This document shows positions 1 through 64,000 of a stretch of 64,000 nucleotides of DNA, one piece after another. This DNA comes from an uncultured Bacteroidales bacterium (GTDB lineage: Bacteria; Bacteroidota; Bacteroidia; Bacteroidales; Paludibacteraceae). Location of the stretch: positions 17,644 through 81,643 of the forward strand of contig CACZEL010000007.1 of the NCBI GenBank assembly GCA_902780235.1, given 5' to 3'. The first letter of the stretch is position 1. Every line of letters starts with the position of its first letter. Below the pieces are notes generated by a model. It ran no database searches, was not told the DNA's origin, and was given only the letters and a program-made list of their open reading frames with translations. Made by a program: the position numbers and the translations under genes.

Positions 1-162
1 ATCGAGCGGGTTGACCTTGCAGAAGGTGAAAAAGAGCATAAAGAAAATGAGCCACGGGAGGGTCGGGGCAAGGGGGAGGAATAGTTTATAGCCGAGGGCT
101 CCGATGAGCATGCCGAGCCAGAGGGCGTTGGAATCAAACAGACGTTTGATTTTATTTACCAT
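1..162 (-). CDS. Membrane transporter, bile acid:sodium symporter-like (partial, N-terminus only)
   Basis: Only the first 54 codons are present; the gene runs off the left edge. The start is the CAT at 160-162. The visible protein has a short basic start followed by two hydrophobic stretches and ends in FCKVNPLD. That pattern resembles the N-terminus of Bacteroidales proteins of the bile acid:sodium symporter (BASS) family, which begin with two membrane segments followed by a similar TFCKxxPxD turn. It lies 65 bp downstream of dusB on the same strand, separated by a tandem-repeat island, so it is probably the last gene of the gldD-dusB run. With so little sequence, another multi-span membrane protein remains possible. 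Confidence 0.5.
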   Translation of the reverse strand, partial: MVNKIKRLFDSNALWLGMLIGALGYKLFLPLAPTLPWLIFFMLFFTFCKVNPLD

Positions 163-236
163 TTTGTCATTTACCATTTGGTCATTTACCATTTGGTCAT
201 TTACGATTTAGTCATTTATTTGGTCATTTAGTCATT
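155..236. repeat. Tandem-repeat island, CATTTAC/CATTTGGT class
   Basis: About ten copies of a 7-8 bp unit alternating between CATTTAC and CATTTGGT fill the gap between dusB and the partial transporter. The island reaches into both flanking genes and covers the dusB stop region. The same class recurs at 16676-16720 and 25830-25870. Confidence 0.9.
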
Positions 237-1298
237 GGACCATTTGGCGACGATGTCATCCATGATGGCGAAGACGTCGGTGACGGTTTCGGCGCGGAGG
301 AGAGCAATGCGGGTTTGCTTGAAATCGAAGAGGCCTTTGAAGACGGGTGAGGCGGCAAAATGACGACGGGAATGGACGATGCCTTTGCGTTCGTCACCTC
401 CGCACCAAGCGATAGAGGCGAGGACATGTTCTTTCAAGACCGCAACTTTTTCGCTCATGGAGAAACCCCTCCCTGCCCCTCCCCCCAAGGGAGGGAAAGA
501 AGGATCAAGGGCTGCTTTCATCTCAGAAAATATCCAAGGGGCACCGAAGGTGGCACGACCGATCATGATGGCATCGACGCCGTAACGGTCGAAACACTCG
601 CGTGCGCGTTCGGGCGTACACACGTCCCCGTTCCCTATGATAGGTATGTGCATGCGCGGGTTGTTCTTCACTTCGCCGATGAGTGTCCAATCGGCTTCGC
701 CGCGGTACATCTGCGAGCGCGTACGACCGTGTATGGCGAGTTCTTGAATGCCGCAGTCCTGGAGTGCTTCCGCCAAAGAAACAATAAATGTTTCTTTTGC
801 TGTTAGCTTTTGGCTGTTAGCTGTTAGCCCTAATGGATTTACTCTTGGATGCAGGTCATTATCATCCCAGCCGAGGCGGGTTTTGCAGGTGACAGGAGTA
901 TGAACGGCGTTGACCACGGCACGGGTGATCTCGAGCATTTTGGGGACGTCTTTGAGGAGTCCTGCGCCGGCACCTTTACCGGCTACTTTCTTGACCGGGC
1001 AGCCGAAATTGATGTCGATGAAATCGGGTTTGGCTGTCTCGACGATCCGTGCGGCATCGGCCATCGACTCGGGGTCACGGCCGTAGATCTGAATGGCTAC
1101 CGGGCGCTCAGCATCATGGATGGTGAGTTTGCGGGTCGTGGAGGCGATGTCACGAACGAGTGCGTCGGCGTTGACGAACTCGGTATAGACACGATCGGCG
1201 CCGTACCGCTTACAGAGCATTCGGAAGGCGGGGTCGGTGACGTCCTCCATCGGTGCTAAATATAGGGGGAATCGCCCAAGATTGGTCGATGCATTCAT
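228..1298 (-). CDS. dusB: tRNA-dihydrouridine synthase, DusB type
   Basis: FMN enzyme that reduces uridine to dihydrouridine in the tRNA D-loop, in the cytoplasm. The 356-residue TIM barrel carries the family signatures in order: APMEDVTDPAFR near residue 15, INFGCPVKKVAGKGAGAG near 100 with the catalytic Cys, TCKTRLGW near 140, IHGRTRSQMYRG near 190, and the phosphate-binding IIGNGDV and MIGRATFGAPW. Family members are near 320 residues. The excess is two insertions encoded by repeats: residues about 157-168 (GTTAGC class) and 268-278 (a GC-rich CTCCC/GGGAG palindrome). Neither touches a signature. The ATG overlaps the stop of the upstream HD-phosphohydrolase gene, so translation is probably coupled. 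Confidence 0.92.
   Translation of the reverse strand: MNASTNLGRFPLYLAPMEDVTDPAFRMLCKRYGADRVYTEFVNADALVRDIASTTRKLTIHDAERPVAIQIYGRDPESMADAARIVETAKPDFIDINFGCPVKKVAGKGAGAGLLKDVPKMLEITRAVVNAVHTPVTCKTRLGWDDNDLHPRVNPLGLTANSQKLTAKETFIVSLAEALQDCGIQELAIHGRTRSQMYRGEADWTLIGEVKNNPRMHIPIIGNGDVCTPERARECFDRYGVDAIMIGRATFGAPWIFSEMKAALDPSFPPLGGGAGRGFSMSEKVAVLKEHVLASIAWCGGDERKGIVHSRRHFAASPVFKGLFDFKQTRIALLRAETVTDVFAIMDDIVAKWSND
464..497. repeat. GC-rich palindromic repeat inside dusB
   Basis: A CCCTCC...GGGAGGG imperfect palindrome is inserted in frame in dusB and encodes a Pro/Gly-rich stretch (FPPLGGGAGRG) near residue 270. It differs in type from the AT-rich tandem islands. Confidence 0.7.
798..830. repeat. 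Tandem-repeat island inside dusB, GTTAGCT class
   Basis: Copies of TGTTAGC/TTTTGGC type units, in frame, encode LTANSQKLTAKE on the minus strand. The same class lies inside pcrB (4158-4193), twice in mfd, and before the porin gene (10835-10860). Confidence 0.85.
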
Positions 1299-3193
1299 TT
1301 ATTCAGGGTAGGATAGGTGATACGATGATGGTTCATGGCGGTGAGGCGGGAGACAAAGACACGACGGATGTCTTCGACATCCTTGAAGGAGAGCGGTGTC
1401 TCGGCGAATTGTCCGTCAGCTATCTGGCTGTCTATCATGAGGTTGACGGCCTTGGCGATCGAGGCTTCGGAGAAGTCGGTCAGGCTACGCGAACGGGCTT
1501 CGATAGCGTCCGCCATCATGAGGATGGCTCCTTCTTTGGTGGACGGTTTGGCACCCGGATAGCGGAAGAGGGACTCGTCTATTTTCTCGTTCGGGTGCGC
1601 GTTACAATAGGTGTTGTAGAAATAGCGCACGAGTGAGGTGCCATGATGGGTGGTGATGAAATTGATGATGACCTCGGGCAGATGGTTTCTGCGGGCTATC
1701 TTCTCACCTTCGGCGACATGTGAGATGACCACTTGTGCGGCATCGCGCGGGTCCATGGAGAGGAGCGGGTTCTCTGCGCCTGTCTGGTTCTCGACGAAAT
1801 AGAGCGGATCGGTCATCTTACCGATGTCATGGTATAGTGCGCCGGTGCGAACGAGCAACGCATTCGCGCCGATGGCTTTGGCTGCTTCGGCGGCGAGGTT
1901 GGAAACCTGCATCGAGTGCTGGAAAGTGCCGGGGGCACGTTCTGCGAGCGTGTGGAGCAGTTCGGAGTTGATGTCGGTCAGTTCGACAAGGGTGATGGAC
2001 GAGATGAAACGGAAGAGTTTCTCGAAACCGTAAATCAGACCGTAACAACCGATGGTGAGCAAGCCGCAGATGAAGAAATAGAGGTACATCCACGGATCGA
2101 TGGACGAGAAGACGCCTGTCTGTGCGAAGGTGAGGGCGGTGTAGGCAAGCGTTTGCGCGAGGAATATCCATGCGGCTGTCTGAACGAGTTGGGCGCGGCG
2201 TGTCATGTCCGAGAGGGATGAGACGGCTACCATGCCGACTACTATCTGGATGAAGAAGAACTCCACAGGCGCGGGTACGATGATGGAAGCGATGAGGATG
2301 GTGGTAAAATGCAAGAAGAGGGCAGTGCGCGAATCGAAGAAGACGCGCGTCAGGATGGGTACCCACGCGAAGGGGATGAGATAGACGGTGAGGTTAAAGC
2401 GCAGGGCAAGGCACGCGAGGGCGATGACGATGAAGATCTGGAGCGCAAAGAAAAGGACGGTGGAGTTACTTCTCAAATAGGATATACGGAAGACGTATAA
2501 ATAGATGACAAAAAGGCTGAGGAAGAGGAAGACGAGCATGGCTTCTCCGAGGATGGAGAGAGTGCGCTGACGATGGCCGAGCGTCTCATCTTCGTACGAA
2601 CGGCGAAGGGATTGCAGGATCTGGTAGTCACGGTCGGTGACTATCTCCCCTTTGTCAATGATTTTCTCGCCTTTCTGGACAAGCCCCATGGTAGGCGAGA
2701 GGGTAGAGAGAAGTTTGTCCCGCATTTCCATCGTTCGTGCGGTATCGAGGACGAGGTTGGTCGTGATCTCGTAGCCGTATTTGGCGTACGCGGACTTGGG
2801 GGTGAAGATTTCTGAAATAGGATATTTTGTTTGGTTGATGGTGATTCGCGAGTATCCTTCGGCTTTGAGCCATTCCATGTTGTCGAGCGGGATGACTTTC
2901 ACTTCGCGTTGTACACGCGGGATGTACTTGAAGTAAGGCGCGAAGGTAGAGAGGAGCTGTTGCTGCTCCTTGGTCATCTGGTCGTCGGTTTTGTAGATGG
3001 GGAAGTCAAAGTCGGCGGTGAGGGTAGCGTAACCCCACGGTTTGCCGATCTCGTAGTGGTAGCGGAAGGCGTTGTTATAGCGCGGGAACATGAGGACGAG
3101 GACAACCGCAAGGAGCACGAATACACTCAAACGGAGAATCGTTTTCGTGTATTTGGCATTTGTGATTTGTGATTTAAGATTTGAAATTTTCAT
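1295..3193 (-). CDS. 7TM-HD family phosphohydrolase (HDIG domain, PgpH-like)
   Basis: Membrane phosphohydrolase of 632 residues. Order of parts: one N-terminal membrane segment (about 17-37), an extracytoplasmic domain (about 40-205, 7TMR-HDED type), about seven hydrophobic segments (210-405), then a cytoplasmic HD domain with GALYHDIGK near residue 450, HVAEGEK, and THHGT. Proteins of this architecture include PgpH of Listeria, a cyclic di-AMP phosphodiesterase; the substrate here is inferred from that. The first residues (ISNLKSQITNAK) are encoded by a TTTGTGAT repeat island that reaches the start codon. It sits between pcrB-tadA and dusB, with 1-4 bp junctions on both sides, so all are likely co-transcribed from the gldD promoter. 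Confidence 0.88.
   Translation of the reverse strand: MKISNLKSQITNAKYTKTILRLSVFVLLAVVLVLMFPRYNNAFRYHYEIGKPWGYATLTADFDFPIYKTDDQMTKEQQQLLSTFAPYFKYIPRVQREVKVIPLDNMEWLKAEGYSRITINQTKYPISEIFTPKSAYAKYGYEITTNLVLDTARTMEMRDKLLSTLSPTMGLVQKGEKIIDKGEIVTDRDYQILQSLRRSYEDETLGHRQRTLSILGEAMLVFLFLSLFVIYLYVFRISYLRSNSTVLFFALQIFIVIALACLALRFNLTVYLIPFAWVPILTRVFFDSRTALFLHFTTILIASIIVPAPVEFFFIQIVVGMVAVSSLSDMTRRAQLVQTAAWIFLAQTLAYTALTFAQTGVFSSIDPWMYLYFFICGLLTIGCYGLIYGFEKLFRFISSITLVELTDINSELLHTLAERAPGTFQHSMQVSNLAAEAAKAIGANALLVRTGALYHDIGKMTDPLYFVENQTGAENPLLSMDPRDAAQVVISHVAEGEKIARRNHLPEVIINFITTHHGTSLVRYFYNTYCNAHPNEKIDESLFRYPGAKPSTKEGAILMMADAIEARSRSLTDFSEASIAKAVNLMIDSQIADGQFAETPLSFKDVEDIRRVFVSRLTAMNHHRITYPTLNK
3157..3192. 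repeat. Tandem-repeat island at the N-terminus of the HD-phosphohydrolase
   Basis: Units of the TTTGTGAT/TTTAAGAT type encode residues 2-12 of the protein and reach its ATG. The first membrane segment starts directly after the repeat-encoded part. Confidence 0.8.
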
Positions 3194-4362
3194 TATCTTT
3201 TCGCTTTAAAAAATTCTTGTATGAGGGCGCGGCACTCGTTTTCGAGTACGCCGGCGGTGACAGTTGCTTTGGGATGGAAGGCGCGTGGTGCGTAGGTTTG
3301 GTAGCCTCGCTTGGGGTCGGGTGCACCATAGACGATTCGGCTTATCTGCGCCCAGCCGATGGCTCCTGCGCACATAGGGCAGGGTTCGACGGTGACGTAA
3401 AGGGTGGCGTCTGGGAGGTATTTGCCGCCGAGTGTCTGGCTCGCGGCGGTGATGGCTTGTATCTCCGCGTGGGCGGTGACGTCAGCGAGGGTCTCGGTGA
3501 GGTTGTGTCCGCGACCGATGATCTGGTTTTGCGAAACGATGACACAGCCGATGGGGATCTCATTAGAGGATAGCGCTTTATGCGCCTCGCTCAAAGCGAG
3601 ATTCATATATTTTTCGTCGTCATTACGTAATGACGTCATGTCGTTATGACGACAGAATTTTTCCAATTCCTCCGGATGTTCCTCGAAGTGGTTTCCGATG
3701 ACGACGATGTCGGCGCCGGCTTGGTAAGCGGCGTGCATGGCTTCGGGGGTGCGGATCCCGCCTCCGACGATGAGGGTGACGGAAACGGCTTCGCGCACGG
3801 CTTTGATGATGTCGGTTGAGACGGGGTTGATGGCGCCTGAACCGGCTTCAAGGTAGATGGCTGTTTTGCCCATCAGTTCGGCCGCTATGCAGGTGTCCAA
3901 AATGGTTTGAAGGTTTGAAGGTTTGATGGGCTTTGTGCCCGTTACTTTCATCGTTGATGTTTCGACACCGCCATCGATGAGGATGTAGGCTGTCGGGATA
4001 CACTCTATATGTGAATCGTGAATACGACGCGCAGAGGCAATTTGTTGATCGACAAGGTATTCGGGGTTACGTCCGGAAAGGAGAGAGAGGTACAGGATGG
4101 CATCTGCTTCGGGGGTGAACTGGGAGGCGTTGCCGGGGAAGAGGATGATGGGGATATTGGCTGTTGGCTTTTGGCTATTAGCTGTTAGCTTTTCTTTGAG
4201 GGCACGGATGAAATCGGTGGTGTCGCCGCCGGTGGAACCGCCGACGAAGATGAAGTCGGGATGACACAAGTCCGTGATGGGAAGTGCGTCGAGGTTGGCT
4301 TTCTCGGGATCAAGCAAAAGGGCAAGACCTTTGGTTATTTTCGCATTTTCACATTTTCGCAT
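3193..4362 (-). CDS. Fusion: GGGP/heptaprenylglyceryl phosphate synthase (PcrB family) + tRNA adenosine deaminase (TadA)
   Basis: One 389-codon frame carries two enzymes. Residues about 12-240 are a PcrB/GGGPS TIM barrel: LDPEKA, FIFVGGSTGG, ILFPGN, YLEAGSGA, IVGGGIRTPE and ADIVVIGN near 225. This family joins a prenyl diphosphate to glycerol-1-phosphate. Residues 253-389 are a complete TadA-type deaminase with zinc motifs HAE and PCPMCAGA, which makes inosine at tRNA wobble position 34. The normal TadA start would be Met253 (3604-3606). The join (residues about 236-250) is encoded by a CATTACGT/TGACGTCA repeat, and two further insertions (residues about 57-69 and 146-153) and the N-terminus also come from repeats. 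The ATG lies 4 bp after the gldD stop. Confidence 0.9.
   Translation of the reverse strand: MRKCENAKITKGLALLLDPEKANLDALPITDLCHPDFIFVGGSTGGDTTDFIRALKEKLTANSQKPTANIPIILFPGNASQFTPEADAILYLSLLSGRNPEYLVDQQIASARRIHDSHIECIPTAYILIDGGVETSTMKVTGTKPIKPSNLQTILDTCIAAELMGKTAIYLEAGSGAINPVSTDIIKAVREAVSVTLIVGGGIRTPEAMHAAYQAGADIVVIGNHFEEHPEELEKFCRHNDMTSLRNDDEKYMNLALSEAHKALSSNEIPIGCVIVSQNQIIGRGHNLTETLADVTAHAEIQAITAASQTLGGKYLPDATLYVTVEPCPMCAGAIGWAQISRIVYGAPDPKRGYQTYAPRAFHPKATVTAGVLENECRALIQEFFKAKR
3615..3655. repeat. Repeat island forming the PcrB-TadA linker
   Basis: Units of TTACGTAA/TGACGTCA/TGTCGTTATGACG type encode the linker CRHNDMTSLRNDDEK. A very similar island lies between deoD and kdsB (43812-43860), where it is not coding. 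Confidence 0.85.
3903..3928. repeat. Repeat island inside pcrB, GGTTTGAA class
   Basis: Three copies of an 8 bp GGTTTGAA-like unit in frame encode KPSNLQT within the PcrB domain. A related CTTCAAAC island lies in the MsbA-like gene at 57650-57690. Confidence 0.75.
4158..4193. repeat. Repeat island inside pcrB, GTTAGCT class
   Basis: In-frame units of the GTTAGCT/ATTAGCT type encode KLTANSQKPTAN between the GGSTGG and ILFPGN strands of the PcrB barrel. Confidence 0.85.
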
Positions 4363-4374
4363 TTTCTCATTTCC
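4341..4374. repeat. Repeat island over the pcrB-tadA start, GCATTTTC class
   Basis: Four copies of an 8 bp GCATTTTC/ACATTTTC unit cover the start codon and encode MRKCENAKI. They also cover the 4 bp gap to gldD, so the start codon itself is repeat-derived. Confidence 0.8.
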
Positions 4375-4969
4375 ATTCGAAAGTCTCTACCATTTTGAGG
4401 ACGTCGGTACGGAGGTACTCATAGACGGGGGCGAGGGAGTCGGCGTTCGGGGGACAGTTGCAATAGACCGAGGCACGGAAGAAATGGGTTGTGGAGTCGG
4501 TGATAAAGAACTGGCAGGACGAGGCTGTGTTTCCTTCGAGGTCAAAGAGTACGCCATAGACGTTCGCTTCGGGATGGGTATATTCTTGTTCGGGAATCGC
4601 GTTTGCGAATGAGGCGTTGCGATAGACGAACTCGAGGGCATCGTTGGTTAGTTCGCGCAGGTTGTGGTGAACGGGTTTGTAGGAACAATGAATCGTGGCA
4701 TCGAGGGCGGGGTAGAAAAGATTGATCCAATAAGGTTCTTCTGCGTCCAAACGAGGCTTGACGACCGCGTTTTGCGAGAGGGCGAAGGTATAAGGGTAAG
4801 AGGGGTACTGCGCCTCGAAATCGGTATAGGCAGTGTCAGGAACGGTGATACGATAGTAGCCGTAGGGTTTGGGCGTATTGGTTTTTGCACACGAGACCAA
4901 CACCACTACCGCCAAATTAAAAATTAAAAATTTAAAATTCAAAATTCTATTTTTTTGCTCAAAGCCCAT
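4367..4969 (-). CDS. gldD: GldD-like lipoprotein
   Basis: Outer-envelope lipoprotein of 200 residues. A signal peptide ends in the lipobox LVSC, with lipidated Cys27, followed by PKPYGYYRITVP, the typical GldD opening, and a cluster of family-typical residues (YPYTFALS, YWINLFYP, LRELTNDALEFVYRNA). GldD is needed for gliding and type IX secretion in Flavobacteriia; in Bacteroidales its role is less clear. The signal peptide is unusual because residues about 7-18 (NRILNFKFLIFN) are encoded by an AAAAATT repeat island. It is the first gene of the minus-strand run, and its promoter is at 4989-4996. Confidence 0.85.
   Translation of the reverse strand: MGFEQKNRILNFKFLIFNLAVVVLVSCAKTNTPKPYGYYRITVPDTAYTDFEAQYPSYPYTFALSQNAVVKPRLDAEEPYWINLFYPALDATIHCSYKPVHHNLRELTNDALEFVYRNASFANAIPEQEYTHPEANVYGVLFDLEGNTASSCQFFITDSTTHFFRASVYCNCPPNADSLAPVYEYLRTDVLKMVETFEWK
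4913..4950. repeat. Repeat island in the gldD signal peptide, AAAAATT class
   Basis: Five units of AAAAATT/AAAATTC type, in frame, supply the n-region and the first part of the hydrophobic core of the GldD signal peptide. Confidence 0.85.
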
Positions 4970-4988
4970 TTTTGTCCAAATTACGGTG

Positions 4989-4996
4989 CAAAGGTA
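4989..4996 (-). promoter_or_regulatory. -7 element of the gldD operon promoter
   Basis: TACCTTTG on the minus strand, followed by GCACCG. At the expected -33 distance (about 5016-5020) there is no TTG; the AAAAATT array lies there instead. Confidence 0.6.
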
Positions 4997-4997
4997 G

Positions 4998-5040
4998 TAA
5001 ATTTAATTAAAAATTAAAAATTAAAAATTAAAAATTCCGA
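4998..5040. repeat. Intergenic AAAAATT tandem array
   Basis: Five near-perfect copies of the 7 bp unit AAAAATT between the divergent gldD and manC promoters. Confidence 0.95.
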
Positions 5041-5088
5041 TTAAAAGGGCAAAAAAGTCACTTTTTCCTAAATAAAATGCGCGCGCGC

Positions 5089-5119
5089 TTGCACATATAA
5101 AAAAAATGTTGTATCTTTG
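5089..5119 (+). promoter_or_regulatory. Promoter of the manC-glycogen run
   Basis: TTGCACATAT at 5089, 19 bp, then TATCTTTG at 5112-5119. This fits the Bacteroidetes -33/-7 consensus and the extended -33 box seen elsewhere in the window. Confidence 0.8.
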
Positions 5120-5170
5120 TGCCCAATTTTAGAAAAAAGACCGTTTCACTGAAAGATAAAAGATGAAAGA

Positions 5171-6307
5171 ATGAAAGAAAATCTCAATAACTATTGTGTG
5201 ATCATGGCGGGAGGCGTCGGAAGTCGTTTCTGGCCGTTCAGTAGGGAGGAGAAACCGAAGCAGTTTTTGGATTTCTTCGGTACGGGTAGAAGTTTGCTGC
5301 AGATGACGGTAGATCGTTTTCGTCCGATCGTTCCGATCGAGAACATGTATATCGTGACGAATGTGGCGTACAAGCAGTTGATCATGGAGCAGATCCCGGA
5401 CTTGAAGGAGGTTCAGATTTTATGCGAGCCGGCCCGGCGTAATACGGCGCCGTGTATCGCTTATGCAACGGCGCATATCCGGGCGTTGTGTCTGAAACGA
5501 GCAGGCTTGACAGCAAAGAATCAGGATTGGTCGAGACCGGAGATGCAGGCGAATATTGTGGTGGCGGCGAGTGATCATCTGATTTTAGAGGAAGAGAAAT
5601 TCCGCCAGACGATCTTGAAGGCGTTTGATTTCGTGAGTAAGAACAATGCGATCTGCACGTTGGGAATGAATCCGACGAGACCGGAGACGGGGTATGGGTA
5701 TATCCAGTATTTAAAGAATTCAGAATTCAGAATTCAGAATTCAGAAGGTATTTTTCCGGTGAAGACGTTTACGGAGAAGCCGAATCTGGAGATGGCGAAG
5801 GTGTTCTTGGAGAGCGGTGATTTTCTGTGGAACTCGGGAATCTTCATTTGGAATCTTCAGACGATCAGTGAGGCGTTCCGGTACTTGTTGCCGGCAGTAG
5901 CTGATCGGTTTAGAGAGGGAGAGTTGCTGATGGGTACGGAGAAGGAAGAGGATTTCATTGAGCAGATCTTCCCGAAATGTCCGAATATTTCGATTGACTA
6001 CGGCATCATGGAGAAGGCGGATAATGTGTATGTTATCCCGTCGAGTTTCGGTTGGAGCGATCTGGGTACATGGGGTAGTTTGTATGAGTTGAGTGAGAAA
6101 GACGAGCATCGCAATGTGAGTCTGCACAGCGAAACTCATTACTATGATGCAGAAGGGAATATTGTTGTTCTGGAGCCGGGTAAGGTGGCGATCGTACAAG
6201 GCGTAAACGATATGATCATTGTGGAGGAGAAAGGTGCTTTGTTGGTATGCCGGAAAGATCAAGAGCAACGAATCAAAGAATTCACAAATAATTTACTTAA
6301 TACTTAA
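5171..6307 (+). CDS. manC: Mannose-1-phosphate guanylyltransferase
   Basis: Makes GDP-mannose from mannose-1-phosphate and GTP for glycans. The 378-residue protein opens with IMAGGVGSRFWPFSREEKPKQFLDF, the nucleotidyltransferase signature, followed by ARRNTAPCIAYA, ASDHLI, PTRPETGYGYI, FTEKPN, LWNSGIF and SIDYGIMEKADNVYVI. There is no C-terminal isomerase (PMI) domain, so it is the short monofunctional form. Residues about 181-193 (KNSEFRIQNSEG) are a repeat-encoded insertion after the substrate-binding YGYIQY. The ATG at 5163 is followed by an immediate stop, so 5171 is the start. The gene ends 7 bp before the debranching enzyme, which makes it first in the glycogen run. Confidence 0.92.
   Translation: MKENLNNYCVIMAGGVGSRFWPFSREEKPKQFLDFFGTGRSLLQMTVDRFRPIVPIENMYIVTNVAYKQLIMEQIPDLKEVQILCEPARRNTAPCIAYATAHIRALCLKRAGLTAKNQDWSRPEMQANIVVAASDHLILEEEKFRQTILKAFDFVSKNNAICTLGMNPTRPETGYGYIQYLKNSEFRIQNSEGIFPVKTFTEKPNLEMAKVFLESGDFLWNSGIFIWNLQTISEAFRYLLPAVADRFREGELLMGTEKEEDFIEQIFPKCPNISIDYGIMEKADNVYVIPSSFGWSDLGTWGSLYELSEKDEHRNVSLHSETHYYDAEGNIVVLEPGKVAIVQGVNDMIIVEEKGALLVCRKDQEQRIKEFTNNLLNT
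5715..5746. repeat. Repeat island inside manC, AATTCAG class
   Basis: Four perfect copies of the 7 bp unit AATTCAG, in frame, encode NSEFRIQNSE. Four exact copies suggest a recent expansion. Confidence 0.95.
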
Positions 6308-6314
6308 TCACATC

Positions 6315-8291
6315 ATGAGTTATCTTAATTTTGACAAGAAAGTGCTTGTTAATCTGGAGCGTTCGCTTCAGAAAGAGATGATTCGGACGAACCGTGCAGG
6401 AGTGTACAACTCGACCACGCTGGTTGATTGTAACACGCGTAAGTACCACGGTCAGTTGGTGATGCCGTTACCGCATATCAGCGACGACAACTTCGTGTTG
6501 TTGAGTTCGCTGGACGAGACGGTGATCCAGCATGGCGCGGAGTTCAACTTGGGTCTGCACGAGTACGGCGAGAACCATTTCAGTCCGAACGGACACAAGT
6601 ACATTCGCGAGTTTGACTGCGAGTTGATCTCCAAGACGACGTACCGTGTAGGTGCGATGGTGCTGCAGAAAGAGCGCTTGTTGGTTAGTTTTGAACCGCG
6701 CGTATTGATTCGTTACACGCTGTTGGAGAGCGGAAGTCCGACGACCTTACGTTTCCGTCCGTTCCTGGCCTTTCGAAGTGTGAATGAGTTGACGCACGAG
6801 AACCCGCTCGCCAACTCGAACATGGAAGACTGCGAGAACGGAAGGTACAACCGCATGTATCCTGGTTTCCCGAATCTGTACATGCAGTTCAGTAAAGCGG
6901 TTGAGTATCACCACGATCCACAATGGTACAAGGACATCGTTTATCGCAAGGAGCGTGAACGCGGTTATGCGTACAAGGAGGACTTGATGGTTCCTGGCTA
7001 TTTCGAGTTGCCGATGAAGAAAGGCGAGAGTGTTATTTTCTCTGCCGGTGTGACGGAGGTGAAGACGGCATCGTTGAAGGCCACATGGAAGAAAGAGGTA
7101 GAGCGCAGAAACCGTCGTTTGGATATGTTCTCGACTTTGAAGAACAGCGCGAGTCAGTTCTATAAGAGAGAGGGTGACAAGTGCTATCTGTTAGCCGGCT
7201 TCCCGTGGTTCAAGGCTGACGCGCGAGCTACTTTCTTTAGCGTAGCAAGTTGTACGCTGGATATCGATCGTCCGGAATACTGGGATGCAATCATGAACAA
7301 GACGGCGATCGATGAAGTGTTGAAGTTCATGAACGGTCGCGGCAACGAGATTAAGATGACGGGTATGGATGAACCGGATGTGCTGTTGTGGTTCATTCGC
7401 GCATGTCAGAAATACGCTCACAAGTATACGGTTCGTGAAGCTGCCGATTTGTACGGTCAGTTGTGCTTGGATATCATTACCTGGTACCGCAAGCAGAACC
7501 ATCCGCGTGCGAAACTGCATCAGAACGGATTGTTATGGGTAGATGGCACGCAGAAACCTGCGACGTGGATGAACGCGACCGAGAACGGTTGGCCGATTGT
7601 ACCGCGTACGGGCTATATCGTTGAGTTGAACGCACTTTGGTATAACGCTATGCGTTTCACGGCAGAGATGCTTCGTGAGATGGGTAAAGAGACGAGTGCT
7701 GACTTGATGGAATATCAGGCAGAGATCTCGAAAGACGCGTTTGTGAAGACGTTCTGGAACGGATTGTATCTGAATGACTACGTGATCGACAACTACGAGA
7801 ACAAGGAAGTGAGACCGAACATGATCTGGGCGGTTGGTCTGCCGTACAGTCCGCTGGACAAGAAACAGCAGAAGGCGGTAGTGGATATCTGTACGAAGGA
7901 GTTGTTGACGCCGAAGGGTTTGCGTAGCTTGAGTCCGAAGAGCGGCATGTACTATCCGATCTATAACAGCAATGCAGCAGATCGTGAGCGTGCTTTGTTT
8001 AACGGAATCGTTTGGCCGTCCACTATCACCGCTTATTCACGTGCGTACATGAACGTATATAAGTACAGCGGCACGAGCTTTATGGAGCGTCTGTTGGTAG
8101 GCTTCGAGGCTGAGATGGACGAGCTGACGATCGGTACGCTGAACGAGTTCTACGACGGTTATCCTCCTTACAAGGGACGCGGCGGTATGAGTAGCGCTTC
8201 GAGTGTGGCAGCGGTGATCAGTCTGATGGATACGTTGAAGAAATATATTCAAGCCGAGAAAGAGGCACAAGAAAAGGAGGCACAACAATGA
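6315..8291 (+). CDS. Glycogen debranching enzyme (amylo-alpha-1,6-glucosidase family)
   Basis: Hydrolyses alpha-1,6 branches of glycogen in the cytoplasm. The 658-residue protein opens MSYLNFDKKVLVNLERSLQKE. It has the Bacteroidetes debranching N-domain (TNRAGVYNSTTLVDCNTRKYHGQL, then a beta-rich region to about 300) followed by a GH133-type alpha/alpha-barrel with AGFPWF, NGLLWVDGTQKPATWMN and NEFYDGYPPYKGRGG. The start at 6315 is preferred over an earlier in-frame codon that would overlap manC by 89 bp, because homologs begin at this point. Its stop overlaps the ATG of the GT4 gene (ATGA). The order debranching enzyme, GT4, GH57 is the known glycogen operon of Bacteroides. Confidence 0.9.
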   Translation: MSYLNFDKKVLVNLERSLQKEMIRTNRAGVYNSTTLVDCNTRKYHGQLVMPLPHISDDNFVLLSSLDETVIQHGAEFNLGLHEYGENHFSPNGHKYIREFDCELISKTTYRVGAMVLQKERLLVSFEPRVLIRYTLLESGSPTTLRFRPFLAFRSVNELTHENPLANSNMEDCENGRYNRMYPGFPNLYMQFSKAVEYHHDPQWYKDIVYRKERERGYAYKEDLMVPGYFELPMKKGESVIFSAGVTEVKTASLKATWKKEVERRNRRLDMFSTLKNSASQFYKREGDKCYLLAGFPWFKADARATFFSVASCTLDIDRPEYWDAIMNKTAIDEVLKFMNGRGNEIKMTGMDEPDVLLWFIRACQKYAHKYTVREAADLYGQLCLDIITWYRKQNHPRAKLHQNGLLWVDGTQKPATWMNATENGWPIVPRTGYIVELNALWYNAMRFTAEMLREMGKETSADLMEYQAEISKDAFVKTFWNGLYLNDYVIDNYENKEVRPNMIWAVGLPYSPLDKKQQKAVVDICTKELLTPKGLRSLSPKSGMYYPIYNSNAADRERALFNGIVWPSTITAYSRAYMNVYKYSGTSFMERLLVGFEAEMDELTIGTLNEFYDGYPPYKGRGGMSSASSVAAVISLMDTLKKYIQAEKEAQEKEAQQ

Positions 8292-9550
8292 AAGCGTTAA
8301 TGTTCGGTTGGGAGTTTCCTCCCCATATCTTAGGTGGTTTAGGTACAGCGAGTTACGGTTTGACTCGCGGTATGGCACAACAGCCTGACATGGAGATCAC
8401 GTTCGTTATCCCGAAACCGTGGGGCGACGAGGATCAGTCTTTCTTACGTATCATCGGTGCCAACAGCGTACCTGTCGTTTGGAAAGAGAACAGTTATGAC
8501 TACGTGAAGCAACGCATGGAGGGCAAGATGAGCCCGGAGGAGTATTTCCATTTGCGTAACGGCATTCACTATGACTACCGTCGTATCGGTACGGACGATC
8601 TCGGTTGTGTCGGTTTCTCGGGCAGATACCCGGATAACCTGATCGAGGAGATCGGTAACTACGAGGCGGTAGCAAGTGTGCTGGCACACAGTTTGGACTT
8701 TGACATCATTCACAGCCACGACTGGTTGACCTATCCGGCAGGTGTGTTCGCGAAGCATATCAGCGGTAAGCCGCTCGTTATTCACGTACATGCGACCGAT
8801 TTCGACAGAAGTCGCGGTAACGTGAACCCGACCGTTTTCTCGATTGAGAAACGCGGTATGGAGGAGGCGGATCATATCATATGCGTAAGTAACCTGACGC
8901 GTAACACGGTGATCGAGAAATACGGCATCGACCCGCGTAAGGTAAGCACGGTGCATAACGCCGTAGAGCCGCTGGCTCATCCCGAAGAGTTCACGAAGCC
9001 GGAACGGAAGGATAAGCTCGTTACTTTCCTCGGTCGTATCACGATGCAGAAGGGTCCGGAGTACTTCGTAGAAGCTGCAGCTCGCGTACTGAGCAAGACG
9101 GACGGCGTTCGTTTTGTGATGGCAGGAAGCGGCGACAAGATGGCGGAGATGATCGATCTGGTGGCTAAACGCGGCATCGCCGATAAGTTCCACTTCCCCG
9201 GTTTCATGCGCGGCAAGCAGGTTCAGGAGATGCTGGCTATGAGCGACGTCTATATCATGCCGTCCGTGAGTGAACCGTTCGGTATCAGTCCGTTGGAGGC
9301 GATGCAGGTAGGCTGTCCGTCGATCATCAGTCATCAGTCGGGTTGTGCCGAGATTCTGCAGCACGCCATTAAGACCGACTACTGGGACATCGATGCTATG
9401 GCCGACGCGATCTATGCGATCGTTAAGTATCCGGCGATGTACAAGAGTCTGCACGAACTGGGTATGGAGGAAGTGAATAACATCAAATGGTCCGACGCAG
9501 GCTTGAAGGTCCGCGCCATTTATGACGGAGTAATTAATCATACATTGTAA
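8288..9550 (+). CDS. Glycosyltransferase family 4, glycogen synthase type
   Basis: Retaining GT-B enzyme of 420 residues that probably extends alpha-1,4-glucan, judging by its operon. N-domain: MFGWEFPPHILGGLGTASYGL, the glycine-rich loop of this class. C-domain: VTFLGRITMQKGPEYFVEAA, then SVSEPFGISPLEAMQVG with the E-x7-E pair that binds the sugar nucleotide. HSHDWLTYPAG near residue 140 is typical of starch/glycogen synthases. There are no membrane segments and no signal peptide, so it acts in the cytoplasm. It is translationally coupled to the debranching enzyme upstream and is followed 13 bp later by the GH57 gene. Confidence 0.88.
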   Translation: MKALMFGWEFPPHILGGLGTASYGLTRGMAQQPDMEITFVIPKPWGDEDQSFLRIIGANSVPVVWKENSYDYVKQRMEGKMSPEEYFHLRNGIHYDYRRIGTDDLGCVGFSGRYPDNLIEEIGNYEAVASVLAHSLDFDIIHSHDWLTYPAGVFAKHISGKPLVIHVHATDFDRSRGNVNPTVFSIEKRGMEEADHIICVSNLTRNTVIEKYGIDPRKVSTVHNAVEPLAHPEEFTKPERKDKLVTFLGRITMQKGPEYFVEAAARVLSKTDGVRFVMAGSGDKMAEMIDLVAKRGIADKFHFPGFMRGKQVQEMLAMSDVYIMPSVSEPFGISPLEAMQVGCPSIISHQSGCAEILQHAIKTDYWDIDAMADAIYAIVKYPAMYKSLHELGMEEVNNIKWSDAGLKVRAIYDGVINHTL

Positions 9551-9563
9551 AAATTTAATCATT

Positions 9564-10832
9564 ATGAAAAATATATGTTTATGCTTCCAGATGCACGCAC
9601 CGTATCGTCTGAAGCGCTATCGTTTCTTTGAGATCGGTCATGATCATTACTACTATGATGACATGGCTACCGAAGAGCACGTTAACTGGTTGGTACAGAC
9701 TTCGTATCTGCCGTTGTGCCAGACCATTAAGGACATGATCAACCTGAGTAAGGGCAAGTTCCACTGCGCGATCAGTATAAGCGGAACGATGATCGAGATG
9801 TTCGAGCAGTTCAACCCTGAGATGATCGATATCCTGAAAGAGTTGGCAGCTACGAAGGCGGTTGAGTTCCTCGCTACCCCGTACGCTTATTCGTTGGCTT
9901 CGGAGTACAACGAGGCAGAGTTCAAGAAACAGCTGAAGTTCCAAGGCGAGTTATTGGAGTCGATCTTGGGCGTTAAGGCTCAGACGATCTGGAATACGGA
10001 GTTGCTTTATACGGACGAGGCTGCTTATAACCTGAACAAGATGGGTTATAAAGCGATCATGACGGAAGGTGCCAAGCACGTGTTGAGTTGGAAGACCCCG
10101 AACAAGGTTTATCAGAGCGCAGGCGCACCGAAGATGAAAGTGCTGTTGCGTAACGCTAACCTGAGCGACGAGTTGAGTTTCCACTTCTCGGATCCTAACT
10201 GGGCTAATTTCCCGATGGACGCCGAGAAATACGCGAACATGCTGCAGGCTCTGCCGGAAGGCGAGGATATCATCAATATTTGGGTGGGCGCTGAGACGTT
10301 TGGTATTCGTCAGAACGCCGGCACGGGTATTTTTGACTTCCTGAAAGCACTGCCGTACTATGCTTTGGAGCGTGAGATGGGCTTTATGACGCCGGCTGAG
10401 GCTGCGAAGAAACTCGCGGCAGATGACGTATTGTCGAGTCCGTATCCGTTGACTTGGAGCGGCGAGGCGAAAGACCTGAGCGTTTATACGGGTAATGACC
10501 TGCAACAAGAGGCGCTGAACAAGTTGTACGCCGTTACGGAGCGTGTTCACCTGTGTCAGGACAAGGCCTTGAAGACGAACTGGTTGCGTTTGCAAGATGT
10601 CAACTACTTGCACTACATGAACCATATCGATCAAGGTGAGACGCAGTTCGAGTCCGCTTATGACGCGTTTATCAACTACATGAATATTCTGTCTGATTTC
10701 TTGCAGACCGTAGAGGAGCAATATCCGACCACGATCGAGAACGAAGAGTTGAACGAGTTGCTCAAGACGATCCGCAACCAAGAGGAAGAGATTCAGAAGT
10801 TGAACGAGAAGTTGAAGAAAGCAAAGAAATAA
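9564..10832 (+). CDS. GH57 family glycoside hydrolase (alpha-amylase-like)
   Basis: 422-residue GH57 protein with the (beta/alpha)7 barrel opening ICLCFQMHAPYRL, matching the first conserved GH57 region with its catalytic-site His. QTIWNTELLYTDEAA near residue 140 matches the region carrying the catalytic Glu nucleophile, and WVGAETFG near 240 is a further conserved block. The C-terminal 40 residues form a charged coiled coil (EEEIQKLNEKLKKAKK). No signal peptide is seen, so the protein is cytoplasmic. As third gene of the glycogen run it is likely to act in glycogen or maltodextrin turnover; whether it cleaves or branches is not decided by the sequence. Confidence 0.88.
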   Translation: MKNICLCFQMHAPYRLKRYRFFEIGHDHYYYDDMATEEHVNWLVQTSYLPLCQTIKDMINLSKGKFHCAISISGTMIEMFEQFNPEMIDILKELAATKAVEFLATPYAYSLASEYNEAEFKKQLKFQGELLESILGVKAQTIWNTELLYTDEAAYNLNKMGYKAIMTEGAKHVLSWKTPNKVYQSAGAPKMKVLLRNANLSDELSFHFSDPNWANFPMDAEKYANMLQALPEGEDIINIWVGAETFGIRQNAGTGIFDFLKALPYYALEREMGFMTPAEAAKKLAADDVLSSPYPLTWSGEAKDLSVYTGNDLQQEALNKLYAVTERVHLCQDKALKTNWLRLQDVNYLHYMNHIDQGETQFESAYDAFINYMNILSDFLQTVEEQYPTTIENEELNELLKTIRNQEEEIQKLNEKLKKAKK

Positions 10833-10834
10833 AC

Positions 10835-10860
10835 TTTGGCTGTTAGCCATTAGCTATTCG
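10835..10860. repeat. Repeat island before the porin gene, GTTAGCC class
   Basis: GTTAGCC/ATTAGCT units fill the 32 bp between the GH57 stop and the TTG start of the porin gene, leaving no space for another leader. Confidence 0.8.
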
Positions 10861-10864
10861 CTTT

Positions 10865-12811
10865 TTGAAGAAACGATTTCTTATAGTATTAGTGCTGTTG
10901 GCAGCGACCCTTGTGGCCGCTGCCAAACAGCCTCGTATCCGGACCGAGGTGAAGACCTGGCAGATGCCCGGTTATACGGCCGTGGCGGATACGATCGCTT
11001 TTAAGGATACGGCGATGCTGAACTACCACGATGTGGATGTACAGCAGTTGTATTCGATCAGCAGTGCAACGAACGGCAACGTGCTGGTGTCGGCGATAGA
11101 GAGCCGAGTCGTGCAAGATCGGTTAAAGACGATAGACGATCCGTTTGCAGTGAGTCTGACGCCCTATGTGGTGACGCCTCAACAGCAGCGGTTCTTCAAC
11201 ACGACGACTCCTTTCTCGACCGTGGCATACAAGAAAGGCTTTGTGACCGGACACGAGGAGAACGATATCGATTTTCTTTTTACCGGCAATATCGGCAGGG
11301 CGGTGAACTTGGGTCTGGAGATGGACTACCTGAATTCGGTAGGACACTATGCCAATACGGCAGGTAAGTTATTTAGAGGATCCGTTTGGGGCAGTTATAA
11401 CGGCGCTCACTATACGATGCATGCCGCTTTCGGTTGGAGCAGCCTGTCGCATTTTGATAATGGCGGTTTGGAAGACGTGACGCAGTTGAAGAGTAGTTTG
11501 AACCCGGAGGATCTGCCGGTACGAATGCAGGCAATGACGGGGTATCGGTACTTGAGCGGATACCTGCATAACCAATACGCCATTACGAAAGAGAGGGAGT
11601 ATCACGACACGATCGAAGTCGTGGAAGACGGAAGACGGGTGAAGCACGACACGATCAAGGTGGAGTACATCCCGCTGATGACGTTCAGTCATGTGTTCGA
11701 GACGAATAACTCGAACAGGAGGTATGTGGAGCAACGCGCGGATCAGGGATTCTATGATAATATTTATTATGACTCGATCGCGAGCCATGACACTACGGAT
11801 GTGCTAACGATTCGTAATACAGTCGCGGTGACGTTCTGCGAAGCGTATAATACGAAGTTGAAATTCGGTATCACGGCGTTTGCGATGAACGAGTGTCAGC
11901 GGTTCTTGAACGACAGCGTACCGTACGATCCGGACAGTATCTTCGACTATAAATGGACGAACAACACGTTCGTGGGCGGTGCAATCCACAAGCACAGCGG
12001 TGAGAATGTTCATTATCATGTGGAAGGACAAGTGTGCGTGTTGGGATATAAGATCGGTGAGTTCGACGTGCATGGTAAGCTGGAGACGAAGTTCAATGCC
12101 GGAGGCTATCCGTTGATGATCGGAGCAAGGGGATATGCGAAGAGTGAGACTCCGAACTATTATCTACAACATTTCCGCTCGAATCATGTGCGCTGGGAGA
12201 ATAATTTCGGGTTTACGTACCGGTTCTTAGGCGGCGCAACGGTAGCTTACGGGTATGAATGGTTGAAGCCGAGGATTGATTTCAGTTTTGAGAACCAGAC
12301 CAATCCGATTTATGTGTCGAGTGCGGACTGGAAACCGCGGCAGTTTAACGGGAATGTGCAGATCATCACGGGCGATGTGGGCTTGGACTTGACAACGCCT
12401 TGGGTGAACTTGGAGAACCGCGCGGTGATCCAGCACAGCACGAACGACAGCGTGATGCCTGTTCCGACGGTGATCCTGCAACACCGGTTGTATTACCACG
12501 GGACATGGTTCAAGGCGCTTGATGCCCAGATAGGTGTCGATCTGCGCTATTTTACGAAATATAACGCGCCGGTTCTTTGTCCAGCAACGGGTATGTTCGC
12601 TACCCAACAAAATGTGAAGATAGGTAATTATCCATGGATCAATGTATATGCCAATTTCTATGTACGATCGATCCATTTGCGCTTCTTTGCGCAGTACCAA
12701 CATATAAACCACCTTTTTATGAAAAATAACATTGACTATTTGACGATGCCCAATTACCCGACGAACCGCGATGTGTTCCGCGCGGGGTTGGCATGGCACT
12801 TTTATAATTAA
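10865..12811 (+). CDS. Putative porin (Porin_10-type outer-membrane barrel)
   Basis: 648-residue secreted protein. The start is TTG at 10865, giving KKRFLIVLVLLAATLVAAAKQ, a clear signal peptide; the first internal ATG would remove it. The mature N-terminus is followed by PFSTVAYKKGF and DFLFTGNIGRAVNLGLEMDYLNSVGHY, which match the Bacteroidales putative-porin family (PF14121-like). The rest consists of alternating amphipathic strands, and the protein ends FRAGLAWHFYN, with the aromatic C-terminus of barrel proteins. Cargo is unknown. It lies between the glycogen genes and the Clp ATPase and could be co-transcribed with either. Confidence 0.75.
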   Translation: MKKRFLIVLVLLAATLVAAAKQPRIRTEVKTWQMPGYTAVADTIAFKDTAMLNYHDVDVQQLYSISSATNGNVLVSAIESRVVQDRLKTIDDPFAVSLTPYVVTPQQQRFFNTTTPFSTVAYKKGFVTGHEENDIDFLFTGNIGRAVNLGLEMDYLNSVGHYANTAGKLFRGSVWGSYNGAHYTMHAAFGWSSLSHFDNGGLEDVTQLKSSLNPEDLPVRMQAMTGYRYLSGYLHNQYAITKEREYHDTIEVVEDGRRVKHDTIKVEYIPLMTFSHVFETNNSNRRYVEQRADQGFYDNIYYDSIASHDTTDVLTIRNTVAVTFCEAYNTKLKFGITAFAMNECQRFLNDSVPYDPDSIFDYKWTNNTFVGGAIHKHSGENVHYHVEGQVCVLGYKIGEFDVHGKLETKFNAGGYPLMIGARGYAKSETPNYYLQHFRSNHVRWENNFGFTYRFLGGATVAYGYEWLKPRIDFSFENQTNPIYVSSADWKPRQFNGNVQIITGDVGLDLTTPWVNLENRAVIQHSTNDSVMPVPTVILQHRLYYHGTWFKALDAQIGVDLRYFTKYNAPVLCPATGMFATQQNVKIGNYPWINVYANFYVRSIHLRFFAQYQHINHLFMKNNIDYLTMPNYPTNRDVFRAGLAWHFYN

Positions 12812-12841
12812 GGTGAAAAGTGAAAAGTGAAAGGTGAAAGA
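12811..12841. repeat. Repeat island before the clp gene, GTGAAAA class
   Basis: Four copies of GTGAAAA/GTGAAAG directly precede the ATG of the Clp ATPase. They create in-frame GTG codons that could be mistaken for starts. Confidence 0.9.
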
Positions 12842-15115
12842 ATGCAAGTAACACCTAATTTAAATAAGATATTATATTACGCGCACGACGAGGCGGAGCG
12901 TTTGCGGAACAAGACGGTAGAGCCTGAGCATCTGCTGTTGGCGATTCTGCGTTTGAGTGAAGGATCGGCTTACGAGACCTTGCTGCAAGCCCAATTCGAT
13001 CCGGAGAAAGCGAAGAAAGAGTTGGATGAGGACATGCGGGAAGAACCGCAGGGTCTGATGCAACCTATCACCCGCAGTCCGCAGGTGGAGCGTATTCTTC
13101 GCATCGCGGAGGGTATCGGTCGTGAGTATCAGTCCCCGACCTTGGGTTCGATCCATTTGCTGCTGGCGATCTTGCGCGAGCAGATTAACCGTGCGGCGAT
13201 GTATCTGGAGAATATATGGGCGGTGACGTATATCCGGTTGGTGGAGATCTACGGTCAGCCGCATAACACGACGGAGAACCCGCGGGATGGGTCAGAGTCG
13301 ATCGGCGACGTGAATGACAGCAGTTGGCAGCCACAACGCAACAGCCGTAAGGGCAATGCGACGACAGCTTTGGATAAGTACGGTCATGATCTGACCAAAC
13401 AGGCGGAGCAGGGATTGTTGGATCCGGTAGTGGGTCGTGAGGTGGAGATCGAGCGCGTGATTCAGATTCTGAGTAGGCGCAAGAAGAACAACCCGATCTT
13501 GATTGGTGAACCGGGTGTTGGTAAGTCAGCGATCGTGGAAGGCTTGGCGTTACGGATCATGACCGAAGAGGCTGGGGCTTTACGCGGCAAGCGGATCGTG
13601 ACCTTGGATATCGCGTCGATGGTAGCCGGAACGACGTACCGCGGACAGTTTGAGGAAAGAATGAAACAGGTCATCACGGAGTTGCAGACGCACCCCGAGA
13701 TCATCTTGTTTGTTGACGAGATCCACACGCTGATCGGAGCAGGTAACGCGTCGGGTTCGTTGGATGCAGCCAATATTTTGAAACCAGCGTTAGCGAGAGG
13801 CGAGGTGCAGTGCATCGGTGCTACGACGACGGCGGAGTACGCCAAGTCGATTGAAAAAGATGGGGCGTTGGAGCGTCGATTCCAGAAAGTGCCTGTTCGC
13901 CCGACGACGAGCGAAGAGACGATAGATATCTTAACTCGTCTGAGCGAGCACTATGCGAAATATCATCATGTCGTTTATACGGACGAGGTCATTAAGGCTT
14001 GTGCGAGTCTGAGTGAGCGGTACCTGACCGACCGTGCTTTCCCGGACAAGGCGATTGACGTGATGGACGAGGTAGGTGCACGAAGCCATGCGCGGCAGAA
14101 AGCGATCGGCGATCAAGGTGAAGAGCCTTATGAGATCACGACGGACGACGTGGCGAATGTGGTAAGTATGATGAGCGGCGTACCTGTTCAGCGTGTGGCA
14201 ACGGCGGAGAACGAACGTTTGCGTACGATGAACGAGACCTTACGCCGTAAGGTGATTGGTCAGGACAAGGCGGTTGAGACCGTTGTTCGTGCTATCCAGC
14301 GTAGCCGTTTGGGACTGAGAGATCCGAAACGTCCGATCGGTACGTTTTTCTTCTTGGGTCAGACAGGTGTAGGTAAGACGTATCTTGCACAATGTTTGGC
14401 AGAGGAGATGTTCGGCAGCAAGGACGCGTTGATTCGTTTTGACATGTCCGAATACATGGAGAAGCACACGGTGAGTCTGTTGGTGGGTGCTCCTCCGGGA
14501 TATGTGGCGCACGAGGATGGCGGTAAGTTGACCGAGGCGGTACGGAGAAAACCGTACTCAATCGTGCTGTTCGATGAGATCGAGAAGGCTCATCCCGATA
14601 TTTTCAATGTGCTGTTGCAAGTGTTGGACGAAGGTAGATTAACAGACAGACAGGGACATATCGTCGATTTTAGGAACACGATCATCGTGCTGACGAGTAA
14701 TGTGGGTACGAGACAGTTGCAGGAGTTTGGCGCAGGTATCGGTTTCGGTGCGCAAGAGATGGATCAGAAGCGGGCACATGATACTTTGTTGAAGGCGCTG
14801 CAGAAGCAGTTCCCGCCGGAGTTCGTGAATCGTATCGACAATGTGGTGATGTTTGATCCGTTGACGAAAGAGACGATCGCGCAGATCGTGCGTATTGAGG
14901 TAGGGTTGTTGCAGCAACGTCTTCGCGGTCAGGCTCATCAGTTGACCGTTTCGCAACGGGCGCTTGATCAGTTGGTAGAGAAGAGTTTCGATACCAAGAA
15001 CGGTGCGCGGCCGGTTAAACGCGCGGTGCAGACGTATCTGGAGGATCCGCTGACGGATATCTTGTTGCGCCGACCGAATCAGAAAAAAATAATCATTAAA
15101 AATATAGCAGTATGA
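12842..15115 (+). CDS. Clp protease ATP-binding subunit (ClpA/ClpC-like, no M domain)
   Basis: AAA+ unfoldase of 757 residues that feeds proteins into ClpP. Double Clp_N repeat (about 1-140), first AAA+ module with GEPGVGKSA near 221 and VDEIHTLIGAG, second module with GQTGVGKTY near 505 and LFDEIEKAHPD, then a D2-small domain. The GAGIGFGA stretch near 630 matches the IGF/L loop that docks to ClpP. The two Walker A motifs are about 284 residues apart, as in E. coli ClpA and unlike typical ClpC (about 330), so the coiled-coil M domain is absent. The ATG at 12842 is chosen because in-frame codons before it lie in a repeat. It overlaps trxA by ATGA. Confidence 0.88.
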   Translation: MQVTPNLNKILYYAHDEAERLRNKTVEPEHLLLAILRLSEGSAYETLLQAQFDPEKAKKELDEDMREEPQGLMQPITRSPQVERILRIAEGIGREYQSPTLGSIHLLLAILREQINRAAMYLENIWAVTYIRLVEIYGQPHNTTENPRDGSESIGDVNDSSWQPQRNSRKGNATTALDKYGHDLTKQAEQGLLDPVVGREVEIERVIQILSRRKKNNPILIGEPGVGKSAIVEGLALRIMTEEAGALRGKRIVTLDIASMVAGTTYRGQFEERMKQVITELQTHPEIILFVDEIHTLIGAGNASGSLDAANILKPALARGEVQCIGATTTAEYAKSIEKDGALERRFQKVPVRPTTSEETIDILTRLSEHYAKYHHVVYTDEVIKACASLSERYLTDRAFPDKAIDVMDEVGARSHARQKAIGDQGEEPYEITTDDVANVVSMMSGVPVQRVATAENERLRTMNETLRRKVIGQDKAVETVVRAIQRSRLGLRDPKRPIGTFFFLGQTGVGKTYLAQCLAEEMFGSKDALIRFDMSEYMEKHTVSLLVGAPPGYVAHEDGGKLTEAVRRKPYSIVLFDEIEKAHPDIFNVLLQVLDEGRLTDRQGHIVDFRNTIIVLTSNVGTRQLQEFGAGIGFGAQEMDQKRAHDTLLKALQKQFPPEFVNRIDNVVMFDPLTKETIAQIVRIEVGLLQQRLRGQAHQLTVSQRALDQLVEKSFDTKNGARPVKRAVQTYLEDPLTDILLRRPNQKKIIIKNIAV

Positions 15116-15426
15116 CAGTAGAAATTACAGACGCTAACATCAAGGATGTGGTTGCGTCAGGCAAACCGGTAGTCGTTGATTTCTGGGCAGCATGGTGCGG
15201 TCCGTGCAAGATGATGTTACCGATTTTGGAAGAGCTCTCGAATGAGTATGAAGGAAAAGTGGTAGTAGGTAAACTGAATGTAGATGACAACCCGGATACC
15301 TGCGAGGAGTATGGTATTATGAATATTCCAACGATGTTGTTCTTCCAGAACGGCGAGTTGGTAAATCGTCATGTCGGCGCATGTCGCAAGCAAGATTTGG
15401 CACAACTTTTTGACAGTTTGCTCTAA
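15112..15426 (+). CDS. trxA: Thioredoxin
   Basis: 104-residue cytoplasmic dithiol reductase with one thioredoxin fold: VVVDFWAAWCGPCK near residues 20-35 holds the active-site CGPC pair, and NIPTMLFF near 75 holds the cis-proline. No signal peptide. The ATG overlaps the stop of the Clp ATPase gene (ATGA), so the two are co-translated. That coupling suggests a joint role in protein quality control, which is an inference. Confidence 0.95.
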   Translation: MTVEITDANIKDVVASGKPVVVDFWAAWCGPCKMMLPILEELSNEYEGKVVVGKLNVDDNPDTCEEYGIMNIPTMLFFQNGELVNRHVGACRKQDLAQLFDSLL

Positions 15427-15461
15427 AAAAGAGGGTTAAAACGCAAAAAAGTGCAAAAAAA

Positions 15462-15493
15462 TTTGCGTATATCAAAAAAAAGCAGTAATTTTG
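15462..15493 (+). promoter_or_regulatory. Promoter of tRNA-Arg (and probably rpoD)
   Basis: TTTGCGTATAT at 15462, 19 bp, TAATTTTG at 15486-15493 followed by CGCCC. No other promoter of this type precedes rpoD. Confidence 0.8.
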
Positions 15494-15503
15494 CGCCCTA
15501 TTT

Positions 15504-15543
15504 TGCCTAATTAGGCACGGTTTTTGTGTGCCTATAGGCACGG
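15504..15543 (+). promoter_or_regulatory. Two tandem palindromes in the tRNA-Arg leader
   Basis: GCCTAATTAGGC (15505-15516) and GTGCCTATAGGCAC (15528-15541) are perfect palindromes, each followed by ACGG or CGG, so they are also a direct repeat of about 16 bp. The second ends at the base before the tRNA. No function is known to me. Confidence 0.7.
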
Positions 15544-15615
15544 TCCGGTAGCTCAGTTGGATAGAGCAACAGCCTTCTAAGCTGTGGGTCTCGGGTTCGA
15601 ATCCCGACCGGATCA
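15542..15615 (+). tRNA. tRNA-Arg (anticodon TCT)
   Basis: Complete 74-nt cloverleaf: acceptor GGTCCGG/CCGGATC with a G2-T71 wobble, D arm GCTC/GAGC, anticodon stem ACAGC/GCTGT with loop CTTCTAA (anticodon TCT, reads AGA/AGG), variable loop GGGTC, T arm TCGGG/CCCGA, discriminator A. The 3' CCA is not encoded. Confidence 0.96.
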
Positions 15616-15618
15616 CTT

Positions 15619-15690
15619 CGCGCAAGCTAAGGCTCAATACGATGAACAAATAATTGTTCATATGAATTTTCGCCTTGCTCTCGCTCTCCG
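15619..15690 (+). repeat. Dispersed hairpin element, copy A
   Basis: About 72 bp starting 4 bp after tRNA-Arg. It has an imperfect outer stem (GCGCAAGC.. with ..GCTCTCGC) and a perfect inner hairpin, ATGAACAA / TTGTTCAT with loop ATAA. A second copy with matching flanks but a different inner stem lies at 63930-64000. Confidence 0.65.
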
Positions 15691-15747
15691 CACAAATTAA
15701 AATTTGCGGGGACCCCAAAATATGAATATAATATCTATATATTATAC

Positions 15748-16608
15748 ATGCGTCAATTAAAAATTACAAAATCAATCACCAACCGTGAGTCAGCATCTCT
15801 GGACAAGTATCTTCAGGAGATTGGTCGAGAGGACTTGATTTCGGTTGACCGTGAGGTAGAATTGGCAGGTCGTATCCGTAATGGAGACCGCGCTGCTTTG
15901 GAAGAACTGGTCAGAAGTAATCTACGCTTTGTAGTGTCTGTAGCCAAGCAGTATCAGAATCAGGGTTTGAGCCTTCCCGACTTGATTAATGAAGGCAACC
16001 TGGGTTTGATCAAGGCCGCAGAGAAGTTTGATGAGACTCGTGGCTTCAAGTTCATTTCGTATGCAGTATGGTGGATTCGTCAGTCTATCCTCCAGGCATT
16101 GGCAGAGCAGAGTCGTATTGTTCGTTTGCCTCTTAACCAAGTAGGTTCGATGAACAAAATCAACAAAGCTTTGCAGCGCTTCGAGCAAGAGTACGAACGC
16201 CGCCCGAGTGCGGAGGAGTTAGCCGAAGCGTTGGACATGCCGGTTGATAAGATTGCAGAGACGCTGAAGATGTCCGGTCGTCACGTGAGTGTTGACGCGC
16301 CGTTTGTAGAAGGAGAGGACAACAGTCTGATCGACGTGATGGTCAACGAGGATTCGCCGAATGCGGACCGTGGCCTTATTAATGAGTCGCTCTCTACCGA
16401 AATCAGCCGTGCGTTAGCCACACTCACCCCGCGTGAGGCAGACATCTTGCGTAAGTTCTTTGGCATCGGTACACCCGAGAAATCGCTGGAGGAGATCGGC
16501 GATGAGTTGCATCTCACCCGCGAGCGTGTACGACAGATCAAAGAGAAAGCAATCCACAAACTGGAATCCGGTCAACGAAGTCGAATTTTGATGACTTACC
16601 TTGGATGA
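15748..16608 (+). CDS. rpoD: RNA polymerase primary sigma factor, Bacteroidetes type
   Basis: 286 residues, the short form usual for the primary sigma of Bacteroidetes. Regions in order: 1.2 ([16 protein letters not shown]), 2.1-2.4 ([38 protein letters not shown], then [15 protein letters not shown]), 3 ([17 protein letters not shown]), and 4.2 ([18 protein letters not shown]). It recognises the TTG/TAnnTTTG promoters seen through the window. The leader carries a tRNA and a hairpin element; the promoter at 15462 is the nearest recognisable one. A rho-independent terminator follows. Confidence 0.96.
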
Positions 16609-16612
16609 TAAC

Positions 16613-16647
16613 GAGTTAACGAATGAAAGAGTTAATGAGTTAATGAT
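16613..16647. repeat. Repeat island after rpoD, GAGTTAAT class
   Basis: GAGTTAAC/GAAAGAGTTAATGAGTTAAT type units lie between the rpoD stop and its terminator. Confidence 0.65.
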
Positions 16648-16676
16648 AACGCCTCCTTTGCGGGAGGCGTTTTTTA
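16648..16676 (+). terminator. Rho-independent terminator of rpoD
   Basis: AACGCCTCC, short loop TTTGC, GGGAGGCGTT, then a T run. This is a strong GC hairpin. Confidence 0.9.
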
Positions 16677-16722
16677 TTTACCATTTGGTCATGTACAATG
16701 TACCATTTTTGGTCATTTAGTT
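16676..16722. repeat. Repeat island, CATTTGGT/CATGTAC class
   Basis: Units such as CCATTTGGT, CATGTACAATGTAC and CATTTAG fill the space between the rpoD terminator and the stop of the ribbon-helix-helix gene. Confidence 0.75.
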
Positions 16723-16724
16723 AT

Positions 16725-16904
16725 TTAATCAAATAAGGTGGGTTGGTCGTTTTCGATCTGTTTGAGTATGGCGCGCATAAGGGTTTCGCGGATGAGCCGG
16801 CTGCGATTCGAGACATTGTATTTGTCGCAGAATCGATCTAACGCGCGTAACTCGCTTTCGTTGAGCAAGATCGATACCTTATATTCGCGAGGAGACTTTT
16901 TCAA
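16725..16904 (-). CDS. Small ribbon-helix-helix (CopG-like) protein
   Basis: A 59-codon frame with a TTG start at 16902-16904. The protein opens KKSPREYKVSILLNESEL (the beta strand of a ribbon-helix-helix fold), continues RALDRFCDKYN and SNRSRLIRETLMRAIL (the two helices), and ends ENDQPTLFD. This order matches small ribbon-helix-helix DNA-binding proteins of Bacteroidetes, which share a C-terminal PTLF. No ATG is available: upstream in frame lie only repeat-derived codons and then a stop, though an ATT at 16914-16916 is a rarer option. Target is unknown. It is convergent with rpoD and lies 35 bp downstream of the barrel gene on the same strand. Confidence 0.7.
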   Translation of the reverse strand: MKKSPREYKVSILLNESELRALDRFCDKYNVSNRSRLIRETLMRAILKQIENDQPTLFD

Positions 16905-16939
16905 TGAATAATGAATAGTTAATAATTAATAATTAATAT
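16904..16939. repeat. Repeat island, AATAATTAAT class
   Basis: GAATAAT and TTAATAA units separate the barrel gene stop from the small ribbon-helix-helix gene and supply its upstream codons. Confidence 0.8.
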
Positions 16940-17692
16940 TTAGAAGTATAGCGCCAGTTTGATGCCTGTGTTCACCAGATTCCGTCCGGAGTTGGTGGTA
17001 TAGGAAGTCTCATCCAAGACGGTGGTGGTGGGGACTACAGCCTGTTGGAACTGGACGAAAGCGACCAAGGCCACGGCGGACTTGGGGTTGATCTGGCAGC
17101 GGTAGCCGAAATCACCGCCGGCATAGATGCCTCCGAGGTAGTTCTTGGAAAGGGCTACTCCGTATCCGACGCTGACACCGAAGACAGGCGCATGTTTGGT
17201 TTCCGTAAACGGCATTCGAACTGCAACTTGGATGGGGAGGAAGTTATATTTGTCTTCGCCAAGGAAGATACCATGGTATCCGACTCCACCTCCGACGAAC
17301 AGATGTCGGTCACCTATGTGGTGAGAACCGACAAGCAGGTCGGCACTAACGGCTCCTCCGACTGCTTCCTTGGGTTGGAAGGCCACTCCGCCGGCTATTT
17401 CGAGAAGGATGGAAGCTTTTTTAGACGTTGTGATCTCTTCATTTGAGGTCTCGGTCTCTTCAGGGGAAGCGGTCTCTTCTGCTAAAGCAGCTTCTTCGTC
17501 TGACAGGATTTGCTCTATGTCAGCCCGCGGGTATTGGAAACGTGCGCCTTCGTCGGTACGCAGGATGACAACTTCTTCGTTCTGGAAGACGATGGATCCT
17601 TTCACGCGTGCGCCTGTACGCAGTATTAATGTTTCTGCGTGCGCGTACGCGAGAGCGGTACAAAGGAGGATCAAAAAGGCGATTCGTTTCAT
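16940..17692 (-). CDS. Hypothetical outer-membrane barrel protein
   Basis: 250 residues from the ATG at 17690-17692. MKRIAFLILLCTALAYAHA is a signal peptide. Then follows a small beta-rich domain (LILRTGARVKGSIVFQNEEVVILRT), like the short DUF found in front of Bacteroidetes barrels, then an acidic Glu/Thr-rich linker (about 75-110), then a barrel of about 140 residues with alternating aromatic strands ending IKLALYF. An earlier in-frame start would put 17 residues encoded by the promoter in front, so it is rejected. Function is unknown. Confidence 0.7.
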   Translation of the reverse strand: MKRIAFLILLCTALAYAHAETLILRTGARVKGSIVFQNEEVVILRTDEGARFQYPRADIEQILSDEEAALAEETASPEETETSNEEITTSKKASILLEIAGGVAFQPKEAVGGAVSADLLVGSHHIGDRHLFVGGGVGYHGIFLGEDKYNFLPIQVAVRMPFTETKHAPVFGVSVGYGVALSKNYLGGIYAGGDFGYRCQINPKSAVALVAFVQFQQAVVPTTTVLDETSYTTNSGRNLVNTGIKLALYF

Positions 17693-17712
17693 TGGATTTC
17701 TCAAATTTGCCG

Positions 17713-17744
17713 CAAAGTTACGAAATAATTCGCATATATGCAAA
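17713..17744 (-). promoter_or_regulatory. Promoter of the hypothetical barrel gene
   Basis: On the minus strand TTTGCATATAT, 20 bp after TTTG, then TAACTTTG (17720-17713). The -33 end lies just inside or beside the RNase R stop. Confidence 0.75.
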
Positions 17745-17748
17745 TTTT

Positions 17749-19131
17749 TTACGCATTTTCAACTAACTCGAAGTCGATTTGGCTTCTATTGAGGTCCACG
17801 CGTACCACTTGAACGGTCACTTGGTCGCCTAAGATGTACTCTTCAGGGTGCTCGATGGTCATCATGTGTATGAGCCCTTCGCAGCGACTCTCGTCGAGTT
17901 GGACAAAGAAACCGAAGTCCATGATGGCGGTGATATGTCCGGTGAGGATCTCGCCTACATGGTCGTTCATCCACATGGCTTGGAACTGCTTGATGGAGTC
18001 ACGTTCGGCTTGCGCCGCTTCCTGCTCGCAGGCTGAGCAGTGTTCGCATTTTTCTTCGAGTTCCTCGCGGGTGAGGGAACAAGGTTTGCCGGTAAGGATA
18101 TATTTTTCGACGAGTCGATGAACCATGAGATCGGGGTAACGGCGGATAGGGGAGGTGAAGTGGGTGTAATGGGTAAAGGCGAGGCCGTAGTGCCCGATGT
18201 TATAGGTTGAATAGACTGCTTTCGCTTGCGCACGGATGGTGAGCATGTCCATGGTTCGGTTGAGGGCTTCGGCAGAGATCGTACGGTGACGACGTTTGGC
18301 CGTCTGTAGTGCTTCGCGTTTGAATTTCTTGACTGCCTCGAGTTTTTCGGAGTCGGGCAGGTCGTGTACGCGATAGACGAACGGGCGTCCAGTGCCTACC
18401 GCTTTCGCAACTGTTTTGTTGGCAAGGAGCATAAACTCTTCGATGAGATGATGGGCTTCGTTGGGACGCTCGAAGTATATCTCGGTCGGGAAACCGTTTT
18501 TGTCGAGGCGGAAGCGTGTCTCTTCCTGCTCGATGGTGAGTGCGCCGTTCGCTATTCGTTCCGCACGGAGTTGGAGGGCCAGGTTGTTGAGGGTCAAAAG
18601 CGCCTCGATCAGTCTCGAGTCGCATACGGGTTGCATAGTACTTGCATAGCTGTTAACCCCGTTCCGATTCTCTCTCGTTAGTGTCTCGTTAGTCTGATTT
18701 GCCATTATGACGTCCTGCGCTTCCTCATAATTGAGACGGAAATCGGAGCGAATGACCGTGCGACATATTTTAAATTTAAGTACGCGCGCGTGGTCATCGA
18801 TGGTGAAGACGACAGACATACAGAGTTTGTCTTCACCAGGCCGGAGGGAGCACTTGTCGTTACAGAGTTCTTCGGGAAGCATGGGGAGGACGCGATCGAC
18901 GAGGTAAACGGATGTTCCGCGTTGATAGGCTTCATCGTCGGTCTTGGTATTCGGGCGTACATAGAAAGAGACGTCGGCTATATGGACTCCGATTTGGTAC
19001 GAACCATCTTCCAATTGTTGGAAAGAGAGGGCGTCGTCGAAGTCTTTGGCGTCTGCGGGATCGATGGTGAAGGTAAAGACGTCGCGCATGTCTCTACGGC
19101 GTAGTATTTCGGATGTTTCAATAGTCATCAT
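17749..19131 (-). CDS. rnr: RNase R/RNase II-family exoribonuclease lacking N-terminal cold-shock domains
   Basis: 3'-5' exoribonuclease of 460 residues. It starts almost directly with the RNB catalytic domain: FTIDPADAKDFDDALSF near residue 20 carries the metal-binding Asp set, followed by GVHIADVSFYV, RGTSVYLVDRVLPMLP, FVYRVHD and HFTSPIRRYPDLMVHR. A C-terminal S1 domain (about 375-457) follows. Normal RNase R has about 200-250 residues before this point (helix-turn-helix and two cold-shock domains); here they are absent, and a promoter lies 60 bp upstream, so the frame is not broken off by the window. Residues about 145-160 (NQTNETLTRENRN) may be a repeat-derived insertion. Confidence 0.85.
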   Translation of the reverse strand: MMTIETSEILRRRDMRDVFTFTIDPADAKDFDDALSFQQLEDGSYQIGVHIADVSFYVRPNTKTDDEAYQRGTSVYLVDRVLPMLPEELCNDKCSLRPGEDKLCMSVVFTIDDHARVLKFKICRTVIRSDFRLNYEEAQDVIMANQTNETLTRENRNGVNSYASTMQPVCDSRLIEALLTLNNLALQLRAERIANGALTIEQEETRFRLDKNGFPTEIYFERPNEAHHLIEEFMLLANKTVAKAVGTGRPFVYRVHDLPDSEKLEAVKKFKREALQTAKRRHRTISAEALNRTMDMLTIRAQAKAVYSTYNIGHYGLAFTHYTHFTSPIRRYPDLMVHRLVEKYILTGKPCSLTREELEEKCEHCSACEQEAAQAERDSIKQFQAMWMNDHVGEILTGHITAIMDFGFFVQLDESRCEGLIHMMTIEHPEEYILGDQVTVQVVRVDLNRSQIDFELVENA

Positions 19132-19190
19132 TCGTTGTGGATAATTCTAAATCTGTAAAACAGAGTACACAAAATCATAATAATCGACTG

Positions 19191-19221
19191 CAAAATTACA
19201 AAAAATCTTGCACATATCAAA
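19191..19221 (-). promoter_or_regulatory. Promoter of RNase R
   Basis: Minus-strand TTTG (19221-19218), 19 bp, TAATTTTG (19198-19191) followed by CAGTCG. It overlaps the divergent glgP promoter. Confidence 0.75.
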
Positions 19222-19238
19222 ATTTTTCCGTAACTTTG
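19208..19238 (+). promoter_or_regulatory. Promoter of glycogen phosphorylase
   Basis: TTGCACATAT at 19208, 19 bp, TAACTTTG at 19231-19238 followed by CACGC. Its -33 box is interleaved with that of the RNase R promoter. Confidence 0.8.
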
Positions 19239-19299
19239 CACGCTTTTTTGCGTGAAAATTCAAAAACATAACGAAAAATAAATAAAAAATATATATCTT

Positions 19300-21858
19300 A
19301 TGAAAGTAAAAGTAAGTAATGTTAATCAGCCCACATGGAAAGAGTGCAACATTCATGCCACCCTTCCTGTAGAGTTGAGTAAATTGCAAGAGCTGGCCTA
19401 TAACGTATGGTGGAGCTGGAATGCAGAGGCGAAAGATCTGTTCCGCTACATCGACAACGAGGCATGGCATCGCGCAGGCTCGAACCCGGTAGTACTGCTC
19501 AATACGATCAGTTACGACAAGATGGTAGAGTTGACGAAGGATGAGAAGTTCATGAAACAGCTGAACGCAACGTATGATGAGTTCCGCAAATACATGGACA
19601 CTCCGAAAGACAAGAAGAAACCGACGATCGCTTATTTCTCGATGGAGTACGGTCTGACGCACGTGCTGAAGATCTACTCGGGTGGTCTGGGTATTCTTGC
19701 CGGCGACTATATCAAAGAGGCTTCGGACTGCAATATCGACATGACCGCTATCGGTTTCCTCTATCGTTACGGTTATTTTACCCAAACGCTGAGCCCGGAA
19801 GGCCAGCAGATCGCTAACTACGAGGCACAGAACTTCAGCAACCTTCCGATTTATCAGGTAAAAGACAAAGAAGGCAATAACCTTGTTATTGACGTACCTT
19901 ATCCGGGACGTACGGTACATGCGTATTTGTGGCGTGTAGCTGTAGGTCGTATGGATTTGTATCTGCTGGATACGGATAACGAGCTGAACAGCGAGTGGGA
20001 TCGTCAGATCACCCACCAACTCTACGGCGGCGACTGGGAGAACCGTATCAAACAGGAGATCATGTTGGGTATCGGAGGTATGTTGGCTCTCAATAAGTTA
20101 GGCATCAAGAAAGATGTTTATCACTGCAACGAGGGTCACGCCGCTTTGATGGGTCTGCAACGTCTCGTGGATCTGGTACAAGGCGAAGGATTGACCTTCA
20201 ACCAAGCGAAAGAGGTTGTACGCGCAAGCGGTTTGTACACCTGCCACACGCCGGTACCTGCAGGACACGACTACTTCGAAGAGGGCCTGTTCTACAAGTA
20301 CATGAGCGAATATGCTCCGAAACTCGGTATCGAGTGGGACGAGTTGATCGGTATGGGTCGTACGAACCCGGAGGACAAGAACGAGAAGTTCTCGATGTCC
20401 GTGTTCGCATTGAACACCTGCCAAGAGGCCAACGGTGTGAGCTGGTTGCACGGCGAGGTAAGTAAGAAAATGTTCAGCCCTGTATGGCCGGGTTATTTCC
20501 CAGAGGAGCTGCACGTGGACTACGTTACCAACGGTGTACACATGCCGACCTGGGCTGCTTCCGACTGGAAGGCGGTTTATAAGAAATACCTGCCGAAAGA
20601 GTGGATGAGCGATCAGTCGAACCTTGAGATGTGGAAGCCGTACGCTGAGATTCCGGATAATGTGATCTGGGAGACCCGTTTGGGCTTGAAGCGTAAGATG
20701 GTGGATTATATCAAGGAGAAGTTCCGCGATGACTGGATGAAGAGTCAAGGTGATCCTGCACGTATCGTTCGCGCGCTGAATGAGATGAACCCGAACAACC
20801 TGATCATTGGTTTCGGTCGTCGTTTTGCGACTTACAAACGTGCTCACCTGCTGTTCACCGATCTGGAGCGTCTGGATAAGTTGGTTAACAACCCGAACTA
20901 TCCGGTTCAGTTCCTGTTCACGGGTAAGGCTCACCCGGCAGATGGCGGTGGTCAGGGCCTGATCAAGCGTATCATCGAGATCAGCCGTATGCCGCAGTTC
21001 CTCGGTAAGATCATCTTCTTGGAGAACTACGATATGCGTCTGGCTAAACGCCTCATCTCCGGTGTGGATATCTGGCTGAACACGCCGACCCGCCCGTTGG
21101 AGGCATCCGGTACGTCGGGTGAGAAGGCGCAGATGAACGGTGTCCTCAACTTCTCCGTGAAGGACGGTTGGTGGTATGAAGGTTACGTAGAGGGCGCAGG
21201 CTGGGCTTTGACCGAGCACCGCACTTACGAGAACCAAGCCCATCAGGATCAGCTCGATGCTGCTACTATCTACACCATGCTGGAGAACGAGATCATCCCG
21301 CTGTATTATGCGAAGAACAGCAAGGGTTACAGCCCTGAGTGGATTCAGTATATCAAGAACAGCGTAACGAAGATCACCCCGCGTTTCACGATGAAGCGTA
21401 TGCTCGATGACTACTTCGATAAGTTCTACAACAAGCTGGCTAAACGTCACAACTTGTTGATGGCTGACAACTACAAAGTAGCCAAGAACATCGCCGAGTG
21501 GAAAGAGAACATGGTTGAGCATTGGGACGAGATCGAGGTAGTCAACAAGATCGCGCCGGATCTGAGTACCCTCACCGTAGGTGACAAGATCCGTATCGCT
21601 GTTGAACTCGACACCCACAATCTCAATGACAAGGGTCTCGGTGTAGAGCTCGTAGCCGTTCGTACTTCGACCCACAACAACGACAAACTCTACGAGGTTG
21701 AGCCGTTGAAACTGGTGAAGAGCGAAGGAAGCCATCTGTTCTTCGAGAATATCTACCAAGTCGATTATGCCGGAGGTATGAAATTCGCCCTGCGTATGTA
21801 TCCGCAGAACGAGTTGCTGCCTCACCGCATGGACTTCTGCTATGTTCGCTGGATTTAA
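19300..21858 (+). CDS. glgP: Alpha-glucan (glycogen) phosphorylase
   Basis: PLP enzyme of 852 residues that releases glucose-1-phosphate from glycogen. It opens with a Bacteroidetes-type N-domain ([27 protein letters not shown]), followed by [33 protein letters not shown], the glycine-rich active-site loop, [46 protein letters not shown] and [14 protein letters not shown], which binds PLP phosphate near the reactive Lys. It belongs to the shorter alpha-glucan phosphorylase subfamily rather than the 800-residue GlgP of enterics. It is transcribed alone between its own promoter and a terminator. Together with the 6315-10832 genes it closes the glycogen cycle. Confidence 0.93.
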
Positions 21859-21859
21859 T

Positions 21860-21889
21860 CGATGAGGGATTATCGATTAGCGATTAGTG
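21860..21889. repeat. Repeat island after glgP, CGATTAG class
   Basis: ATCGATGAGGG, TTATCGATTAG and CGATTAG units lie between the glgP stop and the terminator. A similar CTAATCG island lies before the MscS gene. Confidence 0.7.
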
Positions 21890-21895
21890 AAAAAG

Positions 21896-21933
21896 GAGAG
21901 ACTTTCGCGTGAAAGTCTCTCTCTTTTTTTTTT
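21896..21933 (+). terminator. Terminator between convergent glgP and the prenyltransferase gene
   Basis: GAGAGACTTTC, loop GCGT, GAAAGTCTCTCTC, followed by a run of about ten T. Confidence 0.92.
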
Positions 21934-21947
21934 AGTAAGCGGTGGTT

Positions 21948-22910
21948 TTATAAACCGCGAACGATACAAATGGAATAGAGCATGCCGATGAGCATGGTGA
22001 ATTTGACGACCTGTTGGCAGGTCTTGTAATCGCTGGGGATCTTGGCTGCCCATAGGAGCCAGATGGAACAAAGCAGCGGAGTGACGATGCCTAAGGCGAT
22101 ATAGCGTGTGCTGAGGCTGGTCCATGCCGTAGGGAAGGGCAGTATATGCCACCAGAGGTGTCCGATGATGGCTAGGGTGAGGACGATGAGTGCGGTGACG
22201 AATGCTTTCGTTCCCGTCTCACCCCAAACGACCGGCATCGAGTGACATTCCAGTTCCCGATCGCCCATCTGATCTTGCAGATCTTTGATGATTTCGCGAA
22301 TCCATGTAAGCAGGAAAGCGAACAAAGCGAATCCGCCGAGCCATGCGTAGAGGTCGTGCGTCAGGGTGGTGTAGGGAAGGATGTTTTCGTAACGTAACTG
22401 CAGGATGGCTACGTTCGTCAGCGCTACCACCATCGGCGTCACGGCTGCCAAGAGGGCGATGATCAAGTTACCGATCATGAACAGACGTTTGTAGCTGCTG
22501 GAATAGAACCACAACAGACCCGGTATGAGAACAAACAGGATCCCGATGGTCAGACTTCGCAGCAGGATAGCGACCGTGATGCCGCAAGCAATCCCGATAC
22601 CGCTCAGCGTCATACTGAGTCGCATGGCAGCGGGTTTGCTGACCGAGCGCGTCACGATGACCTCGTCCGGGCGGTTGATACGATCTATCTTGACATCGAA
22701 ATAGTCGTTGATCACGTATCCTCCGGCGGCGATCAGTACGGTAGCAAGGATGAAGAGCAGAAGCATGTAGCCGGGTATCTGTTCCCCGAAAGCCGCTTTG
22801 ACGAGTATCGGTGTCGCGACCCATTTCTCCATGAGCCATATCAGCGCGGCAAGGAAGAGCAAGTTGCTCCACCTTACCAAGCGCATTATGTCATTGAAAG
22901 CATTCAGCAT
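21948..22910 (-). CDS. UbiA-family prenyltransferase (geranylgeranylglycerol-phosphate prenyltransferase-like)
   Basis: 320-residue integral membrane enzyme with about nine hydrophobic segments. The first Asp-rich motif is INDYFDVKIDRINRPDE near residue 70, and the second lies near REIIKDLQDQMGD around residue 205; both bind the prenyl diphosphate through Mg2+. In Bacteroidetes this subgroup is annotated as geranylgeranylglycerol-phosphate geranylgeranyltransferase, the archaeal-type second ether-lipid step. A menaquinone or heme prenyltransferase remains possible. A PcrB-type first enzyme is present at 3193-4362. It lies 18 bp downstream of the GH13 gene on the same strand. Confidence 0.8.
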   Translation of the reverse strand: MLNAFNDIMRLVRWSNLLFLAALIWLMEKWVATPILVKAAFGEQIPGYMLLLFILATVLIAAGGYVINDYFDVKIDRINRPDEVIVTRSVSKPAAMRLSMTLSGIGIACGITVAILLRSLTIGILFVLIPGLLWFYSSSYKRLFMIGNLIIALLAAVTPMVVALTNVAILQLRYENILPYTTLTHDLYAWLGGFALFAFLLTWIREIIKDLQDQMGDRELECHSMPVVWGETGTKAFVTALIVLTLAIIGHLWWHILPFPTAWTSLSTRYIALGIVTPLLCSIWLLWAAKIPSDYKTCQQVVKFTMLIGMLYSICIVRGL

Positions 22911-22927
22911 TCAGGTCTATATTCCGT

Positions 22928-24571
22928 TTATTTGATTTTCAAGATGACACCTTTCCAAGCTGCCAAATGAACGTCAATGACGCCTTCCGGAACAAACGAG
23001 ATGGTCTGTTTGCCGCCGTAGAGCAGGTCGGTTGCCGTTGCTTTGGCCTTACCGTCGAGTCCCAGATAGACGAAGGCATCGTTCGGGATACGCACGCGGA
23101 TCTGTTGCTCGCGGTCATGGAAATTAACAACGACAAGCAATGTCTCGCCTTTGGTGTGACGCAGGAAGGCAAAATGTTGCTGTCTATTGAACCCTTCGCC
23201 TTGCGCGTACTCGAGGTCGTACATGAGTCCTTTCTGGATGGTCTTGTTGTCGCGAGCGAGAGTCATCAGACGCTGGTAGAAATCGCGAAGCTCTTTCTGC
23301 TCATCGTTCAATTTACCTCCGTCAAACTTGCCTTTGTTCGCCCAGGCTTGTATGCTTCGGATGCCCCAATAATCGAAGATGGACGTTCTGCCATCAATGC
23401 CGGAGAACCCTTCCAAGTCCATGCCGCGTTCGCCTAATTCCTGACCGGAATAGATCATCAGCGGGCATTGGTTCAGGGTAGCTGCAACGATCATGGCAGG
23501 TTCGGCACAACGTCCGTCACCGCAGAAGAATCCGCTTGCCAGACGCTGTTCGTCGTGGTTCTCCAAGAAATAGAGCATGTGTTTGATCCGTTCGTCCCCA
23601 TGCTGCATCCACTGGTGGGTGATACCCTCGGCTGACCATCCTTTGCTGGTCACGCCGCGCAGGTAGTCGTACATGCCGACCTTGTCGTAGAGGTAGTCAA
23701 AACCGGCAGCAAGGTAAGCATTGTATTGGTTCGGGTCATAACACTCGCCGATAAAGATGAATTTCTTGTGCTTTTTCTTGACTTGTGCTATCGCCCAGGC
23801 GAAGAACTCTACGGGAACCATTTCCGCCATGTCCACACGTACGCCGTCGATCCCTTTGTCTGCCCAGAAGAGCAGGATATCGCGCATTTTGATCCACGTG
23901 TTCGGGATGGGGTTGAACTGCTTCTCGTGGCCTCCTTGGTAGAAGACACCGTAGTTTAGTTTGACGGTCTCGTACCAATCGTTGAGTCCCGGATGGCTGG
24001 TGAAACAGTCGTTGCCTGTGACTTTCGCGGGATACTCTTCGTAGCCGGCCAGGTCTTTGTCCAATGTGAACTTCTCGCCCGGCAGATAATAGAAATTATT
24101 CAGCGGAGAGAATGCCCACTCGGGATGATCGGTCTCGCCCAGATCTTCTACACCGGCCGGTTTGCAAACGCTTTTGTACTCGCGGCTGACATGGTTTGGC
24201 ACGAAGTCAATGAGTACGTCCAAACCGGCGGCATGGGTGCGTTCCACCAAAGCCTCGAACTCCTGCATGCGCTTGGCTTCGTTCTTCGCCAGGTCCGGAT
24301 CGACATCATAGTAGTCGGTGATGGCATAGGGCGAACCCGCCAGACCTTTGGTGATGGCAGGGTGATTATATTGGGCGGTTGCATGACGTATGACGCCGGT
24401 GTACCAAACGTGCGTGGCACCCAAGTCCACGATGGACCTAAGCGCACGCTCGTTGATATCGACAAACCGTCCACAACCATTCTCTTCCTTCGTTCCGTTG
24501 TGCTTACGTGTCTCGTTGTAATTGCCAAACAGACGAGGGAAGAGTTGGTAGATAATGATTTTATTGTTCAT
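22928..24571 (-). CDS. GH13 alpha-amylase family protein, intracellular
   Basis: 547 residues without a signal peptide. The four GH13 regions are visible: DFVPNH near residue 130, GVRVDMAEM near 245 with the nucleophile Asp, FIGECYDP near 280 with the acid/base Glu, and FLENHDEQR near 340. A beta-sandwich C-domain follows (VVVNFHDREQQIRVRI). The acting substrate is probably maltodextrin or glycogen-derived glucan, since the organism also encodes phosphorylase and debranching enzyme. It starts 46 bp after the ackA stop; the spacer is a GGTCTACT repeat island. Confidence 0.88.
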   Translation of the reverse strand: MNNKIIIYQLFPRLFGNYNETRKHNGTKEENGCGRFVDINERALRSIVDLGATHVWYTGVIRHATAQYNHPAITKGLAGSPYAITDYYDVDPDLAKNEAKRMQEFEALVERTHAAGLDVLIDFVPNHVSREYKSVCKPAGVEDLGETDHPEWAFSPLNNFYYLPGEKFTLDKDLAGYEEYPAKVTGNDCFTSHPGLNDWYETVKLNYGVFYQGGHEKQFNPIPNTWIKMRDILLFWADKGIDGVRVDMAEMVPVEFFAWAIAQVKKKHKKFIFIGECYDPNQYNAYLAAGFDYLYDKVGMYDYLRGVTSKGWSAEGITHQWMQHGDERIKHMLYFLENHDEQRLASGFFCGDGRCAEPAMIVAATLNQCPLMIYSGQELGERGMDLEGFSGIDGRTSIFDYWGIRSIQAWANKGKFDGGKLNDEQKELRDFYQRLMTLARDNKTIQKGLMYDLEYAQGEGFNRQQHFAFLRHTKGETLLVVVNFHDREQQIRVRIPNDAFVYLGLDGKAKATATDLLYGGKQTISFVPEGVIDVHLAAWKGVILKIK

Positions 24572-24573
24572 GT

Positions 24574-24612
24574 GTGTTTTACTGGTCTACTGGTTAATTG
24601 GTCTACTGGTTT
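24574..24612. repeat. Repeat island between ackA and the GH13 gene, GGTCTACT class
   Basis: TACTGGTC/TACTGGTT units, 7-9 bp, fill the spacer between the GH13 start and the ackA stop. Confidence 0.75.
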
Positions 24613-24617
24613 ACGGA

Positions 24618-25808
24618 TTAAACCAGAGCAGCGGTGTCGCTTGCGATCATGAGTTCCTCGTCGGTCGGAATGAGCACAACGGTCACTTTTGAACCCGGCT
24701 TGGAGATGATACGCTCTTCGCCGCGAACGTTGTTGGCCTCTTCGTCCAACTCGATACCGAGGAAGCTTAAGCCCTTCATGATCTCTGCGCGGATATACGG
24801 GTCGTTCTCACCGATGCCGGCTGTGAAGACGAGGATATCGATACCGTTCATAGCAGCTGCATACGCGCCGATGTATTTCTTCACACGGTAGATGAACATC
24901 TTACGCGCGAGGTCAGCCCGCTTGTTACCTTGGTTGATGGCAGCTTCGATGTCACGGCAGTCGCTTGAGACACCGGATACACCAAGTAAACCGGATTTCT
25001 TGTTGACGAGGTTGTTGAAAGCAGCGGTGTCCAGATGCTCCTTATCCATGATGAAGGTAGCAGCACCGAGGTCGAGGTCGCCAGCACGGGTACCCATGAC
25101 GAGACCTTCTACCGGCGTCAGACCCATCGAGGTGTCAACGCTCTTTCCGTCCATCACAGCCGTACAACTGCCGCCTCCGCCGATATGAGCGGTAACGATC
25201 TTTTTACCCTTCGGATCTACACCTAAATATTCGCATACGCGCGCGCTTACGTAACGATGACTCGTTCCGTGGAAACCGTAACGGCGAATGGCGTATTTCT
25301 CATAGAGTTCATACGGAAGGGCATACATGTAAGCGTAATCCGGCATGGTCTGATGGAAAGCGGTGTCGAAAACAGCTACTTGCGGCACACCCGGCAGGAT
25401 CTTCTCGATCGCATCGATACCCTTCAGGTTGGCAGGGTTGTGCAGCGGAGCCAATTCTACGCACTTGATGATCATCTCCTTCACTTCCGGCGTGATCAGT
25501 ACGGACTTGTTAAATTTCTCACCACCATGGACTACACGGTGACCGACTGCATTGATCTCTTTCAGGTCCTTGATGCAACCGATCTGCGGATCCACGAGTT
25601 TCTCAAGAATGAGCTCGATACCTACTGTATGTTCCGGCATCGGTTTCTCGAATTTCACCTTCTCTCCGTTCGGTAGTTTTACCAAGAGGAATGAGTCCGG
25701 CAAACCGATTTTCTCGATACCGCCTTGTGCCATCACTGACTTGCTCTCCATCTCGAAGAGCTTATACTTAATACTGCTACTTCCGCAGTTCAATACTAAT
25801 ATCTTCAT
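24618..25808 (-). CDS. ackA: Acetate kinase
   Basis: 396 residues from the ATG at 25806-25808; a farther in-frame codon lies in the repeat spacer and is rejected. MKILVLNCGSSSIKYKLF is the acetate-kinase opening. HRVVHGG, FDTAFHQTMP, RRYGFHGTSHRYV, HIGGGGSCTAV and FTAGIGEN follow as in the family. It makes ATP from acetyl phosphate and, with pta directly upstream, forms the acetate-producing pathway of fermentation. Confidence 0.96.
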   Translation of the reverse strand: MKILVLNCGSSSIKYKLFEMESKSVMAQGGIEKIGLPDSFLLVKLPNGEKVKFEKPMPEHTVGIELILEKLVDPQIGCIKDLKEINAVGHRVVHGGEKFNKSVLITPEVKEMIIKCVELAPLHNPANLKGIDAIEKILPGVPQVAVFDTAFHQTMPDYAYMYALPYELYEKYAIRRYGFHGTSHRYVSARVCEYLGVDPKGKKIVTAHIGGGGSCTAVMDGKSVDTSMGLTPVEGLVMGTRAGDLDLGAATFIMDKEHLDTAAFNNLVNKKSGLLGVSGVSSDCRDIEAAINQGNKRADLARKMFIYRVKKYIGAYAAAMNGIDILVFTAGIGENDPYIRAEIMKGLSFLGIELDEEANNVRGEERIISKPGSKVTVVLIPTDEELMIASDTAALV

Positions 25809-25815
25809 AAATATC

Positions 25816-25870
25816 AAAATGGTTAAATGAATAAATAAATGGTACTTGGTAAATGACCAAATGGTAAATT
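25816..25870. repeat. Repeat island between pta and ackA, AAATGGTA class
   Basis: Units such as AATGGTTAAATG, AATGGTAC and CAAATGGTAAAT fill the entire 60 bp spacer and reach the pta stop codon. Confidence 0.8.
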
Positions 25871-26867
25871 ACTTTATCGCTTGATTTGCTGTGATTACTA
25901 CCATTTGAACGATGTCTTGCACTTTGCATCCGCGGCTCAGGTCATTCACAGGAGCTGCGATACCTTGCAAAATCGGACCAACAGCGTCTGCTCCGCTGAA
26001 ACGCTCTACCAGTTTGTAACCGATGTTGCCTGCCTGCAGATCCGGGAACACGAGTACGTTGGCTTTGCCTGCTACCGCACTGCCCGGTGCTTTGGTCTTC
26101 GCTACGCTCTCAATCAGCGCTGCATCAGCCTGTAACTCACCGTCCAATGCCAAGTCCGGCGCCATCTCTTTGGCTAATTTTGTTGCTTCCTGTACTTTGT
26201 CCACGAGTTCGTGCTTAGCGCTGCCCTTCGTGCTGAACGACAACATGGCTACACGCGGCTCGATACCTGCGATCGCTTTTGCGGTCTCTGCTGTCGAGAT
26301 AGCGATCTCGGCGAGTTGTTTTGCATCCGGATTCGGGTTTACGGCGCAGTCTGCGAACAGCAGGAATCCGTTCTCTCCCAAGTGCTTAGCCGGCGTGAAC
26401 ATCAAGAATGCACCGCTGACGATGGAGCATCCCGGTTTGGTTTTGAGGATCTGGAAAGCAGGACGAATGGTGTCTGCTGTCGTACCGCGAGCGCCGGCTA
26501 ACTCTCCGTCTGCGTCACCGGCTTTGATCATGAGGCAACCGAGATACAAGGGATCTTGTGCTTTCTTCTTCGCCTCTTCCTCTGTCATACCTTTTGCCTT
26601 ACGGAGCTCAAACAGCAAGTTCGCGTATTCAGGCATCTTCGGATCGTGGATCGGATCGACGATTTTGGCCTCTTTGATGTACTCGTAACCCTTTTCTGCG
26701 GCCATGCACTTGATCTTCTCGGGGGCACCGATCAAAATAAGCTGCGCAATCTTGTCTTTGAGTAAGATGTTGGCAGCCTCTAAAGTACGTGGTTCGTCGC
26801 CCTCCGGCAACACAATGCGCTGCGGATTTGCTTTCGCACGCGCAATCATTTGATTCAAAATGTCCAT
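25869..26867 (-). CDS. pta: Phosphate acetyltransferase
   Basis: 332 residues, the short Pta without the N-terminal DRTGG and dethiobiotin synthetase-like domains. MDILNQMIARAKANPQRIVLPEG is the typical opening, and GARGTTADTIRPAFQI, SGAFLM, FADCAVNPNPDAKQLAEIA and ANVLVFPDLQAGNIGYKL are family blocks. It converts acetyl-CoA and phosphate to acetyl phosphate. It is transcribed together with ackA from the promoter at 26927. Confidence 0.96.
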   Translation of the reverse strand: MDILNQMIARAKANPQRIVLPEGDEPRTLEAANILLKDKIAQLILIGAPEKIKCMAAEKGYEYIKEAKIVDPIHDPKMPEYANLLFELRKAKGMTEEEAKKKAQDPLYLGCLMIKAGDADGELAGARGTTADTIRPAFQILKTKPGCSIVSGAFLMFTPAKHLGENGFLLFADCAVNPNPDAKQLAEIAISTAETAKAIAGIEPRVAMLSFSTKGSAKHELVDKVQEATKLAKEMAPDLALDGELQADAALIESVAKTKAPGSAVAGKANVLVFPDLQAGNIGYKLVERFSGADAVGPILQGIAAPVNDLSRGCKVQDIVQMVVITANQAIK

Positions 26868-26879
26868 AACTATAGTGAT

Positions 26880-26921
26880 TTTCTGATTATTCCGATTTAT
26901 CTGATTATTCTGATTTATTGC
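26880..26921. repeat. Repeat island upstream of pta, CTGATTAT class
   Basis: Four units of TTCTGATTAT/TCCGATTTAT type occupy the pta leader between the -7 box and the start codon. Confidence 0.8.
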
Positions 26922-26926
26922 GACTG

Positions 26927-26957
26927 CAAAATTACAAAAAAAAACTCATATATACAA
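26927..26957 (-). promoter_or_regulatory. Promoter of pta-ackA
   Basis: Minus-strand TTGTATATAT (from 26957), 20 bp, then TAATTTTG (26934-26927) followed by CAGTCG. Confidence 0.75.
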
Positions 26958-26993
26958 TACTGAGTGTAAAAAAAAATTTTTTTTCTTAAAATA

Positions 26994-27025
26994 TTTGCGT
27001 ATGTCAAAAAAAAGTAGTAATTTTG
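26994..27025 (+). promoter_or_regulatory. Promoter of the first OmpA-family gene
   Basis: TTTGCGTATGT at 26994, 19 bp, TAATTTTG at 27018-27025 followed by CAGCC. Confidence 0.8.
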
Positions 27026-27067
27026 CAGCCAAATTGTGAGTGTTGAAACAAATTATCTCTTTTCACG

Positions 27068-28852
27068 ATGAAGAAAGGTATACTTATACTATCTATGTTA
27101 AGCATTGCTTTTGCGGCTGTTATGCAGGCGCAAGAGTCTAAGAATCAGCCGCAAGAGCCTGATTCAATTAAGGGCGTACACCCATATAAACTGGAGGAAA
27201 ATGAGAAGGGTATCAAGCCGGAGATCGCGCATTGGTCGATCATGCCGCATTTCGGCTTTAGTGCGTTTGATGGTGACTTTACCTCGGAGATGAAACATTG
27301 TGTGGCGGTTCCTTCTGTTGGTTTAGGGATCGAGTACAACTTCACACCGACTTGGAGTATCGGTATCGAATATATGTACGATATGTACACCGTTACCGGT
27401 AATTCCGGCAACGCGGATACGCTTCTTACTGGTCACATGCACAAAGCCGGTGGGTATCTTGCAATGGACCTGATTAACCTCTTCTTCCCCCGAGCTAAAA
27501 AGAAGATCTTCTCGCTCATCCCCTATGTTGGTGGTGGCGCCGCTTGGTATAAGCGTGCCAAATACTACCAGGACGATCGTTGGTACGATGCGGAGAAAGG
27601 CAAAGTCATGAACGGTACGCACGCTCGTGGTAACACGCTGAATTATATTAACGCTGATGGTGAAGTCGGACCGGATCATGACAATAGTTATCGTGCAATC
27701 GGTTATGTACAAGCCGGTGTGGCTGCGGATTTCAACCTCAATCGTACCTTCGCCTTAGGCTTGCGCGCGAACTATAGTTATTTCACGCGTGATTATGTGG
27801 ACGGTCGTGGATACCACAAACAGAGTGTTTCGTCCTATGCGTCCAAGAATAACGATGGTATTTTCGATATCACAGCATATCTGAGATTCAAACTGGAGGC
27901 TGTCTCCAAATCGCACCCGCGTAACATGCCGTCCTTCGATGCCTTTGACAAGATGCTGGCTGAAGCAGAACCGAAAGAGCCTTGCCATGATACAATCATC
28001 ATTCGTCATGACTCTATCATCGTTCGCGAAATCATCCGTGAGAATGTTAAGAAACAGCCGCGTATCTTCAATGTTTACTTCGATAACGACAAGGATATCC
28101 TCCGTCAGGATGCATTAGCTACCATCCAGGAAGCTGCTGAGGTGATGGAGAGCGAACCGGATCTCTACGCTGTGGTAATCGGTTATTGTGATAACACCGG
28201 ATCGAAGGCGCATAACTACGACCTCGGTGACCGCCGTGCTAAAAACGTATTCGGCGAGTTGGCTGAGGAGTTCGAAATACCTGCTGATCACATGTATAAC
28301 GCAGGTGTCGGTAAGATCGCTGCACGCAAATCGCCGAAGTCTTTCGGACCTAACCGCCGCGTTTCTATCCACCTCGTGGATCAAGAGACTTTCGAACTCA
28401 TGAAGATCCAGCTCCAGGATAAGAGCGAAGATCGTAATGTGGATGAATCGACTCCGGTTATCTATGACAGAACAAACACCATCCGCGTTCCGAAACTGGA
28501 ATTGCCGAAGGAGGAAGAGAACCCCGTTAAGACGGTTTCGCTCGAGGAGTCGGCTCGAAAAGTGGAAGATGTTGTGGCGCAATATGCAAAACGTCGCTGT
28601 GATACAATTATTGTTGAGAAAGGCATGACCTTCTCCAATCTCGCTCGTAAGTACTATGACAACTCGCAATGCTGGGTATTCATCTACATGGCCAATTCCG
28701 ATAAGTTGACCACTACGAGTGACCTCAAAGAAGGCATGGAACTCATTATCCCCGAACTCACTGCCGAGGAATTGAAGATTGAACAGAAAGATGTTCTTAG
28801 ACTGTATAGCATTACGGCGCACCGTAAGCTGCAAGAAAATAAAAAACAATAA
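27068..28852 (+). CDS. OmpA-family outer-membrane protein with N-terminal barrel and C-terminal LysM-like domain
   Basis: 594 residues. Signal peptide (MKKGILILSMLSIAFAAVMQAQ); an eight-strand-type barrel about 50-275 (HFGFSAFDGDF, GLGIEYNFTPTWSIGIEYMYD, ALGLRANYSYF); an OmpA peptidoglycan-binding domain about 335-430 (IFNVYFDNDKDILRQDALATI, IGYCDNTGS, NRRVSIHLV); and a LysM-like tail about 515-570 (DTIIVEKGMTFSNLARKYYDN, LKEGMELIIP). It probably anchors the outer membrane to peptidoglycan. It has its own promoter and is followed by a tRNA and a second OmpA gene without visible promoters between. Confidence 0.88.
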   Translation: MKKGILILSMLSIAFAAVMQAQESKNQPQEPDSIKGVHPYKLEENEKGIKPEIAHWSIMPHFGFSAFDGDFTSEMKHCVAVPSVGLGIEYNFTPTWSIGIEYMYDMYTVTGNSGNADTLLTGHMHKAGGYLAMDLINLFFPRAKKKIFSLIPYVGGGAAWYKRAKYYQDDRWYDAEKGKVMNGTHARGNTLNYINADGEVGPDHDNSYRAIGYVQAGVAADFNLNRTFALGLRANYSYFTRDYVDGRGYHKQSVSSYASKNNDGIFDITAYLRFKLEAVSKSHPRNMPSFDAFDKMLAEAEPKEPCHDTIIIRHDSIIVREIIRENVKKQPRIFNVYFDNDKDILRQDALATIQEAAEVMESEPDLYAVVIGYCDNTGSKAHNYDLGDRRAKNVFGELAEEFEIPADHMYNAGVGKIAARKSPKSFGPNRRVSIHLVDQETFELMKIQLQDKSEDRNVDESTPVIYDRTNTIRVPKLELPKEEENPVKTVSLEESARKVEDVVAQYAKRRCDTIIVEKGMTFSNLARKYYDNSQCWVFIYMANSDKLTTTSDLKEGMELIIPELTAEELKIEQKDVLRLYSITAHRKLQENKKQ

Positions 28853-28869
28853 TGTCCCCTTTTAGGGGT

Positions 28870-28900
28870 GCGATCCGAAGACGTTTTAACCTTCGATCGC
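28870..28900 (+). other. Hairpin 5' of the tRNA between two OmpA genes
   Basis: GCGATCCGAAG pairs with CTTCGATCGC (one bulged C), loop of 10 nt. It ends 2 bp before the tRNA and has no T run, so it is more likely a processing structure than a terminator. Confidence 0.65.
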
Positions 28901-28902
28901 GG

Positions 28903-28977
28903 GGTCCTATAGCTCAGTTGGTTAGTAGCACCTGACTCATAATCAGGGGGTCCTTGGTTCAAGCCCAAGTGGGACCA
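28903..28977 (+). tRNA. tRNA with anticodon CAT (Met elongator or lysidine-type Ile)
   Basis: 75-nt cloverleaf: acceptor GGTCCTA/TGGGACC with one T-G wobble, anticodon stem CCTGA/TCAGG with loop CTCATAA, T arm CTTGG/CCAAG, discriminator A. It has the first-pair G-C and a normal acceptor, so it is not the initiator. Whether C34 becomes lysidine cannot be told from DNA. The D arm carries an extra T (GTAGC instead of GAGC), leaving only three clean D-stem pairs. Confidence 0.88.
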
Positions 28978-28979
28978 CT

Positions 28980-29011
28980 GCAGGAGGACAGTCCCACGAC
29001 TGTTCTCCTGC
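28980..29011 (+). other. Long hairpin 3' of the tRNA
   Basis: GCAGGAGGACAGTC, loop CCAC, GACTGTTCTCCTGC: 14 pairs with one G-T. It starts 3 bp after the tRNA and ends 9 bp before the ATG of the next gene; no T run follows. Confidence 0.8.
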
Positions 29012-29020
29012 CGCTTTAAA

Positions 29021-30082
29021 ATGAAGAAACTATTTTCCATAGGAATTATTCTACTCTCCATGCTCTTTGGGGTAAGCAACACCTATGCGCTTACTCCCCA
29101 GCAGAAGCGCGCCAAGGCAAAAGCAAAAACCGAGCAGAAGCGTGCTGCTGCCAAGCGCAAGGCGGAGAAACAGAAGGCAGCCAAACTGAAAGCGGCCAAG
29201 AGGCAGCGTATCAAGGATGGTAAACCGTTGTTGTATATCTATTCCTATGATCTGAAGACCGGAGAACCGCTTCCTGCTACGCATATTACCGCGCAAGACC
29301 TGAAAGCAAAGCCTAATAAGAAACCGAAAATCAATAAACCTACCGACAACAAGCATGCGCGTGTTTCTAAAGGCTTGCCCGAAGGCGGTTATTGGGTGGT
29401 GGCAGCTAAGACGGGCTTCTTTACTTCCGATACAATTCATTATATGCATAAGGAGGATGAAGACACGGTCAAGGTATATCTCTATCCCGAGACACGTCTC
29501 ACGTTCACCGTTACGGACTCCCTTACTTCACGCCCGGTAGCGGCAAATGTTATTGTACGTAATAACGAGCACCGAAAAGTGATGCAGACGACCTCTGACT
29601 CCCTGCATAGCGTGCTTGCTGTGCTGTTGGACGATCGGGTGCCTTTCTATACGATCGAGGCAACGGCTGTCAACTATTTCCCGTTCAGAGACACTATCTC
29701 CGATCCTACGCATTTTGACGGTGTCATCATGTCGCCCAAAAAGATCAAATCGTTCGTTCTGCATAATATTTATTTCGCAACGGGCAAAACGCATATTTTG
29801 GACTCGTCGGAAGAGGCGCTGAACGAGTTGTACCGTTTCTTGGTTGCTCGTCCTCAGCAGCGCATTCGCATTGTGGGGCATACAGATAATATCGGTTCGG
29901 ATCGCTCCAATCAGATTCTATCGGAAGGACGTTGTCGTGAGGTGAAACAAGCCATGCTGATGCGTGGTATTCAGGCTGATCGCATTGATGTAGAGGGACG
30001 AGGAGAACAAGATCCGATTGTTCCTAATGACACGGAAGAGCACCGTCAAATGAACCGGCGAGTGGAAATTGTGTTGCAATAA
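29021..30082 (+). CDS. OmpA-family protein with Lys/Ala-rich linker
   Basis: 353 residues. Signal peptide MKKLFSIGIILLSMLFGVSNTYA, then a highly basic Lys/Ala helix (about 30-65, KRAAAKRKAEKQKAAKLKAAKRQR), two beta-rich regions (about 68-230, CarboxypepD_reg/PEGA-like), and an OmpA peptidoglycan-binding domain about 245-353 (LHNIYFATGKTHIL, IVGHTDNIGS, NRRVEIVL). The basic helix may bind teichoic-like or LPS phosphates or DNA; that is only a guess. It has no recognisable promoter and follows the tRNA hairpin, so it probably depends on read-through from the OmpA-tRNA transcript. Confidence 0.85.
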   Translation: MKKLFSIGIILLSMLFGVSNTYALTPQQKRAKAKAKTEQKRAAAKRKAEKQKAAKLKAAKRQRIKDGKPLLYIYSYDLKTGEPLPATHITAQDLKAKPNKKPKINKPTDNKHARVSKGLPEGGYWVVAAKTGFFTSDTIHYMHKEDEDTVKVYLYPETRLTFTVTDSLTSRPVAANVIVRNNEHRKVMQTTSDSLHSVLAVLLDDRVPFYTIEATAVNYFPFRDTISDPTHFDGVIMSPKKIKSFVLHNIYFATGKTHILDSSEEALNELYRFLVARPQQRIRIVGHTDNIGSDRSNQILSEGRCREVKQAMLMRGIQADRIDVEGRGEQDPIVPNDTEEHRQMNRRVEIVLQ

Positions 30083-30103
30083 TTGCATTTTTTTCATTTT
30101 TTA

Positions 30104-30135
30104 TTTGCATAGTTCAAAAAAAAACAGTAATTTTG
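30104..30135 (+). promoter_or_regulatory. Promoter of tmRNA
   Basis: TTTGCATAGT at 30104, 19 bp, TAATTTTG at 30128-30135 followed by CACGC, 20 bp before the mature tmRNA. Confidence 0.8.
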
Positions 30136-30155
30136 CACGCTTTTTCACAACAAGC

Positions 30156-30545
30156 GGGGCTATTTGGTTTTGACAGCAGGTAGAATGGTTGTGTAAGCAC
30201 GCCGAGCAATGAGGCAACGCTCGTTAATCTCGCTTCAAAAATTAACTGGCAACTATGAGTATGCTCTCGCTGCCTAATCGAAGTACAGTAGATTAGCTTT
30301 TTTCGGGTGCAAGGCGCCTGAACGAGACGTCACTCCAAGCCGAGTCTGTGGGCTGAATGGATCAAGTGGCGTAGGAATGCACAGAATAGGTGTCGCAGGC
30401 TGCGATGTGATGCCGAAATTTTAGCAGATAAGCCGGTAGTTGGTGGCTTGGGTCTTGCTACCGGACGAAAACGAAGGCCAAGATAAGCGTGTAGAAAGCA
30501 TAAGTGTTCCTTGTTTGGACACGGGTTCGACTCCCGTTAGCTCCA
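30156..30545 (+). ncRNA. ssrA: Transfer-messenger RNA (tmRNA)
   Basis: About 390 nt. The 5' end GGGGCTATTTGGTTTTGACAG and 3' end TTCGACTCCCGTTAGCTCCA form the alanine-type acceptor arm with a G3-T70 pair and T arm. The reading frame at 30248-30277 encodes GNYEYALAA followed by TAA, so the added tag is (A)GNYEYALAA. The usual Bacteroidales tag is GENNYALAA, so this is a variant that keeps the YALAA degron. It rescues stalled ribosomes. The 3' CCA is not encoded. Confidence 0.95.
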
Positions 30546-30552
30546 CACATAA

Positions 30553-30625
30553 GGGGTATTAGCTCAGTTGGTAGAGCGCAACGTTCGCAATGTTGAGGTC
30601 AGGGGTTCGACTCCCCTATGCTCCA
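30553..30625 (+). tRNA. tRNA-Ala (anticodon CGC)
   Basis: 73-nt cloverleaf, 7 nt after tmRNA. Acceptor GGGGTAT/ATGCTCC contains the G3-T70 alanine identity pair; D arm GCTC/GAGC; anticodon stem CAACG/TGTTG; loop TTCGCAA, so the anticodon is CGC, reading GCG only. T arm AGGGG/CCCCT, discriminator A. Most bacteria use TGC and GGC for alanine, so CGC is an additional, rarer isoacceptor. Confidence 0.88.
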
Positions 30626-30626
30626 C

Positions 30627-30660
30627 AAAAAATCCGGTTTGTGCCGGATTTTTTCGTTTT
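30627..30660 (+). terminator. Terminator after tmRNA/tRNA-Ala
   Basis: AAAAAATCCGG, loop, CCGGATTTTTT: a hairpin with A- and T-tracts, about 2 nt after the tRNA. Confidence 0.88.
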
Positions 30661-30662
30661 TA

Positions 30663-30694
30663 TTTGCACATACGGATTTTTTTTTGTAATTTTG
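30663..30694 (+). promoter_or_regulatory. Promoter of the fumarase-rlmN run
   Basis: TTTGCACATAC at 30663, 19 bp, TAATTTTG at 30687-30694 followed by CAGCG. Confidence 0.8.
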
Positions 30695-30734
30695 CAGCGC
30701 GTTTTATGTAGAACATAAAAAATACACATATACT

Positions 30735-32372
30735 ATGGAATTTAAGTATGCACCGATGTTTCAACTTGGAAAGGATGAAACCGAGTATTATCTGCTGACA
30801 AAGGACTATGTTTCGGTCAGCGAGTTTGAAGGACATGAGATTCTGAAAGTGCAGCCCAAGGCATTGACGCTGATGGCTCAGCAGGCTTTCCATGACGTTA
30901 GTTTTATGTTGCGTCGCTCGCACAACGAGCAGGTGGCGAAGATCCTTCGTGACCCGGAGGCTTCTGCGAACGATAAGTACGTAGCTTTGACGTTCCTGCG
31001 TAATGCGGAGGTTGCTTGCAAGGGTCAACTGCCGTTGTGTCAAGATACGGGTACGGCTATTATTCATGGCGAGAAGGGTCAGGAAGTATGGACCGGATTC
31101 TGCGATGAAGAGGCGCTGAGTAAGGGTGTCTTCAATACCTATACGGAGTGCAACCTGCGTTACAGCCAGAACGCACCGCTCAACATGTACGACGAGGTGA
31201 ATACCAAATGCAACCTGCCGGCACAGATTGATCTGGAAGCTACCGAAGGAGCAGAGTACCGTTTCCTGTGCGTGACCAAAGGTGGCGGTAGTGCGAACAA
31301 GACCTATTTGTATCAAGAAACCAAGGCACGTATCCAGAATCCGGGTACGCTGATCCCGTTCCTCGTGGAGAAGATGAAGAGTCTCGGTACAGCTGCTTGT
31401 CCGCCGTATCATATCGCGATTGTCATCGGTGGAACGAGTGCAGAGAAGAACCTGCTGACGGTTAAGTTGGCCAGCACCCATTACTACGACAGTCTGCCGA
31501 CTTCCGGCGACGAGACCGGTCGTGCGTTCCGTGATGTAGAGTTGGAGAAACAACTGCTGCAAGAGGCATACAAAATCGGTTTGGGTGCACAGTTCGGCGG
31601 TAAGTACATGGCGCATGACGTACGTGTCGTTCGTCTGCCGCGTCACGGTGCAAGTTGCCCGATCGGTCTGGGTGTGAGCTGCTCGGCGGATCGTAACATC
31701 AAGTGTAAGATCAATAAAGACGGTATATGGATCGAGAAATTGGATAACAATCCTGCTTCTTTGATACCGGAAGAACTGCGTCAGGCAGGCGAAGGCGATG
31801 CGGTTCGTATCAACCTCAACCAACCGATGAAGGATGTATGCGCGATCTTGACCAAGTACCCGATCGGTACACGTCTGAGCCTGAACGGCACGATCATCGT
31901 AGGCCGCGATATCGCGCATGCGAAGATCAAAGCGCGTCTGGATGCGGGCGAGGCAATGCCGGAGTATCTGAAGAACCATCCGATCTACTATGCCGGTCCG
32001 GCAAAGACCCCGGCAGGCATGGCTTGCGGTTCGATGGGTCCGACGACAGCCGGACGTATGGATCCGTACGTAGATGAGTTCCAGGATCACGGAGGCTCGA
32101 TGATCATGCTCGCAAAGGGAAACCGTTCGATCGACGTGACGAACGCTTGTCAGAAACACGGTGGTTTCTATTTGGGTTCGATCGGCGGTCCGGCAGCTAT
32201 CCTGGCGCAGAACAACATCAAATCTATCGAGTGCGTTGAGTATCCGGAACTCGGTATGGAGGCCATCTGGAAGATCGAAGTAGAGAATTTCCCGGCGTTC
32301 ATCCTTGTGGACGATAAGGGTAACGATTTCTTTAAACAACTCAAACCCTGTGCGGGTTGCACCATTCTTTAA
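30735..32372 (+). CDS. fumA: Class I fumarate hydratase (4Fe-4S)
   Basis: Interconverts fumarate and malate. 545 residues: alpha-domain with [11 protein letters not shown] and [14 protein letters not shown] (about 95-195), further cluster-binding Cys in [11 protein letters not shown] near 320, then the beta-domain with [24 protein letters not shown] near 430 and C-terminal KPCAGCTIL. This is the oxygen-labile iron-sulfur type, consistent with an anaerobe. It starts the long plus-strand run; its TAA overlaps the ATG of the LytM-like gene. Confidence 0.95.
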
Positions 32373-33181
32373 TGGCTAACAAAAGACGCAAATACAGGTT
32401 GGCGATGCTGGATGACCTGACGCTGCGCGAAGTGTTTCATTTTCGCGTCAGTTTGTTGGGCGCCATCAGCATGATTACGGTCTCTTTCCTGCTGTTGGTA
32501 GGTTTGTTGTCCGTGCTGATCATCTATACGCCTATTCGGAATATCTTACCCGGATATAGCGAGAGCCTGCGTCAACAGTTGATTCAGGAGTCGGCGCGTG
32601 TGGATTCGTTGCAGACGGACTTGACGCTGCAACGCCAGTATCTGGATGTCATCAAGCAACTTACTGCCGGCGATATCCATACGGATAGCGTGCAGAGTCT
32701 GGACTCCTTACAGCGCGTGGAACGTGCTCGTATAGCCGAACAGCGTTCGGAAGCGACGGACGCTTTTATGGCGCATTACGAGCAGAAAGAGCGTGACCGT
32801 TTATTGCTCTTCGATAACACGACGCCGACCAATGTGCGCCAACTCTACCGTCCTGTACGCGGCGTAGTGCTGCAGTCAGCACGACCGGACTTGAGACAGT
32901 ATGGCGTGGTCATTCGCGCTGCGAAGAACGAGAACGTCATGGCAACGACCCGAGGTACCCTTGTGTCGGTGGAGCGCATGGCGGATAACACGTTCACCAT
33001 GATCCTACAGAATGCAGCTTTTATGACCGTCTATCGGCATGTGAGCAGTGCGTTGAAGATGCAAGGAGCAACGGTGGAACGTGGGGAGTCCATCGGCATG
33101 ATGGACGGAGAGCATGACCTTGTGATTGAGTTATGGGATGCCGGTCAATTCGTCAATCCGGAGGAGGTGATCGTATGGTGA
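32372..33181 (+). CDS. Membrane-bound M23/LytM-like protein with degenerate active site
   Basis: 269 residues. [27 protein letters not shown] precedes one membrane segment (about 32-55), a coiled coil with regular Leu spacing (70-140), and a LytM-like beta fold (160-269; YGVVIRAAKNENVMAT, FMTVYRHVSSALKMQGATVERGESIG, NPEEVIVW). Active M23 enzymes need HxxxD and HxH; here the first His and the HxH are replaced (LVIELWD), so the protein is probably a non-catalytic regulator or scaffold of a cell-wall hydrolase. The start at 32372 overlaps the fumarase stop; an earlier in-frame start would lie inside fumarase. Confidence 0.78.
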   Translation: MANKRRKYRLAMLDDLTLREVFHFRVSLLGAISMITVSFLLLVGLLSVLIIYTPIRNILPGYSESLRQQLIQESARVDSLQTDLTLQRQYLDVIKQLTAGDIHTDSVQSLDSLQRVERARIAEQRSEATDAFMAHYEQKERDRLLLFDNTTPTNVRQLYRPVRGVVLQSARPDLRQYGVVIRAAKNENVMATTRGTLVSVERMADNTFTMILQNAAFMTVYRHVSSALKMQGATVERGESIGMMDGEHDLVIELWDAGQFVNPEEVIVW

Positions 33182-34332
33182 AGCAGTTGTGTATATTAGG
33201 TTCGACGGGTTCAATCGGAACGCAGACACTCGATGTGGTACGTGCGTATCCGGACCGGTATAGCGTCTATGCCATCTGCGCGAACCGAAGTGTGGATAAG
33301 CTGGTGGAGCAGGCGAAAGAGTTCCAACCCGAGGTGGTTTGCATCGCGGATGAATCACTCTATGAACCGCTGCGCGCGGCTTTAGCCGACCTGCCGATCA
33401 AAGTGTGGGCAGGGAGCGAATCGATCGCCGAAGTGGTGACGATGCCGTCGATTGATGTGGTGGTTGCGGCGATGGTCGGGTACGCGGGTTTGCGGCCTAC
33501 TATCGAAGCCATCAAAGCAGGAAAGACGATAGCGCTTGCCAACAAAGAGACATTGGTCGTGGCCGGTGAGATCATCTGCGAACTGGCGCTGCAGCATCAT
33601 ACGCCGATCTTGCCGGTGGATAGCGAGCATAGTGCTATCTTCCAAAGTCTGGTGGGCGAGGATCGCAGTGAGATAGAGAAGATCCTGCTTACGGCCAGCG
33701 GTGGACCCTTCCGTACGTTCTCGCTGGAGCAGATGCAGACCGTTACGGCTGCTGATGCACTCAAACATCCGAATTGGGAGATGGGCGCGAAGATCACCAT
33801 CGACTCGGCGAGTATGATGAACAAGGGTTTTGAGGTGATTGAGGCCAAATGGCTGTTCGGCGTGCCGGTAGAGAAGATACAGGTACTCGTTCATCCTCAG
33901 TCGATCGTTCATTCAGCAGTACAGTTCACCGATGGTGCGATCAAGGCACAACTCGGTGCGCCGGATATGAAACTGCCGATTCAATACGCCCTCTCTTTCC
34001 CTGAACGTCTGGCCAGTGATTTCCCGAGAGCCGATTTGTTTGCACTCAAGAACCTGACGTTTGAAGAGCCGGATCTGCACCGTTTCCCGAACTTGGGTTT
34101 GGCATACGAGGCGATGCGTCGGGGAGGCAATATCCCCTGCGTGCTCAATGCCGCCAACGAGGTAGTAAACCTCGCTTTCCGCGAAGGACGTTGCGGTTTC
34201 TTGCAGATGAGCGACATCATCTCGCAAACGATGGACAAAGCCGCTTATATTCAGAAACCGACTTACGAAGACTACGTACAAACAGATCAAGAAGCTCGCA
34301 AAATAGCAGAAGATCTATTAATTATTCATTAA
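33175..34332 (+). CDS. dxr: 1-deoxy-D-xylulose 5-phosphate reductoisomerase
   Basis: Second step of the MEP isoprenoid pathway, cytoplasmic. 385 residues from the ATG at 33175, which overlaps the LytM-like stop. LGSTGSIGTQTLDVV is the NADPH-binding loop; ALANKETLVVAGE, PVDSEHSAIFQ (metal and substrate), TASGGPF, HPNWEMGAKITIDSASMMNKG (substrate clamp) and HPQSIVHS are all in place. Earlier in-frame codons would add residues from the neighbouring gene and are rejected. The adjacent rseP and LytM-like genes are common neighbours in Bacteroidales. Confidence 0.97.
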   Translation: MVKQLCILGSTGSIGTQTLDVVRAYPDRYSVYAICANRSVDKLVEQAKEFQPEVVCIADESLYEPLRAALADLPIKVWAGSESIAEVVTMPSIDVVVAAMVGYAGLRPTIEAIKAGKTIALANKETLVVAGEIICELALQHHTPILPVDSEHSAIFQSLVGEDRSEIEKILLTASGGPFRTFSLEQMQTVTAADALKHPNWEMGAKITIDSASMMNKGFEVIEAKWLFGVPVEKIQVLVHPQSIVHSAVQFTDGAIKAQLGAPDMKLPIQYALSFPERLASDFPRADLFALKNLTFEEPDLHRFPNLGLAYEAMRRGGNIPCVLNAANEVVNLAFREGRCGFLQMSDIISQTMDKAAYIQKPTYEDYVQTDQEARKIAEDLLIIH

Positions 34333-34346
34333 TAATTATTCATTGT
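34316..34346. repeat. Repeat island between dxr and rseP, TTAATTATTCAT class
   Basis: TTAATTATTCAT / TAATAATTATTCAT units cover the dxr stop codon and the 15 bp spacer; the last residues of Dxr (LLIIH) are repeat-encoded. Confidence 0.8.
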
Positions 34347-34347
34347 A

Positions 34348-35772
34348 ATGATTCAAGCAATTCAGTTGATATTAGCGTTGTCCTTCCTCGTGTTGATCCA
34401 TGAGTTGGGACATTTTATGTTCGCTAAGATTTTCCATGTTCGCGTGGAGAGATTCTATCTGTTCTTCAATCCGAAGTTCAGTCTCATTCGTTTCAAGAAG
34501 TTCGAAGGCAAATGGCATGTCAAATGTTTCGCCAAGAACGAAGACGAGGAGTGGAGTAAATACCCCGAATCGACCGAGTGGGGTATCGGATGGCTGCCTT
34601 TCGGCGGTTATTGTGCAATCTCGGGCATGGTAGACGAGACGCACACGACGGAGGATTTGGCTTCCGAACCGCAAGAGTGGGAGTTCCGCTCCAAGCCGGC
34701 TTGGCAACGGATGTTCATCATCTTGGGTGGTATCCTTGTCAATTTCGTGGGGGCCTTGGTCATCTTCAGCATACTGCTTTGGCATTGGGGACAAGACACC
34801 TTGCCTCTGCGTAATGTGACTTCCGGTCTCTATTTCTCGGAGATCATGGTGAATGAAGGTTTTGAACAGCAAGACCGTATCCTGACGATCAACGGTGCAG
34901 AACCGGAGACCTTGGGAGATGCGGTACAGGCGCTTATCATCGAAGGCAAACGCGACGTAGTGGTACTGCGTGGTGCGGATACGATCCAACTGACGATGTC
35001 GGAGGACCTAGGACAGCGTTACTTGGCGTTGCAGAATGATTTCGACAAGGCAGAGCGCGAGAAAGCGCGGGCGGACAAGAACTATCAGAAGCAACATTAT
35101 GTGCTGGTGTCCGAATGGATCCCGTGTGTGGTAGATACCGTACTGCCGGATAATGCTGCCTATTATGCGGGTATTCAGAAAGGCGACAGTATCGTATCGA
35201 TAGCCGGAGTATCGACTCCTTGTTACATGCAGATGACGCAAGAGTTACGCCAGCATCCCTGCGATTCGATCAGCATTGACTATTATCGTGACGGCGAGTT
35301 GCAGACGACCCGAGCTTTCTTGGGGGACCAATGCAAATTGGGTATCGCAGCGCGTATCGATCTGAAGTTTGACCATACGGACTATACGTTCTGGCAAGCG
35401 ATCCCGGCAGGTATCCGTTACGGATGGGATATACTGGCGATGTATGTAAAGCAGTTCCGCCTTGTGTTTACCAAAGAGGGCGCTCAGTCCCTTGGTGGCT
35501 TCGGAGCGATCGGTTCGATGTTCCCTGCTGCTTGGAGCTGGTATGCTTTTTGGCACATGACCGCTTTCCTCAGTATCATCTTGGCGTTCATGAATTTCCT
35601 GCCTATTCCTGCATTGGACGGCGGCTATATCCTCTTCTTGCTGGTAGAGATGATCACACGTCGCAAACCGAGTGACAAATTCTTGGAACGGGCTAACGAG
35701 ATCGGTTTCTGGATCCTTATTGCGCTGCTGATCTTCGCCAACGGAAATGATATTTTGAAATTATTCTTCTAA
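34348..35772 (+). CDS. rseP: RIP metalloprotease RseP (site-2 protease)
   Basis: 474-residue intramembrane zinc protease. HELGH at residues 18-22 in the first membrane segment, a PDZ domain pair (about 170-340; [42 protein letters not shown]), and [13 protein letters not shown] near 418, the third zinc-ligand motif, followed by the last membrane segment. It cleaves membrane-bound anti-sigma factors or leftover signal peptides. Its stop overlaps the ATG of the acyltransferase gene. Confidence 0.94.
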
Positions 35773-36293
35773 TGGAAAAGAATTATTTTGTTCATGAGTC
35801 GTCTTATGTGGACGAAGGATGCCAAATAGGTAAGGGCACGAAAATATGGCATTTTAGTCATATCATGAAAGATTGCATTATCGGCGAAGACTGTAATATA
35901 GGTCAGAACGTGGTTATCTCGCCCGATGTGGTCTTGGGACGTAACTGCAAGATCCAGAATAACGTGTCCGTCTATACCGGTGTACGTTGTGAGGATGATG
36001 TGTTCTTGGGCCCTTCGATGGTCTTTACCAATGTGATCAATCCCCGTGCTGCGGTTAGTCGCAAGGATGAGTATCGGCAGACGATCATCAAACGCGGTGC
36101 ATCGGTTGGCGCGAATGCGACGATCGTGTGTGGACATACCTTGGGTGAGTACTGCCTCATCGGTGCAGGGTCGGTAGTGACCAAAGATGTACCGGCCTAT
36201 GCGCTCATGGTTGGTAATCCTGCCCGCCAGATAGGCTGGGTCAATGCCCACGGAGACAAATGTGCCTCCCTCGAAGAAGCAATGCAAAACTGA
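35772..36293 (+). CDS. Hexapeptide-repeat acyltransferase (WlbB/WbpD-like)
   Basis: 173 residues with a left-handed beta-helix: repeated [LIV]GxxxxI hexapeptides from residue 8 to about 150 ([48 protein letters not shown]). It continues with [14 protein letters not shown], as in N-acetyltransferases that act on UDP-amino sugars in surface glycan synthesis. The exact sugar is not decided. ATG overlaps the rseP stop. Confidence 0.85.
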
Positions 36294-36322
36294 ATACTGA
36301 AAACTGAATACTGAAAACTTCT
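36288..36322. repeat. Repeat island, ACTGAAT/ACTGAAA class
   Basis: Four copies of the 7 bp unit ACTGAAT/ACTGAAA cover the stop of the acyltransferase and the gap to the DUF4293 gene. Confidence 0.9.
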
Positions 36323-36323
36323 T

Positions 36324-36776
36324 ATGATTCAACGTATACAAACCCTTTATTTATTAGCGGTAGTGGCCTTGGGCATCGCCCTTATATGGCTACCGGTAGT
36401 GCAGTTCGTGACTCCCGAAGAGGCGGCTGAGTTGCACGTGTGGAAACTGACGGCATTGGGTGGGGTACCTCTCCAAGGCCTATGGGGACTGCTGGTGACG
36501 ACCTTGTTGATTCCCGTATTGGCGTTGATGGATATCTTCTTGTTCAAGAAACGAATCCTGCAGGCACGTCTGAATATTTTCACCGTCATGCTCTGTCTCG
36601 GCTACTACGGCGTGCTGGCGATCTATATCTGGCAGGCCAAATTGGCGTTAGGAGTGGATTGGCATATATTGCCGTACGCCTCCTTCCCGCTCGTCTGCAT
36701 GGTGCTGACACTCATGGCTACCCGCCGCATCCTCAAAGACGAGGCACTCGTTCGTGCCGCCGATCGTATCCGCTAA
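36324..36776 (+). CDS. DUF4293 membrane protein
   Basis: 150 residues with four hydrophobic segments and the DUF4293 opening MIQRIQTLYLLAVVALG. Family members are found in Bacteroidetes only; function unknown. It lies in the dxr-rlmN run. Confidence 0.82.
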   Translation: MIQRIQTLYLLAVVALGIALIWLPVVQFVTPEEAAELHVWKLTALGGVPLQGLWGLLVTTLLIPVLALMDIFLFKKRILQARLNIFTVMLCLGYYGVLAIYIWQAKLALGVDWHILPYASFPLVCMVLTLMATRRILKDEALVRAADRIR

Positions 36777-36808
36777 TCATTAATCGCTAATCACTAATCG
36801 CTAATCGA
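36775..36808. repeat. Repeat island, CTAATCG class
   Basis: Five units of the CTAATCG/CTAATCA type cover the DUF4293 stop and fill the gap to the MscS gene. Confidence 0.92.
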
Positions 36809-36809
36809 T

Positions 36810-37787
36810 ATGTTATTCCTTCAAGAGATCCCCATTATTCCTGCGGACTCGGTTCGTCAGGGAGCGAAACAGATGATCGAGTTTGCCAAGGAAGACCCAG
36901 AAGGGTTCTGGCAGATCTTCATTGATAAAGTGACGCAATTCGGTCTCAAAGTGCTTGCTGCTTTGGTGATCTTTGTTGTCGGTATCTTCCTTATCCGTTG
37001 GGTGAAGAGTATCCTCAAACGCGTGTTTGACCGCCGCGACACGGAGCCGACTATTGCATCGTTTGTCACCTCGTTTGTATCGATCTCGCTCACCGTGCTG
37101 TTGGTTGTTATCTCCGTTAGTACGCTGGGTGTAGATACTACTTCGCTGGCAGCTCTTTTAGCAGCCGGAGGCTTGGCGATCGGTATGGCCCTTTCCGGCA
37201 CGGTACAGAACTTCGCCGGAGGACTGATGTTATTGGCTTTCAAACCGTTCAAAGCCGATGATTTCATCGAAGCACAAGGAGAGATGGGTAAGGTGGTCGA
37301 AGTGAATATCACCGCCACGAAGATCCTGACAACGGATAACAGGGTGGTTATCTTACCGAACGGAGCATTGTCCAACGGAACGATCATCAATTATAACGGT
37401 CGTCCGCTTCGCCGTGTCGAATGGTCCGTCAGCGTGTCGTACGGCGTAGATGCTGCGGCGTGCAAGAAAGCGATCCTTGCGATCGTCAATAGCGATCAAC
37501 GGATACTGCAGGCGGATACGGATATGACTAAACTCTACAAAGACCTCAATATATCCGCTTACCAGTTATCGACGGTGAACTACCGCATGGATGCGATTCC
37601 CGAACCATTTGTGGCGCTCAAAGCGCTGAACGAGAACGATATCACGTTTGTCGTGCGTGCGTGGGTGAAGGCCGATGACTATTGGGATGTCTTCTTCGCG
37701 CTCCAAGAGCGCTTCTATACCGAACTCCCGCCGCAAGGCTTTACGTTTGCATATCCGCATGTCGATGTCACGATGCTGAATAGTTGA
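36810..37787 (+). CDS. Small-conductance mechanosensitive channel (MscS family)
   Basis: 325-residue inner-membrane channel. A soluble N-terminal helix (1-35), membrane segments at about 45-65 and 80-105, and TM3 with the Gly/Ala-rich pore helix LAALLAAGGLAIGMALSGTVQNFAGGLMLLAFKPF (about 113-148), then the beta domain (VVEVNITATKILTTDNRVVILPNGALSN) and alpha-beta C-domain. It releases solutes under hypo-osmotic stress. Its TGA overlaps the ATG of rlmN. Confidence 0.92.
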   Translation: MLFLQEIPIIPADSVRQGAKQMIEFAKEDPEGFWQIFIDKVTQFGLKVLAALVIFVVGIFLIRWVKSILKRVFDRRDTEPTIASFVTSFVSISLTVLLVVISVSTLGVDTTSLAALLAAGGLAIGMALSGTVQNFAGGLMLLAFKPFKADDFIEAQGEMGKVVEVNITATKILTTDNRVVILPNGALSNGTIINYNGRPLRRVEWSVSVSYGVDAAACKKAILAIVNSDQRILQADTDMTKLYKDLNISAYQLSTVNYRMDAIPEPFVALKALNENDITFVVRAWVKADDYWDVFFALQERFYTELPPQGFTFAYPHVDVTMLNS

Positions 37788-38806
37788 TGGACGTTCTTTT
37801 AGGCAAAACATTGACAGAACTGCAAGAGGTCGCCGTGAGCGTCGGTTTGCAGAAGTTCGCAGGTAAACAACTTGCGCAGTGGCTTTATGTGCAGCGGGTG
37901 ACGAGTATCGACGAGATGACGAATATATCGCTCAAAGGTCGTGAAGCCCTCAAGGCAAATTATACCGTTGGTCGGCATGCGCCTGTGCGCGAAGCGGTCA
38001 GCGTGGACGGCACACGCAAGTACCTGTTTGCCGTAGGCGAGCAGTTTGTCGAGTCGGTTTATATTCCTGAAGAAGATCGTGCTACGCTCTGCGTCTCTAC
38101 GCAGGCGGGCTGTAAGATGGGATGTAAATTCTGCATGACCGGAACACTCGGCTTTCATGGCCATCTCTCTGCTGCTGATATTCTGAATCAGATCTTCTAT
38201 TTTGATGATTTATCAAACATCGTATTCATGGGCGAAGGCGAACCGATGGATAATATCGATAACGTCCTGCGCTCATTGGAGATCATGACGGCGGAGTATG
38301 GGTGCGCATGGTCGCCCAAGCGCATCACCGTTTCGACGGTAGGTATCCCGGCCATGAAGCGCTTCTTGGAGGAGAGTGAGTGTCATCTGGCGGTATCGAT
38401 GCATAACCCCTTTGTTTCCGAACGGGCACAGATCATGCCGGCGGAGAAGATGATGTCTATCACGCAAGTGGTGGACTTGATCAAACAGTACGATTGGTCG
38501 CACCAACGTCGCGTCAGTTTTGAGTACATCTGTTGGGCGGGACAGAACGATACACCGCGCCATGCCAAAGAAATAAAGCGGCTGCTCAGAGGACTAAACT
38601 GCCGCATTAATCTTATTCGTTTCCATGAAGGAGTAGAGGAAATCAAACCCTCTTCAAACACTCAAATTTTTAAACCTTCTGATGAGAAGCAGATGGAATG
38701 GTTCCGAGACTACTTGACCGAGAACGGCATCACGACCACCATTCGTCGTTCGCGAGGCGAAGATATCTTAGCAGCCTGCGGCATGCTCGTTAACTCTTTA
38801 CAGTAA
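37787..38806 (+). CDS. rlmN: 23S rRNA (adenine-C2)-methyltransferase / tRNA A37 methyltransferase RlmN
   Basis: Radical-SAM enzyme of 339 residues. CKMGCKFCMTG near residue 108 is the CxxxCxxC cluster, GEGEPMDNIDNVL follows, and AACGML near the end carries the second catalytic Cys. An earlier in-frame TTG is one codon before the ATG at 37787 and is not needed. Residues about 287-299 (KPSSNTQIFKP) form a repeat-encoded insertion before the C-terminal catalytic Cys region. The last gene of the plus-strand run; its 3' end overlaps the convergent LytTR gene by 9 bp. Confidence 0.94.
   Translation: MDVLLGKTLTELQEVAVSVGLQKFAGKQLAQWLYVQRVTSIDEMTNISLKGREALKANYTVGRHAPVREAVSVDGTRKYLFAVGEQFVESVYIPEEDRATLCVSTQAGCKMGCKFCMTGTLGFHGHLSAADILNQIFYFDDLSNIVFMGEGEPMDNIDNVLRSLEIMTAEYGCAWSPKRITVSTVGIPAMKRFLEESECHLAVSMHNPFVSERAQIMPAEKMMSITQVVDLIKQYDWSHQRRVSFEYICWAGQNDTPRHAKEIKRLLRGLNCRINLIRFHEGVEEIKPSSNTQIFKPSDEKQMEWFRDYLTENGITTTIRRSRGEDILAACGMLVNSLQ
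38645..38682. repeat. Repeat island inside rlmN, CTTCAAAC class
   Basis: AAACCCTCTTCAAACACTC and TTTTTAAACC units are in frame and absent from the conserved RlmN core. Confidence 0.65.
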
Positions 38807-39589
38807 TTTACTCAGTTGCTCGTAGTATTTCGGGGATACAGGTACCGGTTTGGTATCTTTGATATCCAAGTCGGCTTGAATAAAGCCCTCTTTGTCGCGT
38901 CGCAGTACGGTTACATGACGCGGGTTGACGAAGTACGAACGCTGACAACGGATGATACCGTGTTTGTCCATCAGTTCCTCGATGCCGCGCATGGACTGAC
39001 GCAGCGAATATTCCTTCTGTTTCTCGCCTTCCATATAATGAATCGAGATATAATTCTCTTTCGCTTCGATATAGAGCAGGACATCGTGCGCGATGACCAG
39101 TTTCAATCGACCCGTGACGTCGGCAAAACGCACCAAGTCTTCTTCTCCCGCCTCCTGTTCATCGGGTCGAATCAAGGGGAAGAGCAGCGCAAAGATGCCG
39201 TAGGGGTAGAGCAGGATAGCGATCGAGATGCACAGGCAGTTGCCTAAAGCAGGGAAATAACCGTAGTCGCCATAGACCAAAGCCATGTATAGGGCTGCAA
39301 AAGCCGAGAAGACGATGATCTCTGCGAAGGTCCAAAGGGTATAGAGCCACCAACTTAGGTGCAAATGAGTCCGTACCGCCGTCATCGGGATACGCGAGGC
39401 GCATAAGACGCCGATCAGAATACAAGTCAGCATCAAGGCGTTGAATACGATCCCTAAACCTGCGTCGAGGAACGAGCTGATCCATTGGCTGTCGTATATC
39501 AGTATAAATCCGAGGAAAAACGCCGGCAACGCGATCACATGCGTCAAAAGCGTCGGCACGGAGAGCAGAGAAGAAGGAATTTTACTCAT
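38798..39589 (-). CDS. Membrane-bound LytTR-domain transcription regulator
   Basis: 263 residues. Four membrane segments in residues 10-140, then a LytTR DNA-binding domain (about 155-263) with LLYIEAKENYISIHY, SMRGIEELMDKHGIIRCQRSYFVNPRHV and PVPVSPKYYEQL. There is no receiver domain, so it is a one-component membrane sensor-regulator. The signal is unknown. It is convergent with rlmN and divergent from the 31-codon peptide gene; the intergenic region holds repeated boxes that may be its sites. Confidence 0.88.
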   Translation of the reverse strand: MSKIPSSLLSVPTLLTHVIALPAFFLGFILIYDSQWISSFLDAGLGIVFNALMLTCILIGVLCASRIPMTAVRTHLHLSWWLYTLWTFAEIIVFSAFAALYMALVYGDYGYFPALGNCLCISIAILLYPYGIFALLFPLIRPDEQEAGEEDLVRFADVTGRLKLVIAHDVLLYIEAKENYISIHYMEGEKQKEYSLRQSMRGIEELMDKHGIIRCQRSYFVNPRHVTVLRRDKEGFIQADLDIKDTKPVPVSPKYYEQLSKLL

Positions 39590-39710
39590 ATTTTAGTCTC
39601 TTTTGGTAGTGTGACGAAATAGGTTTTTGCCGAATTTCGTCCCTATATTTGCAATTTAGTCACCCAAACGGTGGTTTTCGTCACTATTTTTAGTCTCTTA
39701 TCACAATTAG
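39590..39710. promoter_or_regulatory. Repeated boxes in the LytTR upstream region
   Basis: TTTTAGTCTCTT occurs twice (39591-39602 and 39689-39700), and TTCGTC occurs three times near 39635, 39677 and 39720. GACGAAAT/ATTTCGTC (about 39613-39641) is an 8 bp inverted repeat. LytTR proteins bind spaced direct repeats, so autoregulation is plausible but not shown. Confidence 0.4.
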
Positions 39711-39741
39711 TTGTGTGCGTTCGTCAAAAGCAGTAATTTTG
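39711..39741 (+). promoter_or_regulatory. Promoter of the 31-codon peptide
   Basis: TTGTGTGCGT at 39711, about 20 bp, TAATTTTG at 39734-39741 followed by CACC. Confidence 0.7.
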
Positions 39742-39767
39742 CACCGGATTTCAAAAACAATATTAGT

Positions 39768-39863
39768 ATGAAAACTGTTAAACGTATCGGATTTGACCTC
39801 TTGGTCGCACTCTATTGTCTTCAGTTACCGGCAGTTATTGCTTATTTGGTAATGAACCTCTAA
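39768..39863 (+). CDS. Candidate 31-residue membrane peptide
   Basis: ATG at 39768, 27 bp after a good -7 box, opens a 31-codon frame: a basic N-terminus (MKTVKRIGF) followed by about 20 hydrophobic residues (DLLVALYCLQLPAVIAYLVM). This is the form of a single-span inner-membrane peptide or a leader peptide. The stop is within a repeat island that precedes the SGNH-like gene. It has no family I recognise; it may be only a leader sequence of the downstream gene. Confidence 0.5.
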   Translation: MKTVKRIGFDLLVALYCLQLPAVIAYLVMNL

Positions 39864-39896
39864 ACTATCAACTATCAACTTTAAACTTTCAACTAT
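39860..39896. repeat. Repeat island, AACTATC/AACTTTC class
   Basis: Five units of 7 bp (AACTATC, AACTTTA, AACTTTC) cover the peptide stop and end at the ATG of the SGNH-like gene. Confidence 0.92.
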
Positions 39897-39897
39897 T

Positions 39898-40395
39898 ATG
39901 GACAAGACTCTTATCATTCGCCCCGAAAGCGGGTTGCAGTATAATTGGCAAGCTATTGCTGCTAATCCGAGTGGTCATCACGAACCCAAACTGGATCTCG
40001 TTGCTTACAAGGCACTCTATATAAATACGATCGCACAGGCGCGTGCGCGTGGACAAGAACCGGTGCTGGTCAGTTTGCCGATCATCGATGCAGATCGTCT
40101 GTTCGCTTCCATCACGCGCGGCATGTCTGTGCAGGAGCGCAAGAATATCCTCTATTGGTTAGGCGGTACTACCGAGCGCCTGCGGAATATCCATGAGTTG
40201 TATAACTTGGCACTCTTCCGCCTCGCTGCCCTGCAGTGCGTACATATCGTCGATATCACCTCTCCGATGTTGGCCAGCACGCACTATGAGGCGTTGCTGA
40301 ACCAAGACGGAGTGACGCTCTCTCCCGCCGGAGAAGAGCTGGTGAATAACGAATTAGCGACGCTTAGTAGCCGCCTTAGCGTTCTCGCGAGCTAA
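39898..40395 (+). CDS. SGNH/GDSL-hydrolase-like protein without the catalytic Ser and His
   Basis: 165 residues. The sequence QYNWQAIAANP, LDLVAYKALYINTI, PVLVSLPIIDADRLF, YWLGGTTERLRNIHELYNLALFRLA, VDITSPML and LLNQDGVTLSPAGEEL follows the C-terminal part of Bacteroidales SGNH/GDSL proteins. Those end with DGIHPNxxGH; here the block reads DGVTLSPAGE, so the His is lost, and no N-terminal GDS block exists. It is therefore probably a non-catalytic or decayed family member. The last 42 bp overlap the convergent yidC 3' end. Confidence 0.55.
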   Translation: MDKTLIIRPESGLQYNWQAIAANPSGHHEPKLDLVAYKALYINTIAQARARGQEPVLVSLPIIDADRLFASITRGMSVQERKNILYWLGGTTERLRNIHELYNLALFRLAALQCVHIVDITSPMLASTHYEALLNQDGVTLSPAGEELVNNELATLSSRLSVLAS

Positions 40396-42264
40396 ACGTT
40401 GTTGCTCTCGTTGCATTGCTTCCAAGCGAGCCATGAAGCCGGACTTAGGTTTGCCGGCTTTTTTCTTTTTGTTCTCTTCCATCTCGCGAAGCATCTTCTC
40501 ATCGTCCAGAGACCAGCGGAAGATCATCGTCTGCAGGATGGTGATGAACAGCGATACGAGGTAGTAATAACTCAGACCCGCAGCGTAGTCATTGAAGATG
40601 AAGAGGAACATGAGCGGCATGGCGTACATCATGTATTTCATCACTTTCATGTTCGGGTCGGTTGCTTGCGACTGCATGGTGATATAGGTGTATGCAATAT
40701 TACATACAGTCATCAGGAGACAGAACAGACTCAGGTGGTCTCCTAACAGCGGGATGTTTACACCCCAATGGAAGACGGCATCATAGGTCGAGAGGTCATC
40801 TGCCCAAAGCAAGGACTTGCCGCGTAACTCGATCGCCGTCGGTAAGAACCAGAACATAGCCATCAACACCGGGAACTGGAACAACATCGGCAGACAGCCA
40901 CTCATCGGACTGACGCCGGCTTGTTGATAGAGCTGCATGGTGGCCTGCTGACGCTCCTGCATCTTCTCTGCCGGGTACTTCTCGTTGATGGCATCAATCT
41001 GCGGCTTGAGTACACGCATCTTCGCGCTCGATTTGTAGGAAACGAAGACGAACGGCAGGATGATAAGCTTGATGACGATGGTCATGAGCAAGATCACGAT
41101 ACCGATATGCAGTCCCCAGGAGGTGAACAGATCGAACATGGGTATGACGAGCGCCGTGTTGATCCAACTGACGATCTTCCAACCCAGCGGCACGAGTTTG
41201 TTCAGATACAAGCGGCTGTCTTTCTCTACGCCCTCGTCGTACGCTTTAAGCGTATGGTAGTGGTTCGGACCGCAGTAGAGACGGAAACCGGTTCGGTTCT
41301 TGCCCGTCAGGTCAAACGGTATCGACGTATGGGTCGTGTATTCTTTGATATAGCCCGAGTGCTTGCCTTGTACGGTCGAGCTGAACTGCGTCGAAGTGAA
41401 GGCATCATCGGCGATGAGGACGGTGGAGAAAAACTGATCCTTGTAGCCGATCCATTTGATACGTGCGGACTCTTTGGCGTTATCGTCCTTGCTCTCGCTC
41501 AGTTTCTCCATGTCTCCTCCTACGAGCATGTACTGCAGTTGGGCATAACGCTCTTCAAACTTACGACCCTGCTCTTGCTGCGGGATGAGTTGACGCCATT
41601 GGAGCTCCAGCGAGTTGATGTTCTGCGCCAACTCGGTCTGCATGTTATGGGCAGCTACGGTGAAGGACACCATGTAGTTATCCGACAATTCATACACAAA
41701 ATCCAGCCATGCGTCCTCGTTGCTGGTCGGCAGACGCATGATCAGCTTGTTCGGATTCTCGTTCGTGATCGGCGTGAAGAAGAGGTTTCCCGTTTGCAGA
41801 ATACGGTTGTTGGCGGTGATGAGTGTTAGACCGAACGCGCTCTCATCGCCTCGGAACAGGCATAAGGGGTTCACCGTGTCGCCCGAAGCGTGGTACTCCA
41901 GCAACTCGGCACGGTCGATCACGCCTCCTAAGGTAGAGAGGGTCAGACGTACCTTACCGTTCTCCAAGGTAACGAAACGCTCTTCGCCTTGTGCTGCCTC
42001 TGCGAAGGTACCGTATGCAGCCTGCATACGCTCTTGCATTTGTTCCGGTGAGACAGCTTGCGGTTGAGCGGCGGTCGTGCCGGCTACGAACTGTAACGAG
42101 TCCGACAGACGTTGTGCCTCTTGTTCCGCTAAACGAACCAATGCAATCGAATCCTGTACACGTTGGCGCTCTGCCAGTTCCTCCTTCGACGGACGGTTCA
42201 GCATCGTGAATCCAACGATAATTGCGGCTATCAATAAAAAGCCAATCCAAGTGTTTTTATCCAT
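40354..42264 (-). CDS. yidC: Membrane protein insertase YidC
   Basis: 636 residues. N-terminal membrane anchor with MDKNTWIGFLLIAAIIVGF, a large periplasmic beta domain (about 60-350), then the five-segment Oxa1 core: LVPLGWKIVSWINTALVIPMFDLF (about 370), KMRVLKPQIDAINEKYPAEKMQERQQATMQLYQQAGVSPMSGCLPMLFQFPVLMAMFWFLP, and a basic C-tail (MARLEAMQREQQRLARENAKAATKRR). It inserts inner-membrane proteins. The 3' end overlaps the convergent SGNH-like gene by 42 bp. It is the last gene of the mfd-kdsB-deoD run. Confidence 0.95.
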   Translation of the reverse strand: MDKNTWIGFLLIAAIIVGFTMLNRPSKEELAERQRVQDSIALVRLAEQEAQRLSDSLQFVAGTTAAQPQAVSPEQMQERMQAAYGTFAEAAQGEERFVTLENGKVRLTLSTLGGVIDRAELLEYHASGDTVNPLCLFRGDESAFGLTLITANNRILQTGNLFFTPITNENPNKLIMRLPTSNEDAWLDFVYELSDNYMVSFTVAAHNMQTELAQNINSLELQWRQLIPQQEQGRKFEERYAQLQYMLVGGDMEKLSESKDDNAKESARIKWIGYKDQFFSTVLIADDAFTSTQFSSTVQGKHSGYIKEYTTHTSIPFDLTGKNRTGFRLYCGPNHYHTLKAYDEGVEKDSRLYLNKLVPLGWKIVSWINTALVIPMFDLFTSWGLHIGIVILLMTIVIKLIILPFVFVSYKSSAKMRVLKPQIDAINEKYPAEKMQERQQATMQLYQQAGVSPMSGCLPMLFQFPVLMAMFWFLPTAIELRGKSLLWADDLSTYDAVFHWGVNIPLLGDHLSLFCLLMTVCNIAYTYITMQSQATDPNMKVMKYMMYAMPLMFLFIFNDYAAGLSYYYLVSLFITILQTMIFRWSLDDEKMLREMEENKKKKAGKPKSGFMARLEAMQREQQRLARENAKAATKRR

Positions 42265-42269
42265 TATCT

Positions 42270-42314
42270 ATAATCTTTAAACTTTCAACTTTCACTTTTC
42301 AACTTTCAACTTTC
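42270..42314. repeat. Repeat island between yidC and the barrel gene, AACTTTC class
   Basis: Six units of 7 bp AACTTTC/CACTTTT type. On the minus strand they encode the last residues (KLKVEK) and the stop codon of the barrel protein. Confidence 0.93.
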
Positions 42315-43050
42315 CGAACATGATTCCGACATAGAGTCTCGGTCCGGAAGGGGTGATGAAATGCTCCCATTTAACGCTTTGTCCAGTTGCAGACAAACCG
42401 TGGCTGTTGATATTAAAGGGAAGCATGTAATCGATGCGAATGAGTAAGGCCATATGCTTGGCGAGGTTGATCTCCAGACCCACATATGGGTCGATGAAGA
42501 AGAAAGGCGTCTTGACGTAAGACGAGTTATACACCATGGTCGTGGTGTCAGTGGCCGTTTGTACGGTGGTAGGATCGGTCTGAGGTACATACAGACGTTT
42601 CATTGCGCCGCCGCCTAGGGTCAAACCTACCATCGGACGCACCTTGCCCCAGTTGCCATAGACGTCGCATAGTACGCCGCCCCAAGCGGTGCGAACATTC
42701 GAACCCGTCTTCATCAGCGGCATCGTGCTCACGAATCCTTCGGCACCTAAATGAATATGGTTGATCAGGTGGGTACGTAAGGCGCCACCCAAACCGTAGC
42801 AAAAACCGTCTTTCGGCAGCCCTTTGACGTAATCGACACTGCCCAGACCGTTGTTGCTGAAAATGTTTTGCGGGTTATCGGCAAAGAGATACCCGCCGTG
42901 CAGCATCATACCACCGCTAAAACCGGTGAAGATACCCGACGAGTGCTTCTGCTCTTTCTCCGGCTGTGTATCAGCATCCTCCTGCTCCCGAGCTATCAGA
43001 CTCAGGGGCAGAAGGGCTAATACCAGAATCAATAATTGTTTTTTCTTCAT
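42292..43050 (-). CDS. Hypothetical outer-membrane barrel protein
   Basis: 252 residues. MKKKQLLILVLALLPLSLIA is a signal peptide; an acidic, Gln-rich stretch follows (25-38), then alternating strands with aromatic ends (GIFTGFSGGMMLHGGYLFA, HIHLGAEGFVSTMP, PRLYVGIMFGKL). It looks like an eight-strand beta barrel of unknown function. Its last residues and stop come from a repeat island. The ATG overlaps the deoD stop by four bases. Confidence 0.65.
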   Translation of the reverse strand: MKKKQLLILVLALLPLSLIAREQEDADTQPEKEQKHSSGIFTGFSGGMMLHGGYLFADNPQNIFSNNGLGSVDYVKGLPKDGFCYGLGGALRTHLINHIHLGAEGFVSTMPLMKTGSNVRTAWGGVLCDVYGNWGKVRPMVGLTLGGGAMKRLYVPQTDPTTVQTATDTTTMVYNSSYVKTPFFFIDPYVGLEINLAKHMALLIRIDYMLPFNINSHGLSATGQSVKWEHFITPSGPRLYVGIMFGKLKVEK

Positions 43051-43769
43051 TCTTGTGCAATGATATCAAAGGCAACGTCCATCATGTTGGTGAACGAGTT
43101 CTGGCGTTGCTCTGCGGTAGTTGCTTCGCCAGTCAGGATATGATCGCTGACGGTGCAGATGACAAGGGCTTTCTTACCGGCACGTGCTGCGTTCATATAG
43201 AGCGACGGCGCTTCCATCTCGTCGGCGAGTACACCCATCTTCGTCCAGTTCGCCTTGCGCTCATCTTCGCAGTAGAAGATGTCGGCACTGAACACATTAC
43301 CTACGTGGTACTTGTAACCGCGTTTCTCGGCAGCATCCACAGCCTTACGGCAGAGGTCGAAGTTAGCGATCGGGCAGTAACGACCCGGCAGGTTATACTG
43401 TGCATCCCAGTTGCTGTCGGTGCAGCTGCCTTGTGCGATCACGAGGTCGCCGAGGTTCACGTACATCTGACGTGCGCCGCACGAACCTACGCGGATGATC
43501 GTTTCTACATCGTAGAAATTAAACAACTCATAGGTGTAGATACCGATGGACGGAATACCCATGCCGTGACCCATCACGGTCACTTTCTTGCCTTTGTACG
43601 TACCGGTAAATGCTAACATACCACGTACATTATTTACCTGAACAGGGTTCTCCAGGAAACGTTCTGCCATCAGTTTAGCACGTAGCGGGTCTCCCGCCAT
43701 GATCATTGTCTTTGCAATCTCTCCATACTGCGCACCAATATGCGGAGTCGGACATTGTTCTTTACTCAT
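43047..43769 (-). CDS. deoD: Purine nucleoside phosphorylase (hexameric, DeoD type)
   Basis: 240 residues with MSKEQCPTPHIGAQYGEIAKTMIMAGDPLRAKLMA, GYTGTYKGK-like TYKGKKVTVMGHGMGIPSIGIYTYEL, RVGSCGA (phosphate site), EMEAPSLY and TVSDHILTGE (catalytic Asp). It cleaves purine (deoxy)nucleosides. Upstream of kdsB in the minus run; the spacer holds a repeat island and no promoter I can recognise. Confidence 0.94.
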   Translation of the reverse strand: MSKEQCPTPHIGAQYGEIAKTMIMAGDPLRAKLMAERFLENPVQVNNVRGMLAFTGTYKGKKVTVMGHGMGIPSIGIYTYELFNFYDVETIIRVGSCGARQMYVNLGDLVIAQGSCTDSNWDAQYNLPGRYCPIANFDLCRKAVDAAEKRGYKYHVGNVFSADIFYCEDERKANWTKMGVLADEMEAPSLYMNAARAGKKALVICTVSDHILTGEATTAEQRQNSFTNMMDVAFDIIAQE

Positions 43770-43811
43770 AATTTGTGTTTTTTTTGGTTAATATTGTTTT
43801 TTTTCTTTTTG

Positions 43812-43861
43812 TCGTTATTACGTTATTACGTTATTACGTCATGACGTCATGTCGTTATCCA
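43812..43861. repeat. Repeat island between kdsB and deoD, TTATTACG class
   Basis: Units of TTATTACG and ATGACGTC; they include the kdsB stop codon. The same class forms the PcrB-TadA linker. Confidence 0.9.
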
Positions 43862-44604
43862 TTATATTTATACCATTCGATCGCCTGCTTGAGGTCATCG
43901 GGCGTATCGATGCCGATGGTCTGGGTGTCGGTGACACCTACGCGGATCTTATAGCCGTTTTCGAGCCAACGCAACTGCTCCAGACGTTCGGCGATCTCCA
44001 ACGGACTCTGTGGCAGTTGGGTGATCTTTGCCAACACATCAGCGCGGTAGGCGTATATACCGATATGACGGTAATGAGATCCGTCGGCGCAGGCGATGAC
44101 TTTGCGGCTGAACATTTCCGCCACACGGGTGGTCTTGTCCCACCGCACTTTCGGCGTGTTCACGTTCTCCAGCGCCTCCTTGCTGTCCTTGTCGGTGTAC
44201 GGACGAACGAGGGTCGCGATATCCGTATCCGGTTGATCAAAACAAGCCATGAGCGCTTCGATCTGTTCGGGTTGGATGAAGGGTTCATCGCCTTGGATAT
44301 TGATGACCACCGTGTCTTTGTCGTTCTGCTCGCGCCAGGATGGGGTAGTGATCGCCTGATAGGCCTCCAGACAACGGTCCGTACCGCATTTATGGTCGGA
44401 ACGTGTCATGACTACCTTACCGCCAAACGCTTCTACGGCATCGTAGATACGCTCATCGTCCGTGGCTACGACCACGGTGTCCAAGGCCATACTTGCCTGT
44501 TCGTACACACGACGGATCACGGTCTTGCCGCAAATATCCGCTAAGGGTTTACCCGGGAAACGCGTCGATCCATAACGCGCCGGTATGATACCAATAAATT
44601 TCAT
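43855..44604 (-). CDS. kdsB: 3-deoxy-manno-octulosonate cytidylyltransferase
   Basis: 249 residues; activates Kdo with CTP for lipid A core synthesis. GIIPARYGSTRFPGKPLADI is the nucleotide-binding signature, followed by VVATDDERI, MTRSDHKCGTDRCLEA, INIQGDEPFI and VTDTQTIGIDTPDDL. Its stop codon lies in a repeat island. Start codon overlaps the mfd stop (ATGA). Confidence 0.96.
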   Translation of the reverse strand: MKFIGIIPARYGSTRFPGKPLADICGKTVIRRVYEQASMALDTVVVATDDERIYDAVEAFGGKVVMTRSDHKCGTDRCLEAYQAITTPSWREQNDKDTVVINIQGDEPFIQPEQIEALMACFDQPDTDIATLVRPYTDKDSKEALENVNTPKVRWDKTTRVAEMFSRKVIACADGSHYRHIGIYAYRADVLAKITQLPQSPLEIAERLEQLRWLENGYKIRVGVTDTQTIGIDTPDDLKQAIEWYKYNG

Positions 44605-47600
44605 ATTTCGTTTCGTTCTATTTTGCTCAATAAGGTGATCGCACCAGCGATCGTTTTGACGTTCGTGATCGTCACCATGCGTCTGCCGGTCGGCAGGCCT
44701 TTCTTGTCTTTCTCTTCATGCAGCAGGCAGCGTTCGGGGCGTGTAACCGCATACTGAACAATGTTCCCGAACTGTTGCGACTGCCAGTAAGCATCGCGGT
44801 GCTGGACGAGGTAGAGCGTCATACGCTCGCCTTTCAGCAGGATCTTCTCTACGCCCAAGCGGCAACAGATCCATCGTAACCGAACGACCTCTAACAGTTC
44901 TTCTGCAGGTTCGGGCAGTACGCCGAAGCGGTCGATCAACTTCTTGCGGAAGTCCAATAACTGTTCTTCCGAACGGATGCCATCCAGTTCGCGGTAGAGC
45001 GTGATACGCTCGCTCACGTTCTCGATATAGTCCGTCGGGAAGCAAACGGCAATATCCGTCTCCAGCTGACTGTCGCTGCACCAAGCGTGGCTATTGGCTG
45101 TTAGCTCTTGGCTATTAGCTATTGGCTCTAACCCTTCTTCCTCTCTCAATTCTTCCACCGCCTCATTCAGTATCCGCTGATAGGTCTCGTAACCGAGGTC
45201 GGCAATGAAGCCGGACTGTTCGGCACCCAACATGTTTCCTGCGCCGCGGATATCGAGGTCTTGCATGGCCAGGTTGAAGCCCGAACCCAGTTCGGCGAAC
45301 GTGCTCAATGCTTCGAGGCGCCGTCTCGCATCTTCGGTCAGTAACTCCTTCGGCGGTGCGATGAGGTAGCAGTATGCCTTTCTATTGCTGCGGCCCACAC
45401 GACCGCGTAACTGGTGCAGATCGGCCAGACCGTACTTGTCGGCGCTGAAGATGAGGATCGTGTTCACGTTCGGTATATCGACGCCGGACTCGATGATGGT
45501 GGTCGCGAGCAGGATGTCGTAATCGTAGTTGATGAACGCTTCCAGACGCTCTTCCATCTCGCCGGCAGGCAGTTGACCGTGCGCCGTCACGATACGTGCT
45601 TCGGGGCATAACTTCTGTATCTTATGCTCGATACGCGGCAGCATCTCGATGCGGTTATTGACGATGAAGATCTGTCCGTTACGCGCCATCTCCAGATCGA
45701 TCGCCTCTTTGATAAGGTCCTCGTCGTCGATGGTGATCAGTTCGGTCTGAACCGGATAGCGGTTCGGCGGCGGGGTCGTCATGATACTCAGATCGCGGGC
45801 TCCCAAGAGGGAGAACTGCAAGGTTCGCGGGATAGGCGTTGCCGTCAGCGTCAGTACATCCACGTTCGCCCGAAGACTCTTCAGTTTCTCTTTGGCTGCG
45901 ACGCCGAACTTCTGTTCCTCGTCGATGATGAGCAAACCGAGGTCATGCCATTTGACGCTCTTGCCGATGAGTTTATGGGTGCCGATGAGGATGTCTATCT
46001 TACCCGCCTCCAAGTCCGCCAAGATCTCTTTCATCTCCTTCGCGGATTTCAAACGGCTCAGGTACTCGATGCGCACCGGCATGTTCTTCATTCGCTCGCG
46101 GAAGGTGTTGTAGTGCTGCAAGGCCAAGACGGTCGTCGGTACCAAGACGGCTACTTGTTTGCCGTCTGTCGCTACCTTGAACGCTGCCCGCATCGCTACT
46201 TCGGTCTTACCGAATCCTACGTCACCGCACACCAATCGATCCATTGGCATCGGGCTCTCAAGGTCGTGCTTAACGTCCGCGGTAGCCTTCGCCTGATCCG
46301 GCGTGTCCTCGTATAAGAACGACGCTTCCAACTCATGCTGCATGTAACCGTCGGGCGAGTACGCAAATCCTTTCTGTTGCTTGCGCGTCGCATAGAGACG
46401 AATGAGGTCGCGGGCGATGTCTTTTACTTTATCCTTGGTGCGCTCCTTGAGTCGTTCCCATTGACCGCTGCCAAGTCGGGCGATCGTCGGTTCTGAACCC
46501 TCACGCCCTTTGTACTTACTGATGCGGTGGAGGTTATGGATGGAAACGAACACGTTGGCGCCGTCGCGGTAATTGAGTTTGATCATCTCCTGCGGTTTAC
46601 CGTTCACAGGGGTTGTCACCAGCCCGCCGAACTTAGCGATACCGTGATCGCTGTGCACGACGTAGTCGCCTATCTGCAGTTGGTTGATCTCGCGGAGGGT
46701 GATGATAGCCTTTCCGCGTCGCGCGTTCTCACTCGACATCGTCACGCGGTGATAGCGTTCAAAAATCTGATGATCGGTGTAGCAGCAGATCTTCAATCCC
46801 TTATCCATAAACCCCTCGTGCAAGGTGGCTTGAATGCCGATGAAGGTCGTTGGTCGTTGGTCATTAGTCGTTAGCTCTTGGCTTTCAAAGATCGCCTTCA
46901 AGCGGTCGAGCTGCTTCTGTTGCTCGGCAAGGATATAGATCTTATAGCCGTCCTCGATATGCTTTCTGAGGTCATCGGTAAGGATGTCGAACTGCTTATG
47001 GAAGATCGGCTGCGGGATCGTGTCGAACGTGATCTTCGTGTGCGCGGGGAAGGTGCTCTTCTCGGCAATCTCGATGGTTCGCTTTGATTCTAGGTTGCCT
47101 AGGTTTCCTAGGACTCCTAGGCCGTCTAGTTTAAATCGAACGATGGAAAAATCGTTCGATACAAACACAAAATCCTCCGTCAGATAGTCCACGATAGAAG
47201 CATCATTTGCATCATTCCCACCATTTGCATCATTCGAAGAACCGACGATTTCTGCAGAATTGATTCGGTTCTTGGACAACTGATCCTCGATATCAAACTC
47301 TCGGATCGAGTCGATCTCGTCGCCGAAGAAGTCCAGACGGTAGGGGTTGTCATGGCTATAACTGTATATATCCACGATCGATCCTCGCACAGCATACTGT
47401 CCGGGTTGGAACACAAAATCCACCCGCTCAAATCCCAGTTCCGCTAATTGCTGACCAAGCTTGGTCTGCTGAATCGTCTCTCCTGTCTTTAGCGTCATGC
47501 TGACAGCCGACAACTCTTCCTTCGCCGGTACGGCTTCTGCCACCGCTTCGGGATACGTCACAATGATATGAGGCATCGTTGTGAGCGTTTCTGTTCGCTG

Positions 47601-47882
47601 TATGATAGCTGCATCATCAATGGTCCGTCTGCGTTTCGCTGCAGGAAAGAATCCTGCGTTTACGCCTACCGCCTTCAGGTCCCCATACAGGTACTGCGCT
47701 GCTTCTGCATTGTCAAAGATCACTAACATCGGCCGCGTCACATGCGCCAGTGTAAGCGCGCGTGCGCTCGCGTGTAAACCGCTCAAAAGAAGATGCTTGT
47801 CTCCTCTAACCCCTAACCGCTCACCGATCACCTTTATTTCCGGGTGCTCTCCGAACAGTATATTCAAATCTCTGATTTGCAT
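44601..47882 (-). CDS. mfd: Transcription-repair coupling factor
   Basis: Removes stalled RNA polymerase and recruits UvrA. 1093 residues from the ATG at 47880-47882; an upstream in-frame extension covers the promoter and is rejected. Order: UvrB-like domains (1-400), RNAP-interaction domain (about 425-500, YVVHSDHGIAKFGGL, GANVFVSIHNLHRISKY), translocase with Walker A GDVGFGKTEVAMRAA near 553 and DEEQKFGV near 656, LTLTATPIPRTL, RGRVGRSNRKAYCYL, then TRCF C-domain. Four insertions come from repeats: residues about 217-230 (NDANGGNDAND), 253-266 (GVLGNLGNLES), 335-345 (QELTTNDQRPTT) and 918-932 (PIANSQELTANSHAW). Confidence 0.95.
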   Translation of the reverse strand: MQIRDLNILFGEHPEIKVIGERLGVRGDKHLLLSGLHASARALTLAHVTRPMLVIFDNAEAAQYLYGDLKAVGVNAGFFPAAKRRRTIDDAAIIQRTETLTTMPHIIVTYPEAVAEAVPAKEELSAVSMTLKTGETIQQTKLGQQLAELGFERVDFVFQPGQYAVRGSIVDIYSYSHDNPYRLDFFGDEIDSIREFDIEDQLSKNRINSAEIVGSSNDANGGNDANDASIVDYLTEDFVFVSNDFSIVRFKLDGLGVLGNLGNLESKRTIEIAEKSTFPAHTKITFDTIPQPIFHKQFDILTDDLRKHIEDGYKIYILAEQQKQLDRLKAIFESQELTTNDQRPTTFIGIQATLHEGFMDKGLKICCYTDHQIFERYHRVTMSSENARRGKAIITLREINQLQIGDYVVHSDHGIAKFGGLVTTPVNGKPQEMIKLNYRDGANVFVSIHNLHRISKYKGREGSEPTIARLGSGQWERLKERTKDKVKDIARDLIRLYATRKQQKGFAYSPDGYMQHELEASFLYEDTPDQAKATADVKHDLESPMPMDRLVCGDVGFGKTEVAMRAAFKVATDGKQVAVLVPTTVLALQHYNTFRERMKNMPVRIEYLSRLKSAKEMKEILADLEAGKIDILIGTHKLIGKSVKWHDLGLLIIDEEQKFGVAAKEKLKSLRANVDVLTLTATPIPRTLQFSLLGARDLSIMTTPPPNRYPVQTELITIDDEDLIKEAIDLEMARNGQIFIVNNRIEMLPRIEHKIQKLCPEARIVTAHGQLPAGEMEERLEAFINYDYDILLATTIIESGVDIPNVNTILIFSADKYGLADLHQLRGRVGRSNRKAYCYLIAPPKELLTEDARRRLEALSTFAELGSGFNLAMQDLDIRGAGNMLGAEQSGFIADLGYETYQRILNEAVEELREEEGLEPIANSQELTANSHAWCSDSQLETDIAVCFPTDYIENVSERITLYRELDGIRSEEQLLDFRKKLIDRFGVLPEPAEELLEVVRLRWICCRLGVEKILLKGERMTLYLVQHRDAYWQSQQFGNIVQYAVTRPERCLLHEEKDKKGLPTGRRMVTITNVKTIAGAITLLSKIERNEI
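45089..45131. repeat. Repeat island inside mfd, GTTAGCT class
   Basis: In-frame ATTGGCT/GTTAGCT/ATTAGCT units encoding PIANSQELTANSHAW, just before the C-terminal TRCF domain. Confidence 0.85.
46849..46880. repeat. Repeat island inside mfd, GTCGTTA/GTTGGTC class
   Basis: GGTCGTT, GGTCATTA and GTCGTTAG units encode SQELTTNDQRPTTF within the N-terminal half of Mfd. Confidence 0.8.
47085..47127. repeat. Repeat island inside mfd, CCTAGG class
   Basis: Units of about 9 bp around CCTAGG encode LDGLGVLGNLGNLES; five partial copies. Confidence 0.85.
47195..47233. repeat. Repeat island inside mfd, CATTTGCAT class
   Basis: Four 9 bp CATCATTTG/CATTCCCAC units encode NDANGGNDAND. Confidence 0.85.
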
Positions 47883-47912
47883 GCGCACACTCAGCCAATA
47901 TAAAACAGCGTG

Positions 47913-47943
47913 CAAAGGTACTGCTTTTTTTTGATATATGCAA
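47913..47943 (-). promoter_or_regulatory. Promoter of the mfd-yidC run
   Basis: Minus-strand TTGCATATAT (from 47943), 19 bp, TACCTTTG (47920-47913) followed by CACGC. Confidence 0.8.
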
Positions 47944-47970
47944 GAAAAAAAGAAAAAATCGCGTATATAC

Positions 47971-48001
47971 TTGCGTATGTGACAAAAATGTTGTACCTTT
48001 G
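47971..48001 (+). promoter_or_regulatory. Promoter of thrS
   Basis: TTGCGTATGT at 47971, 19 bp, TACCTTTG at 47994-48001 followed by CAGCC. The leader (48002-48073) is 70 nt and may carry control signals. Confidence 0.8.
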
Positions 48002-48073
48002 CAGCCGATTTGGGCAAAAGGGCAGTTGTGCGTCCTGAGCCGTAAACATTTGTAGGTTTATTTTTTATTATTT

Positions 48074-50017
48074 ATGATTAAAATTACTTTTCCGGACGGG
48101 AGTGTCCGTGAGTATGAGAACGGCGTGACGCCGTTGCAAATCGCTGAGTCTATCAGCAGTCGTCTGGCGCAGGATATCCTTTGCGCATCCATCAATGATC
48201 AGATCGTAGAATTGAATCAGCCTATCGAGACAGATGCCGCCATCAAACTCCATAAATGGGAGGATGAGGAGGCGAAGCATGCTTTCTGGCATACCTCGTC
48301 ACACTTGATGGCTGAGGCTTTGCAAGAGTTGTATCCGGGCATTCAGTTCGGTATCGGTCCCGCGATCGAGAACGGGTTCTACTACGACGTCATGCCGCCC
48401 GAGGGCGTGGTGATCAATGACACCTGTTTTGCTGCGATCGAGAACAAAATGCTCGAGTTGCGCGCGAAGAAAGAGGCAGTCGTAAAAGCTTCGATCTCCA
48501 AAGCCGACGCGCTCAAAGCGTTTGGCGACAAGGGTCAGACATATAAATGTGAGTTGATCTCCGAATTGGAAGACGGACATATTTCTACCTATACCCAAGG
48601 TAATTTTACCGACCTCTGTAAGGGTCCGCATTTGTTAAGCACCGAGCCGATCAAGGCCGTGAAAGTGCTTTCTTGCTCTGCCGCTTACTGGCGAGGCGAC
48701 GAGAAACGTCCGATGATGACCCGTATCTACGGTATCTCCTTCCCGAAGAAAGCGATGCTCGATGAGTACCTCGCGCTGCTTGAAGAAGCCAAGAAACGTG
48801 ACCACCGTAAGATCGGTAAAGAACTGGAACTCTTCATGTTCAGCGACATGGTCGGTAAGGGTCTTCCTATCTGGCTGCCGAAGGGTACTGCCCTGCGTCT
48901 GCGCCTCGAGGACTTCCTCAAGAAGATCCAGAAGCGTTACGGCTATCAGCAGGTCATCACCCCGCATATCGGTTCTAAATCGCTCTATATGACTTCCGGT
49001 CACTGGGATCACTACGGCAAGGACTCGTTCCAACCGATCACTACGCCGGAAGAGGGTGAGGTTTATCTGCTCAAACCGATGAACTGCCCTCACCACTGCG
49101 CGATCTTTAAGAACAGTCCCCGTTCGTATAAAGACCTGCCGTTCCGCTGTGCTGAGTTTGGCACCGTTTATCGTTACGAGCAGAGCGGTGAGCTGCACGG
49201 TTTGACCCGTGTACGTTCGTTCACGCAAGACGATGCCCATATCTTCTGCCGCCAAGATCAGGTGAAACAAGAGTTCATCCGCGTCATGGAAATTATCAAC
49301 ATTATCTTCAAAGCGCTGAACTTCGAGAACTACGAAGCACAGATCTCGCTCCGCGACCCCAATAACCACGAGAAATATGTCGGTTCAGACAAAGTCTGGG
49401 AGCATGCAGAGAATGCGATCCGTGAGGCATGTAAGGAGATGAACCTGCCGGCACGTGAAGAGACGGGTGAGGCTGCTTTCTATGGCCCGAAATTGGACTT
49501 TATGGTGAAGGATGCACTCGGTCGTCGTTGGCAGTTGGGTACCATCCAAGTGGACTACAACCTGCCGGAACGTTTTGAACTCGAATATACGGGTGAGGAC
49601 AACCAGAAGCATCGTCCGGTGATGATCCACCGTGCGCCGTTTGGTTCGATGGAGCGTTTCGTAGCGGTGCTTATTGAGCACACCGCCGGTAAGTTCCCGT
49701 TGTGGCTCACGCCGGACCAGGCTGTCGTACTGCCGATCTCTGAGAAATCGAACGACTATGCTTGGAAGGTTAAGGAGATCCTTGAGCAACAAGATGTACG
49801 TGTCATCGTAGATGACCGTAACGAGAAACTCGGTCGTAAGATCCGTGATAACGAACTAAAGCGTATCCCGTACATGCTCATCGTGGGCGAGAAAGAGGCG
49901 GAACAAGGACTCGTCTCCGTTCGCCAGCAAGGTGCGGAAGAGAAGGGTCAGATGACCATTCAAGAGTTCGCAGACTTCATCAACAATACGGTGAAAGAGC
50001 AGATGAGCGCGTATTAA
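48074..50017 (+). CDS. thrS: Threonyl-tRNA synthetase
   Basis: 647 residues, usual length. TGS domain ([25 protein letters not shown]), editing domain about 65-240 with [11 protein letters not shown], class II core from about 245 ([18 protein letters not shown]) with [11 protein letters not shown] (zinc ligands Cys and His) and [17 protein letters not shown]-like [15 protein letters not shown], then anticodon domain near 540 onward. In most Bacteroidales thrS is followed by infC-rpmI-rplT; here it is followed by a convergent trmH gene. Confidence 0.97.
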
Positions 50018-50745
50018 CGGCGGAATTCTGCTAAGACAATAGCGGTCGCTATAGAAACGTTGAGGCTTTCCGAAGTCTCAGCGTTTTTTGGATATGAGGG
50101 GATACGAATCGGGTTGGTGATAAGTTTCCGTACTTCCTGCGAAATGCCGTTGCCCTCGTTGCCCATGACGATGATATTCGTCGAAAGTCGAAAGTCGAAA
50201 GTCGAAAGCTCTTCGTACATATCCTTACCTTCTAACAAAGTACCGATAATTTTTAATTCGTAATTTTTAATTTTTAATTCCTTCAGCCATGCCGGAAGGT
50301 CCATATAGTGGACGCGCACGCGGGACAAAGCACCCATCGTGGCTTGTACGACCTTGGGGTTATAGCAGTCAGCGGTGTCAAGCGAGCAGACGATTTCGTG
50401 GACGCCGAACCAGTCGCAGGTACGAATGATAGTTCCCAAATTCCCGGGATCCTGGATGCCGTCGAGGGCAAGAACTAAATCACAAATCTCAAATTTGAAA
50501 TCACAAATGGTGTGTTTTTTGAACACACCTATCACTCCCTGCGGTGTCCTGAGCCCGCTCATCTGTTCGATCTCAGTGCGGCTGGCGTTTTCGCCCTTGC
50601 GGTAGAGGTGAACCAACTCAAAAGACTTGGTCAGTTCGGACACACATTTATCTCCTTCGGCCACGAACAGACCGAGTTCGTCACGGAACTTTTTCTGCTG
50701 CAAGGAACGCACTAATTTGATCTGCGCTTTCGAAATTTTCTCCAT
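50014..50745 (-). CDS. TrmH-family rRNA/tRNA 2'-O-methyltransferase
   Basis: 243 residues from the ATG at 50743-50745. N-terminal substrate domain ([31 protein letters not shown]), then the SPOUT knot with [35 protein letters not shown] and [22 protein letters not shown], the SAM-binding loops. Three repeat-encoded insertions interrupt it: residues about 78-91 ([16 protein letters not shown]), 154-166 ([13 protein letters not shown]) and 180-190 ([10 protein letters not shown]). The earlier in-frame start would sit upstream of the promoter. Convergent with thrS, with four overlapping bases. Confidence 0.9.
50178..50209. repeat. Repeat island inside trmH, GTCGAAA class
   Basis: Four copies of 7 bp GTCGAAA, in frame. 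Confidence 0.92.
50248..50286. repeat. Repeat island inside trmH, AATTTTT class
   Basis: Units of TAATTTTTAATTCG / TTTTTAATT encode [10 protein letters not shown]. Confidence 0.9.
50474..50516. repeat. Repeat island inside trmH, AATCACAA class
   Basis: Four 8 bp AATCACAA/ATCTCAAA/TTTGAAAT type units encode [11 protein letters not shown]. Confidence 0.85.
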
Positions 50746-50764
50746 AATTTTCCCAAAATCGCTG

Positions 50765-50796
50765 CAAAAGTACGATTTTTTTTGCATATATGCAAA
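50765..50796 (-). promoter_or_regulatory. Promoter of trmH
   Basis: Minus-strand TTTGCATATAT (from 50796), 20 bp after TTTG, TACTTTTG (50772-50765) followed by CAGCG. Confidence 0.8.
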
Positions 50797-50812
50797 TTTT
50801 TTTGTAATTTTG
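50781..50812 (+). promoter_or_regulatory. Promoter of tamL; shares palindromic -33 box with trmH
   Basis: TTTGCATATAT at 50781, 19 bp, TAATTTTG at 50805-50812 followed by CACGC. The 16 bp sequence at 50781-50796 is a perfect palindrome that serves as -33 for both divergent promoters. Confidence 0.85.
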
Positions 50813-50822
50813 CACGCAATTT

Positions 50823-53075
50823 ATGTTACGCGAAGTCTGCACATATGGTTTCTTATTCGTTCTGATGCTGCTTTTGGCATCGTGTAACGCGACGAAGTTC
50901 GTGCCGGAAGGTCAGTACCTGTTGAACAAGGCACGGGTGAAATGCGTCGATGACAAATCCGTCTCGGCGAGCGACTTGAGCAGTTATCTGCGCCAGCATC
51001 AGAATACAGAGATCCTGGGCTTCTGGAAGTTGCAACTCCATGTCTATAACACGGCTCCGGCCGATACGACGACCAAGACGAAGAAGACCCTTGCGCGGAA
51101 TGCCCACAAGATGGGTGAGGCGCCGGTGATCTACGACGAAGACCTCACGCGCGTGAGCATGCAGCAGTTGGAGCAGCAGATGAATAACATGGGCTATTTC
51201 CAGGCCGAGGTCGATACGCATAAGGTGATCAAGAATCGAAAAGTGGACATTACGTACCTCGTCACCGCCCATCAGCCCTATTATATCCGTCATTACTCGG
51301 TTGATATCCCCGAAGAGGCGGTACGTGTGATCGCGGAAGATGAGCGTTGTAAGGTGCAGCCCGGTGCGCAGTTCTCTACGGAGGTCTTGGATGCCGAGCG
51401 CGAACGGATCGCCGCCGTTTTGCGGAACAGGGGTTATTTCTATTTCGAGAAATCGATGTTGGAGTTCACTGCTGACAGTGCGTTGAACTCGCACGAGGTG
51501 GATGTTAAGTTGCATTTCGCGCCCTATGTGATGCAGTTGGATGAGGAGTCTTTGACGCGTCTGCGTACCCGCTATACGATACGCGATGTACATTATCAGA
51601 TTGACTACGACCCGAATCGTCTGCCCGACTCGGTGACGCTCAAGCGCGAGACGGACCGTTTCGGCAATGAGTACAGTTGGAGCGGACGCCGTTTCCTGCG
51701 TAAGAACGCCTTGCGTACGGCGAGCCGTATCCGTCGGGGAGATCGCTATTCGCAGGCACGTGTGGAACGGACTTACGCGCGTATGAACGCCTTGGCGCCT
51801 GTCAAGTATGTCGATATCGCTTTTGTGCCGGCCGGCGACAGTCTCTTGGGTTGCTTCGTGACCATCTCCCGCGGACGAATGAACTCGTTTGCCGTCGAGG
51901 TCGAAGGAACGTACAGCGCCGGCGACTGGGGGGTGGCAGCAGGAGTCAACTATAGCAATAAGAACCTCTTCCACGGGGCGGAGGTATTCACAATAGGCGG
52001 TCGGGCATCGTACGAATGGCGTGCCAACGGCGGTAGGGCGATCGAAGCAAAAGCCGAGACAGGACTGCAGTTCGCGTCCAACGTCAAGATCAATATCGCC
52101 TTCAATTTCCAGCAACGACCGGAGGAATACACGCGTACGATCGCGAATGCCGGTTTGTCCTATCTGGTGCCACGTAAACCCGGTAGCCGCTGGATGCACT
52201 CGTTCAATCTCATCGACATCAATTATATCTATGTGCCGTGGATGTCGGATGCTTTCTATAAGAATTTCATCAAACGTTCCACCGTGCTGCGTGCCAGCTA
52301 CGAAGACCATTTCATCATGGATTGGAGTTATATGGGTACGTACTCCACGTATAACTCCCGCTTCCCTCATCGCCCGTATGTGCAGTTGGCGATGCGTGTA
52401 GAGACGGCGGGTAACGCGCTGTACGCCCTCTCCAAGGCGGCGAACCTGCAGCAGAACGAGAAAGGACAATACGCCTTGTGGCGGATCCCGTTTGCGCAGT
52501 ACGCCAAAGGGGATATCAACTTCACCTACCACGGCATCATCAACCCCAAGCATCAGTTAGTGACGCACCTCGGTATAGGTGTCGCCGTGCCGTACCTGAA
52601 TGCGACTGTTCTGCCGTTTGAGAAGCGCTATTTCGGTGGAGGCGCAAACGGCATCCGCGGATGGCAGGCACGTACCTTGGGTCCGGGTGCTTTTCATGGA
52701 GACGGATCGACCATGGTCTATGACCTGCAGGTGGGCGATATCAAACTGGATGCGAACCTGGAGTATCGCTTTAAGGTGCTGTCCTTCCTCGAGTTGGCAG
52801 CCTTCCTGGATGCGGGAAACATATGGACGATCAAAGACTATCCGGAACAGCCGGAAGGTGCGTTCGTTTGGGATAAGTTCTACAAGCAGATCGCATGGAG
52901 TTATGGTGTCGGCGTCCGTTTTGACCTGTCGATCTTCATCTTCCGTGTGGACTTCGGTGTCAAACTGCACGACCCGAGTCGTATTTGGGAAAATAAACAA
53001 TGGCGTACGGTTCAAAACGGTCTGAAATGGAAAGATGATATGACGTTCCACTTTGCAATCGGATATCCGTTCTAA
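50823..53075 (+). CDS. tamL: TamL-type BamA-family outer-membrane lipoprotein
   Basis: 750 residues. Lipobox LLASC with Cys21, followed by NATKFVPEGQYLLNKARVK, the signature opening of TamL, a lipidated TamA-like protein of Bacteroidetes. POTRA-type domains span about 40-360, then a barrel of the BamA superfamily (about 370-750) with GGANGIRGWQARTLGPGAF near 605, matching the conserved loop 6 RGF/Y motif (here RGW), and a C-terminal strand ending MTFHFAIGYPF. It probably works with TamB in moving proteins or lipids to the outer membrane. It starts the plus run and lies 11 bp downstream of its -7 box. Confidence 0.88.
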   Translation: MLREVCTYGFLFVLMLLLASCNATKFVPEGQYLLNKARVKCVDDKSVSASDLSSYLRQHQNTEILGFWKLQLHVYNTAPADTTTKTKKTLARNAHKMGEAPVIYDEDLTRVSMQQLEQQMNNMGYFQAEVDTHKVIKNRKVDITYLVTAHQPYYIRHYSVDIPEEAVRVIAEDERCKVQPGAQFSTEVLDAERERIAAVLRNRGYFYFEKSMLEFTADSALNSHEVDVKLHFAPYVMQLDEESLTRLRTRYTIRDVHYQIDYDPNRLPDSVTLKRETDRFGNEYSWSGRRFLRKNALRTASRIRRGDRYSQARVERTYARMNALAPVKYVDIAFVPAGDSLLGCFVTISRGRMNSFAVEVEGTYSAGDWGVAAGVNYSNKNLFHGAEVFTIGGRASYEWRANGGRAIEAKAETGLQFASNVKINIAFNFQQRPEEYTRTIANAGLSYLVPRKPGSRWMHSFNLIDINYIYVPWMSDAFYKNFIKRSTVLRASYEDHFIMDWSYMGTYSTYNSRFPHRPYVQLAMRVETAGNALYALSKAANLQQNEKGQYALWRIPFAQYAKGDINFTYHGIINPKHQLVTHLGIGVAVPYLNATVLPFEKRYFGGGANGIRGWQARTLGPGAFHGDGSTMVYDLQVGDIKLDANLEYRFKVLSFLELAAFLDAGNIWTIKDYPEQPEGAFVWDKFYKQIAWSYGVGVRFDLSIFIFRVDFGVKLHDPSRIWENKQWRTVQNGLKWKDDMTFHFAIGYPF

Positions 53076-53077
53076 CT

Positions 53078-53097
53078 GAATGCTGAAAACTCAGATG
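53078..53097. repeat. Repeat island at the rnhB start, ACTGAAT class
   Basis: ACTGAATGCTGAAAACT: two 7-8 bp units that include the putative rnhB start codon. Confidence 0.55.
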
Positions 53098-53691
53098 ATA
53101 TCAGGGCTGATAGAGGCCGGCTGCGATGAGGCGGGAAGAGGTCCGTTGGCAGGGAGTGTGTTCTGTGCGGCGGTGATCCTGGACCCGAAGCGAGTGGAGC
53201 AGGTACCGGAGTTCGCTTTGCTCAACGACTCGAAGCAGTTGACCGAGAAGCAGCGGGAGACCTTACGGCCTGTCATCGAGCGGGAAGCGGTCAGTTGGGC
53301 GGTGGTCGAAGTGACGGCCAAGGAGATCGATGAACGCAATATCCTCCAATGCTCCATTATCGGCATGCAGCGGGCATTGGATAAGTTAACCGTTCGGCCG
53401 CAACATATCCTGGTGGACGGCAATAAATGGAAACCCTACGTGCCGGAAGGCGAGTTGTTAGAGATCCCCGCGGACACGGTAGTGCATGGCGATGCGACCT
53501 ATATGAGTATTGCGGCGGCGAGTGTGCTGGCGAAGACCTACCGGGACGAATACATGTTGAGGCTGCACGAACAGTACCCGCAGTACGGTTGGGACAGTAA
53601 CAAAGGTTATCCGACAGCCGCGCACTATGCCGCGATCCAGAAATACGGCCCGACGCCGTACCATAGAATGAGCTTTAATTTGAAATTGTAA
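53080..53691 (+). CDS. rnhB: Ribonuclease HII
   Basis: 203 residues; nicks RNA in RNA-DNA hybrids. LIEAGCDEAGRGPLAGSV near residue 10 carries the first catalytic Asp and Glu, followed by LNDSKQLTEKQRE, VDGNKWKPY and GDATYMSIAAASVLAKTYRDEYM, which hold the remaining acidic residues. Start ATG at 53080 is in a repeat; a second ATG at 53095 would give five residues fewer. Four bp after the tamL stop. Confidence 0.95.
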   Translation: MLKTQMISGLIEAGCDEAGRGPLAGSVFCAAVILDPKRVEQVPEFALLNDSKQLTEKQRETLRPVIEREAVSWAVVEVTAKEIDERNILQCSIIGMQRALDKLTVRPQHILVDGNKWKPYVPEGELLEIPADTVVHGDATYMSIAAASVLAKTYRDEYMLRLHEQYPQYGWDSNKGYPTAAHYAAIQKYGPTPYHRMSFNLKL

Positions 53692-53718
53692 ATTTTACAT
53701 TGTAAATTGTTAATTGAT
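53686..53718. repeat. Repeat island between rnhB and sppA, ATTGTAAATT class
   Basis: AAATTGTAAATTTTAC and ATTGTAAATTGTTAATTG units overlap the rnhB stop and end at the sppA start. Confidence 0.8.
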
Positions 53719-55488
53719 ATGATTTTCTTTTCTCGTCAAACAGCGCAGGGCGAACAGCGTCCTCGCCGCAAAGTAGGCTGCCTCGGTGGCTGCCTCATCT
53801 TCTTCGCAGTGTATTTCATCTGCAGTGCTATCCTTGGATGGATCATGGGAGACGCGTTCTCTTCTTCAAGCGTGGAGCTCAAGGACCAGACGGTCTATCA
53901 TCTGCAACTCAAAGGAACCTTGGTAGAGCAGGCGCAGGAGGATTTACCATGGGCTTCGATGTTAAGCTCCATGCCGTACAGCAGTTATGCAAACCAAGAC
54001 AATGTCGGTCTTGACCAGATCTTGAGTAACATCCGCTTGGCAAAGAACAACGACAAGATCCTCGGTATCTGGCTGGACGGCGGTCAACTGAGTATGGCGC
54101 CGGCGAGTGCCAAAGCGATCCGGGATGCCTTGCTCGACTTCAAGAGCAGCGGTAAATGGGTCATCGCATCGGCGAAGAACTACGGTCAGACCAATTACTA
54201 CCTCGCTTCTGTGGCCGACTGTATCTGCCTCGATCCGACCGGTGAGGTGAGTTGGAACGGACTCTCGGCGCAGAAGATGTACTTCACCCGTCTGATGGAG
54301 AAGATCGGCGTGCAGATGCAGATCGTGAAGGTCGGTACGTTCAAGTCGGCGGTAGAACCCTTCTTCCGCACCTCGATGTCCGAAGCGGACAAACAGCAGA
54401 CGATGCAGTATGTGGATGGTATATGGAGCGAATACAAGCAGGCTGTGGGTGCTTCGCGTCATATGACGGAGGCGCAGTTGGACGGTCTGGCTGATCGTTT
54501 CATGGGTCTGCAGAGTGCGCAAGCCCAACTGGAAGCCGGTTTGGTGGACACGATCGTCTATGGTCAGGACATGGACTCGCTGCTGCGCGTCTATACCGGC
54601 ACGAAAGACTATCATCTGCTCACGACAGCGAAGCTGATCAACGTGAAGCGTCCGGACTCGAAAGCGAAAGATAAAGTGGCAGTGCTCTACCTCGCGGGTG
54701 AGATCTCCGATGAGGACGGCGACGGCATCGTAGGCAAAGAGGTCATCAAGACCTTCAAGAAAATTGCGAAGGACGACGATGTCAAAGCCTTGGTACTGCG
54801 TGTCAATAGTCCCGGCGGTTCGGCTGACGCCAGCGAACAGATCTGGCGGGCGATCCAGAAGATCAAGGCCGACAGTATCCCGGTGGTGGTCTCGATGGGT
54901 GACTATGCCGCTTCGGGTGGTTATTACATCTCCTGCGGCGCCGATTATATCTACGCTGAGCCGACCACGCTGACCGGTTCGATCGGTATCTTCGGTACGC
55001 TTCCCAACGCATCTAAGTTACGCGATAAGATCGGTTTGGATATTGACGGCGTCAAGACCAATAAGTATTCGGACCTGGAGGGCAATATCCTCTTTAACGG
55101 GCTGAATGCCGAAGAGTTGGCGATGATGCAGACGATGGTGGAGCGCGGATATGACCTGTTCACCAGCCGTTGCGCCGAAGGGCGACATGTCAGTCAGGAC
55201 TATATCAAATCGATCGGCGAAGGTCGTGTTTGGTTGGGTAACAAAGGTAAAGAGATCGGTATCGTCGATGAGATAGGTAATATCGATGACGCGATCGCCA
55301 AGGCGGTTGAACTGGCGGGATTGGAGTGCTATAAGTTGGCGTACTATCCGGAGGTGAAAGACCCCTATGATGAGTTGCTCAAACTGTTCGACGATACGAC
55401 GGAGGAAGAGAAACTGATGTTAAAGATCAAGGATTTCTGCTCTCAACCGCGTATCATGGCAAGAATGGATGACATTATCATCCGTTAA
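53719..55488 (+). CDS. sppA: Signal peptide peptidase SppA (67K type)
   Basis: 589 residues from the ATG at 53719; in-frame codons before it lie in a repeat. One N-terminal membrane segment (about 22-45), then two tandem SppA/ClpP-fold domains. The catalytic Lys is in VKVGTFKSAVEPFFR near residue 200 and the Ser in DYAASGGYYIS near 400. It degrades cleaved signal peptides in the membrane. It belongs to the tamL-mnmA run. Confidence 0.93.
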   Translation: MIFFSRQTAQGEQRPRRKVGCLGGCLIFFAVYFICSAILGWIMGDAFSSSSVELKDQTVYHLQLKGTLVEQAQEDLPWASMLSSMPYSSYANQDNVGLDQILSNIRLAKNNDKILGIWLDGGQLSMAPASAKAIRDALLDFKSSGKWVIASAKNYGQTNYYLASVADCICLDPTGEVSWNGLSAQKMYFTRLMEKIGVQMQIVKVGTFKSAVEPFFRTSMSEADKQQTMQYVDGIWSEYKQAVGASRHMTEAQLDGLADRFMGLQSAQAQLEAGLVDTIVYGQDMDSLLRVYTGTKDYHLLTTAKLINVKRPDSKAKDKVAVLYLAGEISDEDGDGIVGKEVIKTFKKIAKDDDVKALVLRVNSPGGSADASEQIWRAIQKIKADSIPVVVSMGDYAASGGYYISCGADYIYAEPTTLTGSIGIFGTLPNASKLRDKIGLDIDGVKTNKYSDLEGNILFNGLNAEELAMMQTMVERGYDLFTSRCAEGRHVSQDYIKSIGEGRVWLGNKGKEIGIVDEIGNIDDAIAKAVELAGLECYKLAYYPEVKDPYDELLKLFDDTTEEEKLMLKIKDFCSQPRIMARMDDIIIR

Positions 55489-55522
55489 AACGTTAAATGG
55501 TTAAAACGTTAAACTGTTAAGA
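55487..55522. repeat. Repeat island between sppA and lpxK, GTTAAAAC class
   Basis: Four units of GTTAAAAC/GTTAAATG/GTTAAACT fill the 36 bp spacer. A related GTTAAAGA series follows mnmA at 59519-59600. Confidence 0.9.
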
Positions 55523-55524
55523 TT

Positions 55525-56541
55525 GTGCTTCGCACGTTATTTTATCCTTTCATAAGCAGGCTGTTTCAGTTCGGGGTCTGGTTCAGGCACCAACTGTTCG
55601 ACCATCATCTGCTGCGTTCGCACGCGGTAGATATACCGACGATATGCGTGGGAAACCTCGCGGTGGGCGGAACGGGTAAGACGCCGATGACGGCGTACCT
55701 CGTGCGTCTGCTGATCGCCAACGGCTATCATCCGGCGATTCTCTCGCGCGGGTACAAACGCAAGACGAAAGGCTTCGTCATGGCGGATGCCACCTCGACG
55801 GTGGACACCATCGGCGATGAGGCGATGCAGATGCATGCTACCTTCCCCGACCTGCCGATAGCCGTTTGTGAGAACCGTGTCAAAGGAGTCAAGCAGCTGA
55901 TGCGACAAGTCGAACAACTGGATGTCATCGTCTTGGACGATGCGATGCAGCATCGTGCGATCCGCTGCGGTTTTACGGTGCTACTTACGGCGTATGACAA
56001 TATTTACATCAGCGACCACATGCTGCCGTGGGGCAGGCTGCGCGATATCCCTTCGCGTGCCCTCAAAGCCGACACGATCGTCGTCACCAAATGTCCGGAT
56101 ACCATTCGGCCGATCGACATGCGCGTCATTGATAACCGACTCCATCTGCCTACTTTCCAATCGCTCCATTTCACGGGTATCGAGTATGCGCCGGTGACGC
56201 AAGCCGGTGTGCCCTTGGTGCTCTGCGGCATCGCCCACCCGGAGTATATGTTGGCGCATGTGCAACAGCAGTATCCCCAGGCGGAGTTGATCGCTTTCCC
56301 CGATCATCATCCTTTCGCGCCCAAGGATATAGACGCCATCATGGACAAAGCGCGTCATTTCGATTTTGTGCTTACTACCGAGAAGGATTTGCAGCGTTTG
56401 CGCGAAACCGATCTGGAGGCGCGTCTGCAGGCGGAGAACAAACCGCTGCTGACCCTGCCTATCCGCGTACGGTTCTGTTCGCCGAAAGAGAACTTCGATC
56501 GGATCGTACTGCAATATGTTCGTGAAAACCAAAAGAAATAA
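55525..56541 (+). CDS. lpxK: Tetraacyldisaccharide 4'-kinase
   Basis: 338 residues, GTG start. Sixth step of lipid A synthesis. One N-terminal membrane helix, Walker A NLAVGGTGKTPM near residue 45, followed by SRGYKRKTKGF, GDEAMQM, VIVLDDAMQHR (Walker B-type), and LTTEKDLQR. The start falls right after a repeat island, which explains why it is not an ATG. Confidence 0.93.
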   Translation: MLRTLFYPFISRLFQFGVWFRHQLFDHHLLRSHAVDIPTICVGNLAVGGTGKTPMTAYLVRLLIANGYHPAILSRGYKRKTKGFVMADATSTVDTIGDEAMQMHATFPDLPIAVCENRVKGVKQLMRQVEQLDVIVLDDAMQHRAIRCGFTVLLTAYDNIYISDHMLPWGRLRDIPSRALKADTIVVTKCPDTIRPIDMRVIDNRLHLPTFQSLHFTGIEYAPVTQAGVPLVLCGIAHPEYMLAHVQQQYPQAELIAFPDHHPFAPKDIDAIMDKARHFDFVLTTEKDLQRLRETDLEARLQAENKPLLTLPIRVRFCSPKENFDRIVLQYVRENQKK

Positions 56542-56570
56542 ATACTAAATGGTACATGGTACATAGTAAA
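56542..56570. repeat. Repeat island at the start of the MsbA-like gene, ATGGTACAT class
   Basis: AATGGTACATGGTACATAGT: the start codon of the ABC protein lies in the second unit, and the ATG of the first unit runs into a stop after five codons. Confidence 0.8.
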
Positions 56571-58430
56571 ATTGTAAATACGTTGCGTCGTTTCATCCCT
56601 CCTTACAAGGGGCTGATGGTGCTGAATATCCTGTTCAACCTCTTCTCCACGGTGCTGTCTCTTTTCTCGTTCGCGGCCATCATCCCGGTGCTGCGGATCC
56701 TGTTCGGCTTGACGGCGGTGGATGTACAATGGACGGATATCCATACGGTCAGCGGACTGCAAGAGATCTTGGCGGCCTTGCGGTCGAACCTCTATTACCT
56801 GCTCAACGACCAGATCGCCTTGCATGGCTCGAGTTATGTGCTGCTGATGTTAGGCCTCTTCCTCGTAGTGATGACCGGACTCAAGTGCGGTGCGGCATGG
56901 TTGGCAAACTACTACATGGTGCCGATTCGTACGGGTGTCTTACGGGACCTTAGACAGCAGCTGTACGATAAGATCCTCTCCCTGCCGATGGGTTATTTCA
57001 CTGAGGCGCGTCGAGGCGATGTCATCTCGCGTATGACGAACGATGTGAACGAAGTGGAAGCATCTATCATGTCGGCGCTGGATATCCTGTTCAAAGACCC
57101 GGTGATGATCCTTGTCTATCTCGTCACGCTATTCGTCATCTCGTGGCAGCTGACCCTCTTCGTGCTCATCCTCATGCCGATAGCGATCTTCTTCATCGGC
57201 CGTATCGGACGGAGTCTGAAGAAAGCGTCCACGCGCGGACAGGAGCAGAACGCGGAGATCCTCTCCTCGGTCGATGAGACGCTCCTGGGTCTGCGGGTCG
57301 TGAAAGGATTCAATGCGCAGGATAAGTTACGCAGCCGTTTTGACACGCTCATTAATGCGACACGTGCGACCTTCAACCGTATCAATCGCCGATATTATCT
57401 CGCGCATCCGCTCTCGGAGTTCCTCGGCACCGCCCTCATCGCCATCATCCTGTGGTTCGGCGGTCTGCTGATCCTCTCCGATCATGCAACGATCGATGCA
57501 TCGACCTTTATCTATTATCTCGTCATCTTCTACTCCATCATCAACCCCTCCAAGGATCTCAGCAAAGCCGCTTACGGCATTCGCCGAGGCATGGCGTCGC
57601 TGGAGCGTATCGATGCGGTATTGAACACGGAGTCGAATATCATCGAACCCGCCAACCCTCAAACCCTCCAACCTTCAAACTTCCAAACCGGTCTTGCCTT
57701 CGAGCATGTCTCTTTCCGGTACCAACCGGAACGGGAGGTGCTGTCCGACATCAATCTGACGATCCCCAAAGGGAAGACGATCGCTTTGGTCGGGCAGTCG
57801 GGTAGCGGTAAGACCACGATGACCGATCTTGTGCCGCGGTTCTATGACCCGACATCAGGCCTCATCACGCTGGATGGCATCGATATCCGTCGTTTCACGA
57901 CCCACGACCTGCGCGCCCTCATGGGTATCGTCTGCCAAGAACCCGTGCTCTTCAATGATACGGTCTATAACAACATCACTTTTGGCGTCGATACCACCCA
58001 ACCTGCGCCGAACGGTATGACCTGGCAGCAGGCTGTCGAGCAGGCCGCGCGTATCGCCAATGCCCATCAGTTCATCATCGACATGCCCGAAGGGTATCAA
58101 ACGGTTATCGGTGACCGAGGAAGCCGTCTCTCCGGTGGTCAACGTCAACGGCTCTCTATCGCGCGAGCTATCCTCAAGAACCCGCCGATCCTCATCCTCG
58201 ATGAAGCGACCTCGGCTCTCGATACCGAGTCCGAGAAACTCGTGCAGGAAGCGCTTGAGCACTTGATGGCAGAACGTACGACCCTCGTCGTCGCCCACCG
58301 TCTCTCCACCATCAAGCATGCCGACCTCATCTGCGTGCTCCACGAAGGCCGGATTGTTGAACGCGGTACCCACGATGACCTCTACGCCCTCGGCGGCTAT
58401 TATACCAAACTAGTCGATATGCAACAATAA
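56556..58430 (+). CDS. ABC transporter, MsbA-like lipid flippase (fused permease and ATPase)
   Basis: 624 residues. Six membrane segments (about 15-325), then an ATPase domain with GQSGSGKTTMTDLVPRFYDP (Walker A, near 410), LSGGQRQRLSIARA (signature), ILILDEATSALD (Walker B) and VAHRLSTI (H loop). In Bacteroidales this gene near lpxK is taken to flip lipid A core. Residues about 365-379 (EPANPQTLQPSNFQT) are a repeat-encoded insertion in the linker between membrane and ATPase domains. Located 15 bp after lpxK. Confidence 0.9.
   Translation: MVHSKIVNTLRRFIPPYKGLMVLNILFNLFSTVLSLFSFAAIIPVLRILFGLTAVDVQWTDIHTVSGLQEILAALRSNLYYLLNDQIALHGSSYVLLMLGLFLVVMTGLKCGAAWLANYYMVPIRTGVLRDLRQQLYDKILSLPMGYFTEARRGDVISRMTNDVNEVEASIMSALDILFKDPVMILVYLVTLFVISWQLTLFVLILMPIAIFFIGRIGRSLKKASTRGQEQNAEILSSVDETLLGLRVVKGFNAQDKLRSRFDTLINATRATFNRINRRYYLAHPLSEFLGTALIAIILWFGGLLILSDHATIDASTFIYYLVIFYSIINPSKDLSKAAYGIRRGMASLERIDAVLNTESNIIEPANPQTLQPSNFQTGLAFEHVSFRYQPEREVLSDINLTIPKGKTIALVGQSGSGKTTMTDLVPRFYDPTSGLITLDGIDIRRFTTHDLRALMGIVCQEPVLFNDTVYNNITFGVDTTQPAPNGMTWQQAVEQAARIANAHQFIIDMPEGYQTVIGDRGSRLSGGQRQRLSIARAILKNPPILILDEATSALDTESEKLVQEALEHLMAERTTLVVAHRLSTIKHADLICVLHEGRIVERGTHDDLYALGGYYTKLVDMQQ
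57650..57692. repeat. Repeat island inside the MsbA-like gene, CTTCAAAC class
   Basis: Units CCCTCAAAC, CCTCCAACC, TTCAAACTT and CCAAACC, in frame, encode ANPQTLQPSNFQT. Confidence 0.88.
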
Positions 58431-58454
58431 AGTTGAAAGTTGAAAGGTGAAAGG
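58431..58454. repeat. Repeat island before mnmA, GTTGAAA class
   Basis: Three units GTTGAAA, GTTGAAA, GGTGAAA fill the 24 bp between the MsbA-like stop and the mnmA ATG. Confidence 0.88.
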
Positions 58455-59519
58455 ATGAAGGGAAAAGTGTTATTAGGAATGTCCGGTGGCATTGACTCTA
58501 CGGTGAGTGCGATGTTGCTTTTGGAGCAAGGCTACGAAGTAGTCGGCGTCACCTTTCGTACCTACGACTCGATGAAAGAGTCGTGTATCGCCAAAGAGAA
58601 AGGCTGCTGCACGATTGACTCGATCATGGAAGCCAAGCATAACGCCGAACGCATGGGTTTTGAGCATCATATCGTGGACTTCCGCGATACCTTCCGGCGT
58701 TGTGTCATTCAGAACTTCATCGACGAGTACATGGCGGGTCGAACGCCGAACCCCTGCGTGATCTGCAACAGCACCATCAAATGGGGCGAGATGCTGCACC
58801 TCGCCGATGAGATGGGCTGCGACTATATCGCAACAGGTCATTATGCCCGCATCGCCGAGCGCGACGGACATGTCTATCTGCGGATGGGTGCGGATACGAA
58901 GAAAGACCAGACCTATTTTCTTTGGATGCTCACCGAAGAGCAACTCAAACGCACCATCTTTCCGCTCGGCGACTATACCAAAGAGCAGGTACGCGAGATA
59001 GCGCGTCAGCATGGGTATGAGAAACTGGCGGTCAAACGCGAGAGTCAGGAGATATGCTTCATCCCGGACGATGACTACCGTGCTTTCCTGCGCGCGAACG
59101 TACCCGATTATAATGAGCGCGTACGCGCAGGCGAGTATATAGACGCAAACGGCAAGGTGCTCGGTCATCACGAAGGCTATGTCAATTACACCATCGGTCA
59201 ACGCAAAGGCCTCGGTATCGCCCTCGGTCATCCCGCATATATCACCCATATCGATGCCGCCACCAACCGCATTACCCTCGGCACCAACGATGACATGTAT
59301 GCCACGGAGCTAAAGTTCCGACCAATGAACAATGTACAATATACAATGTACAATTCGCCGTTAACGGCGAAGGTCCGCTATCGCTCTCAAGCCGTTCCCA
59401 TCAAAAAGATAGACGGGAATTGCATTGAATTTGCAACTCCCGTCTGGGGTATCACGCCCGGTCAATCGGTCGTGCTCTATTCCGACGATTTAGTCGTCGG
59501 AGGTGGAATCATTCTGTAA
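58455..59519 (+). CDS. mnmA: tRNA-specific 2-thiouridylase MnmA
   Basis: 354 residues from the ATG at 58455; the repeat upstream gives only alternative non-ATG codons. VLLGMSGGIDSTVSAML holds the PP-loop. Cys near 100 (PNPCVICNSTIKW) and the second active Cys near 195 (ESQEICFIPDDD) make the thiolation pair. GHYARI and FRYRSQAVP-type KVRYRSQAVPI are in the tRNA-binding domains. It forms s2U34 in tRNA Lys, Glu and Gln. Residues about 291-303 (NNVQYTMYNSPLT) are a repeat-encoded insertion. Confidence 0.96.
   Translation: MKGKVLLGMSGGIDSTVSAMLLLEQGYEVVGVTFRTYDSMKESCIAKEKGCCTIDSIMEAKHNAERMGFEHHIVDFRDTFRRCVIQNFIDEYMAGRTPNPCVICNSTIKWGEMLHLADEMGCDYIATGHYARIAERDGHVYLRMGADTKKDQTYFLWMLTEEQLKRTIFPLGDYTKEQVREIARQHGYEKLAVKRESQEICFIPDDDYRAFLRANVPDYNERVRAGEYIDANGKVLGHHEGYVNYTIGQRKGLGIALGHPAYITHIDAATNRITLGTNDDMYATELKFRPMNNVQYTMYNSPLTAKVRYRSQAVPIKKIDGNCIEFATPVWGITPGQSVVLYSDDLVVGGGIIL
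59325..59361. repeat. Repeat island inside mnmA, ACAATGT class
   Basis: AACAATGTACAATATACAATG: four 7 bp ACAATGT/ACAATAT units, in frame. Confidence 0.9.
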
Positions 59520-59600
59520 ACGTTAGAATGGTCGCTATGCGACGTTAAAGAGTTAAAATGGTCTGCATCGTTAAATGAAACCATATTAACTGTTTAACGC
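59520..59600. repeat. Repeat-rich spacer between mnmA and the rubrerythrin gene
   Basis: GTTAAA/GTTAGAATGG units and a short hairpin, GTCGC TAT GCGAC. It has no T run, so termination between these convergent genes is not visible. Confidence 0.6.
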
Positions 59601-59601
59601 G

Positions 59602-60150
59602 TTACTTCCCAAAGTAACGCTTGTAAAGTCCTTCGAATCCTTTGCCGTGACGAGCTTCGTCGCGAGCCATCTCGTGAACGGAGTCATGGATCGGATCGAG
59701 ATCCAACTCTTTCGCGCGTTTAGCGATCTTGAACTTATCTTCGCAAGCGCCGGCCTCTGCCATCATACGTTTCTCCAGGTTCGTCTTGGTGTCCCATACG
59801 ATCTCACCGAGCAACTCAGCAAAACGCGAAGCGTGGTCTGCCTCTTCGTATGCATACTGACGGAAAGCAGCTGCAATCTCCGGATAGCCCTCACGGTCTG
59901 CTTGACGAGCCATAGCCAGGTACTGGCCTACTTCCGAGCACTCACCCATGAAGTGTGCACGAAGACCCTCTGCGATGATCGGATCCTTCACGTCTTTTGC
60001 TACGCCTAAAACATGCTCGCATACGAAATTGAGCTTGTCGTCCTCTGCGACCTTCCACTCTACGATTTGTTTGCATTGCGGGCAACGCTCAGGAGCCTCT
60101 GCGCCCTCGTGTACATAACCACAGATCGGGCAAATAAATTTCTTTGTCAT
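59602..60150 (-). CDS. Reverse rubrerythrin (rubredoxin + ferritin-like diiron)
   Basis: 182 residues. N-terminal rubredoxin knuckles [10 protein letters not shown] and CPQC (residues about 8-25), then a four-helix diiron domain (about 45-182) with the Glu/His metal ligands in [25 protein letters not shown] and DEARHG. In ordinary rubrerythrin the order is reversed; this reverse form is known from anaerobes, is often labelled NADH peroxidase, and reduces H2O2. It protects a strict anaerobe in air. Upstream in the same orientation is the SulP gene, 46 bp away. Confidence 0.9.
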
Positions 60151-60157
60151 ACTAATA

Positions 60158-60203
60158 AAAATTTAAGGGTTAGTAAAAAATATTAATTATTAATTATTAA
60201 TTA
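60158..60203. repeat. Repeat island between SulP and rubrerythrin, TTAATTA class
   Basis: Four units TTAATTA. They cover the SulP stop; its C-terminal residues MNN are repeat-encoded. Confidence 0.92.
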
Positions 60204-61927
60204 TTCATTTTCATCGCCAAGATGTCTTCGGCTCTCCGCAGCGCGAAGTGTATATCCGCGCAAATGTTATGCGGATCCATCTGCTGCTCGATACCGCCTT
60301 GCATCAGCTGCTTGTGCACATGGTCGTTCACGCCGGAGAGGATGATCGTGATGCCTTCTTTGTGCGAACGCTGGATGAGCATACTTAGGTTATGCATGGC
60401 CGTCGAATCGACGAACGGCACCTTACGCATACGAATGATACGGATCGGGTACTCCTTGCCGCTTACATGCAGCATGATCTCGTCGAATCGGTTCGCGATA
60501 CCGAAGAAATACGGACCGTCGATCTCATAGACTTCCACGCCCTCGGGGATCGTGAGGTGCTCAAGGTTCAGATGACTCTCGCTGTCTTCGTTCGGATCGA
60601 TCTCATGATGCAGCGTGCGGATATGTGTCTGCTCGTTCGTCCGCATCAGGAACAGCACCATCGCTAACAACAGACCGACCTCGATCGCTACCGTCAGGTC
60701 GAAGATGACCGTTAGCAGGAAGGTGATCACCAGTACCCAGAAATCACGGGTACGGTGCTTGAACAAGCCTACGATCGTCTTCCAGCCGCTCATCGAGTAA
60801 GCCACCATGATCAGTACCGCTGCCAGACAGCTCATCGGGATCATACCCACTAACTGTCCCATGAATAGCAGCACGAGCAGCAGCACAACTGCATGCACGA
60901 TACCGGCTACCGGCGTACGGCCGCCGTTATTGATGTTCGTCATCGTGCGGGCGATAGCGCCTGTCGCCGGGATACCGCCGAAGAACGGCACGATGATGTT
61001 CGCCGCGCCTTGCGCGATGAGCTCCGTGTTCGAGTTATGCTTGTCGCCGATCACACCGTCTGCCACGATAGCCGACAACAATGATTCGATAGCGCCTAAC
61101 ATCGCGATCGTGAAAGCAGCAGGGAAAAGCTTATGAATCAATGTGAAGAACGTCTCTCCTTCCGCCAACTCCATCGACGGCAGATGAGGCGCCGGGATGC
61201 CGTGCGGCAATGCATACAGGTCGCTGATCGTCTGCATACTCGCTACGCCCCAGGAGGCCGGTGCGTAGGTCTTCAAAAGCCATACAACGAAGGTAGCAAA
61301 CACGATAGCCGCCAGACTGCCGGGGATGCGCTTCGTGATCTTAGGCATAAAGATACACAGCAGCAACGAGAAGATACCGATTCCGAATGCCCACCAGTTC
61401 ACCTGAAAATGTTGGGCGTAGAAAATCCATTTATCGACGAAGTTCGCCGGCACGTTCGTCAGACCCATGCCGAAGAAATCATTCATCTGTGTGGAGAATA
61501 TCGTCAGCGCGATACCGGCTGTGAAACCCACGATGACGGGGTAGGGAACGAACTTGATCACATTGCCTAAATGCGCCAAACCCATCACAACCAATAAGAT
61601 ACCTGCCATGATCGTTGCGATCGCGAGACCCGACAAACCGAACTCTTGGATGATGCCGTAGATGATGACGATGAACGCACCCGTCGGACCGCCTATCTGC
61701 ACTTTGCTGCCGCCCAAGACGGAGATGACAAGTCCCGCGATGATCGCTGTCACCAAACCCTCCGTCGGACCGACACCCGAAGAGATACCGAATGCGATCG
61801 CCAGCGGGATGGCCACGATGCCGACGATGATACCCGCCAAGGCATCCTGACCGAACTGCGCGCGACTGTACCCGCGCAGCGTGCTAAATAACTTAGGAGA
61901 AAAAACGTCTTTTATCGAATATTGCAT
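60197..61927 (-). CDS. SulP-family anion transporter with STAS domain
   Basis: 576 residues from the ATG at 61925-61927; the upstream in-frame extension is leader. About 12-14 hydrophobic helices (20-420) with the family opening LAGIIVGIVAIPLAIAFGISSGVGPTEGLVTAIIAGLVISVLGGSKVQIGGPTGAFI, and a C-terminal STAS domain (about 455-570, IRMRKVPFVDSTAMHNL). Family members carry sulfate, bicarbonate or other anions; the substrate is not decided. It is transcribed alone or with rubrerythrin from the promoter at 61946. Confidence 0.92.
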   Translation of the reverse strand: MQYSIKDVFSPKLFSTLRGYSRAQFGQDALAGIIVGIVAIPLAIAFGISSGVGPTEGLVTAIIAGLVISVLGGSKVQIGGPTGAFIVIIYGIIQEFGLSGLAIATIMAGILLVVMGLAHLGNVIKFVPYPVIVGFTAGIALTIFSTQMNDFFGMGLTNVPANFVDKWIFYAQHFQVNWWAFGIGIFSLLLCIFMPKITKRIPGSLAAIVFATFVVWLLKTYAPASWGVASMQTISDLYALPHGIPAPHLPSMELAEGETFFTLIHKLFPAAFTIAMLGAIESLLSAIVADGVIGDKHNSNTELIAQGAANIIVPFFGGIPATGAIARTMTNINNGGRTPVAGIVHAVVLLLVLLFMGQLVGMIPMSCLAAVLIMVAYSMSGWKTIVGLFKHRTRDFWVLVITFLLTVIFDLTVAIEVGLLLAMVLFLMRTNEQTHIRTLHHEIDPNEDSESHLNLEHLTIPEGVEVYEIDGPYFFGIANRFDEIMLHVSGKEYPIRIIRMRKVPFVDSTAMHNLSMLIQRSHKEGITIILSGVNDHVHKQLMQGGIEQQMDPHNICADIHFALRRAEDILAMKMNN

Positions 61928-61945
61928 ACTTCTCGAATTTCGCTG

Positions 61946-61976
61946 CAAAGGTACAACAATTTTTTCACATACGCAA
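61946..61976 (-). promoter_or_regulatory. Promoter of SulP
   Basis: Minus-strand TTGCGTATGT (from 61976), 19 bp, TACCTTTG (61953-61946) followed by CAGCG. Confidence 0.8.
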
Positions 61977-62064
61977 GAAAAAGTTGCAAAATTTTAAGAT
62001 TATTATGTGCATAATGGCATTTAGACGACAAAATAAAGAAAATTTTACGAATTTTGTGGAAATA

Positions 62065-62096
62065 TTTGTTTATTTGATATTTTTTTTGTATCTTTG
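62065..62096 (+). promoter_or_regulatory. Promoter of the nucleotidyltransferase gene
   Basis: TTTG at 62065, 20 bp, TATCTTTG at 62089-62096 followed by CAGCC. The extended TTGCrYAT box is absent here. Confidence 0.65.
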
Positions 62097-62161
62097 CAGC
62101 CGTTTTGGGTGCAAAGGCGCTACACACGCGTATGCGTATGTGTATCTGAAACGAGAGTGAT

Positions 62162-62479
62162 ATGAATAGAACAAAGACCATAGAGCAAATCCAGACGATG
62201 GGAAAGCAGATACTGCCGGAAGGTAGTCATCTATGGTTGTATGGCTCGCGTGCAAGAGGCGATCATCGTCCCGACTCCGATTGGGATTTGTTGGTGTTGT
62301 TGAATAGGTCGCAGGATGAGAATGCGGATTTCGCGAATATCTCCTATCCGCTTATGGAACTTGGCTTTGATCAAGGGCAGTATTTCAGCGTACATACTTA
62401 TTCTCAGAAAGAATGGGATAACATGAGTTTTACGCCTTTTTACAAAAATGTAGAACAAGACAAAATCGTTTTGGTATGA
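62162..62479 (+). CDS. MntA-like nucleotidyltransferase (antitoxin type), no intact HEPN partner
   Basis: 105 residues. LYGSRARGDHRPDSDWDLLVLL contains GS at 28-29, ten residues, then D40-x-D42: the GSX10DXD motif of MntA-type antitoxins, which add AMP to a HEPN (HepT) toxin. Such genes are normally followed at once by the HEPN gene. Here the stop overlaps an ATG (ATGA), but that frame ends after 17 codons, so the partner looks decayed. Acts in the cytoplasm. It begins the accessory segment at the right edge. Confidence 0.82.
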   Translation: MNRTKTIEQIQTMGKQILPEGSHLWLYGSRARGDHRPDSDWDLLVLLNRSQDENADFANISYPLMELGFDQGQYFSVHTYSQKEWDNMSFTPFYKNVEQDKIVLV

Positions 62480-62529
62480 GTTTGACAAACGATGAAAAAA
62501 GCGGTGACATAAGATATAAAACAATTTAA
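62476..62529 (+). pseudogene. Possible remnant of a HEPN (HepT) toxin gene
   Basis: A 17-codon frame starting with MSLTNDEKSG overlaps the nucleotidyltransferase stop by ATGA. HEPN partners of MntA in Bacteroidetes often begin MSLxxEE, and the overlap is typical of that pair. The remainder of a HEPN domain (Rx4-6H) is missing. The similarity is short, so this is tentative. Confidence 0.35.
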
Positions 62530-62539
62530 AGATATTATT

Positions 62540-62797
62540 ATGCCGGAAGTAAGTCGTTTTTATGGAATTATAATTAAGATGTTCTTTAAGCCAAAGGAAC
62601 ACGAGCCTGCGCACATCCATGCGTTGTATGAAGAGTACATGGGAGTGTTTGATATTGAAACGTTTGAAATGACAGAAGGCGATATGCCCAACCGTGCTCA
62701 AAAGATGGTGAAAGAATGGCTTACGGAGCATAAGAGCGAATTGCAAGAGATGTGGAAGACACAGAAAATTGTCAAATTGCCGCCCTTGAAAGATTAA
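62540..62797 (+). CDS. DUF4160 protein
   Basis: 85 residues. MPEVSRFYGIIIKMFFKPKEHEPAHIHALYEEYMGVFDIET matches the DUF4160 pattern (PxIxRFxGIxIxMxxxxHxPPHFHA). A helix with VKEWLTEHKSELQEMW follows. DUF4160 genes commonly sit next to DUF2442 genes, as here, 12 bp apart; the pair is suspected of being toxin-antitoxin-like, with no function proven to my knowledge. Confidence 0.85.
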   Translation: MPEVSRFYGIIIKMFFKPKEHEPAHIHALYEEYMGVFDIETFEMTEGDMPNRAQKMVKEWLTEHKSELQEMWKTQKIVKLPPLKD

Positions 62798-62809
62798 ATT
62801 GGAACCAAT

Positions 62810-63058
62810 ATGATACCGCGTATTAAAAGTTATCAGCCGTTACCGGACTACCAGTTGCTCGTCTCGTTTGATGATGGGCGAAAGGTTCGTTATGATGTGG
62901 CGGATGACATTCATACATTGCCGGCATTCCGTGATTTGGAAACGGAGCATGGCTTGTTTGAGAATGCGCAGTTAGACACAAGTCGTACATGTATCTATTG
63001 GAACGATCAAATTGATTTACCGAGCGATGCCATTTATGAGTATGGCGTAGCTGTATAA
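62810..63058 (+). CDS. DUF2442 protein
   Basis: 82 residues. IPRIKSYQPLPDYQLLVSFDDGRKVRYDV, then a Leu-rich segment and IYWNDQIDLPSDAIYEYG, as in the DUF2442 family (usual ending WxxGxDLxPExLY). It is the downstream partner of the DUF4160 gene, in the same transcript. Function unknown. Confidence 0.85.
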   Translation: MIPRIKSYQPLPDYQLLVSFDDGRKVRYDVADDIHTLPAFRDLETEHGLFENAQLDTSRTCIYWNDQIDLPSDAIYEYGVAV

Positions 63059-63118
63059 CATACCGCTGGCACCGACAGCGTAAAAAAGCGGTGCGTCGCC
63101 TACGGACGTAAAACGTGG
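63059..63118. other. Non-coding spacer with small inverted repeats
   Basis: ACCGCT (63062) pairs with AGCGGT (63087), enclosing CGCTG/CAGCG. No frame and no promoter of the window's type is seen here. Confidence 0.5.
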
Positions 63119-63430
63119 GAGGAATCCAATCTACGCCGATACAATCTGTCCGATGGGATGTAAAAGATTGTAGGGTTAGAGGGATTCAATACATATTGAA
63201 ATAGCGTTTATTGACGCTTTGTGCTTGACAAAACGAAACCTAGCAACTTTCGAATTCTAAATCAACCAAAGTGAGCGATAGATGCCTATGGGGTATGACT
63301 ATATACCCCTCCTTGCCGTGTTTAGGCAGGAGGTTTGTCATATCGGCGTAGGTTTCCTGTTGTTTATTGATTTAGAAGGTTATGCTAGGACCTCGTTTTG
63401 TAAGTAAGCAACACGAGGTCTGCGCTTTTT
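63119..63430 (+). ncRNA. Candidate structured RNA with a pseudoknot and terminator
   Basis: No coding frame. Pairings visible by eye: CTACGCCGATA (63131) with TATCGGCGTAG (63341), flanked by GGAA/TTCC; CCTAGCA plus TTCTAAATCAA (63239, 63255) with TTGATTTAGAA plus TGCTAGG (63367, 63383). The two sets interleave, so they form a pseudoknot. Local hairpins: ACAATCT/AGATTGT (63141/63165), TTCAAT/ATTGAA (63185), AGCGT/ACGCT (63203), GGGGTAT/ATACCCC (63290), CCTCCTTGCC/GGCAGGAGG (63308). GACCTCGT/ACGAGGTC (63389-63420) followed by TTTTT at 63426 resembles a terminator. I do not recognise the family, and it lacks RNase P, SRP and 6S signatures. Confidence 0.55.
63389..63430 (+). terminator. Terminator-like hairpin at the end of the RNA candidate
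   Basis: GACCTCGT, 16 nt loop, ACGAGGTC, then TGCGC and five T. The spacing between stem and T run is longer than usual. Confidence 0.55.
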
Positions 63431-63670
63431 GTATGTGTATATGGTTCAGAATAGTTAAAATGATCTATCGAGAATGGACCGAGAATGCACCGAGATTAGA
63501 CCGAGATTGATACGGCGAAGTCACAAAAAGTGCAGAAAGTGCAAGGCAAATTTTTAATATAGGTCAACAATGGCCAACAATGGACCAAAAAAAGAAGAAG
63601 TTGTGAAGACAAAAGGAGAATAGCCAGGAAATAAGTAGTTAATATCCAGGTAATAACCAGGTCCAACTAC
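63431..63670. other. Low-complexity non-coding stretch
   Basis: Irregular tandem motifs: ACCGAGAAT/ACCGAGATT (63478-63510), AACAATGG (63568-63588) and CCAGGTAATA (63645-63660). No convincing frame is present. Confidence 0.5.
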
Positions 63671-63776
63671 GGGACTAAGCCGACCGAGAAAGAGAGGACC
63701 TTACAAAGAGAACAATAGAAATAAGATAAATGCACACCCAACGGTGACGTCTTCGTCTCGGTCGGACTAGGCTCCC
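63671..63776 (+). other. Long-range stem enclosing about 65 nt
   Basis: GGGA-CTA-CCGACCGAGA (63671-63689) pairs with TCTCGGTCGG-TAG-TCCC (63756-63776): 17 pairs with small internal loops. An inner CACC/GGTG hairpin is near 63736. No frame is supported. Confidence 0.55.
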
Positions 63777-63781
63777 CGCCA

Positions 63782-63843
63782 GCCTTCCCTTTTCGAAGGC
63801 AAAAGCCGATTGCCTTCTCCAGGTCGCGAGATGGTCGCGAGAA
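63782..63843. other. Alternative hairpins and an 11 bp direct repeat
   Basis: GAAGGCAA (63795) can pair with TTGCCTTC (63810), or GCCTTC (63782) can pair with GAAGGC (63795). GGTCGCGAGAT and GGTCGCGAGAA follow in tandem (63822-63843). Confidence 0.5.
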
Positions 63844-63929
63844 TGAAAGCTAAATGAAAGGGATTGAGGGCTGATGGGACCGGGAATGAATAAGGAATAC
63901 TTAAGCAATATATAAGGAATAACTAAAGA

Positions 63930-64000
63930 CGCTTACGCTAAAGCTCAGTACGATTCGCGATAAAATCGCTCATGTGAACGTTCGCTTTGCGCTACGCTTT
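63930..64000 (+). repeat. Dispersed hairpin element, copy B
   Basis: Same flanks as the copy after tRNA-Arg: CGC...GCTAA.GCTCA.TACGAT on the left, CAT.TGAA..TTCGC.TTGC.CT.CGCT on the right (about 20 of 25 and 22 of 29 identical by eye). The inner stem differs: GCGAT/ATCGC with loop AAA. Right end cut by the window edge. Confidence 0.6.

Follow-up and report, generated by a model that had tools for sequence, protein, structure and literature searches.

Tandem arrays of about 32 bases with a 7-base unit that differs from site to site in an uncultured Bacteroidales bacterium and many relatives

What produces tandem arrays whose unit length is held while the unit sequence changes from one site to the next? 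The question is raised by a 64,000-nucleotide stretch of an uncultured gut Bacteroidales MAG (the window). In this genome and in many relatives, a typical array spans about 32 bases and has a 7-base unit whose sequence differs by site. An earlier note on the window had described many islands of 7-9 bp units and proposed a shared generator that spreads or copies them, and it regarded a count no higher than in shuffled sequence, or identical islands at all orthologous sites, as outcomes that would speak against it. A run-scoring script found 37 islands of periods 7, 8 and 9 (26, 7 and 4, respectively; score of at least 9), all within positions 1..62000, against a maximum of 6 in any of 60 shuffled windows (30 dinucleotide and 30 codon-plus-intergenic shuffles). 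At a score of at least 13, 25 real islands stood against a shuffle mean of 0. The counts far exceed those of shuffled sequence, and sister genomes differ at orthologous sites. TRF returned 80 rows for the window at a score of at least 30, a row count above the array count because some arrays are listed twice. All the units that had been named are present, CATTTGGT as part of a 15-bp unit and CCTAGG as part of a 9-bp unit (Table 1).

Table 1. Arrays of the window and, where compared, the same sites in relatives (G numbers denote relatives; mfd sites were compared by protein alignment).
Positions	Strand	Array	Place; site in relatives	Basis
154..236	.	15-bp unit ATTTACCATTTGGTC (7+8)	3' end of dusB-like gene	TRF, gene match
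796..828	.	period 7, word TTRGCT	inside dusB-like gene	TRF, scoring run
3151..3189	.	period 7, ATTTGTG		scoring run
3618..3651	.	period 8/16	residues 238-249 of ORF 3193-4362(-), at joint of GGGP-synthase-like and TadA-like parts	TRF, scoring run
3904..3929	.	period 8, GGTTTGAA	G192: unrelated sequence of similar length	scoring run, relatives
4157..4193	.	period 7, TTGGCTG/TTAGCTG	in gene; G192: TAATTTG array	
4337..4372	.	period 8, ATTTTCGC	gene junction	TRF, scoring run
4914..4947	.	period 7, AATTAAA	gldD gene	gene match, scoring run
5005..5036	.	period 7, AATTAAA	intergenic; G192: AATTGAA	
5715..5746	.	period 7, AGAATTC	inside gene (best NCBIfam match GMP_PMI, below cut-off)	
12810..12840	.	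period 7, AAAGGTG/AAAAGTG	across gene junction	
16609..16646	.	period 8, TAACGAGT	intergenic	
16903..16942	.	period 7, AATTAAT		
24580..24614	.	period 8, TACTGGTC	intergenic	
26881..26915	.	period 9/18	intergenic	TRF, scoring run
34316..34355	.	period 7/14	gene junction	TRF, scoring run
36286..36319	.	period 7, AAAACTG/AATACTG	relatives: similar, different or no arrays	
36774..36810	.	period 7, CTAATCR		
39855..39894	.	period 7, AACTATC/AACTTTC	intergenic	
42257..42314	.	period 7, AACTTTC	between yidC gene and next ORF; AATCTTC in G192, AACTTTA in G158	
43798..43858	.	period 8, CGTTATTA	G192: AACTTTC array; none in G182/G155/G003	
45088..45127	.	period 7, TTGGCTA	mfd; relatives: other repeats at same loop	
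46845..46874	.	period 7, GGTCGTT	mfd	
47090..47129	.	period 9, word CTAGG	mfd	
47803..47832	.	period 7	mfd; G192 differs by one base	
50180..50208	.	period 7, (GTCGAAA)4G, F1 family	RlmB-like methyltransferase gene	
50247..50279	.	period 7, AATTAAA with one AATTACG unit (minus strand)		
53677..53719	.	period 7, AAATTGT	gene junction	
55483..55520	.	period 8, CGTTAAAA		TRF, scoring run
56539..56568	.	period 7, ACATGGT	gene junction	
57646..57688	.	period 8, AACCCTCA	inside gene	
58429..58454	.	period 7, AAAGTTG/AAAGGTG	gene junction	
59320..59354	.	period 7, ACAATGT	inside gene	
60178..60209	.	period 7, AATTATT	gene junction	

The same script gave no island of period 5 and 2 of period 6 in the window, where exact runs of at least 9 matches numbered 18 at lag 7 (0.1 in shuffles) and none at lags 2-6. 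Across 464 kb of the window's own genome, 124 islands had period 7, 0 had period 5 and 1 had period 6. As had been claimed, the arrays are not simple microsatellites, since period 7 dominates and units of 1-6 nt do not describe them. CRISPR arrays have repeats of about 21 bp or more and long unique spacers, whereas the units here are of 7-9 bp and the spacers of a few nucleotides; judged from the repeats alone, these arrays are not CRISPR.

Placed on a hand-made gene table, 30 period-7 islands of the window (from a slightly different scoring run) lie wholly inside a gene in 14 cases, across a gene edge in 12 and between genes in 4. In the genus, simple ORF calls put 93 period-7 arrays in intergenic sequence, 122 in coding sequence and 40 on an edge; noncoding sequence amounts to 8.4%, and intergenic enrichment is about eightfold with edge arrays excluded.

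The arrays also have a preferred size. Among 462 distinct period-7 arrays of the genus, sampled from 251 loci some of which were chosen for the F1 family, 236 extend over five occurrences of a short word (29-35 bp), which makes four full units and one partial unit. Lengths in the own genome are bimodal, with 84 arrays measuring 29-34 bp and a further 14 measuring 21-25 bp, and a single order-3 Markov control produced no array above 22 bp. A reading-frame cause of the size rule fails because intergenic arrays show the same mode (47 of 93 at 29-34 bp). GGG or CCC occurs anywhere in 43 of the 462 arrays, and the 234 arrays without GG or CC keep the rule better (138 at 29-34 bp) than the 228 that contain them (86). 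Since the rule holds without G-tracts, G-quadruplexes are not needed for the four-unit preference. Folding of 235 period-7 arrays of 27-35 bp gave zero energy in 42%, a mean z of -0.58 and values below -2 in 15%. Some words, such as GAATTC and AATT, are palindromic in themselves.

Within an array, the word is conserved and the spacer variable (interior mismatch of 0.073 and 0.179, respectively), and arrays end on the conserved word. In 1000 rotations used as a null, the word/spacer difference had a standard deviation of 0.019 and a maximum of 0.061; array ends were taken from the same data, a dependence that this null removes only in part.

The vocabulary is limited. The 138 period-7 arrays in 464 kb of the own genome fall into 50 classes, which bears out the view that the same classes return at unlinked sites; in two nulls, each of 500 draws, the means were 116-121 classes and no draw had fewer than 105. 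Same-class pairs within genomes numbered 422 against 193 permuted, a value reached in 0 of 2000 permutations, and 20 against 9 with the window's genome left out (2 of 2000). The dominant words vary greatly from genome to genome. Like arrays of the own genome tend to lie near each other, with 12 same-class pairs within 2 kb against 4.8 and 20 within 5 kb against 10.4, and no clear clustering at 20 kb. Some close same-class pairs are local duplications. Pattern counts for F1, ATTG and GGTTA arrays use overlapping windows, so that one long array counts several times; the reversed-pattern control gave 8 F1 matches in all, in four genomes, and is not a true null for ATTG and GGTTA, whose reversed words are themselves heptad words.

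F1 is a dispersed family with unrelated flanks, mostly of four units, with fixed start and end (A before in 98% and C after in 73%; n = 49); its loci were partly chosen by the four-unit pattern, which biases the shortage of three-unit F1 arrays. Flank inverted repeats showed no convincing excess in F1. The order of variant units in F1 was withdrawn as proof of copying: where the variant falls depends on codon phase (CGA to CAA), and the apparent copying signal is therefore selection.

In comparisons of sister genomes that are about 96% identical, array lengths differ by whole units (7, 14, 21, 35 and 11 bp) or an unrelated array occupies the site, and words are replaced at several sites. Swaps occur with conserved flanks, for example at L256:11805; some may be imported alleles, a possible case being L256:14522, with flanks 90-91% identical. 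Unit variants are homogenised within an array, differently per species (e.g., 5005 and 42257). Within-genome word sharing and array swaps suggest copying between arrays as the means of spread, as the earlier note had proposed, and fall short of demonstrating it. The shared generator gains from the preferred size, the limited vocabulary and the shared words, while no generator gene was found.

The arrays resemble the STRR/LSSR class in their excess of tandem 7-nt units over shuffled sequence, their dispersal and enrichment between genes, and their copy-number variation between close relatives. STRRs of heterocystous cyanobacteria have, by definition, a cyanobacterial host. Here the relatives of GldD, TamL and ThrRS are Bacteroidales, so a cyanobacterial origin is rejected and the likeness to cyanobacterial heptads, drawn in the note, stands as an analogy only.

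Heptad excess in bacteria has already been reported: Mrazek and co-workers (2007), as cited in PMC4692102 and PMC4679880, found heptanucleotide long simple sequence repeats over-represented and scattered among prokaryote genomes. Polymerase slippage with a 7-nt footprint has been proposed for them, and in the passages of the two citing papers drawn on here the mechanism is either slippage as a hypothesis or none evident. The present arrays share that excess and scatter; new relative to those passages are the size rule without G-tracts, the word/spacer structure, the within-genome sharing and the sister-genome swaps. GGGAATC of Xanthomonas and GGGGA(C/T)T of Nostoc are described in PMC4692102 as dispersed, mostly intergenic and variable between close relatives, with a four-unit preference linked to G-quadruplexes. 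Dispersal, four-unit preference, and length and sequence variation between close relatives recur here, whereas the part of that study cited treats one G-rich word with a G-tract in each unit, and the present arrays have many words, half without GG or CC, and often lie in genes. TAACTGA direct repeats of marine Beggiatoaceae, cyanobacteria and a few Bacteroidetes come, according to the cited part of PMC4679880, as two to six copies close to gene starts, with a patchy distribution in related organisms and no evident mechanism. The present sets are likewise short, near gene starts and patchy, yet TAACTGA is one word whose related heptamers are rarely repeated, against the 50 classes of one genome here. 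A literature search for 7-bp or heptamer repeats in Bacteroidetes or rumen Bacteroidales found nothing.

Array presence is not explained by any of the five gene families examined: MutS, Ku, reverse transcriptase, Y-family polymerase and RAYT-like transposase. Mismatch-repair loss was rejected as a cause on MutS, as mutS1 exceeds the cut-off in 39 of 41 genomes, own included. Ku occurs in 0 of 23 genomes. Y-family polymerase (PF00817), present in 10 of 13 genomes rich in arrays and 5 of 10 poor in them, is not required, since G043 lacks it. RAYT-like matches occur in 131 of 178 genomes (4 in the own genome) and, by hand count, in 41 of the 43 with at least 5 F1 matches against 90 of 135 others; PF01797 was found in 8 of the 14 genomes classed as rich and 4 of the 14 classed as poor, a sorting that rested on F1 counts in small samples and was wrong for at least three genomes (G043, G016 and G041, later found rich in ATTG arrays). 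Such associations, with the dispersed families, unrelated flanks and fixed F1 ends, would suit non-autonomous mobile mini-elements of about 30 bp, pasted whole by a transposase in trans, for which the RAYT-like Y1 (HUH) family is the best candidate. The transposase is, however, neither necessary nor sufficient: G043 (100% complete; 41 ATTG-array matches), G064 (98%; 64 ATTG-array matches) and G124 (99%; 10 F1 matches) have no RAYT-like match, while G116 (98%) has 9 yet matches none of the three array patterns. REPs are likewise small dispersed repeats, but they are palindromes that flank their gene, whereas the arrays are built of direct repeats and for the most part fold little, and the nearest period-7 array lies 959 bp from the ORF across 11 RAYT-like loci. 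Among 55 F1 copies, the one family scanned, target-site duplications of the kind left by insertion sequences or MITEs never exceeded 4, with about 1 expected, at any of the lengths and offsets scanned, which is not convincing, and unit-by-unit size change is not transposition. Mini-elements are thus an unlikely source.

A templated, telomerase-like machine writing heptads at breaks from RNA or DNA templates would fit the fixed start and end of F1, its mostly four units (in loci partly selected for them) and the several favoured words per genome. It is very improbable, given that reverse transcriptase (PF00078) occurs in 7 of 28 genomes (5 of the 14 rich in arrays and 2 of the 14 poor in them by the same F1-based sorting) and is absent from the 100% complete G098, with its 55 F1 and 202 GGTTA matches. 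Selection of arrays as functional sites, be it G-quadruplexes, protein-binding sites or translation-start context, could account for the intergenic enrichment and agrees with the interpretation of the Xanthomonas and Nostoc heptads (PMC4692102, in the part cited). It seems more improbable still, for arrays without GG or CC keep the size rule better, words are replaced between sisters and many arrays are located within genes. Local slippage of the ordinary kind, starting from chance seeds, tolerated at weakly constrained sites and with no exchange between loci, agrees with the common whole-unit changes and the species-wise homogenisation of units. It too is doubtful, as it leaves aside the limited vocabulary, the words shared within genomes, the scarcity of intermediate sizes and the swaps to unrelated units at about 96% genome identity.

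Patch-sized slippage synthesis combined with copying between arrays is the explanation that we tentatively favour. It builds on the observed size mode, word/spacer structure, whole-unit changes, conserved-flank swaps, limited vocabulary, within-genome sharing and presence of mutS. Arrays would be short and turn over fast, each being synthesised as a patch of about 30-34 bp in a single step or a few. The process would start in replication or repair, when a 3' end whose last 2-6 nt form a short word slips back onto another copy of that word, by about 7 nt or, less often, 8, 9 or 11, and then copies the spacer and the next word for about four rounds. We infer slippage as the birth step, as well as the enzyme behind it. 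Loops of at least 7 nt would escape mismatch repair, whereas shorter ones would not, and existing arrays would gain or lose whole units by ordinary slippage. Because word-sharing arrays can prime on one another, they could serve as mutual templates through template switching, so that a genome would drift to its own words and arrays would be replaced, with selection keeping them in gene junctions and tolerant protein loops. Several points count against the slippage model: the dominant words are very different from one genome to another, a diversity not expected from slippage alone; F1 ends are fixed, more like those of a discrete element; spacers vary more than one round of misincorporation should give; in some other Bacteroidales array size is not fixed, with up to 35 units; and the sister pairs offered no clear case of an empty site becoming filled. 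A bolder and rather unlikely proposal is a dedicated host process that writes heptad patches about 32 bp long at gene junctions and in protein loops, overwrites existing arrays with genome-specific words and also makes the four-unit heptads of Xanthomonas and Nostoc; if true, bacteria would possess a general generator for tandem arrays of this short kind.

The size, word/spacer and word-sharing rules are quantitative constraints that any mechanism must reproduce, and the 178 genomes of the genus, with large natural variation and sister pairs at about 96% identity, offer a test bed for it. Arrays in conserved proteins such as Mfd represent a fast source of in-frame loop variation.

The surroundings of the RAYT-like ORFs hold repeats of their own. 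At two loci (L293 and L294) 11-bp arrays adjoin the ORF. Visual inspection showed palindromic repeats next to some ORFs, L296 being an example, and a folding energy of -12.4 kcal/mol was obtained for one RAYT-flanking repeat.

The earlier note had described more than thirty islands of 7-9 bp units in the window, and a run-scoring script recovered 37 at a score of at least 9, all inside 1..62000, against at most 6 in each of 60 shuffled sequences. At a score of at least 13, 25 islands of period 7-9 remained, and the shuffle mean was 0. Across 464 kb of the same genome at this stricter threshold, period 7 stands out with 124 islands, and units of 2-6 bp are almost missing (none of period 5, one of period 6); periods 8, 9, 10, 11 and 12 gave 17, 9, 8, 16 and 4 islands, respectively. 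The MAG containing the window, which lies in contig C7, measures 2.28 Mb at 78.6% completeness. Gene matches, including gldD and tamL, place it in Bacteroidales. So does its threonyl-tRNA synthetase, whose nearest relatives are from uncultured Bacteroidales RUG13776 (95%) and from a Paludibacteraceae MAG (93%). The window also holds a tmRNA adjoining tRNA-Ala, with the predicted tag GNYEYALAA.

Unit classes recur, as had been claimed: the genome's 138 arrays represent 50 classes, of which the largest has 18 members, whereas every draw of two nulls yielded at least 105 classes and none exceeding 9 members. Words are also shared across the genus, sampled as 178 genomes with the host's own included. 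The F1 set, (GTCRAAA)4G, was matched in 84 of the 178, counts per genome running from 0 to 98. Among 72 genomes, 55 carry five-word ATTG arrays, with as many as 196 matches, and 39 carry GGTTA arrays, with as many as 202; both of these match numbers include overlapping windows. Among 48 genomes with arrays, like-array pairs within one genome number 422 against 193 expected (0 of 2000 permutations), most of this signal stemming from the window's genome; with that genome left out, the figures are 20 against 9 (2 of 2000). In several places of the host genome, AAAGGTG arrays lie near AAAATTG arrays as composite repeats.

Period-7 lengths in the host genome are bimodal, with a background at 14-20 bp, 14 islands at 21-25 bp and 84 at 29-34 bp; a single order-3 Markov control gave no period-7 island above 22 bp. 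A set of 251 genus loci, partly picked for F1, yielded 462 distinct period-7 arrays, of which 236 span five words; median array lengths there are 32 bp (period 7), 34 bp (period 8), 34 bp (period 9) and 43 bp (period 11). The typical array alternates five words with four spacers and has a word at both ends. In the array interior, neighbouring units mismatch at a rate of 0.073 in word columns versus 0.179 in spacer columns (232 unique arrays of 27-35 bp), a contrast that disappeared when the columns were rotated (sd 0.019, maximum 0.061 of 1000). Reading-frame selection is ruled out as the origin of this size rule, since the 29-34 bp mode is common to intergenic (47/93), coding (65/122) and edge (17/40) arrays; the length tail is longer for intergenic arrays. 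G-quadruplexes are likewise ruled out as its cause in this genus, because 138 of 234 genus arrays without GG or CC keep the rule. It is not universal, given that some other Bacteroidales carry arrays of up to 19 and 35 units.

Contigs surrounding thrS in other Bacteroidales include array-rich examples (L035, L051, L053, L071, L080, and L098 with 8-mers), and near relatives of the host are array-poor at this locus (L032, L033, L046). L098 carries a 35-unit array that combines the word AAC with variable spacers. Density within the genus ranges from 0 to about 4 arrays per 10 kb where the sample was 19 kb or more, small samples being misleading: genome G043 has no arrays in 20 kb, yet 41 ATTG-array matches genome-wide. 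In the window itself, a stretch of about 460 bp at the end holds a cluster of tandem repeats.

Arrays also lie within genes. In the part viewed of an mfd codon alignment of 30 genus members, loops bear in-frame insertions that differ between species (L171-L200), consisting of heptad arrays plus palindromic and other short repeats. Of 55 F1 copies, 49 sit in open frames of 150 codons or more, and 45 of these 49 share the frame's orientation; all three phases are used (27, 7, 11), and the variant unit tracks codon phase. F1 ends are sharp, with a preceding A in 98% and a following C in 73% of 49 four-unit copies. One window ORF matches geranylgeranylglyceryl phosphate synthase over residues 10-239 and the tRNA adenosine deaminase TadA over 246-389, and its array lies exactly at the joint, as if bridging two genes.

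Locations of individual repeats and associated features
Feature	Location	Context
Period-8 array joining two protein parts	window 3618-3651, residues 238-249	ORF 3193-4362(-)
AAAGGTG/AAAATTG composites	L154 ~1326-1400; L161 ~11221-11300; L163 ~11388-11510, ~12852-12975	own genome, opposite orientations
tmRNA next to tRNA-Ala	window 30156-30546	
Several 10-11 bp tandem repeats, differing units	window 63469-63929	window end
35-unit array of 8 bp	L098:15116-15399	another Bacteroidales MAG
RAYT-like ORF (example)	L287:2549-3796	
11-bp array, about ten units	L293:3028-3138	G018, directly upstream of RAYT-like ORF

Variation at orthologous sites between close genomes was seen in all four sister pairs (about 96% identity over aligned stretches), counting sites of period 7, 8, 9 or 11. 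From G061 to G130, 17 sites comprised 6 identical, 4 with at most 3 substitutions, 5 more different and 2 without anchor; the reverse gave 6, 5, 5 and 1 of 17. From G191 to G138 the corresponding counts were 3, 2, 10 and 1 of 16, and in reverse 3, 3, 8 and 1 of 15. All 4 sites differed from G007 to G173, one via a 2.6-kb stretch between anchors; in reverse 2 differed and 2 lacked anchors. The 6 sites of G086/G106 were 1 identical, 2 different and 3 without anchors. Differences are chiefly whole units (7, 14, 21, 35, 11 bp) or whole-array replacements, with a small number of codon repeats in proteins. A CAATTAC array at L256:11805 faces a TTTCAAC array in G138 between nearly identical flanks. 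The replacement at L256:3352 may reflect unit-by-unit change of related words, and that at L256:14522 may be an imported allele (flanks 90-91% identical). The sister comparisons showed no clean empty-to-filled site.

The whole-unit size steps are ordinary slippage, and the size mode, the word/spacer pattern and arrays ending on a word fit a 3' end that would re-anneal repeatedly on the word. Shared words and array swaps call for some exchange between loci. Our preferred account is therefore slippage synthesis in patches combined with template switching from one array to another, a tentative preference that we would not quite call probable; purely local slippage is one main rival. Units of the 7-nt class would escape mismatch repair, a step suggested by the lack of short units in genomes that do carry mutS (mutS1 in 39 of 41).

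The other main rival, transposition of arrays, has a candidate mover in the RAYT-like Y1 transposases, for which profile matches turned up in 131 of the genus's 178 genomes, with up to 9 in each. Array-rich genomes without RAYT-like genes exist, however, and no heptad array adjoins the RAYT-like ORFs at L287-L297. For reverse transcriptase, Y-family polymerase and Ku alike, one or more essentially complete, array-rich genomes lack the gene. Of the active mechanism inferred in the earlier note, some exchange between loci is called for; no generator gene is named. PMC4679880 describes sets in which TAACTGA is present two to six times, mainly 5' of start codons and with no evident mechanism, and cites a 2007 survey and its slippage proposal; the host-genus arrays are a variant of that kind.

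The RAYT-like ORFs (L287-L297) span about 330-430 aa, with weak PF01797 matches, conserved HxH and Tyr, and a conserved C-terminal part without Pfam match. Some adjoin tandem palindromic repeats (e.g. L296) and, twice, 11-bp arrays; the one in L293 has the unit AAAGACTAACA.
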